42,816 nucleotides of DNA from Oligoflexia bacterium (GTDB lineage: Bacteria; Bdellovibrionota; UBA1018): NCBI GenBank assembly GCA_903898645.1, contig CAIUGE010000033.1:1-42816 (forward strand), given 5' to 3'. The notes under the pieces were generated by a model, which saw only the letters and a list, made by a program, of their open reading frames with translations, was not told the DNA's origin and ran no database searches. The position numbers and the translations under genes were made by a program. This document shows, piece by piece, positions 1 through 42,816 of the stretch (the stretch's first letter is position 1; each line of letters starts with the position of its first letter).

Positions 1-135
1 GAATTGATCCACTGGTCCTGGAAAGTTTTCCCACATTTGACGTAGCTCCAAAAGGAGTTCAGGAGGCACGCTTCGCAGCGTTCCATTTGCAGTTCTGAAG
101 CCATCCATCTTCTTTTTTAACATATTTAGATCCAT
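1..135 (-). CDS. 5' end of a small protein, possibly IS-encoded (runs off left edge)
   Basis: An open frame starts with ATG at 133-135 on the minus strand and stays open to the window edge, giving 45 residues. A strong Shine-Dalgarno sequence (AGGAGGG) lies 8 nt upstream of the ATG, so this is probably a real gene start. The visible peptide is Lys-rich at first, then contains a Pro-Pro-Glu-Leu-Leu stretch and a Trp-Glu-Asn-Phe-Pro-Gly-Pro segment. I do not recognise it with certainty; short accessory proteins of insertion sequences can look like this. The 6+6 bp palindrome at 235-248 could be the outer end of such an element. Functional assignment is weak; the existence of the gene is well supported. 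Confidence 0.5.
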   Translation of the reverse strand, partial: MDLNMLKKKMDGFRTANGTLRSVPPELLLELRQMWENFPGPVDQF

Positions 136-234
136 ACTATGGGCCCTCCTATAGGCTCATGTATGAGTGTACGCTACTAGGTTTGGAATTCCAGACGGGG
201 ACTTAAGACGTTTTACCATGTGCGATAAAAAGCA

Positions 235-248
235 TGTCACTTGTGACA
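235..248. repeat. Palindrome TGTCAC-TT-GTGACA
   Basis: Perfect 6-bp inverted repeat with a 2-bp centre. It lies about 100 bp upstream of the minus-strand gene start at 135 and beyond the 3' end of the GAF gene. It could be an operator for a dimeric regulator or the tip of an insertion sequence whose coding part lies to the left. Confidence 0.45.
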
Positions 249-342
249 CTGGAGCACTAAGAAAGATTCGCTAAAAAATATATATTATTTAAATAAAGAA
301 TCCTCAGCACACGACGAAATCGTCAACCTCGAGAATCCTTAC

Positions 343-849
343 TTATGCTGCCAGCTCCCAGTAGCGCGTCAAACCTTTCTCGATGAACTGCGTCATCTCA
401 TTCACTAGAGCTTGGATACAAGCACAGTCCTCATCTGAAAACCCCCCTGCGGGTACCCTATTAAAAAGCTCAAGTACCCCATAAGGCTGAGAAAATGCAT
501 AGATCGGGCAGGCAAGAATGTCAGTGACGTCAAAACCAATGGTACGACTCATAGACCCTATATGAAAAGGATCTGTCACAAGACTCTGCGTACGGTAGAG
601 AGTCTGCGTACGAAGAACATGCCCAACAATTCCAGCATCGCGGGGAATACGAAAATTCCTCAACTCATCAGCTCGGCTTCCCACTGAAGCGCGAAAGAAC
701 AAGTCCCCTTGCTCATAGTCAATCTCGATGATGGATCCTGCCCGACAAGGCACCTTATCCATAACAAGCACCAGCATCTTCGAAATCATCTCTTCAACGT
801 CATAAGGAGACTGGATAGGACCATAGACATCAGCTAGTTCAGAACCCAT
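343..849 (-). CDS. GAF-domain protein
   Basis: A 168-residue protein that is almost entirely one GAF domain (about residues 15-160). GAF landmarks include Gly-Ile-Val-Gly-His-Val (73-78), the Asp-Pro-Phe...Thr-Gly-Phe linker before the Ile-Leu-Ala-Cys-Pro-Ile strand (about 93-116), and Gly-Val-Leu-Glu-Leu-Phe-Asn (124-130). No output domain is attached, so it is probably a stand-alone ligand sensor or regulatory subunit in the cytoplasm. The ligand cannot be predicted. It is divergent from fabI with 57 bp between the two starts. No good ribosome-binding site is visible before the ATG. Confidence 0.85.
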   Translation of the reverse strand: MGSELADVYGPIQSPYDVEEMISKMLVLVMDKVPCRAGSIIEIDYEQGDLFFRASVGSRADELRNFRIPRDAGIVGHVLRTQTLYRTQSLVTDPFHIGSMSRTIGFDVTDILACPIYAFSQPYGVLELFNRVPAGGFSDEDCACIQALVNEMTQFIEKGLTRYWELAA

Positions 850-906
850 GTTGTTCGTATCGGATCAAACCAAGCTATGCTAAAAGGTCGCTACAAGGAG
901 TACCAA

Positions 907-1686
907 ATGAACACAACAGTCGAACCTTTTGCCGGCAAAAAAGCCCTTATCATCGGGTGTGCAAACGAACGCAGCCTTGCCTGGTCTATAGCAAAACACC
1001 TCCATGATGGCGGAGCGCAGTGCGGCTTCACCTACCCAAGCCCTGCTCTTGAAAAAAGAGTACGCCCACTCGCTGCCTCCCTGCATGCACCCATCATCGC
1101 GCCATGCGATGTTACCCAAGATCAAGATATTGATCAGCTCTTCACAACCGTCAAGGAGACCTGGGGGACCTTTCATATCTTGATCCATTCAGTTGCATTT
1201 GCAGATAAAGAAAACCTCGAAGGTCGTTTTGTTCAAACAAGCCGCGCTGGATTTCAAAAAGCCCTCGACATCAGTGCCTACAGCCTCGTCGCTTTAGCAC
1301 GCGGTGCCGAACCACTCCTTGAACCTAGCAGCTCAATTGTTACCCTGAGCTACTACGGTGCACAAAAAGTTGTCCCAAATTACAATGTTATGGGCGTTGC
1401 AAAAGCCGCACTGGAAGCATCCGTACGCTACTTAGCCTATGATCTCGGAAAGCAGAAAATTCGCGTGAATGCTATATCTGCAGGCCCAGTCAAAACCTTA
1501 GCTGCAGCGGGTATTCGCAATTTCCGTGACATTCTCACTGCTAATGAAGAGAAAAATCCACTTCGAGAAAACATCCATGCCGATGATGTGGGTGCTCTGG
1601 CTGCATTTCTCTGCTCTGACCAGGCACGCCATATCACAGGTACGACGATGATGGTCGATAGCGGTGCACATATTATGGCATTCTAA
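907..1686 (+). CDS. fabI: Enoyl-[acyl-carrier-protein] reductase (NADH), FabI
   Basis: FabI catalyses the last reduction of the fatty-acid elongation cycle, trans-2-enoyl-ACP to acyl-ACP. The 259-residue protein has the usual FabI length. It shows the atypical SDR nucleotide-binding start (Gly-Cys-Ala-Asn-Glu-Arg-Ser, 17-23, in place of GxxxGxG), the Cys-Asp-Val-Thr segment (67-70), the active-site pair Tyr159-x6-Lys166, and a C-terminal Thr-Gly-x-Thr-x-x-Val-Asp-Ser-Gly motif. I chose ATG 907 because AAGGAG at 895-900 lies 6 nt upstream; a start at 877 would add ten residues without family support. It stands alone, and a hairpin with a T-rich tail follows about 120 nt after the stop. Confidence 0.96.
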   Translation: MNTTVEPFAGKKALIIGCANERSLAWSIAKHLHDGGAQCGFTYPSPALEKRVRPLAASLHAPIIAPCDVTQDQDIDQLFTTVKETWGTFHILIHSVAFADKENLEGRFVQTSRAGFQKALDISAYSLVALARGAEPLLEPSSSIVTLSYYGAQKVVPNYNVMGVAKAALEASVRYLAYDLGKQKIRVNAISAGPVKTLAAAGIRNFRDILTANEEKNPLRENIHADDVGALAAFLCSDQARHITGTTMMVDSGAHIMAF

Positions 1687-1726
1687 ATTATTTTTCTCTT
1701 GCACTCCTTATAAGAGTGATATAAAT

Positions 1727-1844
1727 AGAGGACATAACAATTTGGTTTCCATGGGTGCCCTCACTTCCCCCCCCCACACACTGAATGAGGCTCCCGTGGC
1801 GGTAGGGGACTCTAAGGCTTAATCCTTGGAGTCCCTTGTTGTTT
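1727..1844 (+). ncRNA. Candidate structured RNA with C-rich loop and terminator (or fabI 3' UTR)
   Basis: Two hairpins follow fabI. The first pairs 1749-1763 with 1786-1799 (about 14 pairs, one G-U, one mismatch, one bulge) and exposes a loop containing nine consecutive C (1767-1775). The second, 1806-1817 with 1824-1835, has 12 pairs including one G-U and is followed by TTGTTGTTT. A possible promoter, TTGCAC 1699-1704 and TATAAA 1720-1725, has a short 15-bp spacer. C-rich loops in small RNAs often pair with Shine-Dalgarno sequences. An independent transcript is an inference; the same sequence could simply be the fabI 3' UTR. Confidence 0.35.
1806..1844 (+). terminator. Rho-independent terminator after fabI / candidate RNA
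   Basis: A 12-bp stem (1806-1817 with 1824-1835, one G-U pair), a 6-nt loop and a TTGTTGTTT tail on the plus strand. It sits between convergent fabI and the minus-strand gene ending at 1843. Confidence 0.6.
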
Positions 1845-2139
1845 ATAGTACTTTTATCAATGCATAGATGACAGTCAGGAAATCATCTCCATACACAAAA
1901 CTTGGCACGACAATACTGGTAGCAACACACGAAAGTACCCAGGTCACAAGACGCAGAATAAGCCTGAAAAAAAACCCAAACCGCCTTCGGAACAAATACC
2001 CTACAAGGGCAATACCAAAAAATGCGAGTGGCTCAAGGATTGCTAATTGTTTAGTCTCATCTGCAGATGGATGAGTGAGGTGCGTAAAGGCCTGCACAAC
2101 TCTAGGATCAGCAAAAAGCTGAAGCATTTTTTCCTGCAT
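1843..2139 (-). CDS. Small membrane protein of unknown function
   Basis: A 98-residue protein with a soluble N-terminal third and two hydrophobic segments (about residues 35-52 and 57-82) separated by an Arg-Arg-Arg turn, so probably a two-helix inner-membrane protein. I do not recognise a family. Its ATG overlaps the stop of the upstream regulator gene (TAATG), which implies translational coupling. It is the last gene of a three-gene minus-strand operon behind a GT-C membrane protein and an HTH regulator. Confidence 0.6.
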   Translation of the reverse strand: MQEKMLQLFADPRVVQAFTHLTHPSADETKQLAILEPLAFFGIALVGYLFRRRFGFFFRLILRLVTWVLSCVATSIVVPSFVYGDDFLTVIYALIKVL

Positions 2140-2882
2140 TAGGCAGCTTGCTTCTCCTGCATGCGGAATTGATCGCTTTTCATACCATGGCGCCGCAGGA
2201 GACGGAGGTAGTTACTTCGATCAAGCCGCGCTTCACGAGCTGCAGAAGAAACGTTTCCTTTATGGCGCGCAAGGGATGCTGCCAAAAACTCTCGCTCAAA
2301 AGCATCACTCCACTGCTTTTTAAGCGCAGTATAATTATAGACCTCAGCATTCAGAGGCAGATGAGAAACATTCTGCATATTTTTGACTGGCTCAAGATCA
2401 AGCGATCTCTTTTCTTGATCAGCATAAAGAAGCGCACGCGTTTTCCGAAGCTCGCTCATTGCCTCATTAAGTGCACGTAGCGGCCTACTCTGCGTCTCCC
2501 ACTGCTGGCATGCTTTCTGGCATGCAGCCTGAAGATTATCCCTATGCACAATAGGCACCAAAGCCTGAATGACAGGATGATTCTGCTCTGCCAGGATGGC
2601 AATGGGCGTCTCTGAATGAGCAATGATAATAAGCGATGGCGCAAGAGCCTGCACTTCTTGTAAAAATGTTGAACCAAAAATAGGCGTACCATCCACTAAA
2701 AGCCCTGTAATAAGTATCCCAATGGATGGGTCGTAAACTCCTCGCTTACTCCCTTGCTTCTGCATATGCTCAAGAAAAGATGCTGGTGTCGTAAAAGCGC
2801 CACCGAATTGCGCATGTAACTCCTGAGCAATCTCAGCACATGGCACCTGCATATCAGATAAACTAAAAAATTTTGGCTGCAT
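2139..2882 (-). CDS. Transcriptional regulator with receiver-like N-terminus and Fis-type HTH
   Basis: A 247-residue protein. The C-terminal 45 residues form a Fis/NtrC-type helix-turn-helix (Phe-Leu-Ala-Ala-Ser-Leu...Asn-Val-Ser-Ser-Ala-Ala-Arg...Asp-Arg-Ser-Asn-Tyr-Leu-Arg-Leu-Leu). The N-terminal half alternates hydrophobic strands and helices like a response-regulator receiver but lacks a clear acidic phosphorylation site. There is no sigma-54 AAA+ domain between them. ATG 2882 is chosen because AAGGAG lies 5 nt upstream; a start six codons earlier lacks this. It sits 27 nt downstream of the GT-C/TPR gene and overlaps the next gene by TAATG. The target genes are unknown. Confidence 0.7.
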   Translation of the reverse strand: MQPKFFSLSDMQVPCAEIAQELHAQFGGAFTTPASFLEHMQKQGSKRGVYDPSIGILITGLLVDGTPIFGSTFLQEVQALAPSLIIIAHSETPIAILAEQNHPVIQALVPIVHRDNLQAACQKACQQWETQSRPLRALNEAMSELRKTRALLYADQEKRSLDLEPVKNMQNVSHLPLNAEVYNYTALKKQWSDAFEREFLAASLARHKGNVSSAAREARLDRSNYLRLLRRHGMKSDQFRMQEKQAA

Positions 2883-2909
2883 AGCTTCTCCTTCCCGCAT
2901 GGGATCTTT

Positions 2910-4337
2910 TTACCTATCGGCAGAAACTTGCTGTTCTAAAATACTTTTTATTTCATGCAACTTCTGGCTTGCTGGAAATAGAGGAATCGCCTGCGTATCC
3001 ACAAAGACACGCGCCTGCATGGGATCAATCCGCATAAGCAATTGCGCAAGGTTTTCATAGGCAAGGTAGTAATGCCCATGCTGGACAGCCTGCTGGTAAC
3101 ATTCTAAAGCACGATCCAGCTGACCGTGCGCCTCAAAATAGGCACCAAGATTATTCCAATTGGTCCACCATGTAGGCAGAAGCTGAACAGAAGCTAAAAA
3201 ATGGCCCCCGGCTTCATCAATATGTCCCTGCCGGTAGAGCTCAACTCCAAGATTATTCTCAATATCATAAGCTCCCCTCGAACGAGGAAGATCTGTCGCA
3301 TACAATGTCGCTCCATCACGCCAGCTGAAACTTCTTTGATACCCAAACCATCCGGAAACAAGACAAAAAATCACCCCAAGGATAGGCCATCTCTTCGGCA
3401 AAAAAAGCCCAAGCAGAGCCGCAGTCGGCATCAATGCCCACCTATCAGCAACAGTGGCATCGAGGGGCACCAAGATCTGACTATGCAAGCCCATGCCAAG
3501 CGCCCACCAAGCGCCAAAAAAAAGATTCCTTCGAGATACAACAGCAAGAGCCACGGCACAAAAAAGCAATAATGCCCCCCAATGAGGTGCCGTACTTAAC
3601 CATTGATGCGAGGATACCCGCGGAATCGTTGGCACAAGGCTTGTGATGTAAAAAGATAGCACGTCAGGCACAGTCATCAAGCGCTCATGGAGTGAACAAA
3701 TGCTAATAGGCTGCAGCTTTCCAGAAAGCGCAAAGCCCACAGAAGAAAACCGCATGACGCTATACAGCACAAGCACACCAAAAGATTTCCGATCAGGCAT
3801 AAGCGCGATAAAAAGGAGTCCTGTTTCCTTTGATAAAGCACTCAGCAAAAGACACAGGTACCGAGCCCGAGGATATAAAATCGCCAAAAGTCCAAAAAAG
3901 AAATACAAGACATCCTGGAGATCTGCACTATAGAGCGCAACTTCTGTCTGCAGAGGATGCAGCATGAAAATAAGCCCCGCAAGGACTGGCCAAGGACCAC
4001 CAGCATACCGTGACAGCAGCCGCGTCAAAAAATAGCAGGCGCTCGCAAAAAGCCCTAATTGAACAGCATGAAACCACCTCGCATCAAGTCCAAAGAGTGC
4101 TCGCAAAAGCGCATAGGTCAGCGTCATAAGAGGCTTGTAATACACCCCCTGCTGATTCCCAGCTGTATAGAAGCTTCCAGACATAAGACCATCAGCCTGA
4201 TGTATGATCTGCTCCTCATCATCCCATAAAAAAACGTTATGCAGCACAGCATGACCGTAAACAACGCATGCTGCTGCATAGAAAAGAAGTAAGACCTTAA
4301 CGTTTTCCCAAGTCTGTCGATAGGTAGAGTGTGACAC
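2910..4337 (-). CDS. TMTC-like GT-C membrane protein with C-terminal TPRs
   Basis: A 475-residue polytopic membrane protein. An early periplasmic loop carries Leu-Trp-Asp-Asp-Glu (37-41), the acidic motif of GT-C glycosyltransferases. Tyr-Tyr-Lys-Pro-Leu (66-70) and His-Pro-Leu-Gln-Thr-Glu-Val (127-133) are typical of the TMTC/DUF1736 family. About nine hydrophobic segments follow, and the last 100 residues form TPR repeats (Asn-Asn-Leu-Gly...Gly-x-x-x-Ala). Relatives transfer mannose or other sugars from a polyprenyl-phosphate donor to exported proteins, so a similar role is likely here; the substrate is unknown. The start is GTG 4337, with AGGAG 5 nt upstream. It is the first gene of a three-gene operon. 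Its start overlaps the divergent gene at 4331. Confidence 0.8.
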   Translation of the reverse strand: MSHSTYRQTWENVKVLLLFYAAACVVYGHAVLHNVFLWDDEEQIIHQADGLMSGSFYTAGNQQGVYYKPLMTLTYALLRALFGLDARWFHAVQLGLFASACYFLTRLLSRYAGGPWPVLAGLIFMLHPLQTEVALYSADLQDVLYFFFGLLAILYPRARYLCLLLSALSKETGLLFIALMPDRKSFGVLVLYSVMRFSSVGFALSGKLQPISICSLHERLMTVPDVLSFYITSLVPTIPRVSSHQWLSTAPHWGALLLFCAVALAVVSRRNLFFGAWWALGMGLHSQILVPLDATVADRWALMPTAALLGLFLPKRWPILGVIFCLVSGWFGYQRSFSWRDGATLYATDLPRSRGAYDIENNLGVELYRQGHIDEAGGHFLASVQLLPTWWTNWNNLGAYFEAHGQLDRALECYQQAVQHGHYYLAYENLAQLLMRIDPMQARVFVDTQAIPLFPASQKLHEIKSILEQQVSADR

Positions 4338-5377
4338 AGCTTCTCCTATACCTCATGACTGCCTATGCTGGAACCGCGGACCCTAATTACCAGGCGATCC
4401 ACGATAGCATTCATCAGATCGAATCCTGGCTCCACAGCATACCTGTCAGCCTCAGCCACTCTGCTCATGCGCATTCAAAGGAACTTGATGCTCTCCACCA
4501 GCATATTCTGAGCGCTCTTGCCCTTGACCCCACCCAACCGTCCGGTGATCAGGGTATCCGCTCCTTTAACCAAGCCGACAGCAGGACCCAAAGCATTACC
4601 CAAGAACTCACGAAACTCGATCCTCAATTTACAGCCTACAAAACCCTTGTAACCGAATGCCTTATCATGCGCCGCGAACATCGCTTTAAACAAGCGCGTG
4701 TCCTATTTACTGACAAAGCCATTGACGTCTATGAGCAGCTCCAAAAAGCGTACAAACCGTCTCAAGCCAGCAATGAAGTAACAATAGCCATTGGTTTGCC
4801 CCAAGACCTAAAAAATCAATTTACCCCCCTTCTTACAAAACTCAGGGATCTCCCAGAAGCGCAGCCCCCCGTAAAAAAACCCATCAGAGGCCGCCTGGTT
4901 GTAGAAATTGGGCTTATCGCCTTTATCCTAGGCTGCGCCGCAGGCATCACCCTGAGCGATAGCACCGACATTCGTACATTTATAAAAAATGCCTTTAAAA
5001 AAGCAACACGAAAAATCCTTGTACGCATCAAGCCATCATCACCATTCCAGTACCAAGCATGGATGAAAGAATTTCAAACCCTGGCTCAAGCCCTTAACAC
5101 TCTCCGCACCAAAGATTACCAGCATATTCAGATGCTTTCCAAGCAGGACCACGCCATCAATGAATGCTTTAAAAGCATCTACAACCAAGCAGATAAGTAC
5201 CCATCGATTCAAAGACCAATCCACACCTTAGAAGAGCTCCACACCGGATCCCAACAAATAGCCCACGGACTCCTCCAAAGCCTTAAGCACAAAGACGAAG
5301 CTTGTAATGCCATCCTCGAAGCAACACTCAATCTCTATGATGCTATTGAAAAGGAGAAAGAAACTCGTGCAGCTTAA
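4331..5377 (+). CDS. Helical membrane protein of unknown function
   Basis: A 348-residue, strongly alpha-helical protein rich in Gln, Leu and Lys. It begins with a short hydrophobic stretch that may be a signal peptide (Leu-Leu-Leu-Tyr-Leu...Ala-Gly). One clear transmembrane segment lies near residues 188-210, followed at once by a basic stretch (Lys-Lys-Ala-Thr-Arg-Lys). This gives an external helical half and a cytoplasmic helical half. I chose GTG 4331 because the frame is closed just upstream (TAG at 4325); ATG 4355 would remove the signal sequence. The ribosome-binding site is weak. No family recognised. An exported-protein gene family follows it in the same direction. Confidence 0.6.
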   Translation: MTQLLLYLMTAYAGTADPNYQAIHDSIHQIESWLHSIPVSLSHSAHAHSKELDALHQHILSALALDPTQPSGDQGIRSFNQADSRTQSITQELTKLDPQFTAYKTLVTECLIMRREHRFKQARVLFTDKAIDVYEQLQKAYKPSQASNEVTIAIGLPQDLKNQFTPLLTKLRDLPEAQPPVKKPIRGRLVVEIGLIAFILGCAAGITLSDSTDIRTFIKNAFKKATRKILVRIKPSSPFQYQAWMKEFQTLAQALNTLRTKDYQHIQMLSKQDHAINECFKSIYNQADKYPSIQRPIHTLEELHTGSQQIAHGLLQSLKHKDEACNAILEATLNLYDAIEKEKETRAA

Positions 5378-6134
5378 GTATATCCTAGCGCTTTGTATAC
5401 AGGCATGTCTCGCCACCCCTTTCTCACCAGATCTGAGTCTAGATGAAATTCTAGTAGAACTTAATCACGGACGTCCATTCAATTTTTTTTAGATAAACTC
5501 ATTAACGAAAAGATCAGCATAGTATCACATAGTTGATGCATTCTTCATATCGTTACATCATTCATTCAGGAACGTTCAGGGCACTTCCAAGGTCAACATA
5601 ATAGTGCCCACATGAGCCGCAGGCTCGAACTTATGCAGCATTATAACAACAAGTGTTTATGCGATCAGGAACAGAAATCAATAAACGCTATTGCAGAAAA
5701 AGCGAAGGAATTAGAAATAGATAGCATCACAAAAAACGTGTCATCACTTTTTCTGCTCAATGACAAACTCGTTTTCTATTCTGACATACACGAAGCCACT
5801 GCAGCCGCAAAAGAAATTCCTTATGATATTTTTTATATGATTCTATACAACACGCTTGGACATCAAATTCCTCCTATCAATCAATTCTTCATCGACAAGA
5901 TATCTACAGAGGACCTTCGCAAGATAAAAATAGAAGAACTAGAAAAAATACCAGGATGGAAACTCGTCGTAACCGGAAAAGATTCAAAGCAAAAAAAAAC
6001 CATGTGAAATACTTTTTAACATAGCTCACAAAAGACAAGAGGCCTTAAACGCACTCCTCGCTCCACATAAGCGGCCTCCTTGCAATAAGAGCTCAGCTTG
6101 GCAAGCATACATCGACAAACTAAAAGCCAACTAA
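5367..6134 (+). pseudogene. Decayed first copy of an exported protein family (frameshifts plus nonsense)
   Basis: This copy starts at GTG 5367 behind AAGGAG (5351-5356) with a short signal peptide (Leu-Lys-Tyr-Ile-Leu-Ala-Leu-Cys-Ile-Gln). It stops after 41 codons at TAG 5490. Similarity to the intact copy at 6395-7147 continues when three lesions are bridged: a missing base in the T8 tract 5483-5490, an in-frame TGA at 5534-5536, and an extra base in the A9 tract 5991-5999. Past the last lesion the frame ends with Trp-Gln-Ala-Tyr-Ile-Asp-Lys-Leu-Lys, matching Trp-Glu-Val-Tyr-Ile-Glu-Lys-Leu-Arg of the intact copy. The segment 5612-6007 is open on its own (131 codons) but has no signal peptide. 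Function unknown. Confidence 0.75.
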
Positions 6135-6284
6135 GCCCAGTGCAGATCAACCTGCTCGCATCAGCGCCACAGATAACGACAGCTAGAAAATGAGATCCAA
6201 CTAAAAATAAGACACACACCCTGCATTGATACGCAACGCATTGCTTCACAACACGACCATCACACAATAAAAACGCATCATAAC

Positions 6285-6311
6285 TTGACGAGTCAAGGAG
6301 CATTTTATAAA
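6285..6311 (+). promoter_or_regulatory. Possible promoter of the intact exported-family gene
   Basis: TTGACG (6285-6290) and TATAAA (6306-6311) with a 15-bp spacer, or TAAAAA (6308-6313) with 17 bp. The -35 box lies inside the palindrome CTTGAC-GA-GTCAAG (6284-6297), which could let a repressor cover the promoter. It sits about 85-110 bp upstream of the gene start. Confidence 0.35.
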
Positions 6312-6394
6312 AAATATGTTGAATTACAAGCTCTCGAGGATTAAAATTAAAGACTATGAAAAGAATAGCCCCTAAAATCATGAAAGCCGAAGAT

Positions 6395-7147
6395 ATGTAT
6401 CTTAAATATCTTCTCATCATGAGTATTCAGGTATGTCTCGCTGCCCCATCAAGACTCAGTCTTGCTGAAATCAACAAGGGGCTCAGCCGAGAAAATGTTA
6501 ATTTTATACATAACCTACATGTAGAGTACACTAATATCTTATCGAGAGCACCGTGCATTACATACATTCTTAAATCAATTCATCAAGAAGACATGATGCT
6601 TATTCCACTAACAAAAATAGATTACAACGAATTATTAAAAAATCAAGTTTTACGTGTTAAGTACTATATGCAACATAAAATGTCGTGCGATGAAGAGCAA
6701 GCAGAAATAGACAGTATCGTGCAGTCCGTAATGGCCATGAATGACGCACACGTCAATTATATGCAATTGCTCTTTAGAATTAATGGCAGATCAGTGAGCA
6801 CGCCATCCAGGATCACGCAAGCCACCTCTATCGCAAAACACGTCACTCCAGGACTACTTCATTCATTTATTTATGAAAAATTAGGTATCACATCCATCGA
6901 AATACTCTCGGGCAACACGATGTCAGCCAAGTCTCTTCAAGAGATAACAATAATAAATCTAGAAAAATGGCCTGGATGGAAGCTATTTGTCACTGGAGAA
7001 GAGTCGGCAGAAAAAAAAATATGCAAAAAACTTTTTCATAGAGCACAAAAAGAAGAACAATCTCGCAGTACCCTCTTCTGGGCATGCTACCCGAGAAAAC
7101 GATCTCTCCCATGGGAAGTCTACATCGAAAAACTGAGAAGCTCCTAA
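6395..7147 (+). CDS. Intact copy of an unrecognised exported protein family
   Basis: A 250-residue protein with a short signal peptide (Leu-Lys-Tyr-Leu-Leu-Ile-Met-Ser-Ile-Gln-Val-Cys-Leu-Ala) and a helical, cysteine-poor mature part. Conserved family landmarks seen in the neighbouring copies are Ser-Leu-Ala-Glu-Ile after the signal peptide, Pro-Cys-Ile-x-x-Ile-Leu, Ser-Cys-Asp-Glu-Glu-Gln, Trp-Pro-Gly-Trp-Lys-Leu-x-Val-Thr-Gly, and a C-terminal Tyr-Ile-Glu-Lys-Leu-Arg. ATG 6395 is chosen because both sister copies start directly before this signal peptide. An in-frame ATG at 6356 would add 13 residues, and neither has a good ribosome-binding site. No known domain recognised. A periplasmic, surface or secreted role is inferred from the signal peptide only. 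Confidence 0.65.
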   Translation: MYLKYLLIMSIQVCLAAPSRLSLAEINKGLSRENVNFIHNLHVEYTNILSRAPCITYILKSIHQEDMMLIPLTKIDYNELLKNQVLRVKYYMQHKMSCDEEQAEIDSIVQSVMAMNDAHVNYMQLLFRINGRSVSTPSRITQATSIAKHVTPGLLHSFIYEKLGITSIEILSGNTMSAKSLQEITIINLEKWPGWKLFVTGEESAEKKICKKLFHRAQKEEQSRSTLFWACYPRKRSLPWEVYIEKLRSS

Positions 7148-7207
7148 AAGCACATTGATTAAGCATCTCTCGCATGCCATACTGAACTGCAGAAAAGGAC
7201 TCTCTCC

Positions 7208-7885
7208 ATGCGGCCTCAGTACATTATAGCCTTATTTATTCAAGTCTGTTTTGCAGTTGATTTTTCAAAAATGAGTCTTGCCGACATCATGGAATAAATA
7301 GAAAGCAAATCCACTCAAGAAGAAAAAATAGAAATCTTACAATCCATACGACACCACGCAGTCGTGTCGCCAGATAAAACCCCCTGCATAAACGCTATCC
7401 TCATGAAATTCAAGAACATAGAGCACAATGATGAAGTCAAAGAACTTGAAATCTACGCCCTCATACAAACTTATTACGAAGAAAACAAGGCATCTTGCTT
7501 CAAGGAGCAAGTAAGCATTCTCAAGTATCTTGAATTACTCCATACTTTCTACAACAATCACCACACAAACCTCCAAGATCTTTATCAACCAGTCTACCTT
7601 CCACCATGGATCTTGAGCCGCATACAAGCGCTGAGCAACGATGATATGCAGCCTTCAGGGTTTTTTCTTGCTCTTGCTAAACTGTCGCATATCAATATAC
7701 ATGCCACCAATATTATAACAACAGACCAACAAGAAGCGATTCATGCAGCCCTTTATCATCTGCCAGATGCGTTTCTCTCCTATATAAATACAACTATAGT
7801 GGATAATTGGTCACAAAAATAAGGATATAACCCACTCCAGCTCTACATGCTTGAACAACTAAGAAACATGGCAAGAAAAAAATAA
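7208..7885 (+). pseudogene. Decayed third copy of the exported protein family (two in-frame TAA)
   Basis: ATG 7208 opens a frame with a family-type signal peptide (Tyr-Ile-Ile-Ala-Leu-Phe-Ile-Gln-Val-Cys-Phe-Ala) and Ser-Leu-Ala-Asp-Ile. It stops at TAA 7295-7297. The same frame continues with family landmarks: Pro-Cys-Ile-Asn-Ala-Ile-Leu near 7380, then Tyr-Tyr-Glu-Glu-Asn-Lys-Ala-Ser-Cys. It reaches a second TAA at 7820-7822 and a last one at 7883-7885 after Leu-Tyr-Met-Leu-Glu-Gln-Leu-Arg. No frame change is needed, so the lesions are pure nonsense codons. A GTG at 7364 could start a 152-residue product without signal peptide, but this looks like a remnant. Many neighbouring genes end with TAA, so stop-codon reassignment is not the explanation. 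Confidence 0.65.
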
Positions 7886-7897
7886 GCCCTCGGTCAC

Positions 7898-9661
7898 TTA
7901 TCTCGCCCGCTCCGCTACGCTCTTCAGGAGAGCGGTTTCAAAAGCTTCCAGTGAAAACTTCACCTGCTCTTCGCTGCCAAAACGCCGCAGCATAACCGTA
8001 CCTTCAGCCTGCTCTTTTTCACCCACAACAAGGATGTTCGGTATCTTCCACTTCGATGCAGTACGAATCTTTTTCGAAAGAGATTCTGAAGAATCATCCA
8101 GTTCTGCGCGCAGCATATGACCGCGTAAACGCATATGGATCATAGTAGCATACTCCTGCACACGCTCACTAATCGGTATGATCCGCACCTGAATAGGCGC
8201 AAGCCACGTTGGAAAAGCCCCCCCATAGTGCTCAATCAAAAATGCCACAAAACGTTCATGGGTACCCAAGGGCGCACGGTGAATAATATACGGCCGATGC
8301 TCCTGGTTATCAGCACCGACATAAGTAAGATCTAAGCGCTGAGGTGTCGCAAAATCGAGCTGATTGGTACTTGCTGTCTCCTCTCGGCCTGTCACCGTCC
8401 GAAACTGTATATCAATCTTAGGCCCATAGAAGGCGGCTTCGCCTCTGCCCTCTGACATAGGAAGCCCACTTGCCTGCATCGCTTGGCTAACGATCTTCTC
8501 TGTACGCGCCCATGCCTCAGGATCGGGAACATACTTTTGCTTTGGATCACTCGGATCCCAAGTCGAAAAACGCAAGGTGTAGGAATCAAGGCCTAAAATA
8601 CCATATACTTGCTTATGCATGGCCATAACTGCTAAAAACTCTGCCGCTATTTGATCTTCTCTTAAATAGATATGAGCATCATTCATGCACATGGCACGTA
8701 CCCGCAATAAACCAGACAGAGCGCCAGAATCTTCATAACGATACACTTGCCCATATTCAGCAAGCCGTAACGGCAACTCGCGGTAACTCCGCTTTTTAGA
8801 TGCATAAATTCTGTGATGATGCGGGCAATTCATCGGACGCAAACAGTAAGGCTCTTCATCTTTGTCATCAAAATGCATCTGAGGAAACATACTATCTGCA
8901 TAGTAGGGCAAATGACCTGTCTTTCGGTAGAGCGATGCTTTTGCTAAATGCGGCGTCACAACCCTCTGGTACCCTGCATGAAACTCAACCTCACGCATAA
9001 GTTTTTCCAATTCATCACGGATCACTGTGCCGTACGGGAGCCACAGAGGCAAACCCTTCCCGATTTGTTCATCAATCACAAAAAGCTCAAGCTGGGCACC
9101 AAGTTTCTTATGATCTCTCGCTTGAGCCTTTTCATATGCTTCTTTATAAGTCTTGAGAGCAGCCGGAGACTCAAATGCCCATGCATAGATACGGACCATC
9201 TGAATTTTTTTAATATCTCCACGCCAGTACGCACCGGCTAATGATTTAAGGGAAAACCCCGCACGCACAAGCTCAACCGGATCCTCAACATGCGGACCCT
9301 CACACATATCAATAAAATCGCCTGTTGTATAAAATGTCAGACTTGTGAGCTTGTTTTTCTCAACAAGTTCCTTGGCATACTCTGCCTTCAGTGGTTCTTG
9401 CCGCCTCGTTAAAAGTGCAACTGCCTCCTCATACGGCACCTCGGTACGCTCAAAAGGCGCACGCTTGGCAATGATCTGTCGCATCTTTGCTTCAATACGA
9501 GGCAGATCTTCCTCCACAATAGGCTGACTTGGAGCAACATCATAATAAAAGCCATCCTCAGTTGGCGGACCAAACCCCAATTGCGTTCCAGGAAAAAGTT
9601 CCTGCACTGCGTTGGCTAAAATATGCGCTAGACTGTGCCGTAGACGTTCTAAAGGCTGCAT
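7898..9661 (-). CDS. thrS: Threonyl-tRNA synthetase, lacking the TGS domain
   Basis: Charges tRNA-Thr with threonine. The 587-residue protein begins directly with the editing domain: His9-x3-His13 and Cys120-x3-His124 form its site. A class II catalytic core with Arg-Pro-Met-Asn-Cys-Pro-His-His, motif 2 (Arg-Tyr-Glu-Asp-Ser-Gly), Asn-Asp-Ala-His-Ile and Ile-Ile-His-Arg-Ala-Pro-Leu-Gly follows, so the three zinc ligands (Cys, His, His) are kept. An anticodon-binding domain ends the protein. Most bacterial ThrRS are about 640 residues and start with a TGS domain, which is absent here. The ribosome-binding site before ATG 9661 is unclear. The usual downstream infC/rplT genes are not present. It is divergent from feoA. 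Confidence 0.96.
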   Translation of the reverse strand: MQPLERLRHSLAHILANAVQELFPGTQLGFGPPTEDGFYYDVAPSQPIVEEDLPRIEAKMRQIIAKRAPFERTEVPYEEAVALLTRRQEPLKAEYAKELVEKNKLTSLTFYTTGDFIDMCEGPHVEDPVELVRAGFSLKSLAGAYWRGDIKKIQMVRIYAWAFESPAALKTYKEAYEKAQARDHKKLGAQLELFVIDEQIGKGLPLWLPYGTVIRDELEKLMREVEFHAGYQRVVTPHLAKASLYRKTGHLPYYADSMFPQMHFDDKDEEPYCLRPMNCPHHHRIYASKKRSYRELPLRLAEYGQVYRYEDSGALSGLLRVRAMCMNDAHIYLREDQIAAEFLAVMAMHKQVYGILGLDSYTLRFSTWDPSDPKQKYVPDPEAWARTEKIVSQAMQASGLPMSEGRGEAAFYGPKIDIQFRTVTGREETASTNQLDFATPQRLDLTYVGADNQEHRPYIIHRAPLGTHERFVAFLIEHYGGAFPTWLAPIQVRIIPISERVQEYATMIHMRLRGHMLRAELDDSSESLSKKIRTASKWKIPNILVVGEKEQAEGTVMLRRFGSEEQVKFSLEAFETALLKSVAERAR

Positions 9662-9735
9662 CCTTATTCTCTATCCAAGCAAGAACCACTGGTCAACCCC
9701 TTTCCTCTAGACCGAAAGGTGCATCCCGATATAGG

Positions 9736-9987
9736 ATGGCGCTGATTGGTATGCTGCAGAACACCCTTACACTGACACTCTATGAACAAGCGGTCATCAT
9801 TGACCTTCAGGGCCCTTATGCGTCTAAAATAGCTTCCCTCTTAGGCCCTTGGAAACACCTCCCTATTCGCCTTATTGCCGAAGGGCCATGGAACCGTGAA
9901 CCCAAGGTCTTCGAAATAGGTGCTATGCGCTTAGCCCTACGCACCAAAGAAGCCGCCTGCATTTTTATCAAAAAAGGCACCCCATGA
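9736..9987 (+). CDS. feoA: Ferrous iron transport protein A (FeoA)
   Basis: A small SH3-like protein that helps FeoB take up Fe2+. The 83-residue product has the FeoA pattern: a hydrophobic start, Ala-Val-Ile-Ile-Asp-Leu, a middle Leu-Pro-Ile-Arg-Leu-Ile-Ala-Glu-Gly-Pro, and Ile-Gly-Ala-Met-Arg-Leu-Ala-Leu-Arg near the end, which matches the conserved Arg-Leu-Ala-Leu-Arg segment of the family. Starts at 9736 or 9751 are both possible and neither has a strong ribosome-binding site. Its TGA overlaps the feoB ATG (ATGA, 9984-9987), so the two are translationally coupled. Confidence 0.85.
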   Translation: MALIGMLQNTLTLTLYEQAVIIDLQGPYASKIASLLGPWKHLPIRLIAEGPWNREPKVFEIGAMRLALRTKEAACIFIKKGTP

Positions 9988-11672
9988 GAAGCGCACTCCT
10001 GATCGGCACGCCAAATTGCGGCAAAACGTCTCTCTTTAACCTCCTTACGGGCGCGCAAGAAAAAGTTGGAAATTATACCGGCGTCACTGTGATGAGCGCA
10101 GAAGGCATATGGGACCTTGGCAGCACAAAAGTCCTCCTTCAGGACCTCCCTGGCATCTACAGTCTTGAGCCTTCAGAATTACCCGATGAGCGTGTCACTC
10201 AGGCCAAACTGAAGGAACCACTTGATACGATCATTTTTGTCGCAGACGGCAGCGATATGCAGACCCTGCAACGCTCTTTCGCACTATGGTCCACTATTGA
10301 ATCAAGTCTCACAGACCCCTACAAAGCGCTCTGCGTGATCACTATGCGTGACAGCACGCACCTCTCACTCCCAGAGTTCTCCATGCCCACAGCCTGGATC
10401 AGCACCCGCGATTTTCATGCACGCGCGCTGCTTGCCGAAAAATTCTTAAGCCTACCAGACCATACCCCTTCCTCTTTGATCATTCTGCCAAAGAATGCAA
10501 CTCCAGATGCAATCACCCAGCGCATTGATCGCATCGTCTTGCATCCAATCGCAGGTCCCTTCATCCTTTTTTGCATGCTAGGACTTCTCTTCCAGTTTCT
10601 CTTCAGCCTAGCCCGCATTCCTATGGATGCCATTGAATTTATGGTAGCTCACCTCGGCACCTCTCTCAACGCGTACCTTCCTCCTGGCAGTCTTCAAAGC
10701 CTGATCACCCAAGGTATCCTCCCAGGCGTAGGAGCCGTTCTTGTTTTTTTACCTCAAATACTCATTCTCTTTTTCTTTCTCCTTCTTTTAGAAGATATTG
10801 GCTACTTACCCCGTGCAACCTTTCTTGTGGATCAGCTCATGCTCCGCACTTTTGGGCTTTCTGGCAGATCCCTCATCCCCTTCCTCGCATCATTTGCATG
10901 CGCAATACCAGGCATCTTAGCTACACGCACCATGAATAAACGCGACCGCTTGATCACCATGCTTGCGATCCCTTGGATAGGCTGTTCAGCACGCCTCCCA
11001 GTCTACGTGGTGCTTATCAGTGCCCTCGTCCCAGGTAGCTCCTCTCTGAAAGGACTTCTCCTATTACTCCTGTGTCTCTTTGGACTCATGATGGCAGCAC
11101 TTGTCTCCACTACCTTAGGTCGCCTCCTCCCCCCAAGCGACTCTTCCCTTCTGCTTGAGCTACCGACCTACAAAATACCCCACATGCGCTCTCTCTTCCG
11201 CGCACTTGGCCTCAAAGCCTGGCTCTTTATTTCCCACACAGGATCAATTATCTTTTTTATTTCAGTCGCTATATGGTTTCTCGCAAGCCATCCCCAAGGC
11301 TTAGCCACAAGCTATGCTGCTCAATTCGGCAAATTTCTCGAACCTGTTTTTCTCCCCATAGGATTTGACTGGAAAATCATTGCAGCACTCATTCCAAGCT
11401 TTGCAGCCCGCGAAGCTATGATTGGCGCTCTCGCCACCATGATCAGCTTTGATGCAGAAACACCCCACCTTACGGCCCTTTTCCCATTCAAAACAGCATG
11501 CAGCCTCTTGATCTGGTTTGCACTTTCTTGCCAATGCTTCGCGACACTCAGTGTGATAGCAAAAGAAACCCAATCCTGGCGATGGCCCATCACCATCTTC
11601 TGCGCCATGACACTCTGTGCGTACTTTGGGTCCTTTTTGACTTACCAAGGCTTAGGCCTCCTAGGATTTTAA
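9984..11672 (+). CDS. feoB: Ferrous iron transport protein B (FeoB), short form
   Basis: An inner-membrane Fe2+ transporter with an N-terminal G domain. G1 is Gly-Thr-Pro-Asn-Cys-Gly-Lys-Thr-Ser (8-16), the G2 threonine lies in Gly-Val-Thr-Val (33-36), and G3 is Asp-Leu-Pro-Gly (54-57). The G4 position reads Thr-Met-Arg-Asp (120-123) where the family has Asn-Met-x-Asp, so guanine recognition may be altered. The membrane part keeps the two Gate/FeoB core repeats, with Ala-Cys-Ala-Ile-Pro-Gly, Glu-Leu-Pro-x-Tyr-Lys-Ile-Pro and Ala-Ala-Arg-Glu-Ala-Met. At 562 residues it is shorter than typical FeoB (700 or more); most of the helical linker after the G domain is missing. It overlaps feoA by 4 nt and is followed directly by a small membrane-protein gene. 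Confidence 0.93.
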   Translation: MRSALLIGTPNCGKTSLFNLLTGAQEKVGNYTGVTVMSAEGIWDLGSTKVLLQDLPGIYSLEPSELPDERVTQAKLKEPLDTIIFVADGSDMQTLQRSFALWSTIESSLTDPYKALCVITMRDSTHLSLPEFSMPTAWISTRDFHARALLAEKFLSLPDHTPSSLIILPKNATPDAITQRIDRIVLHPIAGPFILFCMLGLLFQFLFSLARIPMDAIEFMVAHLGTSLNAYLPPGSLQSLITQGILPGVGAVLVFLPQILILFFFLLLLEDIGYLPRATFLVDQLMLRTFGLSGRSLIPFLASFACAIPGILATRTMNKRDRLITMLAIPWIGCSARLPVYVVLISALVPGSSSLKGLLLLLLCLFGLMMAALVSTTLGRLLPPSDSSLLLELPTYKIPHMRSLFRALGLKAWLFISHTGSIIFFISVAIWFLASHPQGLATSYAAQFGKFLEPVFLPIGFDWKIIAALIPSFAAREAMIGALATMISFDAETPHLTALFPFKTACSLLIWFALSCQCFATLSVIAKETQSWRWPITIFCAMTLCAYFGSFLTYQGLGLLGF

Positions 11673-11825
11673 ATGACAAACACTATTTTATTCATCATAG
11701 TTCTGCTCGCTATCCTCAAGTACCTCCGGCAATCCTCTACTGGCTATACAATAGCAGAGTACTGTCTCAAACGCCGCCATGTTCGGCTGGCATTTTTTCT
11801 CCGCAAAATACTCTCAAGAAGGTAA
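11673..11825 (+). CDS. Small single-pass membrane protein downstream of feoB
   Basis: An open frame of 50 codons starts with ATG immediately after the feoB stop (TAAATG). The product has one hydrophobic helix (about residues 4-15) followed by a short basic tail rich in Arg and Lys with a single Cys. FeoB is often followed by a tiny membrane or cytosolic partner (FeoC or a Cys-rich FeoB-associated protein), and the position suggests the same here, although the Cys-rich tail of the latter is missing. The assignment rests on position and composition only. Confidence 0.55.
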   Translation: MTNTILFIIVLLAILKYLRQSSTGYTIAEYCLKRRHVRLAFFLRKILSRR

Positions 11826-11881
11826 AGCATTTTTAGAAACACAGTGGACTTCATACACGCTCTGCGCTACAGTACGTAACC

Positions 11882-13322
11882 ATGTTATTTTATCTCGTTC
11901 TTTCTGCCATTCATGTACACGCAATGCCTAGCGATAAAGAAAAAGCATTCCATGAAATCATGACAGATTTTCAAGCACACTACCATTATAATCTTGTCAA
12001 CGTAAGTTTCTATTCAGATCCGACAATTAGTCCAACAGAAAAAGAAGAGTACCTTGCTGAAGGTGTATGGGGTAATAGACGTAGAGCACTCTCTAGTCGA
12101 GGTTGTTTTTCAAAATATCCATCTTTACTCACTCATACCCTATAAACTCATAATAGATCTCTTAGAACCAGATAAAGAAGACTCCCCGGGTCGTCAAAAA
12201 TTAAATGAATTTTTTCGTACCAGACATGAGATCCTGAATCCACATTCATTTAAAATAAAAGAAAAAATTGATCTCCAAACAAAAATAAACCTCTGTTATG
12301 CTCTCATGATCAGTCACCTAAAAATCGGAAATTACACCAAAGAACTGGACCGCCTATTTAGTTTCCTGAGAGAATCAAGCGGCAAATCAAAAGCCGAAAT
12401 TGCTCAAGACAAACTCACTAGAGAGAACAAAATGCTCGACTCAGACGTCGACGATGCGCTCTTTCTAAAAGACGAAATAGAAAAAATCATTGATCCTTGG
12501 TGGGCACAGCATAACAAGCTCTGGACGCTGCACAAAACATCCCAGGAGACCTACGCCATAGACACAAGCAATATCAATGCTCGACTTCAATTATTAACAA
12601 AACAGACAAGAGAACGTCTTGATCAACTTAAAAAACACAATAAAAAACCTCGCCCAGAAATAACACACTTTGAAACCGCTCTGAACGGGATGATCCGCAA
12701 GCAAGAAGCGCTCTCCGCTTCTCTCAATAGAGTGCGGGAAGCATATAACAGAGCTCTTCCTCCATCCCCCGCTCGATTCGAACTCTCCGCAAACACTCAA
12801 GAAGACATTGCTCAGTTCCGGATGAAAATGGATGCAGCTATAGCACTCGACGCCTACAGAGCTGCCGCACCACTTCTCACGCTTGATATAATCCCCACAC
12901 TAGAGACAATGGAGTCTGATTTTACGAATCTCAAACAAGCCATCCGAGACTTCAAAACATTACCGCAAGACAGACCAACCCCCAGTGCGCCATCGCTCCA
13001 ACCTCCTACGGAGCCCGAAGGCATCACAGAGACCCCTACTCAACTCACCGATACGCATCCTCCTGCAGCAATCGAAATCACCGAGACTCTCAAAACCCGA
13101 TGGGGCGCCCTCATACAACAGATATTCGATGACAGCCAAATTCATAGAAAAATCTCTTTCGATACCCTGGTACATCTTATCGAAGATCTTGACGGGAAGG
13201 TGACCATAACGAAAGGATCACATGGCACTTTGTTTCTAAAAAACTTTGGCACCGGGATATACCGTATTACAATTCCGAGATATACTCAAAAGAGCAGGAT
13301 TTGCACAATTACTTATTCTTAA
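11882..13322 (+). pseudogene. Exported helical protein with C-terminal HicA-like domain (frameshifted)
   Basis: ATG 11882 starts a short signal peptide (Leu-Phe-Tyr-Leu-Val-Leu-Ser-Ala-Ile-His-Val-His-Ala). That frame ends at 12143-12145, while the long second frame (open from 12006) carries the rest to 13322. A one-base shift between 12006 and about 12100 joins them; the G4 run 12069-12072 and the A5 run 12039-12043 are likely sites. The joined protein would have about 480 residues: a helical, charged middle, a Pro/Thr-rich linker (coded near 12960-13060) and a C-terminal domain with Lys-Gly-Ser-His (13212-13223) and Arg-Ile-Thr-Ile-Pro-Arg, the signature of HicA-type RNA-binding toxins. The shift may be a mutation, a sequencing error or recoding. 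It overlaps the convergent next gene by 14 nt. Confidence 0.6.
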
Positions 13323-13845
13323 TCGCTACTGCAAGTAACTCTATCTGCATTTGTAAATTTTGAATCTGACTTTGCAAACGCCTATTTTCCTGATCCAGTG
13401 CCTGAATCGCTCCTACAAGAGGCGCTGTCATCGCACCATAATCCAAGGACAGATAGCCATCATCTCCCACAGTAACAGCTTCTGGGAAAAGTCTTCTCAC
13501 ATCCTGAGCGATAAACCCTACATGCGTCCTCTCGTCAAACTGCACCTTCGGGTACTCATGAACCCTCCAATGAAATGTTACTGGCTGAAGCTTCCTTACC
13601 CGCTCAAGTGCAGAAGCAAGCGGAATAATGTCTTTTTTCCATCTTCGATCCGAACCTGACATAACCCCATTTTCAATGAAGCTATGAGCATAAAGGTTAT
13701 AAGGCTGGATCAATACTCCACGAGTTGCAACAAGAGACGGCACCATCATAGCACCCTGAGTCGCTGCAAACTGTATAGGAATCTGGCTGGCTGCTAGAGA
13801 ACTGCCTGCAGCAAAAGCCTGAAGAAAGCAAAATGCAAAGAGCAT
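13309..13845 (-). CDS. Exported protein with S74 intramolecular chaperone (endosialidase-type) domain
   Basis: A 178-residue protein with a short signal peptide (about 1-19), a 40-residue spacer and a Peptidase_S74 domain. The domain starts at Gly-Ser-Asp-Arg-Arg-Trp-Lys-Lys-Asp-Ile (64-73), continues with His-Val-Gly-Phe-Ile-Ala-Gln-Asp-Val (about 107-115) and Leu-Ser-Leu-Asp-Tyr-Gly-Ala-Met-Thr-Ala-Pro-Leu-Val, and ends in a coiled coil rich in Gln and Asn. In phage tail spikes this domain drives trimerisation of the preceding shaft and cuts itself off at the Ser of Ser-Asp. Here almost no shaft precedes it, so it could assemble in trans or be a reduced adhesin. No phage genes are nearby. 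Confidence 0.85.
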   Translation of the reverse strand: MLFAFCFLQAFAAGSSLAASQIPIQFAATQGAMMVPSLVATRGVLIQPYNLYAHSFIENGVMSGSDRRWKKDIIPLASALERVRKLQPVTFHWRVHEYPKVQFDERTHVGFIAQDVRRLFPEAVTVGDDGYLSLDYGAMTAPLVGAIQALDQENRRLQSQIQNLQMQIELLAVAIKNK

Positions 13846-14002
13846 ATCTAAAGCTACCCCTCCATGCTCACTACAGGAAGCACCACAAAACTACTACTTT
13901 TTTATAGAGATAAAAAATTTTTTATTTTTTGACACTCAACCAGTTTAATTGTTAAGCAGCAACAACAGAACGAACTATCTTTCAAGTCTCTTTGCTCCCT
14001 TA

Positions 14003-14497
14003 TTAATAGGAACAAAACTTTTTTGGTCCACACTTAGGGCCACAGTTTTTCTTATCACACTGACTAGGGAGAGGCTTTTGTTCTGGCTGCGACACACCAA
14101 CCTGTGGTTCAGACGCCGCTACCTTCATCTCAGCTTCTGCCGCCTCTTCAAAAAGCACTTTCAGATGTGGATACTTCTCAAGCTCTGCAGGATCTGGCTT
14201 GACGGCAAAACGGATCGAGGTCGCCAAGATCGCACCCACCTGCTCAGGCGAAAGCTTATTGATGTATACCCAAGTCCATCTTGCTATAATACTCACTGGT
14301 GCACCGTGCACGAATGCATGAGGATCAAGCGTCCGCACTCCTGCAGGCGTCAATTCTTGCCACTCAAGCTCAGAAAGATGCGCCTTTTTTGAGCCATGAT
14401 CTCCACAAGCAGCATGCTGTTCACGAGACTGCGGCTCCGCCATATCTTGACCGCAAGCACCAAGCAAAAGACCTAAAACAATAAAATAGTGCTTCAT
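14003..14497 (-). CDS. Lipoprotein with C-terminal cysteine cluster
   Basis: A 164-residue protein. Starting at ATG 14497 gives a classical lipoprotein signal with lipobox Leu-Gly-Ala-Cys; a longer frame upstream would spoil it. The middle (Leu-Asp-Pro-His-Ala-Phe...Trp-Val-Tyr-Ile-Asn-Lys-Leu-Ser-Pro-Glu-Gln-Val-Gly) matches no family I know. The tail has four cysteines in a Lys/Gly/Pro-rich stretch (Asn-Cys-Gly-Pro-Lys-Cys-Gly-Pro-Lys-Lys-Phe-Cys), which could bind metal or form disulfides. It is divergent from the lysine aminomutase gene with 49 bp between starts. Confidence 0.7.
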   Translation of the reverse strand: MKHYFIVLGLLLGACGQDMAEPQSREQHAACGDHGSKKAHLSELEWQELTPAGVRTLDPHAFVHGAPVSIIARWTWVYINKLSPEQVGAILATSIRFAVKPDPAELEKYPHLKVLFEEAAEAEMKVAASEPQVGVSQPEQKPLPSQCDKKNCGPKCGPKKFCSY

Positions 14498-14546
14498 TGC
14501 GACGCACACTAGCATTTCTGACACAAAAAAGATAGGCTACTCCCCC

Positions 14547-15683
14547 ATGCGTATTCAAGACCGCTTCTTCCCGCAAAGCCAGCGCGTCCCTGCTTTTGCT
14601 AGCACCCCAGATGCACACTGGAACAGCTGGATCTGGCAGCAGCAAAAACGCATTAAAACCATCCATGACCTTCGGTCACTCATGCCTATCACCGACGAAG
14701 AGGCTGCTATCATCGAAGCAAGCGCTGATCATTTCCACTGGGCCATGACACCGTACTACGCCTCCCTCATTGAGCCTAATAACCCTCAATGCCCAATTCG
14801 TTTACAAGCGATCCCCTCCCAACCCGAACTCACTGTCCATGACTATGAGATGCATGACCCCCTCGCCGAAGAGACCCATATGCCAACTCCTGGCCTAACT
14901 CACCGCTATCCAGATCGAGTCTTGCTTTATAGCACGCATAATTGTCCTGTTTACTGCCGGCACTGTACACGCAAACGGAAGGTTGCAAATCCTGCAACAG
15001 CGCATACTAACGAAGACCTTAAAAAAGCTTTTACCTACATTGCCGACCACCCTGAAGTAAGAGATGTCCTCATTTCAGGTGGAGACCCCCTTTCAAACTC
15101 AGATGGCAGGCTACATTTTATCCTCAGCCACTTGCGTGCCATTCCTCATATAGAGATCATCCGTCTTTGTACCCGCAACATTGTTACTCTCCCCCAGCGC
15201 ATTACACCCGAACTGTGCCAGATGCTCCAAAAATTTGGACCAATTTACGTCAATACCCACTTCAATCACCCACGCGAGTGCACCCGTGAAGCCTTTGATG
15301 CAGCTGCTCTTTTGATGGATATTGGTCACTGTGTTGTCAGCAACCAAATGGTTTTACTGAAAGGCATCAACGACAATGCCGAGATCGTCAAATCTCTCAA
15401 TCAAAAATTGCTTTTGATGCGGATTCGCCCCTACTACATCCTCCAGTGTGACATGGTCTCAGGACTCAGCCACTTTCGCACAAGCTTGCAAACAGGCATC
15501 GATATTATTGATGCGCTGCGAGGTCATACCAGCGGACTTGCAGTACCTCACTACGTAGTTGACCTCCCAGGTGGTGGCGGTAAAATTTCTCTAGTGCCTC
15601 AGTACACTGTTGAAAAAACCGACAAGAAATGGACTTTTAGAAATTATGCGCATCGTCATTTTACTTACATTGATAGCTTGTAA
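14547..15683 (+). CDS. kamA: L-lysine 2,3-aminomutase (KamA-type radical SAM)
   Basis: Converts L-lysine to beta-lysine with S-adenosylmethionine, a [4Fe-4S] cluster and PLP. The 378-residue protein has the cluster motif Cys133-x3-Cys137-x2-Cys140 within Pro-Val-Tyr-Cys-Arg-His-Cys-Thr-Arg-Lys, the preceding Pro-Gly-Leu-Thr-His-Arg-Tyr-Pro-Asp-Arg typical of KamA, and the PLP lysine in Pro-Gly-Gly-Gly-Gly-Lys346. Asp302 and Asp339 match the residues that hold the substrate lysine amino group, favouring free lysine over EpmB, which acts on EF-P. No epmA or efp gene is in the window. A lipoprotein gene overlaps its 3' end by 38 nt. Confidence 0.85.
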   Translation: MRIQDRFFPQSQRVPAFASTPDAHWNSWIWQQQKRIKTIHDLRSLMPITDEEAAIIEASADHFHWAMTPYYASLIEPNNPQCPIRLQAIPSQPELTVHDYEMHDPLAEETHMPTPGLTHRYPDRVLLYSTHNCPVYCRHCTRKRKVANPATAHTNEDLKKAFTYIADHPEVRDVLISGGDPLSNSDGRLHFILSHLRAIPHIEIIRLCTRNIVTLPQRITPELCQMLQKFGPIYVNTHFNHPRECTREAFDAAALLMDIGHCVVSNQMVLLKGINDNAEIVKSLNQKLLLMRIRPYYILQCDMVSGLSHFRTSLQTGIDIIDALRGHTSGLAVPHYVVDLPGGGGKISLVPQYTVEKTDKKWTFRNYAHRHFTYIDSL

Positions 15684-16038
15684 CACCTTCCAGCCACCGA
15701 TTGTTCACCACTACCATTTTCCCTCTACCCAAGCTTTTCTTGATAAACCCGACCGTCCATTCGAGAAAATAGGTGTCGTCAGGGCCAAGGTCAACTACCA
15801 GAGCCTTGACCCATCCCATGAAGAAGATGCCCTCTGCCGTAATTACTACAACAAAGCCGTGCGACAACTGGTGACTCTTGCCGAGGCAAAGGGCGCCCAA
15901 GCAGTCATCCAAGTACAGTCAGTCGTCTTCTATGAAAATGGCCGCCAGGAGTTTTACAGCACCCCTGAATGCTCAGATGATGGCCTTGAGGGCCAAAGCC
16001 TCGTCACAGGTGTTGCTATCCGCTACACAGACCATTAA
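15646..16038 (+). CDS. Small lipoprotein of unknown function
   Basis: A 130-residue protein. ATG 15646 gives a short lipoprotein signal peptide with lipobox Leu-Ile-Ala-Cys. The mature part has a Lys-Ile-Gly-Val-Val-Arg-Ala strand and an Ala-Glu-Ala-Lys-Gly-Ala-Gln-Ala-Val-Ile-Gln-Val segment. This recalls the strand-helix-strand pattern of RcsF/YbjQ-like small envelope proteins, where a Gly-Ala-x-Ala-Val-Ile motif is common. Three cysteines in the mature chain may form a disulfide. The resemblance is by eye only. The start lies inside the end of the lysine aminomutase gene, so the two are probably cotranscribed. Confidence 0.65.
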   Translation: MRIVILLTLIACNTFQPPIVHHYHFPSTQAFLDKPDRPFEKIGVVRAKVNYQSLDPSHEEDALCRNYYNKAVRQLVTLAEAKGAQAVIQVQSVVFYENGRQEFYSTPECSDDGLEGQSLVTGVAIRYTDH

Positions 16039-16085
16039 GTGCTAGACGCCTCAGGCCCATCTATGGTAGTCATGATTCGCAATGC

Positions 16086-16177
16086 GGAGAGATGTCCGAG
16101 CGGTCGAAGGAGCACGCTTGGAAAGCGTGTATACGGTTAACCCTGTATCGAGGGTTCGAATCCCTCTCTCTCCGCCA
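16086..16177 (+). tRNA. tRNA-Ser (GGA)
   Basis: A 92-nt class II tRNA. The acceptor stem GGAGAGA (16086-16092) pairs with TCTCTCC (16167-16173), followed by discriminator G and encoded CCA. The anticodon stem CACGC/GCGTG (16113-16117, 16125-16129) holds the loop TTGGAAA with anticodon GGA at 16120-16122. A long variable arm and the T loop GGGTTCGAATCCC are present. Confidence 0.97.
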
Positions 16178-16227
16178 TGTATTACTCAGATCGCAATTGA
16201 AAACAATCATAGGCGTATCTCTGCCTA

Positions 16228-17202
16228 CTACTCGGCTTTGGAATTAGACCGAAACTTGACAGGCCCGTAATCGAATATAATATACCGAAGATCAAGAAAA
16301 TCAAAATTTTCGCCTCGATCGCGACAATATTGATGATCAGCCGCAACACTACGCTTCATTAAAATATCCTGCATTGTCTCATCTATTTCAACATCAAGCC
16401 CGTAAGCACGAGCTTCGCTGGCGAGCTGATCAATAAACATCTGACGAGCTCTCTGCACAAAAGGCATAGTGCTTATAGCCTTGAATACCTCCTGCTCTGT
16501 TGGAGCTTCTGAAATTTCTGAAATCTCGTTATCTATTAAAGTGACACATGGTTTCTTCGCTAGCAACCCAGCGACAATTTTCGCAAAAGCAGCACGAAAC
16601 GCCTGAAACTCGTCTGGAGAAAACATCGAACTCCAATCAAAATTATCTACAATGCCGCTTTCGCCCTTTTCTTTAAGTAAAAGTCGCGATCGATCAGATT
16701 CAAAATGCCCACCATTTTCTATCATTTTTTTTATCTGCCTCATCAGTAGGTGCCGTTTTTCTACATTCTGAAGACCTAATGATGAAATATCAGCCATGCT
16801 CCCCAATCTTATCACACGGTAAGACTGTTCACTCGCTTGCATGAATGCTGAAAAACCAGGATCTCCCATATTCGCAATATACGTTGGATTCTGCATACCA
16901 TCAGCATCGACAGTATCCCAATCAGCGTACGTGCAGTCCGTCATATTATCGTATCCCACAAGAAGTTTACTGAATTTCTTAGGCCTCAACTGAATGACCT
17001 TATATTTTTTATAAATATTTCTGATCTCGTCAAATTGCATGTCAATTTTCAAACACTGCTCCAGCAAGACCCCCTCGGCTTGAGATAACGGACGCTGAGC
17101 AACCGCGCCAGCCCACGACTTAAGCTCAACCCACTGCACTGGAGTCAGCTCAACTGCAGCCAAAACAATTCTACAAATACTTAAATAAAAAAATATCTTC
17201 AT
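16228..17202 (-). CDS. Exported protein of unknown function
   Basis: A 324-residue protein with a short N-terminal signal peptide (Ile-Phe-Phe-Tyr-Leu-Ser-Ile-Cys-Arg-Ile-Val-Leu-Ala). The mature part is mixed helical with Lys-rich segments and several cysteines; no known domain is recognised. AAGGTG about 8 nt before ATG 17202 supports the start. It stands alone on the minus strand, with a convergent tRNA gene downstream and a divergent DTW-domain gene about 200 bp away. A periplasmic or secreted location is inferred from the signal peptide. Confidence 0.65.
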   Translation of the reverse strand: MKIFFYLSICRIVLAAVELTPVQWVELKSWAGAVAQRPLSQAEGVLLEQCLKIDMQFDEIRNIYKKYKVIQLRPKKFSKLLVGYDNMTDCTYADWDTVDADGMQNPTYIANMGDPGFSAFMQASEQSYRVIRLGSMADISSLGLQNVEKRHLLMRQIKKMIENGGHFESDRSRLLLKEKGESGIVDNFDWSSMFSPDEFQAFRAAFAKIVAGLLAKKPCVTLIDNEISEISEAPTEQEVFKAISTMPFVQRARQMFIDQLASEARAYGLDVEIDETMQDILMKRSVAADHQYCRDRGENFDFLDLRYIIFDYGPVKFRSNSKAE

Positions 17203-17410
17203 ACACCCACCTTATATGCATTCCATGCTATCATAACAACTACTGGGCGTCTTATTTTGCCAACTTCTAAAACAGCCCATTCCATGATAGAAATTTTTTA
17301 GCAAACAAATCACCAACAATTGACGGTTCGTTCTTCGTGGAAAAGAAGCCACACTACACTATTCATTCATCTTTGAAAACAAATTTATACTGCTTTCATA
17401 CCAAAAGGCC

Positions 17411-17983
17411 ATGACTCCAAGTACAGGACAAAATAAAAAATCTGTGCTATCCTCAGCCGCTATGCAGTCACCGTTTCCAGTCCTTATACTCCAGCATCCC
17501 CAGGAGCCCTCAAAGCACCTTGGTACCGCACATCTTATTGAATCTATTGCAGGTGCAACACGCAAAGTTGGCCTCTCCTGGGCAAGTCTCTCCAAAGCCC
17601 TTGGTACTCAAACCCCTCCCAAAGGCTGGGTCGTCCTCTACTTAGGTTCAGCTCCCACAAAAGATCAGCCAGCGGGCCTCTACACAGTCCATAATAAAAT
17701 AGACCTCTACCCTTACCAAGACCCCCCAAGAGGGATCGTCCTCCTCGACGGCACATGGAGCCAATCCAAAACACTTTGGTGGCGCAATCCCTGGCTCCTT
17801 AAACTTATCAGATGCGTTGTCGTGCCTGAAGCAAGATCTCTTTATAAAAGCCTACGCAAGGAACCACGCCCAGAGTGTCTATCCACCCTCGAAGCACTTG
17901 CCTCGACCTACAAATTTCTTGGGCACACTGAGATTGCCGAATCCCTTATGCAGTCCTTCAGCAATCTCCTTCGAACAAAGTAA
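17411..17983 (+). CDS. DTW-domain tRNA-uridine aminocarboxypropyltransferase (TapT-like)
   Basis: A 190-residue protein of the DTW family, which transfers the aminocarboxypropyl group of S-adenosylmethionine to uridine in tRNA (acp3U). The signature Asp-Gly-Thr-Trp is at 113-116 within Ile-Val-Leu-Leu-Asp-Gly-Thr-Trp-Ser-Gln-Ser-Lys, followed by Ser-Leu-Arg-Lys-Glu-Pro and Leu-Ser-Thr-Leu-Glu-Ala-Leu-Ala. The cysteine-rich N-terminal zinc motif of many TapT proteins is absent. Which tRNA is modified cannot be read from sequence. The convergent small membrane-protein gene ends 2 nt away. Confidence 0.85.
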   Translation: MTPSTGQNKKSVLSSAAMQSPFPVLILQHPQEPSKHLGTAHLIESIAGATRKVGLSWASLSKALGTQTPPKGWVVLYLGSAPTKDQPAGLYTVHNKIDLYPYQDPPRGIVLLDGTWSQSKTLWWRNPWLLKLIRCVVVPEARSLYKSLRKEPRPECLSTLEALASTYKFLGHTEIAESLMQSFSNLLRTK

Positions 17984-17984
17984 T

Positions 17985-18239
17985 CTATTTCTTTTTCATC
18001 TGTGAGAGCATCTGCATCGCGGCTTTGAGCTGCGCATCAGATGTTCCACCCATGCTTGGCCCCATAGTACCCATCATCTTCTGCATCTTACCCAAAGCAT
18101 CATTCATATCCTTAGCTCCAGGGAAAGCCATCTTCAGCATTTGCTCACTTGCTTCTTTGAGCTTCAAGAAAACAAAAACATTAATAGCAGTTAAAACAAG
18201 GACCAAAACCCAACTCACAATTACCCAAAATGACATCAT
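17985..18239 (-). CDS. Small Met-rich membrane-anchored protein
   Basis: An 84-residue protein with one N-terminal transmembrane helix (about 4-25), then a helical tail rich in Met, Gly and Lys, ending in Lys-Lys-Lys. Two adjacent ATG codons (18239 and 18236) can start it; a TTG at 18248 is less likely. No ribosome-binding site is obvious. Family not recognised. Confidence 0.55.
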   Translation of the reverse strand: MMSFWVIVSWVLVLVLTAINVFVFLKLKEASEQMLKMAFPGAKDMNDALGKMQKMMGTMGPSMGGTSDAQLKAAMQMLSQMKKK

Positions 18240-18399
18240 GGGCGACAATCTATACTAAGATCAATCAAAGCGCCACCCCTAGCTGAGTCATTATCTCGAA
18301 TTGACGCAACGCTCCCAATTGTGCATCTGAGAACACAGCAAGATCTAGACAACAAGCAATCCCCTTGCAACTCAAACAACTAGCGCTCATCATACGTTT

Positions 18400-19344
18400 A
18401 TGCTCAATAGAATTATTAGTTCACTAACTCTTGCTGTAACACTTTGCAATGCTTACGCAGTAAGCGTCCCTAATGTATTCACTGCTGGTACCCCAATATC
18501 AGCATCACTTATGAACCAGAATTTTTCTACGCTTGCAGCGTATGCTCAGGCGCCACAAAGCTGCACAAGAACCATTACCTCAAGTGTAATTGTCAACAAT
18601 AGTCTGCCTCAACCTGTAGCTATATCCTACTCACTAGTCGGGGGAGGCGGTGGTGGTGGAGCCGCTGGCAATCCAAATGCTAATTGCGGCGGAGGGGGCG
18701 GCTCAAGCGCCATCATCATCACAAATCCCTATAGTCTTGTTGCTTCTGCAGCAGGTGGTAATGGATGTGGAAACAGTACGAGCGCAGCCTCGAATGGAGC
18801 AACCGCTGCAGGATCTTTCACATTACCCCCCGGAACAACCCTCACAGTTTATGCTGGCGGCGGTGGTGGTGGTGCATGGGGAGGCGGCGGTGGTGGTGGC
18901 GCCGGGTATTTCGGTGGGGGCGGCGGCGGCGGAGTCGGAGGCGCCTCTAACTGCACTGCAGGATACGGGGGCTCAACTACTGGCGGAGCTGGTGGCACAT
19001 CAAGCGTCCTAGCTGGCACAAATGGAAGTGCCCTCAATGGTGGAGCCGGCGGCAATTCTGGCTCTTACAAAGGTGGCGCCGGTGGTTTGGGGCCCAGCGG
19101 TGGCGTAGGAGGCGCAAGTGGGGGTAGCGGTGGCGGCGGCGGCGGTTTCGGTAGCGGCGGCGGCGGCGGCAACGGTGATGGCTCTGGCTCAAATTGCGGC
19201 GGAAGTTTTGGCACTACTGGAAATAGTGCAACAACTGGTGCAGCAGGTGGCACCTTAACTGGCACAGGTGGGAGTAATATGGCTGGTGGTGGCTCCGGCG
19301 GCTCAGTTACCCTTACCTATACAGCCACCTACTGCATATTCTGA
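18400..19344 (+). CDS. Glycine-rich exported protein (first copy)
   Basis: A 314-residue protein with a signal peptide (1-20), then a short conserved segment (Val-Pro-Asn-Val-Phe-Thr-Ala-Gly-Thr-Pro-Ile-Ser-Ala, Met-Asn-Gln-Asn-Phe-Ser) that resembles the lead-in of many phage-tail-like and S74 exported proteins. From about residue 82 it has long runs of Gly broken by Ser, Ala, Asn and Thr, ending in a beta-type Ser-Val-Thr-Leu-Thr-Tyr-Thr-Ala-Thr. Such Gly-rich domains in phage adhesins fold as bundles of polyglycine II helices, so a surface adhesin role is plausible. A paralogue lies at 42051. GC is locally raised because Gly codons are GC-rich. The end overlaps the convergent next gene by 16 nt. 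Confidence 0.85.
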   Translation: MLNRIISSLTLAVTLCNAYAVSVPNVFTAGTPISASLMNQNFSTLAAYAQAPQSCTRTITSSVIVNNSLPQPVAISYSLVGGGGGGGAAGNPNANCGGGGGSSAIIITNPYSLVASAAGGNGCGNSTSAASNGATAAGSFTLPPGTTLTVYAGGGGGGAWGGGGGGGAGYFGGGGGGGVGGASNCTAGYGGSTTGGAGGTSSVLAGTNGSALNGGAGGNSGSYKGGAGGLGPSGGVGGASGGSGGGGGGFGSGGGGGNGDGSGSNCGGSFGTTGNSATTGAAGGTLTGTGGSNMAGGGSGGSVTLTYTATYCIF

Positions 19345-19922
19345 TCACCTGGCCACTTTGGAAGCACCAGATGTGACGGATCCAACTCATAATCCTGCCT
19401 GAGACATTTCTTACAGACACTTTCAGGCATATAGTCCGATGGCTGCATTAAGAGGTAATCCGCAATCGCATACTCAATCTGAGGCCAAAATGGCTCATGA
19501 CGTTTGAGCTCGAGATGGATAGTACCCGAAAACTCGCCTTGCCAAAGCTTACAACCATCGTGGACTTGAGCCATAAGTCCAGGCGGCACATGAAGCGGCA
19601 CAAGAAGATTTGAGAAGCATGCAGCGTCCTTTTTGTCTCCCTGCAGCATAACTGTGATTTTATCAGGACCAAGCATCAAGGTGAGCATATCCAGAGTAGG
19701 CACCGGCCCATCTTTTTTCTTCCACTTCTTACGAATTGCCTCTTCGATCTGGTGCCAGCATGTATCAGGTTCACCTGTATGCTTGAGACCAAACGGCTTA
19801 CATTTCCCATCTTCATAGGCATGCATCCCTAAATAGAGCACCTCAAGCTCCTTAGGCACTCCCTCGGGATTTGGCAAGTGTGAGCACTGGATAAGACTTA
19901 TACAAAAAAGAACTAACCTCAT
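19329..19922 (-). CDS. Exported protein, probable lipoprotein
   Basis: A 197-residue protein with a very short N-terminal signal (Leu-Val-Leu-Phe-Cys-Ile-Ser-Leu-Ile-Gln-Cys). The Leu-Ile-Gln-Cys could be a lipobox with an unusual Gln at -1. The mature part contains several cysteines (including Cys-x2-Cys near residue 172) and no domain I recognise. It lies 74 nt downstream of the biotin carrier gene on the same strand and could be read from the same transcript, but has no evident link to carboxylation. Confidence 0.6.
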   Translation of the reverse strand: MRLVLFCISLIQCSHLPNPEGVPKELEVLYLGMHAYEDGKCKPFGLKHTGEPDTCWHQIEEAIRKKWKKKDGPVPTLDMLTLMLGPDKITVMLQGDKKDAACFSNLLVPLHVPPGLMAQVHDGCKLWQGEFSGTIHLELKRHEPFWPQIEYAIADYLLMQPSDYMPESVCKKCLRQDYELDPSHLVLPKWPGDQNMQ

Positions 19923-19996
19923 TCAAAGAGTCTGCCACAAAACATACCTAAAGAAATGCCCAGTAATCTCACCTTGGCAAGCTTGAGACAGGTCCA

Positions 19997-20419
19997 CTAA
20001 ACATCCACCGCACGTAAACGAATCACTTCCATTCCTCCATGCACCTGCTCGCCTTGCTGCACCATAATCTCATCGACATACCCCCTGTAAGGAGCATGGA
20101 TGGCAAACTCCATTTTCATCGCATCAACATAGAGGAGCACCTGACCTTTCTGGACTAGCTCTCCTATCTGAACGAGTATCCTAACTACTTTTGCAGCAAA
20201 GGGCGCTCGGGTTTGCAGTTCTACTTCATGCTCAACATGACTCTCCACAAATACCCCTTGGAAGGATTTGCCTCGTAATGCATAGAACTGACCTGACACA
20301 ATACACCTGATCTGCGTACCATCGGACATTTGAAATAACGTCATGCCTCCTGGCTGCTGTTTAAGCTGCTCAGTTTTGGTCACAACTTCCCGGCGCAACT
20401 GACGACGTATAAAAATCAT
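19997..20419 (-). CDS. Biotin carboxyl carrier subunit of an acyl-CoA carboxylase
   Basis: A 140-residue protein. The C-terminal 75 residues form a biotinyl domain with the attachment motif Ala-Met-Lys102-Met. The N-terminal 60 residues correspond to part of the linker (BT) domain that in methylcrotonyl-CoA carboxylase alpha subunits joins biotin carboxylase and carrier. Here the carrier is a separate gene whose ATG overlaps the stop of the biotin carboxylase gene by 4 nt (ATGA). Together with the carboxylase at 20416-21786 and the carboxyltransferase at 22986 it should make one enzyme. Confidence 0.88.
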   Translation of the reverse strand: MIFIRRQLRREVVTKTEQLKQQPGGMTLFQMSDGTQIRCIVSGQFYALRGKSFQGVFVESHVEHEVELQTRAPFAAKVVRILVQIGELVQKGQVLLYVDAMKMEFAIHAPYRGYVDEIMVQQGEQVHGGMEVIRLRAVDV

Positions 20420-21786
20420 AATTCCACCTGATGAAATAGAGTCGAGAGAGTCGGCCTTTGCAGCTGTGCCAAAAGCGCAATCTCCTCATCAGTAATCTGC
20501 TCCTCCCAATGCCAACGATCCAAGTATTCAGTATCAAGCGTCCACGCAATCACATCGGGCGCGTCACATAACGCTCTGAGGTAAGCTTGATTTGTCTCAA
20601 CACCTAAGATAACCAGCTCATCGAGGGCATAGCGGAGCCGTGCCAGAGCTTTGGGACGATCCCCAGCATGGACAATAATTTTAGCAAGAAGCATATCATA
20701 ATCAGTACCTATTGTTTGCCCACATTCGATAGCGCTTTCTACCCGAATACCTAATCCTAGAGGCCACCTGATATGACTTACAGTGCCTGGGTGCGGTGCA
20801 AACTGGCACATTGGGTCCTCGGCATAGATTCTCACTTCAATAGCATGCCCACGAGGCTGAGAAACACGAGGAAGTGATTGACCTAGAGCAAGTTCAAACT
20901 GGAGCCTCAGTATATCAATACCGGTCACAGCTTCTGTCACTGTATGCTCGACTTGCAACCGTGGGTTGATTTCAAGAAAAAAGAAATCTCCCTGAAGCGT
21001 CACTAAAAATTCCGCCGTCCCTACACCACGGTACTGTGCAAAACGAGCAAGTCTGATCGTTGCGTCATAAAGCTCCTGCCTCAGGGATGCATCCAGGCAC
21101 GAAGCTGGCGCTTCTTCCCATATCTTCTGGTGCCGACGTTGAAGCGAGCACTCTCGATCAAATATGTGCCCATAGTGCTCCATTCCATCACCGAAGAATT
21201 GCACCTCAATATGCCGCGCTCCTTGGAGCTGTCGTTCACAGAAGAAATCCCCTATGACCTCACGCTCTAAACTAGCGCTTCCGACAACAAGCGCCTCCTC
21301 ATCCATGAATACTCGCATACCGCGCCCACCACCCCCCAAAGAGGCTTTGACAAGCAACGGAAATCCAATGTGATGAGCCGCTATCTGCCAATTTCCGGGA
21401 GCCGTTTTTGCCCAAGGCAACGTCGGCACATCACAAGCATGAGCTGCCTTTTTAGACATAATCTTATCCCCAACTGCATGGATCGTCTTTGCAGTAGGAC
21501 CAATGAATATAAGACCTGCTTGCGCCACCAGATCTGCAAAAAGCGCACTTTCAGCTAAAAATCCATAGCCTGGGTGGACGCATTGCGCTCCACACTGCAA
21601 AGCTGCTTGCACCAAGACTTTCGGATCTGTATAGGATGCAACCCGGACAATTCCATCAGCCATGGATGCATGCCGAGCATGCTCATCTTGCGGGGTAACA
21701 GCACAAAAGGGAACCATGCCGTACTCACGTGCTGCCTGAAATATCCGGCAGGCGACTTCTGATCTATTTGCTACAAAAATTCTCAT
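20416..21786 (-). CDS. Biotin carboxylase subunit, probably of methylcrotonyl-CoA carboxylase
   Basis: A 456-residue ATP-grasp biotin carboxylase that charges biotin with CO2 using ATP and bicarbonate. It shows the N-terminal Ile-Phe-Val-Ala-Asn-Arg start, the glycine-rich ATP loop Gly-Gly-Gly-Gly-Arg-Gly-Met, His-Ile-Glu-Val-Gln-Phe-Phe-Gly-Asp, Arg-Glu-Cys-Ser-Leu-Gln-Arg-Arg-His-Gln-Lys and Glu-Ile-Asn-Pro-Arg-Leu-Gln-Val-Glu-His. The start at 21786 is set by the ATGA overlap with the hydratase gene; four extra N-terminal codons are unlikely. Leucine-pathway neighbours (hydratase upstream, carboxyltransferase across the divergent promoter) point to methylcrotonyl-CoA rather than acetyl-CoA as substrate. 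The usual C-terminal carrier domain is in the next gene. Confidence 0.88.
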   Translation of the reverse strand: MRIFVANRSEVACRIFQAAREYGMVPFCAVTPQDEHARHASMADGIVRVASYTDPKVLVQAALQCGAQCVHPGYGFLAESALFADLVAQAGLIFIGPTAKTIHAVGDKIMSKKAAHACDVPTLPWAKTAPGNWQIAAHHIGFPLLVKASLGGGGRGMRVFMDEEALVVGSASLEREVIGDFFCERQLQGARHIEVQFFGDGMEHYGHIFDRECSLQRRHQKIWEEAPASCLDASLRQELYDATIRLARFAQYRGVGTAEFLVTLQGDFFFLEINPRLQVEHTVTEAVTGIDILRLQFELALGQSLPRVSQPRGHAIEVRIYAEDPMCQFAPHPGTVSHIRWPLGLGIRVESAIECGQTIGTDYDMLLAKIIVHAGDRPKALARLRYALDELVILGVETNQAYLRALCDAPDVIAWTLDTEYLDRWHWEEQITDEEIALLAQLQRPTLSTLFHQVEL

Positions 21787-22520
21787 TTTTTTATCCAATT
21801 TGGTGCACGCTTTTGCAAAAATGCATTTATACCTTCTTGCGCTTCCTCGCTCACACGGAGCTGAGCGAGCAGTGCCGCACCATCAACACTATCTTCAAGA
21901 CGCTTTGCTGCACGCTGCGCTTGTGGCGCACCTGCCAAAATAGCTGCACTCCATAAAGCAATAGCACCATCGAGATCATCAGTTAGCTGATGCACAAGCC
22001 CTAACTCATACGCACGTGCTGCTGAAAATTGTTCACCTGTTAAAAAGTAATGCCGCGAAGCGCTTATACCGATTTTAGGTATCACATACGGCGAAATACA
22101 TGCAGGGGCGACTCCAATCCGGACTTCACTTAAGGCAAATGATGCACTATGAGATGCAATCGCACTATCGCAAGCAGCAACAAGCCCAAGACCACCACCA
22201 CGCACAGAACCTTGGATACGCGCACATACCGGTACAGGTATCTTGTCGAGCGTATGCAAGACAAATGCCAAAAGTGCTGTTTCTTCTCGATTTTTCTGAT
22301 CGGTAAGATGCCGCGCATTTTGTAACCAGCACATATCAGCACCGGCGCAAAAATGCTCTCCCTGACTTGCTACAATGACAGCGCGGGCTTCAACAATATG
22401 GCTTGATTGAAGCGCTTTCGCAATCTCCTCAAGCATCTGTCGGTCAAATGCATTCCTTACTTCATGCCGTGCCAACGTTATAGTAACAATTTCATCACCA
22501 TGGACTGTAATTCTTCCCAT
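21783..22520 (-). CDS. Enoyl-CoA hydratase family protein, probably methylglutaconyl-CoA hydratase
   Basis: A 245-residue crotonase-fold protein. It has Arg-Asn-Ala-Phe-Asp early, the first oxyanion segment Phe-Cys-Ala-Gly-Ala-Asp-Met-Cys-Trp-Leu and the second Gly-Ser-Val-Arg-Gly-Gly-Gly-Leu-Gly-Leu. The Gly-Ala-Asp-x-x-Trp pattern is common in methylglutaconyl-CoA hydratases, which hydrate the product of methylcrotonyl-CoA carboxylase to HMG-CoA. Its stop overlaps the biotin carboxylase start by 4 nt. The start may be ATG 22520 or GTG 22535; neither has a clear ribosome-binding site. No isovaleryl-CoA dehydrogenase or HMG-CoA lyase gene is in this window. Confidence 0.8.
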   Translation of the reverse strand: MGRITVHGDEIVTITLARHEVRNAFDRQMLEEIAKALQSSHIVEARAVIVASQGEHFCAGADMCWLQNARHLTDQKNREETALLAFVLHTLDKIPVPVCARIQGSVRGGGLGLVAACDSAIASHSASFALSEVRIGVAPACISPYVIPKIGISASRHYFLTGEQFSAARAYELGLVHQLTDDLDGAIALWSAAILAGAPQAQRAAKRLEDSVDGAALLAQLRVSEEAQEGINAFLQKRAPNWIKK

Positions 22521-22561
22521 ACCATGATATAGCACAGCTTAGATTATGCACAACTAGATGC

Positions 22562-22590
22562 TTGACATAGAACATCTCATGTGGCATACT
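22562..22590 (+). promoter_or_regulatory. Sigma-70-type promoter of the XRE regulator gene
   Basis: TTGACA (22562-22567), a 17-bp spacer and CATACT (22585-22590): a perfect -35 box and a 4/6 match at -10. Transcription would begin near 22597, giving a leader of about 60 nt that contains the palindrome at 22611-22634. Confidence 0.6.
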
Positions 22591-22610
22591 CCGCTTTTAA
22601 TTTTAACCAC

Positions 22611-22634
22611 AGAAGCAAAAAATATTTTGCTTCT
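22611..22634. repeat. Perfect 10-bp inverted repeat in the regulator leader
   Basis: AGAAGCAAAA and TTTTGCTTCT flank a 4-nt centre (AATA). It lies between the promoter and the Shine-Dalgarno sequence (AGAAGGAG, 22641-22648) of the XRE gene, and also in the divergent control region of the hydratase operon. It can be read as a dimer operator for the XRE protein itself or as an RNA hairpin beside the ribosome-binding site. Confidence 0.7.
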
Positions 22635-22655
22635 TATACTCAGAAGGAGTCGTAG

Positions 22656-22934
22656 ATGAAAGCTTTAAATGCCGGTGAAATCTCTCACCGCACATGTCAG
22701 ATTATTCGTGACGAACGGTTCGCCCGTGATTTAACCCAGATCCAGATGGCAGAAGAGATTGGTATCTCCCAATCAGCACTGTCAAAGATCGAAAACCGCT
22801 CCATGACACCAACCTTGGTGCCTTGGCTCAAGTTCTGCGCAAGCTACGGCCTACCAGCAGAACTCCCGATCGACGACAGACTTTTCAAGTCTTGGTCAAA
22901 GTCAACTCAGAAAAAAGCACCTAAAAAACGATAG
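22656..22934 (+). CDS. Small XRE-family transcriptional regulator
   Basis: A 92-residue protein with a Cro/C1-type helix-turn-helix at about residues 24-60 (Leu-Thr-Gln-Ile-Gln-Met-Ala-Glu-Glu-Ile-Gly-Ile-Ser-Gln-Ser-Ala-Leu-Ser-Lys-Ile). A basic Ser/Lys-rich tail follows. A strong ribosome-binding site (AGAAGGAG) precedes the ATG. It sits between the carboxyltransferase gene (same strand, downstream) and the divergent hydratase/carboxylase operon. It is therefore the obvious candidate to control both, and perhaps itself, through the palindrome at 22611-22634. Confidence 0.88.
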   Translation: MKALNAGEISHRTCQIIRDERFARDLTQIQMAEEIGISQSALSKIENRSMTPTLVPWLKFCASYGLPAELPIDDRLFKSWSKSTQKKAPKKR

Positions 22935-22940
22935 TCTTAT

Positions 22941-22973
22941 AAGAGGTGGCTTGCATGCCACCTCTTTTTTTTA
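22941..22973 (+). terminator. Strong rho-independent terminator between the regulator and carboxyltransferase genes
   Basis: AGAGGTGGC (22942-22950) pairs with GCCACCTCT (22957-22965) around a 6-nt loop, followed by a run of eight T. It ends only about 13 nt before the start codon of the carboxyltransferase gene. Confidence 0.88.
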
Positions 22974-22985
22974 TACAAACCGTGC

Positions 22986-24494
22986 ATGCCTCTTGTATCC
23001 CCCCTCATCCCTAATGCCGCCAATCATGCAGTCAACAAAGCCCTCTATGATGCCTATGAAAATATCCTCACGACTCTCCACCAAGGTGGCAAAGGCCGCC
23101 TAAAACATGAAGAGCGCGGCAAACTCTTTGTCCGTGACCGCATCAAACATCTTATTGATCCAGGAAGTGCTTTCTTAGAGCTCTCACCACTAGCCGCTTG
23201 GCAGGTTTATGACGCGCCATGTGCAGGTATTATTACAGGTATTGGCCAAATCGAAGGCCGAGCTGCAGTGATTATTGCCAATGACGCAACAGTCAAAGGC
23301 GGCACCTACTTTCCACTCACAGTTAAAAAACATCTCCGAGCTCAAACAATTGCTTTTGAAAATCATCTCCCTCTTGTCTCCCTGGTTGATTCAGGAGGAG
23401 CCTACCTGCCACTTCAAGCTGAGCTTTTTGCAGACCGTGAACATTTTGGACGCATTTTCTATAACCAAGCAAACCTATCAGCCCACAAAATTCCTCATAT
23501 AGCCGCAGTCTTTGGCTCTTGCACAGCAGGAGGAGCCTATGTCCCTGCGATGGCAGATGAAACGATTATTATCAAAAATCAGGGTACCCTTTTTTTAGGC
23601 GGCCCACCCCTTGTCAAAGCTGCAACGGGTGAAATTGTCACAGCAGAGGAGCTTGGCGGTGCCCGCATGCATTGCCAGACCTCAGGCGTGACTGACCATT
23701 TAGCTGAAAATGACCATGACGCCCTCGTTCTTATAAGACGTCTCTTTCGGCACATCACGACACCAAAGCTGCTTGAGCACCACGCTGATGCCCCCCTCTA
23801 TGACCCAAAAGAGCTGCTCGACCTGATCCCTGCAAATCCTAAAGAAGCATTTCCTATCTATGCCATACTTGCGCGTCTCCTCGACCGAAGTGAGTTTGAC
23901 GAATTCAAGCCCCTCTATGGCCAAACACTCGTCTGCGGCTTTGCCTCCATCATGGGCCATCATGTCGGTATACTCGCCAACAATGGCGTCCTCTTTGGTG
24001 AAAGCGCGCAAAAAGGCACCCACTTTATCCAGCTCTGTTGCCAACGCGGAATCCCTCTCGTTTTCCTTCAGAATATTACAGGTTTTATGGTAGGCCGCGC
24101 TGTAGAACATGCTGGCATTGCAAAAGAGGGCGCCAAACTCGTCCATGCAGTCGCCTGTGCCTCAGTCCCAAAATATACTATTATGATCGGCAGTAGCTAT
24201 GGTGCCGGCAACTACGGTATGTGTGGAAGAGCTTTTGACCCCAGATTCCTCTTCACATGGCCAAATTCTAGCATAGCAGTTATGGGCCGTGACCAGGCCC
24301 AAAGCGTCCTCAGTACCATCGAGTCAACCGATACCGCCTCCCCTACCAATGAATCAACCGCCATCTATAGTTCGGCACATCTCTGGGACGACGGCATCAT
24401 CCCCCCATGGAAGACCCGCGAGTACCTTGGTCTCGCCATGAGTACGAACCAATCGCCTGCAGTTGATAGCAGATTTGGCGTACTCAGGATGTAA
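22986..24494 (+). CDS. Methylcrotonyl-CoA carboxylase carboxyltransferase (beta) subunit
   Basis: Transfers CO2 from carboxybiotin to 3-methylcrotonyl-CoA in leucine breakdown. The 502-residue protein carries the hallmark [18 protein letters not shown], then Asp-Ser-Gly-Gly-Ala-Tyr-Leu-Pro, Gly-Ser-Cys-Thr-Ala-Gly-Gly-Ala-Tyr and Gln-Asn-Ile-Thr-Gly-Phe-Met-Val-Gly. It ends with Leu-Trp-Asp-Asp-Gly-Ile-Ile. It is about 30 residues shorter than most homologues, mainly just before that C-terminal motif. No ribosome-binding site precedes the ATG, and a strong terminator lies immediately upstream. Confidence 0.93.
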
Positions 24495-24502
24495 AAAATA
24501 AA

Positions 24503-24542
24503 AAAGCCCCACACGAGATCATGTGAGGCTTTAAATATATAT
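24503..24542. terminator. Terminator between convergent genes (strong on the minus strand)
   Basis: AAAGCC-CACA (24503-24514) pairs with TGTG-GGCTTT (24532-24542), with short bulges. On the minus strand the hairpin is followed by TTTTTTATTTTTT, so it ends the leftward operon efficiently. On the plus strand the tail is TTTAAATATAT, weaker. Confidence 0.8.
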
Positions 24543-24557
24543 ATGAGAGACTTTTTC

Positions 24558-24770
24558 TTACTTAGCCGCCCCAATCTCTTTACTTTCAACAGAGCCATCA
24601 CGAAGCACTAAAGCTTCGGTGGTTTTGGGCTCAGCAGCAGATGGACCTACCAGAGTTTTCTTAAAACAACCGCCGTAACAGTCAGCTTTCAAGTCGCGGG
24701 GCGGTTCCTGACCAGTACCTGCATAAGCACTCGAGCCCACCAAAACCATCATTACTATTAAAAACTTCAT
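24558..24770 (-). CDS. Small exported protein with a cysteine pair (copy 2)
   Basis: A 70-residue protein with signal peptide Lys-Phe-Leu-Ile-Val-Met...Ser-Ser-Ala-Tyr-Ala and about 50 mature residues containing Asp-Cys-Tyr-Gly-Gly-Cys-Phe. It is a paralogue of the gene at 24983-25213: same signal peptide, same spacing of the Cys-x3-Cys pair, acidic Lys-containing tail. A G-rich ribosome-binding site precedes it. It is the last gene of the leftward run that begins with the Tad pilus. Function unknown; the cysteine pair suggests a disulfide or metal site. Confidence 0.72.
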   Translation of the reverse strand: MKFLIVMMVLVGSSAYAGTGQEPPRDLKADCYGGCFKKTLVGPSAAEPKTTEALVLRDGSVESKEIGAAK

Positions 24771-24910
24771 AATTCATTCCCCCTTCGTACAAAACGATAC
24801 CTTTCTCGTCTTTACATGCAGAGAGCGTGCCACTCAGGCACGCTCCAGAGGGCAACGTGTGTCGCAGAGAACCTACCTATTTTCTAGACCCTGACCTCAA
24901 CGAGACAAAA

Positions 24911-24942
24911 GAAGCCCCACACAGACTGCTGTGTGAGGCTTC
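24911..24942 (-). terminator. Terminator after small exported protein copy 1
   Basis: A near-perfect 14-bp stem (24911-24924 with 24929-24942, one mismatch) with a 4-nt loop. On the minus strand it ends in GGCTTCTTTTGT. Its stem shares GCCCCACAC/GTGTGAGGC with the terminator at 24503-24542, so gene and terminator were duplicated together. Confidence 0.82.
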
Positions 24943-24982
24943 TTCACTCTATGTATCTCAAATAGAACGATCAGCAGAACTG

Positions 24983-25213
24983 CTACTTACCACTATCAGC
25001 AGCATCAGCATTCTTATCAGAATGATTCTCAGCGTCCTTGACTACAGAGCCTTCAACCTTTTTAGCTGGACCCTGCGTCATGTCATTATCACAAGGGCCG
25101 TCACAAGGGGTGACAAAATCCGGCTTATCTTTCTTGCCCGTAGGCTGATCCCCCTGAGCATGTGCACTTGACCCCACCAACAAAAACCCCACCATCACAA
25201 TTAAAAATTTCAT
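24983..25213 (-). CDS. Small exported protein with a cysteine pair (copy 1)
   Basis: A 76-residue protein: signal peptide Lys-Phe-Leu-Ile-Val-Met-Val...Ser-Ser-Ala-His-Ala, then a polar Lys/Asp-rich chain with Pro-Cys-Asp-Gly-Pro-Cys-Asp. A very strong ribosome-binding site (AAGGAGG) precedes ATG 25213. It lies 45 nt downstream of the YD-repeat gene and has its own terminator. Paralogue of 24558-24770. No family recognised. Confidence 0.75.
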   Translation of the reverse strand: MKFLIVMVGFLLVGSSAHAQGDQPTGKKDKPDFVTPCDGPCDNDMTQGPAKKVEGSVVKDAENHSDKNADAADSGK

Positions 25214-25258
25214 ACTTCCTCCTTTGTAAAAAACAAACTATATTTCAGACAAAACCGA

Positions 25259-27031
25259 TTACGGTGTAAACCGCTCACTTGCTAAATTAATCAACCTATA
25301 CAATTCCTGAAAAATCGATGCCACGTCATCAGCAATACCAGGGCCTGTATGGTTCTCAGTTTTCTTGATCTGCCCATCCTCCTGGTACGTCACATCAATT
25401 GCACCAACTGGCGCATAGTTTCCTTCACCAGAAGATTTTCTTTTACTGACTGCTATTTTAATTGGCTTGCCTTCAGCATAGCTAAAGAAGACCTGATGCA
25501 TCGCGTCTGCCATGGTCGAGATCTCGCCTTCACTATTATAGGTGAGCGCAACAATGTGTTTTTTGCTCGATAGCTTGCCATCAATTTTTGACACGACCTG
25601 AATATCTTTCAAATTATCCTGTGCAAGAATCAAATTACCTTTTGCATCATACGTAAAGTCCACACTGATATAAGGGTCTCCCGATTCCTTCCCCTTAGAC
25701 ATACTATAGGCTCGCACAGATGACGTTTTCCCCGACTTTCTGTCAACAGTAAGAACCGTTTTCTTTTCAGGCGATGTCTTGGTGAGCAAATGCCCTGCTT
25801 CATCATAGGTAAAGCTTGTGATTTGCTTGTTATGGTTAATCTCCCGAGGTAAACCTGTTGCTTCATTGTATGTTGTCTCTGTCACATCAGTATCATTGAC
25901 TGTCACTTTCAAAGAAACCAGAACCTGATCGCCGAAAGCATTTCGCTTAAAAATATAAGCATAGCTCGTGCGAATTGCATTCGCCGGATTCTTATCTTCG
26001 CGATCTATCACTTCTGTTTTTGTTGTGATCCTATTATCGTCACCCGGAACGATTATGTAAGAATAGTTCGTCACAAGTTCATTGGTTGACACTTTTTTGA
26101 CGCTTTCATAAAGCGCTTGTCCATAATACTCAATCTCTGTTTTATTTAACTCTTTTCCTGCTGCATTCACTTCAGTAATTTCTCGTATAAAACTTTTGTC
26201 ATTATATTTGTACCTATACGCCTTACCACCTGCATCAATACTTTCAATCATTTGATCTGATCCGTTGTACTTATACTCTGCCTTTTGACCCTTAATACCG
26301 AGCAGAACAATCGTTTCCACAAAACCCTTGGCATTATAGGTAAACTCCAGGGTCCGGCCATCATACGTCACCTTACTAGTATGGCCCGACTTGTCATAGC
26401 TAACAAGCACCTCATTCCCATTACTATCACGGGTTTTGACCAGCTTACCGGCTGCATTAAAATAGTCAGTATCCCCTATCTCGCTTGATCTCACAAAGCT
26501 TTTATCTGGATTCACTCTCAGGACTTGTTTTGCAAACTTGTTAGAACGATACAGGACCCCTGGCTGAACATGAATAGCAGGCACAGGATGATGCAGCGCT
26601 TCTAGCCTCTTCTCAGCCGCCGTTCTTTTTTCTAGATCAGCGAGCTCAACGATACATTTTTCTTTATCTTTTACTGGAAAAATACCTTGCTTTAACTCAG
26701 CATCACAAATGGCCTGTATATGATCCTTAAGTGTCGAAGCATTGACCGAATCGGGCACAAAGAGATTCTCAGCTCCACCACCATACTCAATAATCTGAAT
26801 GGTACCGTCATTAAGAACGTGCGCACATGTTTCAATGGACGATCCCCAAGATTTTCCAAACATGCCAGTAAAAATCGCTTTTGTGTTATACGTTCTTTCA
26901 ACAGTCAGGCGTTCTAGACCTGGGACAGAAATATCAATAAAGGCAGTATTGAAATTTCCGTTTTGCAAGTTCACAGTCGCGTAAGACACTTGCAAAAATC
27001 CAAAAAGAATACATACAAAAAATCGATTCAT
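25259..27031 (-). CDS. Exported YD-repeat (Rhs-like) protein
   Basis: A 590-residue protein with a signal peptide (1-18, ending Val-Ser-Tyr-Ala). The N-terminal beta region (Asn-Gly-Asn-Phe-Asn-Thr-Ala...Val-Glu-Arg-Thr-Tyr-Asn, then Gly-Lys-Ser-Trp-Gly) is like that of Rhs/YD proteins. Repeated Tyr-Asp elements follow (Thr-Tyr-Asp-Gly-Arg, Tyr-Lys-Tyr-Asn, Phe-Thr-Tyr-Asp-Ala-Lys-Gly-Asn-Leu). It lacks the Rhs core autoprotease motif and any toxin-like tail, so it is probably a surface or cell-wall-associated protein rather than a polymorphic toxin. It starts 24 nt after tadB and is likely cotranscribed with the pilus genes. Confidence 0.82.
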   Translation of the reverse strand: MNRFFVCILFGFLQVSYATVNLQNGNFNTAFIDISVPGLERLTVERTYNTKAIFTGMFGKSWGSSIETCAHVLNDGTIQIIEYGGGAENLFVPDSVNASTLKDHIQAICDAELKQGIFPVKDKEKCIVELADLEKRTAAEKRLEALHHPVPAIHVQPGVLYRSNKFAKQVLRVNPDKSFVRSSEIGDTDYFNAAGKLVKTRDSNGNEVLVSYDKSGHTSKVTYDGRTLEFTYNAKGFVETIVLLGIKGQKAEYKYNGSDQMIESIDAGGKAYRYKYNDKSFIREITEVNAAGKELNKTEIEYYGQALYESVKKVSTNELVTNYSYIIVPGDDNRITTKTEVIDREDKNPANAIRTSYAYIFKRNAFGDQVLVSLKVTVNDTDVTETTYNEATGLPREINHNKQITSFTYDEAGHLLTKTSPEKKTVLTVDRKSGKTSSVRAYSMSKGKESGDPYISVDFTYDAKGNLILAQDNLKDIQVVSKIDGKLSSKKHIVALTYNSEGEISTMADAMHQVFFSYAEGKPIKIAVSKRKSSGEGNYAPVGAIDVTYQEDGQIKKTENHTGPGIADDVASIFQELYRLINLASERFTP

Positions 27032-27055
27032 AGATTACCCCATTTACGCAACGCG

Positions 27056-27919
27056 TCACACGTCTATATTGACTATTTTCATGATAACAAAAAAACCCAA
27101 TGATTCCAATAAAATTATAACCATAATAATTATCCACCCAACGGGAGTTGAAAATAGTGGATGCATAAACTCAGGATCTGTTTGATAGAAAATCACACCC
27201 AGTATAGGGGGAATCGCCATCACAAACATACCCTGATAAAACCCCTGCGCTGTCAGTGCCGCAATCTTATTCTCAATTTTAATACGCTCACGTATGGTAC
27301 TCACAATGGTATCAAATGTCTCCGCCAAATTTCCGCCAGTTTCCTTCAGGATATTGATCGATGTCACAAACATTTCAACATCCTCAGACTCAACTCTTCT
27401 TGCTAAATTACTAAACGACTCTTCAAGTGATACGCCAACTTTATTTTGACTAAGAACCAGCTGAAATTCTTGCGAAATCGGGTTAGGCATCTCCTGCGCC
27501 ACAAGTCCCAAAGACTGCGCAATGGAAAGCCCTGATTTTAACCCATTAGACATCAGACCCAGCGCATCAATCATCTGAAGAACAAACTTTTGCACGCGTC
27601 TTTTATAGATCCAATTCACGATAGGCTTTGGCGCTTTCCAGCCAAGGATCGTCACCAAAATGGCAAAGGGTATGCCCGGAAAAAGATGAGGTAAGAATGA
27701 CAAGAAAACAATCGACCCAAGCCCAAAGCTGAGCCCAAAAAGCCCCAAAAGAATCTGGTGCGCTTCTACCTCAATGAACATGACCCCCAGTCGTTCGACA
27801 ATAAAATCACGGGTCCCAAGCGATTGAAACCGCAACCAGTCCAAAAAACGCGCATTATAGGTATACGAAAAAATGAACATCGCAGCCCCAATAGCACCAA
27901 GCCCTGCATACTTGAGCAT
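27056..27919 (-). CDS. tadB: Tad pilus inner-membrane platform protein TadB
   Basis: A 287-residue T2SF-domain protein of the Tad platform. The cytoplasmic domain reads Gln-Met-Ile-Asp-Ala-Leu-Gly-Leu-Met-Ser-Asn-Gly-Leu-Lys-Ser-Gly-Leu-Ser, then Glu-Met-Pro-Asn-Pro-Ile-Ser-Gln-Glu-Phe, Glu-Thr-Gly-Gly-Asn-Leu-Ala-Glu and Thr-Ile-Arg-Glu-Arg-Ile-Lys, the usual TadB pattern. It has about four membrane helices, two at each end. It lies 9 nt downstream of the ATPase fusion gene. TadC, its usual neighbour, is here at the other end of the operon. Confidence 0.92.
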   Translation of the reverse strand: MLKYAGLGAIGAAMFIFSYTYNARFLDWLRFQSLGTRDFIVERLGVMFIEVEAHQILLGLFGLSFGLGSIVFLSFLPHLFPGIPFAILVTILGWKAPKPIVNWIYKRRVQKFVLQMIDALGLMSNGLKSGLSIAQSLGLVAQEMPNPISQEFQLVLSQNKVGVSLEESFSNLARRVESEDVEMFVTSINILKETGGNLAETFDTIVSTIRERIKIENKIAALTAQGFYQGMFVMAIPPILGVIFYQTDPEFMHPLFSTPVGWIIIMVIILLESLGFFVIMKIVNIDV

Positions 27920-27928
27920 TTTACCTCC

Positions 27929-30070
27929 TTATTTTGCTGCAAAAAGGTTTCGCGAAATCTTCATCCCTTTTGCTTCCATTTCTTCTACAAATTTTGGTAT
28001 AAACCCTGTTGGCACAAAGCGTCCAATAATCTTCCGTTTTTTATCAAGCCCTTCTTGCTTATAAAGAAAAATATCTTGAAGACTAACTACTTCCCCTTGG
28101 ATACCAACAACTTCTGTAATATGCGTCACTCTTCTTGCCCCATCGCTCAATCGTGATTGCTGGATGATAAGACCAACAGCTGAAGCAACGTTTTCACGAA
28201 TGGCTTTTGCCGGTAATCCAAGACCTGCCATCATGACAAGTGTCTCAAGACGCGCTATACATTCACGCGGATTATTCGAGTGTAACGTGGTGAGCGATCC
28301 CGAATGACCTGTATTCATGGCCTGCAACATATCTAATGCTTCGCCGCCTCGACACTCTCCCACGACTATACGATCAGGACGCATACGCAAGCAGCATTTA
28401 ATAAGATCACGAATGGACACCTCGCCTTCGCCTTCTATATTTTTTGGACGCGTCTCAAGCCGTACCACATGCTCCTGAGCAAGCTGCAATTCAGCCGAAT
28501 CTTCCACTGTAATAATACGCTCTGATGCTGGGATAAAATTTGAGAGCACATTCAGCAGTGTCGTTTTTCCAGAACCCGTGCCACCTGATACAACAATATT
28601 CAGCTTTGCCTCAACACAACAGCGAAGAAAGTCAGCAATTTCTTCTGTCATCGACCCAAATGCAATCAAATCCTTATACTCAATTCTTTTCTTAGGGAAT
28701 TTTCGAATTGTTATGGTCGGACCACGAAGTGCAAGTGGAGGTATGATCACATGCACACGCGATCCATCCAAAAGACGTGCATCAACATAGGGTACTTTTT
28801 CATCGACACGACGACCAAGAGGCGTCACAATACGCTCAATCACATTCATCATCTGCGCTTCACTAGAAAAAGTCACTTTAGACATCATGGGCTTTCCTGC
28901 TTTTTCTACATAGATCTGATCACGCGCATTCACCATAATTTCAGTAATAAGATCATCAGCGAGCATATCTTCAAGAGGCCCTAAGCCAAGAGCCTCATCC
29001 AGCACTTCTTTAATAATTTGCGCCTTCAGTTCGCGTGTACTTAGGAGCGATGCCGTATCCTCCATATTAAGGATATCTAAAATTCCTTTTTGTGTTTTTT
29101 CACGAAGAATCGCGCGCTGCTTCGAATCACTCGTATCTACATTCATTTTCTTCAGATCCATCTGCTCAACAAGCGCTTTGTGAATGCGAAGCTTCATCGA
29201 CGTCCATGGATCCAAGGGAGCTGCACTTGATCGGGCAGAAGCGCCGCCAGATCCTGCATCCGCTGGCGCAGTCACCTGCGACTTCACTGATCCTGGCGTT
29301 GGTTTCTTTAATTTTGAAAGATTTTCTAACATATTGGTCTGCTGCATTTTACGAACAATCTCGTGGTATGATTTTGCAACAGCTGAGCTCGGCACACTCA
29401 AACAAACAGGCTGACTCTTTGCCAGCGATCCATCACAGCTTGCTACATCTTCAGGAATGGCGCCAAAGATCTGACGACCAATGTTTTTTTGAATCATCTG
29501 AGGCCCAATAATGTTACTTTGCGAGTACTTATTGACAATAATCTGTACCATTTCTTGAGGAAAGAGAAGCTCCTGAATCTTACTTAACAGCCTCTTTGTT
29601 TGATTGATCACAATCACATCAGCACTGGTAATCACAAATATTACTGTCGCATATTCAAAGACTTTGAGCGCATAAGGATCCATACCATTACCGCAATCGA
29701 TGATAGTAGCACTAAAAATACCTGTTGCCGCTTTCAGAAATCGCCCAAGCCCCTCGATATCAAGGTCACGCGCAGCAATCGAATCACGTGGAGCACCTAC
29801 AAAGCTATAGCCGACAGGCGAATTAATCATCATGGGTCCAAGTGATTTTGGATCTAAGGTCACACCCTGCATTCGACTGATATCAACAATTGTTTTTTGC
29901 GGGTTCTGACCTAAAATGATATTTTGATCACCCAGCGAAGTAAGATCCAAGTCGACAATACAGGGGCGCTGCTTAAGTTCTTGCAAATATGCGATGGCAA
30001 GATTTGCCGTAAAAACACTTTTCCCCACTCCGCCTTTACCGCCTGCTACAGCTATAATATGTCCAGCCAC
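27929..30070 (-). CDS. CpaE-CpaF (TadZ-TadA) fusion ATPase of the Tad pilus
   Basis: A 713-residue protein joining two Tad components that are normally separate. Residues 1-240 are a MinD/ParA-type ATPase like CpaE/TadZ, with deviant Walker A Gly-Lys-Gly-Gly-Val-Gly-Lys-Ser (11-18) and Cys-Ile-Val-Asp-Leu-Asp-Leu (37-43); this part normally places the machine in the cell. After an Ala/Ser/Pro-rich linker (about 250-290), residues 290-713 are a CpaF/TadA secretion ATPase, with Walker A Gly-Gly-Thr-Gly-Ser-Gly-Lys-Thr-Thr (496-504), Val-Val-Gly-Glu-Cys-Arg-Gly-Gly-Glu (569-577) and His-Ser-Gly-Ser-Leu-Thr-Thr-Leu-His (589-597). It powers pilin assembly. It starts 12 nt after the secretin gene. 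Confidence 0.95.
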
Positions 30071-30082
30071 AATATGTCTCCT

Positions 30083-31720
30083 TTATTGAACTTTTACTCT
30101 GAATGGTTTAAGATCATCTGTACCTTCAGATGCACTTTCAAGAATTTGAGGCGTTACAAAAATCACAAATTGACTTTTTTGTTTTCGAAACGATTTTGAA
30201 TGAAGCAAATTGTACAACGCTTGCGTCCCTGCAGAAAAACTCCCCTGACTATTAGGGTCATTTTTATTAAAATCAGTACCAATTTCACTCGACGTTACAG
30301 CTGCAACAGCAGCGCTTTCTTTTGACTTAACATAGATCTTCGTCGTCACAGTATGATGCGCAGTAACAGGCGCTGTCCCATTAGGCGCCATCCCCACCAA
30401 GCTGTTGAGATCAAGCTCCATATCCATCTGAATATCTTCACTCTGACCAATAATAAGTGGAGTCATAGCAATATTCAAACCTATTTTTGCATTGGCAGTT
30501 GTTGCCTGCCCATTAGGCCCAGCAAGTGCATACGGGTACTCTGTCTGCTGCAGTAATTTTGTGGGCTGCCCACTACGCACAATGACAGTCCCTGTCTCAA
30601 GAATACGAGCATACCCTGCACTTTGAAGACTCTGCAATTTTGGCAACAAGGACCCAATAGTGCCAGAGAGTGTCGCACCCGCTGTCCCAGTATTTCCAGA
30701 AGCCGACTGACCAAGAGAAATCTGTGGCCCATCCGAAGTAAAGCCCGGCTGCCAACCAAAGCTAAAAAGCTTATTGTAGTCTTTCCTCAGTTCAACAAAA
30801 TGCACCGTGATACGCACAAGTTTTTCTTGCTTTTTTTGCTTGGGCGGCTTAATCACAATAAAATTTTGTATCAAAGGACGAGCTGCGAGCCGCTGGACGG
30901 TAGGGTCCCGCTCAAGAGGATTGCCAGGCCGGAGGTCCGGCAAGTAAAGTGTCGCAACACTATTTGCCCGCTTTGCTTGGTCTGCAGAATCAACACTCCC
31001 TTCAAGAAATATCATTGAATTCACAACCCTGGTTTTCACATCAGGCGCAAAGGCATTAACATCATCCTGAATTTTTTTACCAATCACCTGCATGGTCAGA
31101 GGTGAAAGTCCTGCCATATTAATCACATAATCTGCATAGCTCTTATCTTGAATCACTGTCAAAAGTGTCCCGTAATCGGCAGGCACAATGACCTGTCCCT
31201 CAATCACAACTTTTGGCCCTACAATACGGATAGTTAAACCTTCAACATCACGTAGCAAAGATCTAATCTCCTGCGCAACACGCAAGAGATTAGAACCGGT
31301 CACTCGCACCATAAAAATCAAACGGAGTGTGCCATCAGCATCACGAACACTGACTGTCGTTTCTCCTGCCTTCAAAGGCTTGAAGATAATTTGACGCTTC
31401 TCTCCAATTTTCACAAGCGTCGTTGTCACAATCTGTGGATTGCCATAACTGATTCCATTGGCACCAGCATTTGCTTCAAAATCAAGATCGACTGCTTTAT
31501 CTTCACCTGTTGTCAATAAAAGTCTTCTTTTATCAGCTTCAATTTCTGACTGATCATACGTAAGCTGGGATTGTCTATATTTCAATCCACGCTCTTTGTC
31601 TTTTTCAGCCTGCTCAGACGCTTTTTGTTCCTGCAATGGATCAGAAGGCACATCATCAAGAACACCATCAATGGGAGTTGCCGCAAAACTCATAAGCATC
31701 AAAAAGATAGAAAGTATCAT
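30083..31720 (-). CDS. cpaC: Tad pilus secretin CpaC/RcpA
   Basis: A 545-residue outer-membrane secretin forming the pilus exit channel. A short signal peptide is followed by a charged helical stretch, a pilus-assembly N-terminal domain (to about residue 140), a BON-like segment (about 145-190), and the secretin core with Val-Arg-Ile-Thr-Val-His-Phe-Val-Glu-Leu. Near the C-terminus is Val-Ile-Phe-Val-Thr-Pro-Gln-Ile-Leu. The start overlaps the cpaB stop by 4 nt (ATGA). No lipobox is seen, so outer-membrane insertion may need a separate pilotin. Confidence 0.92.
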   Translation of the reverse strand: MILSIFLMLMSFAATPIDGVLDDVPSDPLQEQKASEQAEKDKERGLKYRQSQLTYDQSEIEADKRRLLLTTGEDKAVDLDFEANAGANGISYGNPQIVTTTLVKIGEKRQIIFKPLKAGETTVSVRDADGTLRLIFMVRVTGSNLLRVAQEIRSLLRDVEGLTIRIVGPKVVIEGQVIVPADYGTLLTVIQDKSYADYVINMAGLSPLTMQVIGKKIQDDVNAFAPDVKTRVVNSMIFLEGSVDSADQAKRANSVATLYLPDLRPGNPLERDPTVQRLAARPLIQNFIVIKPPKQKKQEKLVRITVHFVELRKDYNKLFSFGWQPGFTSDGPQISLGQSASGNTGTAGATLSGTIGSLLPKLQSLQSAGYARILETGTVIVRSGQPTKLLQQTEYPYALAGPNGQATTANAKIGLNIAMTPLIIGQSEDIQMDMELDLNSLVGMAPNGTAPVTAHHTVTTKIYVKSKESAAVAAVTSSEIGTDFNKNDPNSQGSFSAGTQALYNLLHSKSFRKQKSQFVIFVTPQILESASEGTDDLKPFRVKVQ

Positions 31721-32559
31721 TTTTTTACTGCAACCCCGCCTGCCTTTTGGACATCAGCCCCTAAAATATCTCCCATGGTTGACGCACTCATCATCACCCG
31801 GTCGATATCATCGTTATTACGAAGCATAAGCATAGGCGGCGTATCTCCAACTGACAAAATAAGACTCAACATCTGGGCGCTCAATGGCTCCAACTCTAAC
31901 GTTACCGAACTGAACGAAAAATCTTCAACAAGGGATCGTATTTTTTCCTTTCCACCAAAAGGATCAGGCTCAACAATGCGGGCTACATTATTATTTACAT
32001 TCCTACCAATTGCAAGAACAACGACATCTTGCAGGACTGTTTTTGCAATACGGTTCTCTTTTTTTCCAGTCAGCTCAAAAAAACAGATCACATCAACACG
32101 ATCCCCAGGCTTAATGAGCTTCGCAACGCCTGTTATTTCATTCACAGACATTGAAATAGCTCTTTTGCCTGGCGTGATCTGAGGCGCAAGTCCTGTACGA
32201 AGACCAATATCTGTAATTTTATTATTAGTAAGCTGCTCGTTTTTCTTAATTGGCACCATAGCAATAGAGCCAGCAAGACCCTTTAAGGTCCGCATATTCT
32301 CTTTCTCATCTTCTTTTTTATCTGACTTATCAAGTGAAACAGCAGCTGGCTCTAAGAATGTTTTTGGCACCCTTTTAAACTCAAGCATCGTTTCATTGAT
32401 GGTCTCCATCTCTCTGATATCTCGCTTTGCAACAACAACAAGCACTTCTGTTCCAAACTTCTTTTGCGCCTCTTCCTCAATGCTACTCACATAGCTTTGT
32501 ACAAAAAAAACTGCAACAACAGCCATAAAAAGGGAAAGTGTGAGAGCTTTATTATTCAT
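31717..32559 (-). CDS. cpaB: Tad pilus assembly protein CpaB/RcpC
   Basis: A 280-residue protein with one N-terminal membrane helix (about 5-24) and a periplasmic SAF-like domain (Val-Val-Val-Ala-Lys-Arg-Asp-Ile-Arg-Glu-Met-Glu, then Ile-Lys-Pro-Gly-Asp-Arg-Val-Asp-Val). CpaB links the inner-membrane machine to the secretin and may touch peptidoglycan. A Lys/Asp/Glu-rich insertion (about 75-88) interrupts the SAF domain. It starts 3 nt after the TadE-like gene and overlaps cpaC by ATGA. Confidence 0.93.
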   Translation of the reverse strand: MNNKALTLSLFMAVVAVFFVQSYVSSIEEEAQKKFGTEVLVVVAKRDIREMETINETMLEFKRVPKTFLEPAAVSLDKSDKKEDEKENMRTLKGLAGSIAMVPIKKNEQLTNNKITDIGLRTGLAPQITPGKRAISMSVNEITGVAKLIKPGDRVDVICFFELTGKKENRIAKTVLQDVVVLAIGRNVNNNVARIVEPDPFGGKEKIRSLVEDFSFSSVTLELEPLSAQMLSLILSVGDTPPMLMLRNNDDIDRVMMSASTMGDILGADVQKAGGVAVKK

Positions 32560-32562
32560 ATT

Positions 32563-33129
32563 CTAACACCCATTGTCATATATCCCATGCTGCAATCGCA
32601 TAACTTCTTGGCATTCCTCAAATGAAGATTCCCTGCTCAACCAGCTTTCAGACACTAAATTTACCATATTAGTATTTTGACTATTTGATGGATCCTGACT
32701 TGCCGCACTACCAAACCCCATAAATGGAATAAGAAAAATTCTTGATTGGAACTGATAACGCACACCTTCAAGCCAACTCACTGCTTTTACTGACGGCAGA
32801 AATTGCGGTGGATTACTGATAGCAAGACCCACAACATTGTCGTCACTATAAGTGCCACCATTACCAGCATATCCTTTAGCAATAGATGGCAATCGATCAG
32901 ATGCCCCATTGTATTTCACTGTTGCCTGAATGACCGCAACTGCCCGCTGCCTTTGATCTGACTGACTGGTTGATGCAGAGAGGTAAGCCCTTGCTGCCAT
33001 AAATGTCACATAATGGACATAATTACCAAAAGCAAAAACCATCGCAATATGAAAATAAAAAAAGAGAAAAGAGAGTAAAAGAATCAATCCAAGAACAAAC
33101 TCAATAGTTGATTGACCTTCCTGACGCAT
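32563..33129 (-). CDS. TadE-like minor pseudopilin
   Basis: A 188-residue protein with a short basic leader and the prepilin-type cleavage site Gly|Gln-Ser-Thr-Ile-Glu-Phe at residues 5-10, then a hydrophobic helix. This is the TadE/F pattern; the Glu-Phe in place of Glu-Tyr is common in TadE. The C-terminal 140 residues form an exported globular domain with a cysteine pair near the end (Glu-Cys-Gln-Glu and the final Gly-Cys). It probably primes or caps the pilus after processing by the peptidase encoded just upstream. Confidence 0.85.
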   Translation of the reverse strand: MRQEGQSTIEFVLGLILLLSFLFFYFHIAMVFAFGNYVHYVTFMAARAYLSASTSQSDQRQRAVAVIQATVKYNGASDRLPSIAKGYAGNGGTYSDDNVVGLAISNPPQFLPSVKAVSWLEGVRYQFQSRIFLIPFMGFGSAASQDPSNSQNTNMVNLVSESWLSRESSFEECQEVMRLQHGIYDNGC

Positions 33130-33177
33130 ATGTCTTTTTCGACACGAAGCACTTAAATGCTGAATGAATTCGTACTA

Positions 33178-33720
33178 TCAAAAGTTTGGCGCAACCAAAA
33201 AAAGCCATGCAAGCATCATAGGCACGGCAAATGGCATATGGATCGACGCATCTAATCGTAACGGAACAAAACTCATCTCAGGAAGCAAAGAGAACAGTGT
33301 TGCATACACGCGATAAAAAAAACTTGTTTTTTTCCGCAATGCCTGAAAAAAAAGTACCACAAAAGCAAGAAGTGCTCCCATAAAAAGCGACACCACACCA
33401 ATCGCAAGCGCCGCACCAGGATGGCTCCAGAATCCCAACGCCATCAAAAGTTTGACATCACCTGCGCCTAAAATGCGCGCCACAAAAAGCGGTATAAAGA
33501 GAAAAAATCCCGCGCCTAATCCAAGCGCCGCCTCTCCGAGCTGGACCTGCATAGCACGACAAAAAAGTGCACCTATAAGGCTCGCAAGAATCATTTTATT
33601 ATAAATTTTCCCTGATCGAATATCGCTGATAAGCGCAAAAAGGAGAGTGACCCCTATAGCAAAAATATTAATTTGACCAAGTCGTAAGCTGCAAGCGGCC
33701 TGATTTAAGATCTCGTTCAA
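33178..33720 (-). CDS. tadV: Prepilin peptidase (TadV/CpaA)
   Basis: A 180-residue membrane aspartyl protease that trims Flp prepilins. The catalytic aspartates are Asp33 (Ser-Asp-Ile-Arg-Ser-Gly-Lys-Ile) and Asp88 in Gly-Ala-Gly-Asp-Val-Lys-Leu-Leu. About six membrane helices are present and there is no methyltransferase domain, as usual for TadV. The start is TTG 33720, supported by AGGAGG with a 5-nt spacer. It lies inside the end of the second pilin gene (53-nt overlap). Confidence 0.92.
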   Translation of the reverse strand: MNEILNQAACSLRLGQINIFAIGVTLLFALISDIRSGKIYNKMILASLIGALFCRAMQVQLGEAALGLGAGFFLFIPLFVARILGAGDVKLLMALGFWSHPGAALAIGVVSLFMGALLAFVVLFFQALRKKTSFFYRVYATLFSLLPEMSFVPLRLDASIHMPFAVPMMLAWLFLVAPNF

Positions 33721-33877
33721 GCTGCCCTCCTAGCGTTAATAACCCACTTGTAAGCGTTGCAATAAGCGCCCTCCCGAACTGAAGAGCACCCACAACTGTA
33801 ACACTTAAAATAAGAATATACTCAACTGTCGCCTGACCTTCCTCATCAAGGAAAAAAATCGCCGTTTTCTTGATCAT
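33668..33877 (-). CDS. Flp-type pilin (second copy)
   Basis: A 69-residue prepilin with a short charged leader, the Flp cleavage motif Gly|Gln-Ala-Thr-Val-Glu-Tyr (14-19) and a hydrophobic helix (Ile-Leu-Ile-Leu-Ser-Val). The C-terminal tail is basic. Its ATG overlaps the first pilin stop by 4 nt (ATGA). It is less like typical Flp1 in its tail and may be a minor pilin. Its 3' end overlaps tadV. Confidence 0.87.
   Translation of the reverse strand: MIKKTAIFFLDEEGQATVEYILILSVTVVGALQFGRALIATLTSGLLTLGGQLERDLKSGRLQLTTWSN
33721..33731 (-). promoter_or_regulatory. Ribosome-binding site deciding the TTG start of tadV
   Basis: On the minus strand this reads AGGAGGGCAGC directly before TTG 33720. 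A near-perfect anti-16S match inside the preceding pilin gene shows that the non-ATG start and the 53-nt overlap are genuine. Confidence 0.75.
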
Positions 33878-34071
33878 TGGCCGTTCGATACGCTCTGATC
33901 AATATTCCCGCCAACAGCATCAATAATATGTGTCAATTTGTCGCCGAAGACTTGTTTAAATTTCATCGCTATCATAACAACAACTGACAAAATAAGAATA
34001 TACTCGGTTGTGGACTGGCCTGATTCATCATCGAAAAAGGAGCGGAAACCAGAAACTATCTTTGCTGACAT
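33874..34071 (-). CDS. Flp-type pilin (first copy, probable major pilin)
   Basis: A 65-residue prepilin with leader, cleavage motif Gly|Gln-Ser-Thr-Thr-Glu-Tyr and the helix Ile-Leu-Ile-Leu-Ser-Val-Val-Val-Met. ATG 34071 has a G-rich ribosome-binding site (AAAGGGGGAAA). A longer reading to 34149 would give an unusually long leader and is rejected. Its end overlaps the second pilin by ATGA, so both are made together. Confidence 0.87.
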   Translation of the reverse strand: MSAKIVSGFRSFFDDESGQSTTEYILILSVVVMIAMKFKQVFGDKLTHIIDAVGGNIDQSVSNGQ

Positions 34072-34145
34072 GCATTTCCCCCTTTCTTCTTCGACCTCTA
34101 CTAACTTCATGATACTATATCGGCTAAATTTAAATTTAGTCAAAT

Positions 34146-34937
34146 TCATCCACCAATCTCAAGCATCGCCACATGGTGTCTGCCTGTGTCATTTTTACCA
34201 TAGACTTTCAGAGCCTCAGTAAACAAAATTTCCTTAGATAAGCTTGCATGTTTCATGCCTTCTTCCATCGCCCGCATCAAGCGCGGTACAGAGACTTGAC
34301 TAGATATAAAAAAAATAGCATCGCCAGGCTGAAGACGGTAATCACGCACCTCGGGCTCAAAGGATGCAGTCAAACCAAGCGCAGTGACAGGATATGCTTG
34401 ACTAACAAAAATGTCGCTCTCTTCATCACTTGACAAATCATTGACAAATGGATCTCGTAACTGAGCATACGAATGGGGCTGCAGCAGCCACGAAACATGA
34501 GAACCTCGCATGCACAGCGCCCCACAGGCACCCACACGCGCAAGCGCATACCCTCCGGCATCAACACTGAGCGCAATAAGGGACGCTCCCGTACGCAAGC
34601 CCTGACGTGATGCACCTTTGTGCTCCTTATTCAGCTTGATGAGCAGGTCATGCGCATAGGTCATGCCATTCAGCAGAATATTGCCCGCTAAGGAGAGATC
34701 CGCCCTTAAAACAAAGGGCAAGGTAGCATCTTTATCGCCTACTCCTTGAGAAAGGAAGGAAACAAACCCTTCCTGAGCTTGCGTCCAAGTCTTGGCATCA
34801 CCAAAATATTCTGAAAAAATAAGGAAATTCTTGTCAGGACGAACAATAAAAGTATCTGACTGCACTACTGCGTTGTCACGCACAGAGTGACTCGATGCAT
34901 CAAAAACCCAAAGTTTTGCAAAAGGATTACGACTCAT
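34146..34937 (-). CDS. PP2C-like protein lacking metal ligands (probable pseudophosphatase)
   Basis: A 263-residue protein with a PP2C-like layout. It has an N-terminal Ser-His-Ser-Val-Arg-Asp-Asn segment where PP2C has Gly-x-x-Arg-x-x-Asn-Glu-Asp, and a central Tyr-Ala-Leu-Ala-Arg-Val-Gly-Ala-Cys-Gly-Ala where PP2C has Val-Gly-Asp-Ser-Arg-Ala. A late Gln-Pro-Gly-Asp-Ala-Ile-Phe-Phe-Ile-Ser-Ser segment matches the strand before the last aspartate motif. The aspartates that hold the two metal ions are not where expected, so activity is doubtful. ATG 34937 overlaps the FHA gene stop by 11 nt. It may bind phosphorylated partners of the FHA proteins. Confidence 0.6.
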   Translation of the reverse strand: MSRNPFAKLWVFDASSHSVRDNAVVQSDTFIVRPDKNFLIFSEYFGDAKTWTQAQEGFVSFLSQGVGDKDATLPFVLRADLSLAGNILLNGMTYAHDLLIKLNKEHKGASRQGLRTGASLIALSVDAGGYALARVGACGALCMRGSHVSWLLQPHSYAQLRDPFVNDLSSDEESDIFVSQAYPVTALGLTASFEPEVRDYRLQPGDAIFFISSQVSVPRLMRAMEEGMKHASLSKEILFTEALKVYGKNDTGRHHVAMLEIGG

Positions 34938-36984
34938 CTTCTTTTTTCCTAAAATAGTGCGATAGTTTACGCATAGCCCGATCGTGGTACTCATCATCAA
35001 CTGGGGCGACTTTCAGACATTCACGAAACTTTTTCTGCGCCTCATCAAACTCACTATACCCTTCGGCTAAAATCGCTTCCGTATAAATGCCACGAGCACG
35101 TTCATGCAGCACAAGCTTGACACGAGCCAATCCATCCCGCCAGCTGTTATCACGTGGATCGATAGCAGCTACCTTCTTATAAGAAACTATCGCCTCCTCA
35201 TAATGCGCCTCTTTTTCTTGCTTCTGCGCTTCCTCCAAAAGAGGATCTCGCTTCTTTTTAAGAGCCCTAGCAGCCGCATCGATCTGAGCCCGAGCGTGAC
35301 GCATCAATCCAGGCAACTCTGCTCCTGATGTAAGGACTTTCTTATAGACCGTCACTGCATCATAGTAACGTTCTTCTTGATACAACGCATCTGCATTAGC
35401 AGCAATTTTCTTTGCATTTTTATTCAGATCTCGCTGAATAGAATCCTTCTCAGCTTGCAGTCGTTTTTTCTCTTCAAAAGATTCGACTATACGCCGCCAA
35501 TCTGCAACAGCTGGATTGTCAGGATCAATGGAAAGCACCTGAGCGAAAAGCTCACGCGCATCATCATATTTTTTCTCTTTCATCTTCTTACTTGTTTCAA
35601 TCACCAATGCCTCAACTTTAGCCTTAAGCCTCATCTCGTCTGCTTTTTTCTTTCTCTCATCTTCCATTGCCTCAAGTTTCTTTTTGCCTTCTTTGGCATA
35701 TCTGAGTATTTCTTGGGAATCTTTAAAATCTTGGATAATAGAAAATATTTTAGAAATTTCAAAAATAGCTTTGTCGTACTCTTTATGAGTATAATAATCA
35801 AAAGCAAGCCCATGCTGAGCTTCAATAAATCGTTTCTGCAAATCAGGCAATGCTTCAAAACTGGTCGCTACTGTCTTAGCAGCATCCTTAGCGACAAGAG
35901 GTGAAGTGCTTGCTGGAGCAGGAGCCGCTTTTTTAACAACCACAGGTTTCGTATCATCCATCAAAAACCAGAAAAGTGCTAAAACAACAGCAACACCTAA
36001 ACTCTGCTGCATCTTTGGAAGCGCACGGAATTTATCAAGCAATGTTTTTTTTGACTGCAATTCAGGCGCAATACCTACAATTGAAGGAGCCGCTTCTTCA
36101 ATTGGCGACTCTTCTACTTGCTCAAAAATACCATTTTCTTCCTGCGAAGGCACAAACTCGTCTTGTTCAATCTCAGGAACTGACTCAACAAGACTCTCTT
36201 GCTTAGCAATGTAATCATTACTCATGATCCCAACGCGGAACTCAGTATCAGCTATACGTATGCGATCTTCACCAGATAAAGTACTTGACTCCTTGATTTG
36301 TTGGCCATTGAGATACACGCCATTAACAGAACCAAGATCCTCAAGCACAATAGATAAACCACGCCGCAAGATACGCGCATGCTGCCGCGAGGCTTTTTGG
36401 TCATTCAGCACAATATCGCACTCAGGACTACGACCTAAGACAATCTCCCCATCCAGGATCTCCCGGATCTGACAGTTTGCTTGACCTTCCTCAAAGTAAA
36501 GTGCCACATTAACATGATCCATATCCATAATGCTTGTTTTAGCATCATCATCTTCCTGCATAACAAATGCGGGCTCTTCTTCAATTTTTTCTTCCGCATC
36601 GAGCTGCAGGACTTCTCCTCCTTCAATGACTGCAAGCGAAGGTTCATCTGGCACCAGCGCCCGCTCTTCTGCTGGCTTTTCAGCAGGCTGCACGTCTATC
36701 CCCTCATGGATACGGAGCTCAAAATCACCAACTCCAAGCACATCCCCTAACTTCAGGGTCGCCTGATCACGCTGTGCCCCATTCACCAGAATCCGTGCAA
36801 GATCACTTTTTTTCTCAAGAAAAATACCGCGACCAACAAGTCGCAACATCCCATGCCGACGACTAATGCTTGGATGATCGAGTCTTATAGGACAATCAGG
36901 ACCACGCCCAAAGAGCATTTCGCCCTCTAAATTATAATCTGCAAGTGCCTGCCCTGATTGATAGACCGCCAGGCGCAGTGCCAT
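34927..36984 (-). CDS. Membrane protein with two FHA domains and TPR repeats
   Basis: A 685-residue protein. FHA-1 (about 1-95) has Gly-Arg-Gly-Pro-Asp-Cys-Pro-Ile (26-33) and Ser-Arg-Arg-His (41-44) but lacks the Ser-x-Asn-Gly turn. FHA-2 (about 158-255) is complete: Gly-Arg-Ser-Pro-Glu-Cys-Asp-Ile (184-191), Ser-Arg-Gln-His (199-202), Ser-Val-Asn-Gly (219-222). An acidic linker and a single membrane helix (about 326-344) follow, then about 300 residues of TPR and Lys/Glu-rich helices that would lie in the periplasm. FHA domains bind phosphothreonine peptides, so this links a phospho-signal inside to the pilus scaffold outside. Its ATG overlaps the previous stop (TAATG). Confidence 0.88.
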   Translation of the reverse strand: MALRLAVYQSGQALADYNLEGEMLFGRGPDCPIRLDHPSISRRHGMLRLVGRGIFLEKKSDLARILVNGAQRDQATLKLGDVLGVGDFELRIHEGIDVQPAEKPAEERALVPDEPSLAVIEGGEVLQLDAEEKIEEEPAFVMQEDDDAKTSIMDMDHVNVALYFEEGQANCQIREILDGEIVLGRSPECDIVLNDQKASRQHARILRRGLSIVLEDLGSVNGVYLNGQQIKESSTLSGEDRIRIADTEFRVGIMSNDYIAKQESLVESVPEIEQDEFVPSQEENGIFEQVEESPIEEAAPSIVGIAPELQSKKTLLDKFRALPKMQQSLGVAVVLALFWFLMDDTKPVVVKKAAPAPASTSPLVAKDAAKTVATSFEALPDLQKRFIEAQHGLAFDYYTHKEYDKAIFEISKIFSIIQDFKDSQEILRYAKEGKKKLEAMEDERKKKADEMRLKAKVEALVIETSKKMKEKKYDDARELFAQVLSIDPDNPAVADWRRIVESFEEKKRLQAEKDSIQRDLNKNAKKIAANADALYQEERYYDAVTVYKKVLTSGAELPGLMRHARAQIDAAARALKKKRDPLLEEAQKQEKEAHYEEAIVSYKKVAAIDPRDNSWRDGLARVKLVLHERARGIYTEAILAEGYSEFDEAQKKFRECLKVAPVDDEYHDRAMRKLSHYFRKKEDES

Positions 36985-37925
36985 TAGCTGCCACCATCCA
37001 GATCATGCATAATTTTATCCACCCGTTCTTTTGCTTCCAAATACCGTGGACTCGACTGATCTCGATAAAGGAGCCGCATCACACTTTGGAATTGTCCTCT
37101 TGCCGAGCGTAACTTGCCAGCATCGAATTCTTTTTTTCCTACCTGCAAGAAAAACTTCACTGACTCATCAATAGATTTATCACAATTTTCTAAGTAGATA
37201 CTTGCAAGCGTATGATTAGGCGAAATCTGGAGCACCGTCTCAAATTGTACCTTCGCACGCCTAAAATTACCTGCAAAGTACTCGCGCAACCCATCTTTCA
37301 TAATAGCCTCAGCCATGCGGTTCGCATCTGCATGAGGCAAATAACGCTCCAAATCCTTCGATTCAGACTCAAGAACTTGCTTCATAAAAGGTATCTTAGG
37401 GCGCTTGCCATTAGGTAATAAAAAGAGGAGCACCAGCACACACACCACCACAATCAGAATAATTCGCCTTCTATCAGGCTTATTGCCACCAAGCTGTTGC
37501 CGCCGCATCTTCAGAGCTTTTTGGTCATCTAACCGCTCCTGCATAGGCTTTGGTGGCATCGTCAGAACCTTTGTCCCTGCCTCAACAGGGACAAATTCTA
37601 AAATAGTATCTCCAATCCCCAGTGCATCACCCGGCCGCAAGGTCGCTTCTTTAACAAGATCCCCATTCCAGAGAAATCCATTAGCACTCCCACGATCAAC
37701 TGCTTTCCATACCCCCGCTTGCAGTACCAATGCAGCATGCACACGTGACGCCTTAGGGTCAGAAATAACAACATCACATGTTTCAGCTCGTCCTAAAGTT
37801 ACTTGAGGTACAAAGATACTATAGACACACCCAAGATCAATGCCTTGAGACACTTTAAGCCGGACAAGTTCCCCAGCTTGTTTCTTACCCGCATCCTGAC
37901 TGCGTAACTTAAGAACAGACGCCAT
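36984..37925 (-). CDS. Membrane protein with FHA domain and TPR-like tail
   Basis: A 313-residue protein. It has an FHA domain (about 18-112; Gly-Arg-Ala-Glu-Thr-Cys-Asp-Val 45-52, Ser-Arg-Val-His 60-63, Gly-Ser-Ala-Asn-Gly 79-83), a basic linker, a membrane helix (about 153-171) and a periplasmic helical region with two TPR-like units. The layout matches the two-FHA protein next to it, so the two are probably diverged duplicates. It starts 5 nt after the FHA sensor gene and overlaps the next gene by TAATG. Confidence 0.87.
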   Translation of the reverse strand: MASVLKLRSQDAGKKQAGELVRLKVSQGIDLGCVYSIFVPQVTLGRAETCDVVISDPKASRVHAALVLQAGVWKAVDRGSANGFLWNGDLVKEATLRPGDALGIGDTILEFVPVEAGTKVLTMPPKPMQERLDDQKALKMRRQQLGGNKPDRRRIILIVVVCVLVLLFLLPNGKRPKIPFMKQVLESESKDLERYLPHADANRMAEAIMKDGLREYFAGNFRRAKVQFETVLQISPNHTLASIYLENCDKSIDESVKFFLQVGKKEFDAGKLRSARGQFQSVMRLLYRDQSSPRYLEAKERVDKIMHDLDGGS

Positions 37926-37930
37926 CTTTT

Positions 37931-39526
37931 TTAACCACTCTCATCGGATTGCCGAACGGCAAGCATCATGTAACAACGCGCCGATCCCATCGATGCACCA
38001 AATCCTGATACATAGACCGCATAGCTTATGCCAGAAAAATCAAAATCCTCCTTTTGCGATTCGCCTCCATTCTGGACCCGGTCAAACAGATCACGCACGA
38101 ATGCCCCTAAAGCCTGATCACGGGCCACATCCTGTATTTCCATACCGAGCGAACCTTCTGATCGAATGCCGCTTATCTCCTCAAAAAGCGAATTGATGAA
38201 CAATAGCTTGCGATCAGCATCACAGAGCACCACCCCCCCAATATCACCCAAAAATCGAAGCGCAGGCACAAGCTCCTCAGCATAGGCGCGTCTATTATCT
38301 TGAGATTCAAATCCGCCCCCCATCGAAGATGTTTTTGGAATACGAATCAATGCCGCATTAATCATATCCCAGAGACTATTTGTCTCTGTAAAAAGGTACT
38401 CATGCGTCACTTGACTCAACTCACCTTTGAGTGCCCGGTCCATATCCTCAGTCAGGATTTCTAATGGCCGAAGAAATAATTTATAGAGAACGAAAAAGAT
38501 AATAAAAGCAATCAGCGCTGTCAGAATCAACACCTCAGAATACATAACCCCAACTTCACCAAATCCAGGGATTGCAAGTGAGCTATCGATTGAGACAATC
38601 GCCATCGCAACAATCACATTACGACCCACAGCTGGATTCAAAACTTTGACCGGCTCCACTGCAACGACAAGATCATCATCCTGAATGCTCGTAAACCCTG
38701 TTTCCCGGCCCTTACGAAACGCATCACGTGCCCGCACAGCAATCGTTGCCTCAGCGCCTGACGAAAGATAGCTATTCAACTTGGTCGCAGGAGCAATGAT
38801 ACGGCTATCAAGATCAATCAGCACAGCCGTCATCACACCTTCTGCTGATTCAACCGATCCAATTTCAGCTTTCGTTTCATTATGGGCAGCCAAAAATTGC
38901 GAATTCATCTCAACAATTTGATGTGCCATAAAGGATGCTCGCCGCGCTGTTTCCTGTAAAATACTTTTCCTATTAGCATCAACAAGAGGCGTGACAGAAA
39001 AAAGGAGATTCAAGATAAGAAAAAAACCCAGCATACCAACACCCATCACCTGGAGCTCATACTTGGTATTCATTGTATAAAATGGAGGCATTATTTTTTC
39101 ATTAAAGAAAAAAACCATTTTTTCCTTTAATGTCTTAGGTGGCGCTGGCGCATAAAAATCCTGCACTGGAGCATCGATAGCCTCAGGCAACGCAAATACA
39201 TCTGTATCTTTCTTCTTAAGTGGCAATTTTTTCTTTTCAGCAGAAAAGAGAACCTCAAAGATAGTCTCACCAATACTCAGCCTGTCACCAATTTGCAATT
39301 CCTTCTCACGAATCAACATGCCATTGACGAAGGTTCCATTTGAACTTCCAAGATCACGCGCCCGCATTGCTGAATTTTCAACATAAATCACACAATGCTG
39401 CTTTGAAACCCGTACAGACGGCAATACAATATCATTTCCTGCCACTCGCCCAATTGTAAATTTCCCTGGATTCAGTACATGTGTATGCCCTTTATCAATC
39501 CCGTCTATGATTTTAAGCTTATACAT
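37931..39526 (-). CDS. FHA-domain membrane sensor with periplasmic domain and PAS-like tail
   Basis: A 531-residue protein with an unusual order. An FHA domain (about 1-95; Gly-Arg-Val-Ala-Gly-Asn-Asp-Ile 26-33, Ser-Lys-Gln-His 41-44, Ser-Ser-Asn-Gly-Thr 61-65) is followed by a membrane helix (about 159-180). A periplasmic region of about 145 residues resembles Cache-type sensors. A second helix (about 327-350), a HAMP-like stretch (Leu-Arg-Pro-Leu-Glu...Met-Asp-Arg-Ala-Leu-Lys-Gly-Glu-Leu) and a PAS-like domain (about 420-500) end the protein. No kinase or cyclase domain follows, so output probably runs through protein contacts. A strong ribosome-binding site (GGGAGGG) precedes ATG 39526, which lies inside the end of the DUF192 gene (22-nt overlap). 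Confidence 0.82.
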   Translation of the reverse strand: MYKLKIIDGIDKGHTHVLNPGKFTIGRVAGNDIVLPSVRVSKQHCVIYVENSAMRARDLGSSNGTFVNGMLIREKELQIGDRLSIGETIFEVLFSAEKKKLPLKKKDTDVFALPEAIDAPVQDFYAPAPPKTLKEKMVFFFNEKIMPPFYTMNTKYELQVMGVGMLGFFLILNLLFSVTPLVDANRKSILQETARRASFMAHQIVEMNSQFLAAHNETKAEIGSVESAEGVMTAVLIDLDSRIIAPATKLNSYLSSGAEATIAVRARDAFRKGRETGFTSIQDDDLVVAVEPVKVLNPAVGRNVIVAMAIVSIDSSLAIPGFGEVGVMYSEVLILTALIAFIIFFVLYKLFLRPLEILTEDMDRALKGELSQVTHEYLFTETNSLWDMINAALIRIPKTSSMGGGFESQDNRRAYAEELVPALRFLGDIGGVVLCDADRKLLFINSLFEEISGIRSEGSLGMEIQDVARDQALGAFVRDLFDRVQNGGESQKEDFDFSGISYAVYVSGFGASMGSARCYMMLAVRQSDESG

Positions 39527-39879
39527 ATGGTCCCTCCCACCAAAAGATCGAAATGTGCTATTGCGTTTTCAGCCAATTCCAAAGTGGTATCTGCATGCCA
39601 ATCCATACAAACAAACTGCCATGGCCGCACACATGGACGGGTACTTGAAATAACAAACAGAAAAGGATCCTGAGTACGCTTCAGAAAAACGACATCAATT
39701 GTGCATCGCATAAAAAGTGTATGGATACTCCTGCAGGCCGGAAAAAGCATGCCTACTTGCATACCAATATGAGATTTATGCAAAAACCCCCGCGCCTTAT
39801 GCAAGAAACTCTTTGCTAAAAAACAATGCTCAAGAAAAGGTGTCTTTTCTGATACCTTTCTCAATGATACTTGTTGCAT
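39505..39879 (-). CDS. DUF192 family protein
   Basis: A 124-residue protein matching DUF192: Lys-Ala-Arg-Gly-Phe-Leu early, then Gly-Met-Leu-Phe-Pro-Ala-Cys-Arg-Ser-Ile-His-Thr-Leu-Phe-Met-Arg-Cys-Thr-Ile-Asp-Val and a late Leu-Glu-Leu-Ala. Unlike many members it has no signal peptide. Function of the family is unknown. ATG 39879 directly follows the tadC stop (TAGATG) and has a strong ribosome-binding site (CCAGGAGGGG) within tadC, so it belongs to the Tad operon. Confidence 0.85.
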   Translation of the reverse strand: MQQVSLRKVSEKTPFLEHCFLAKSFLHKARGFLHKSHIGMQVGMLFPACRSIHTLFMRCTIDVVFLKRTQDPFLFVISSTRPCVRPWQFVCMDWHADTTLELAENAIAHFDLLVGGTICISLKS

Positions 39880-40806
39880 CTACACCCCTCCTGGATAGAT
39901 AAAACCTAACAAAAACGGTCCAAAAATCATCAACATCACAGCAGGCAAAATAAAAAGCACAAGAGGCAAGAGGACCATCTGGGCCGCTGCAACGCCAGCT
40001 TTTTCAGCACGAAGCATCCGTTCAGACCGGATAGTCTCAGACTGCTGCCTCAAAATCTTTCCAATCGATGCGCCCATCTGGTCAGCTGAGATCAAAATTG
40101 CCACAAAAGAATTCACTTCAGACATAGCAATGCGGGCAGCCATTTCACGTAATGCCTCGGCACGGGACGCACCCACTTTGATTTCTTTCAAGAGCTGTGC
40201 AAACTCATCCACAAGAGGTGATTTTTTTGCTTTATCAACTACCTTGCCAATAGCTCCAACAAAATCGAGTCCTGCCTCAGTTGATAAAGCCAGAAGATCG
40301 ACAATAAAAGGCATCGAACGCAGCACTTTTTTCTGCCTTGCTGCAACTCTGCTATTGACCCAAAAATCAGGATAAAACCAGCCTGCAATGCCCGTAGCTA
40401 ACACCCAGTACCAAGCAACAGCAATAAAATCTCCAGCATTGAGCACACCGCCCACAAGGGGGAAGAAAACAATCAAAAGCGCCTTAAAGGAAATAAACTC
40501 ATCTGGTGTGAGCTCATCTTTGAGCCCCCCCGCAATCAATTTTCGTCTATAAATTTTCCGCCTGACGTCCCAAAAAGGCTTACCCCGAATCATAGGAACA
40601 AGATACTGTGTGAAAAACGGTCGTAGTATTCTAACAAGAAAATTACTTGACACCCTATCGCGTAATTCTGCCAAATTCTCTTGTGCAGCTCGGCTCTCCT
40701 GCTCATCAAGCAGCATCCGAGCTAAAATAAACGCTCCCACCCCAATAAGTCCGTAAGCGGCATTGAGAACAAGCTGACCTGTCTCCATAGATTCTAAATG
40801 GATCAT
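39880..40806 (-). CDS. tadC: Tad pilus inner-membrane platform protein TadC
   Basis: A 308-residue T2SF-domain protein. The TadC pattern is clear: Leu-Arg-Ser-Met-Pro-Phe-Ile-Val-Asp-Leu-Leu-Ala-Leu-Ser-Thr-Glu-Ala-Gly-Leu-Asp, then Ala-Asp-Gln-Met-Gly-Ala-Ser-Ile-Gly and Arg-Ala-Glu-Lys-Ala-Gly. The end is Leu-Pro-Leu-Val-Leu-Phe-Ile-Leu-Pro-Ala. It is the first gene of the leftward pilus operon and is separated from its partner tadB by twelve other genes. ATG 40806 is favoured (AGAAGG just upstream); TTG 40809 is adjacent. Confidence 0.92.
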   Translation of the reverse strand: MIHLESMETGQLVLNAAYGLIGVGAFILARMLLDEQESRAAQENLAELRDRVSSNFLVRILRPFFTQYLVPMIRGKPFWDVRRKIYRRKLIAGGLKDELTPDEFISFKALLIVFFPLVGGVLNAGDFIAVAWYWVLATGIAGWFYPDFWVNSRVAARQKKVLRSMPFIVDLLALSTEAGLDFVGAIGKVVDKAKKSPLVDEFAQLLKEIKVGASRAEALREMAARIAMSEVNSFVAILISADQMGASIGKILRQQSETIRSERMLRAEKAGVAAAQMVLLPLVLFILPAVMLMIFGPFLLGFIYPGGV

Positions 40807-40858
40807 CAACCTTCTATCGGTACAAGCGACTGTCTACACACTGTGTTACGACGAAAAA

Positions 40859-40872
40859 AATAGGCACCTATT
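40859..40872. repeat. Palindrome between divergent tadC and nagZ
   Basis: AATAGG-CA-CCTATT, a perfect 6-bp inverted repeat, with a run of A on its left side (T on the minus strand). It lies about 55 bp upstream of tadC and 40 bp upstream of nagZ. It could be an operator for the Tad operon or a weak leader terminator on the minus strand. Confidence 0.5.
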
Positions 40873-40910
40873 CCTAAAAAAGGTAGACTGAAGCAGAGGA
40901 TGACATTCCT

Positions 40911-42014
40911 ATGACGCACCTAAATGACGCAGAAAATGCACTTGGAGAGCTCTTCTTTATTGGAATTACAGGGTTGGAACTCGATCCTCACCAAGGCAAA
41001 TTGATCCAGGATCTTCATATTGGCAGCGTCCTTCTTTTTGCTCAGAACTATGACTCACCTGCTCAAGCCTGTGAATTGACACGCGACATCCAGATGCTCA
41101 GGTCACAGCTCCCACTCTTTATTGCAGTCGATCAAGAAGGTGGCCGCGTCCAACGCTTCAAAAAAGGCATGAGCCAAATCCCCTCGGCCAAACTGATCGG
41201 GGACCACGGTTCAAGTAAAATCGCCTTTGAAATATCACGCATCATGGCAAAAGAGCTCCGAGCAGTTGGCATCAATGTCAATTTTGCTCCTATTGCCGAT
41301 ATCCATACCGAATCTAAAAATCCCGTGATCGGTGACCGCGCATTCGGATCAACGCCTGAAAAAGTCAGCGTCATGGTCAGCGCATTCATTCGTGGCCATA
41401 TTCTTGAAAAAGTACTGCCCTGCATAAAACATTTTCCAGGCCATGGCGACACAACCTTAGATTCTCATGAGGCTCTTCCAAGCGTCGCAACACTTCGCGA
41501 CATCCTCCTCGAACGAGAGCTTATCCCCTTCACAAAAGGCATCAAGGCCCATTGCGAGCTCCTCATGACAGCACACATGATGGTGCCCGCACTAGACCCG
41601 CTTAATCCAGTCACCCTCTCATCTTATTGCCTCGAGCAACTTCTCCGCACGGAGATGCGCTACCGCGGTATTATTATCAGCGATGATATGCAGATGAAGG
41701 CAATAACCGATCACTATGGCAGTGACGATGCACCTGTCCTCGCGCTCAATGCAGGTTGCGATATGCTTATCTACCGCTCCTTTGACGAAGGAATCACAGC
41801 CCTTGAATCAGTACGTCGAGCGCTCCACAAAGGAAGCATTTCTCCAAAACGTATCTTGGAATCAAAACACAGGATCCAGCAGCTCAAAAGGCGCATCCTA
41901 TTGCCCTACACCCCCCCCCAGGTCGAGCAACTGCACTCCCATCTCTTAACACCTGAGAACCAGCAGGTCTTGGCCCAGCTGGAAAAAAAACGGTCCAAGA
42001 AAAAAGTAAACTAA
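40911..42014 (+). CDS. nagZ: Beta-N-acetylhexosaminidase NagZ (GH3)
   Basis: Removes N-acetylglucosamine from muropeptides in the cytoplasm during cell-wall recycling. The 367-residue GH3 protein has Val-Asp-Gln-Glu-Gly-Gly-Arg-Val (73-80), the acid/base loop Lys-His-Phe-Pro-Gly-His-Gly-Asp-Thr (173-181) with Asp-Ser-His after it, and the nucleophile motif Ile-Ser-Asp-Asp-Met (256-260). No signal peptide is visible. It is divergent from the Tad operon. A glycine-rich exported gene follows on the same strand. Confidence 0.94.
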   Translation: MTHLNDAENALGELFFIGITGLELDPHQGKLIQDLHIGSVLLFAQNYDSPAQACELTRDIQMLRSQLPLFIAVDQEGGRVQRFKKGMSQIPSAKLIGDHGSSKIAFEISRIMAKELRAVGINVNFAPIADIHTESKNPVIGDRAFGSTPEKVSVMVSAFIRGHILEKVLPCIKHFPGHGDTTLDSHEALPSVATLRDILLERELIPFTKGIKAHCELLMTAHMMVPALDPLNPVTLSSYCLEQLLRTEMRYRGIIISDDMQMKAITDHYGSDDAPVLALNAGCDMLIYRSFDEGITALESVRRALHKGSISPKRILESKHRIQQLKRRILLPYTPPQVEQLHSHLLTPENQQVLAQLEKKRSKKKVN

Positions 42015-42050
42015 AGTCTATCCATCATGTCTCGTAGAGGTTTATTAATA

Positions 42051-42716
42051 ATGCGACAAAGAATAATAAGCTTACTCTGCCCTTTTTTGCTCTGCACAAA
42101 TGCCTTTGCATCACTCAGCGTACCGAATATATTTACTGCTGGCAGCCCCATCTCAGCATCACAAATAAATCAAAACTTCTCAATCCTTGCTTCCTACAAT
42201 CAAGCATCTCAAAGTTGTGTCAGAACCATTACCTCAAGCGAAATCGTTAACAACACCCTGTCACAACCTGTAGTTATCTCTTACTCAATGGTTGGCGGAG
42301 GCGGTGGAGGGGGCTCAGGCACCCCTGATTGTGGTGGCGGTGGAGGATCAAGTGCTATCATTATTACAGGCCCCTCAAGCCTCACCTTCTCAGCTGCAGG
42401 TGGCAATGGGAGCGCTTCTGGCGCTGGATCTAATGGGTCAACCACAACGGGCTCTTTCACAATAACTCCTGATTCCACAACACTTGCTGTCTATGTTGGT
42501 GGTGGTGGCGGTGGGGGTTGGACTGGAGGAGCTGGTGGCGGCGCTGGATACTATGGGGGTGGCGGCAGTGGTGGACATGGCGGCGGTGGCAGCGGCACTT
42601 GCAGCGCAGGGTTAGGTGGCAGCGGTACTGCTGGAGGTGCTGGCGGCTCGCCTAACAGTCTCTCAAGCGCTGGCTCCTCTATATGTCAGGAATGGTGTCG
42701 CCTCTTGACCACTTAG
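42051..42716 (+). pseudogene. Glycine-rich exported protein (second copy), truncated by an insertion sequence
   Basis: ATG 42051 gives a signal peptide like that of the first copy (Arg-Ile-Ile-Ser), followed by the same Val-Pro-Asn-Ile-Phe-Thr-Ala-Gly-x-Pro-Ile-Ser-Ala and Asn-Gln-Asn-Phe-Ser segments and Gly-rich blocks. An in-frame ATG at 42027 is possible but would bury the signal peptide. Around 42684 the Gly-rich reading changes abruptly to a Cys/Trp/Arg-rich tail and stops at 42714-42716. This is the point where an insertion-sequence end begins, so the C-terminal half of the gene has been displaced. Confidence 0.75.
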
Positions 42717-42816
42717 AATCTAGGGGCGGAAAAGAGATAAAACCATATGGCACAGCCAAAGTATTCCGAAGCATTCAAAAAATCTGTTGTTCAAAAACTT
42801 CTAACCAGGGGGACCC
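42684..42816 (+). mobile_element. Left end of an insertion sequence (runs off right edge)
   Basis: The Gly-rich reading frame breaks at about 42684, where the sequence TGTCAGGAATGG starts, typical of TG...CA ended elements of the IS3 type. About 60 bp further on a transposase-like frame starts. The right end and target duplication lie outside the window. Confidence 0.65.
42747..42816 (+). CDS. Transposase OrfA-like protein, 5' end only
   Basis: ATG 42747 opens a frame of 23 codons to the window edge. Its start (Tyr-Ser-Glu-Ala-Phe-Lys-Lys-Ser-Val-Val-Gln-Lys-Leu-Leu) is the usual beginning of IS3-type OrfA helix-turn-helix proteins. A purine-rich stretch (GGAAAAGAG) lies upstream. Only the very N-terminus is visible. 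Confidence 0.65.
   Translation, partial: MAQPKYSEAFKKSVVQKLLTRGT

Follow-up and report, generated by a model that had tools for sequence, protein, structure and literature searches.

A contiguous Tad pilus cluster with FHA proteins in an Oligoflexia bacterium and its possible licensing by threonine phosphorylation

The threonine-phosphorylation pathway of the T6SS comprises the PpkA kinase, Fha1 and the PppA phosphatase. The locus described here resembles that pathway in encoding FHA readers and a PP2C-fold protein together with a contact-dependent envelope machine, but the machine is a Tad pilus, the PP2C-like protein is degenerate and a kinase gene is absent from its 17 genes. In Bdellovibrio bacteriovorus, the hit/TAD locus (bd0108–0119) encodes a small exported protein, a YD/RHS protein, TadB, TadZA, a secretin, CpaB and Flp (PMC3818213, PMC5430801), and a second locus, bd0470–0475, encodes TadC and FHA proteins including a double-FHA/TM/TPR protein (PMC12034629). 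Knock-outs of flp1, flp2 and flp4 lose predation and retain prey binding (PMC5430801), and a transposon mutant of Bd0474, the gene matching the double-FHA gene studied here, attaches to prey without killing or rounding (PMC6561027). The Tad-like Kil system of Myxococcus xanthus is a Tad-derived pilus with over-represented FHA proteins that is tied to the contacting and killing of prey (PMC8460266, PMC12075869); it assembles upon prey contact, and an FHA cascade acting upstream has been proposed (PMC8460266).

We analysed 42,816 nucleotides of an Oligoflexia bacterium (the window), in which counterparts of the two separate Bdellovibrio loci form one contiguous cluster, with a TadC-to-PP2C half matching bd0470–0475 and a pilin-to-RHS half matching hit/TAD. 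These bd-number equivalences were drawn from Bdellovibrio sp. qaytius sequences and published descriptions, with HD100 numbering as in PMC12034629. The cluster further differs from Bdellovibrio in its two tandem small exported genes and in a TadF-like minor pilin encoded on another contig. With Kil, compared by description, it shares FHA proteins within the locus, but the Kil genes are split over two other clusters and KilF has its own N-terminal FHA domain, whereas CpaF here carries a TadZ domain. The first-pass annotation held that canonical Tad operons contain no such signalling genes, which overlooks the hit/TAD and bd0470–0475 sets (PMC3818213, PMC5430801, PMC12034629) and the Kil FHA proteins (PMC8460266); given these, FHA proteins with a Tad pilus are a known trait of predatory bacteria. 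The variant here is the contiguity of both halves, and what is new is the loss of PP2C metal ligands, an invariant linker threonine, a kinase in all 40 relatives and a promoter-like site before flp1.

A contiguous Tad and FHA gene cluster

The leftward cluster comprises 17 ORFs (24558–40809, minus strand), from TadC to the second of two small exported proteins. All frames are intact, and intergenic gaps range from −74 to +48 bp, except that the two small genes lie 212 bp apart. Open reading frames, gaps and Pfam matches thus agree with the close-packed run of about 17 genes first read from the sequence. Pfam identifies two T2SSF proteins, DUF192, FHA in three proteins (one with two FHA domains), TPR and a weak PAS match; in the pilus half it finds Flp1-like (weak), prepilin peptidase, TadE (weak), RcpC/CpaB, secretin and RHS repeats, as well as T2SSE fused behind a CbiA/ParA domain. 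The three FHA membrane proteins with four FHA domains originally described are therefore present, and they hold four of the six FHA matches in the genome. The features, all on the minus strand, are as follows.

39880..40809, minus: TadC-like inner-membrane platform protein, 309 aa (Pfam T2SSF; bd0470 by position)
39505..39879, minus: DUF192 protein, 124 aa, accessory, beside tadC (Pfam DUF192; position kept in relatives)
37931..39526, minus: FHA-TM-periplasmic alpha/beta (Cache-like)-TM-HAMP-like-PAS protein, 531 aa (Pfam FHA, weak PAS; AlphaFold2; Foldseek)
36984..37925, minus: FHA-TM-TPR-type protein, 313 aa (Pfam FHA; conserved order; TM and TPR-like region read from sequence)
34927..36984, minus: double FHA-TM-TPR protein, 685 aa (Pfam 2x FHA and TPR; architecture as Bd0474, PMC12034629)
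36535..36537, minus: Thr150 codon of the double-FHA protein, candidate phospho-acceptor (invariant; linker DDDAKTSIM between the two FHA domains)
34146..34940, minus: PP2C-fold protein, probable pseudophosphatase (relatives and fold; ORF open to 35000, likely start about 34940)
34114..34143, minus: promoter-like site upstream of flp1, TTGACT-18-TATAGT, overlapping GCCGATAT (sequence)
33874..34071, minus: Flp1-type pilin (Pfam Flp1_like 2.9e-06, below the curated cut-off; position conserved; ORF open to 34149, but likely start, MSAKIV, at 34071)
33668..33877, minus: second Flp-type pilin, 69 aa (weak Flp1_like; position conserved)
33178..33720, minus: CpaA/TadV prepilin peptidase (Pfam Peptidase_A24)
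32563..33129, minus: TadE-like minor pilin (weak Pfam TadE; conserved)
31717..32559, minus: CpaB/RcpC (Pfam RcpC)
30083..31720, minus: CpaC/RcpA secretin with BON-like region (Pfam Secretin; BON below cut-off)
27929..30070, minus: TadZ(ParA-like)-CpaF/TadA fusion ATPase, 713 aa (Pfam CbiA and T2SSE; Bd0111 by position)
27056..27919, minus: TadB-like inner-membrane platform protein (Pfam T2SSF; Bd0110 by position)
25259..27031, minus: YD/RHS-repeat exported protein (Pfam RHS_repeat, DUF6531; Bd0109 by type and position)
24983..25213, minus: small exported disorder-prone protein, 76 aa (sequence and composition; Bd0108-like position)
24558..24770, minus: second of the small exported proteins, 70 aa, apparently paralogous to the 76-aa one (sequence and composition)

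The Tad/type IVb (Flp) core set is complete, with CpaF/TadA, two platform proteins, secretin, CpaB, prepilin peptidase, Flp pilins and a TadE-like protein, the Flp and TadE assignments being weak Pfam matches backed by conserved position. By Pfam, the CpaF N-terminus is a ParA/TadZ-like domain and not FHA, and none of the 17 genes encodes a TadD pilotin, RcpB or TadG. As in the Bdellovibrio hit/TAD locus, a YD/RHS gene followed by a small exported disordered protein adjoins TadB and TadZA. Most relatives have a small exported ORF after RHS, including those in which the pilus and FHA blocks are apart. Compared with Bd0108 by description, the small proteins are alike only in position, signal peptide and composition, being short, disorder-prone and variable.

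Conservation and transcription signals

The TadC-DUF192-FHA-FHA-FHA-PP2C order was found in 20 of 20 relatives on long contigs. In 18 of these, flp-...-RHS comes immediately after it; in one further relative the run can be followed as far as the contig reaches. A second family of the class and one distantly related family show the linked order as well. FHA genes are thus kept with tad genes, as the first-pass annotation had proposed checking, and an order unique to the window was rejected; its recurrence both within the taxonomic order and outside it excludes chance. Identity to relatives is 66–82% for the TadZ-CpaF fusion within the order and 50–77% for TadC, falling to 40% against the Bdellovibrio sp. 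qaytius homologue; the YD/RHS protein is 26% identical to its counterpart there (E 4e-33). A scan of named genomes with a single FHA-PAS query gave no match and was redone with a TadZA alignment. Across the phylum, TadZA/CpaF matches occur in 114 of 114 sampled genomes and the FHA-PAS protein in 109.

Permanent linkage of the FHA block to the pilin block was likewise rejected. Bdellovibrio sp. qaytius, Bacteriovorax and Halobacteriovoraceae carry TadC-to-PP2C as a locus of its own, with flp-to-RHS elsewhere; the blocks are hundreds of kb apart in Bdellovibrio and Bacteriovorax and 35 kb apart in one genome of the same family (G021). Where the block is separate, tadC stays with the FHA genes, and the split falls exactly at PP2C|flp1. 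The same junction in relatives bears TTGAC..TATAAT-like and FliA-like boxes, and the FHA/PP2C block and the pilin block each have their own promoter-like box. In the window a FliA promoter was rejected, the −10-like GCCGATAT being present without a proper −35 (p = 0.34); enrichment of the FliA-like motif ahead of flp1 and tadC is confined to relatives, with combined p-values that ignore relatedness. The operon originally proposed therefore stands as a short-gapped gene run, but a single transcript is unproven, because a promoter-like site precedes flp1 and the block splits there in other genomes. A terminator-like hairpin lies past the second small gene (24503–24532). By eye, a similar hairpin is seen between the two small exported-protein genes.

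FHA, PP2C-fold and kinase proteins

An AlphaFold2 model of the FHA-PAS protein (pLDDT 82.5) comprises FHA, TM, an alpha/beta periplasmic domain, TM, a HAMP-like helix and PAS, in line with the periplasmic sensor-like domain and PAS-like tail first ascribed to it. Foldseek matches the model to pThr-binding FHA domains, a WalK sensor kinase model and also YscD/PscD, and Yop-YscD_cpl is matched by 24 of 24 FHA-PAS proteins. Signature residues R27, S41, H44 and N63 are invariant in the alignment of relatives. The FHA-TPR protein keeps the G-R, S-x-x-H and N-G residues with exceptions among relatives (Ser60 of the SR.H motif in 24/24 alignment rows, Ser80 of GSxNG in 23/24). In the double-FHA protein, the second domain has invariant R185, S199 and N221, with H often N in relatives, and the first is without the GSxNG segment. 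In three of the four domains, then, the phosphothreonine-contact residues (R, S, N) vary little or not at all, in line with the phosphothreonine reading initially proposed.

The PP2C-like protein of the window has no PP2C match in Pfam, but 17 of 23 relatives' proteins match PP2C_2, a profile comparison with solved PP2Cs gives E 5e-22, and its AlphaFold2 model (pLDDT 74) matches tPphA in Foldseek (E 4e-11), with PppA among the fold matches; the original identification was right. Alignment to tPphA set the positions of the motifs sought (ED, DGxGG, DG, DN). D49 is the sole metal-ligand aspartate kept; the other three of four are lost (DG to EY at 64–65, DG to SQ at 234–235, DN to RH in the last motif). 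It is therefore probably a pseudophosphatase and unlikely to act as an eraser, an active phosphatase in this genome being rejected on the metal-ligand positions. Many relatives, including some with larger genomes, also have a degenerate PP2C; others, such as Bacteriovorax, retain intact motifs.

As a candidate for the writer that the first-pass annotation required elsewhere in the genome, one canonical transmembrane Ser/Thr kinase, of kinase-TM-PEGA architecture, is conserved in 40 of 40 relatives. Exported kinase-like proteins of this genome are unlikely writers because they appear to carry signal peptides. A candidate acceptor is Thr150 of the double-FHA protein, which lies between its two FHA domains. 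It is invariant in 24 of 24 orthologues amid an otherwise variable linker, and a model trained on DgcB tails places it first among the 14 threonines of that protein. DgcB (Bd0742), an FHA-GGDEF protein of Bdellovibrio, has an FHA domain that reads Thr in an acidic K-T-x-hydrophobic motif, and the phosphopeptide–FHA complex has been solved (PMC6733907; 6hc1). By its residues, the Thr150 linker resembles the phosphothreonine tail of this predation cyclase in motif type, but DgcB makes c-di-GMP, whereas the double-FHA protein is membrane-bound and has its TPR region in the periplasm. A DgcB homologue bearing EKTTVI is encoded in the same genome.

Discussion

On balance we favour reading the cluster as a predation-type Tad (type IVb/Kil-like) pilus locus that joins the bd0470–0475 and bd0119–bd0108 sets and is phospho-licensed through its FHA proteins, the predatory role being read from the genes. 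The three FHA proteins would be grouped around TadB/TadC/CpaF at the inner membrane, their FHA domains facing the cytosol and their TPR or sensor domains the periplasm. Sites such as Thr150 would be phosphorylated by a kinase whose gene lies elsewhere, and FHA–phosphothreonine contacts would then assemble or license the pilus after target-cell contact; the PP2C-like protein, dead in this genome, may be a binding partner and not an eraser. Gating by phosphorylation is plausible, and we infer that envelope sensing may act with it. The conserved order, the FHA residues, Thr150 in 24/24, the kinase in 40/40, the Bd0474::tn and flp knock-out phenotypes and Kil tip us somewhat towards this reading; the unlinked kinase, the first FHA domain without GSxNG, the degenerate PP2C and the purely structural use of FHA folds, as in YscD, keep that preference slight.

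Such structural use underlies a possible but less probable account, in which the FHA-TM-TPR proteins form a YscD-like (type III secretion) inner-membrane ring or scaffold linking CpaF/TadB/TadC to the secretin, replacing TadD/TadG/RcpB, with phosphothreonine binding a relic. The YscD/PscD and Yop-YscD_cpl matches and the PP2C dead in the window are consistent with a scaffold, as are the periplasmic TPR domains, through which Bd0474 binds Bd0075 (PMC12034629), and the reported lack of TadG, RcpB and TadD in Kil as well (PMC8460266). Against it stand the near-invariant R, S and N contacts in three of four FHA domains and the invariant threonine in a variable linker. Mere co-localization, with the FHA/PP2C block serving some other contact-sensing output (type IVa pili, gliding, c-di-GMP), appears improbable: the distances between blocks in Bdellovibrio, Bacteriovorax and G021 and the separate promoter-like boxes speak for it, but TadC remains within the FHA block even there, families that have diverged widely keep the linked order and FHA genes also occur in Kil clusters (PMC8460266). 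We give very little credence to a regulatory layer eroding in a 2.0 Mb genome. The lost PP2C ligands and the absence from the window of the TadF-like gene that relatives carry between tadE and cpaB would fit decay, but every frame is intact and short-gapped, the TadF-like gene survives on its other contig beside another flp-like gene, the FHA residues and Thr150 are kept, and relatives with larger genomes have lost PP2C residues too.

Within the phospho-licensed reading, we tentatively raise the rather unlikely extension that the double-FHA protein and DgcB are read-outs of one contact-activated Ser/Thr kinase. The linker threonine would be phosphorylated like the DgcB tail, c-di-GMP production and Tad pilus firing would be licensed together, and the PP2C-fold pseudophosphatase would hold the site.

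The conserved order ties the FHA block (bd0470–0475) to the hit/TAD pilus across the phylum and marks one invariant candidate phosphosite, beside a phosphatase that is often dead. It also offers a single conserved transmembrane kinase as a candidate, where the kinase behind DgcB had not been identified (PMC6733907). A general guess at signalling thereby becomes a question open to point mutants in Bdellovibrio: does a kinase switch the pilus on?

A contiguous Tad and FHA gene cluster

Seventeen leftward open reading frames form the cluster. By Pfam, transcription order begins with a TadC-like T2SSF protein, a DUF192 protein, three FHA membrane proteins (FHA/PAS, FHA/TPR and double-FHA/TPR) and a PP2C-fold protein recognized by profile and fold, and continues with two Flp pilins, CpaA, TadE, CpaB, a secretin, a TadZ–CpaF fusion ATPase (TadZA), TadB, a YD/RHS-repeat protein (RHS) and two small exported proteins. 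Intergenic distances range from −74 to +48 bp, except for the 212 bp separating the two small exported genes. The whole 2.0 Mb genome has six FHA matches, of which the cluster holds four.

40809–24558 (−): the 17-gene cluster
from 40911, divergent: glycoside hydrolase family 3 gene, neighbour of the cluster
past the 3′ end of the cluster: acyl-CoA carboxylase-type genes, named by eye from the sequence
24503–24982 (−): similar hairpin (AGCCTCACA..TGTGGGGCTT) after each small exported gene
18400–19344 (+) and 42027–42716 (+): two similar glycine-rich exported proteins (VPN.FTAG.PISAS..NQNFS..A) flanking the region

The gene and terminator of the small exported protein look as if duplicated in tandem. 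A second TadE/TadF-like minor pilin, encoded between tadE and cpaB in relatives, is missing from the window operon; its gene lies elsewhere in the genome, adjoining an extra flp-like gene (C109:18228–18680; L181 3907–4738).

Conservation and transcription

The FHA/PAS protein was present in 40/40 relatives, and 20 long contigs, representing about six families of the order, keep the gene order TadC–DUF192–FHA–FHA–FHA–PP2C, some with TadC or DUF192 cut off or under the search threshold. On 18 of the 20, PP2C is followed by flp–flp–CpaA–TadE–CpaB–secretin–TadZA–TadB–RHS, with single small members missed by BLAST on some; on a further contig (L063) the edge falls within TadZA. Beyond the order, a second family of the class (L204) and a distant family (L206) also show the linked arrangement. 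Across the phylum sample, a TadZA/CpaF match was found in 114/114 genomes and the FHA/PAS protein in 109/114 (E ≤ 1e-25). The five genomes that keep the former without the latter at this threshold (families f16 and f19) are natural losses. DUF192 genes near or adjoining tadC also appear in Tad loci labelled Bacillota/Firmicutes, Riflebacteria and Gudongella (L087, L089, L090, L091, L110 and L117), suggesting that DUF192 is an accessory gene of Tad loci in general.

Close spacing of the genes in the window is consistent with one operon, and a recurrent break at the PP2C|flp1 junction fits two transcription units. In one relative (G021; L051, L203) each block is whole yet 35 kb separate them, the split falling exactly between PP2C and flp1, and in L205 the distance from PP2C to flp1 is about 4.6 kb. 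The window carries TTGACT-18-TATAGT between PP2C and flp1; in many relatives the junction holds TTGAC..TATAAT-like and FliA-like boxes, the latter also enriched before tadC (combined p values 1e-6 and 1e-8, relatedness ignored). The FliA match in the window itself was not significant. In Bdellovibrio, FliA drives the TAD promoter (PMC5430801).

Correspondence to the Bdellovibrio predation pilus

The TadC–DUF192–FHA–FHA–2xFHA–PP2C-like block is intact in Bdellovibrio sp. qaytius (CP025734), a Bacteriovorax MAG and a Halobacteriovoraceae MAG, with the flp-to-RHS block far away in all three (about 0.35 Mb in qaytius). In B. bacteriovorus, the counterpart of this block is the operon bd0470–0475, in which Bd0474, matched by the double-FHA protein, has two cytosolic FHA domains, a transmembrane segment and periplasmic TPRs (PMC12034629); the equivalence of bd0471, bd0472 and bd0475 was set by gene order, not sequence. 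The pilin-side counterpart is bd0108–0119 (PMC5430801, PMC3818213), where RHS (Bd0109) and then a small exported protein (Bd0108) give the same ending as in the window and relatives, the likeness to Bd0108 being one of position, signal peptide and composition. The cluster is the Bdellovibrio predation pilus gene set.

Strains with flp1, flp2 or flp4 knocked out lose predation but still attach (PMC5430801). A Bd0474::tn mutant can attach to prey yet neither kills nor rounds it, and attachment requires TadC (Bd0470) (PMC6561027). Bd0474 binds the TPR protein Bd0075 (PMC12034629), and Bd0108 interacts with Bd0109, the two influencing piliation as well as the change to prey-independent growth (PMC3818213).

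Proposed phosphorylation signalling, or a scaffold

We propose that target-cell contact would switch on a Ser/Thr kinase, that FHA domains within this set would recognise phosphothreonine on the FHA proteins, and that an inner-membrane FHA ring, once assembled, would license TadB/TadC/CpaF to extrude Flp pili, with periplasmic TPR and Cache-like domains providing a link to the envelope. The main rival is a YscD-like scaffold acting independently of phosphorylation. Four FHA residues of FHA/PAS (R27, S41, H44 and N63) are invariant among 24 proteins, and its FHA model matches GarA, OdhI and Bdellovibrio DgcB, an FHA–GGDEF predation cyclase, with phosphopeptide. In the double-FHA protein, the second FHA domain has invariant R185, S199, S219 and N221 (16 rows; H is often N), and the first keeps R27, S41 and H44 but lacks GSxNG. 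The FHA/PAS model comprises FHA, a TM helix, an alpha/beta periplasmic domain, a second TM helix, a HAMP-like helix and PAS (pLDDT 82.5), with relative domain placement unreliable because of a pTM of 0.41. Two non-Bdellovibrionota records (L098 and L106, one labelled Verrucomicrobia) have an FHA match directly before CpaF, a layout resembling the FHA–KilF fusion of Kil.

In the double-FHA protein, the linker joining its FHA domains holds a candidate phosphosite, Thr150 (DDDAKTSIM): 24/24 orthologues have Thr here, 21/24 carry D or E at −3, and 23/24 carry V/I/L/M at +2. The motif has the same flavour as the DgcB tail of B. bacteriovorus, LEKpTSIV (PMC6733907); the DgcB-like protein of this genome (C78; L003, L202) carries EKTTVI in an N-terminal tail, and 19/20 FHA–GGDEF loci inspected across the phylum have a similar Thr motif in the tail. 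Under a matrix trained on DgcB tails only, the linker Thr took the top rank among the protein's Thr residues in 12/24 orthologues, with about one expected by chance, which is support rather than proof because the sequences are related. Nor is this matrix decisive alone, since among the window's other operon proteins one DUF192 Thr (EKTPFL) scores higher.

The transmembrane kinase C114 (603 aa), whose C-terminal region is PEGA-like, occurs in 40/40 relatives, with nothing tying it directly to the Tad/FHA locus. Kinase-domain proteins on C48, C66, C89, C79, C47 and C77 (L008, L009, L010, L012, L013 and L014) bear an apparent N-terminal signal peptide, which suggests that this 2.0 Mb genome encodes a family of exported kinase-like proteins.

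The PP2C-fold protein matches the solved PP2C tPphA (profile E 5e-22; the fold agrees), and alignment to tPphA places EY and SQ at the two DG motifs and RH at DN, leaving D49 alone. Among 23 aligned members, some have all motifs (for example, L045, L047, L050, L051, L063, L166 and L167) and many have lost at least one; the homologue from B. qaytius, a short protein, is degenerate as well. The most conserved stretch (consensus EAGDLDATLPFVLR.Y.SLAGNVLFNAL.HAN) is not a catalytic motif. Loss of the metal-ligand motifs and this non-catalytic conservation make a role as binding partner more likely than dephosphorylation for the window protein.

The first-pass annotation had described a Tad operon with a built-in FHA/PP2C-like/PAS module, an observation borne out by the 17-gene cluster and the order conserved on 20 long contigs. 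Its reading, a pilus gated by phosphorylation and envelope sensing, holds in part: the FHA genes are conserved with the tad genes, but Bdellovibrio and Myxococcus already provide systems of this kind. In Myxococcus, contact-dependent killing requires the Kil system, which is related to Tad and has many FHA proteins; a signalling cascade through FHA proteins was put forward by the authors of that work (PMC8460266). New here are the contiguous layout and the pattern it shows across the phylum, a phosphatase that has degenerated, and a linker threonine that is invariant.
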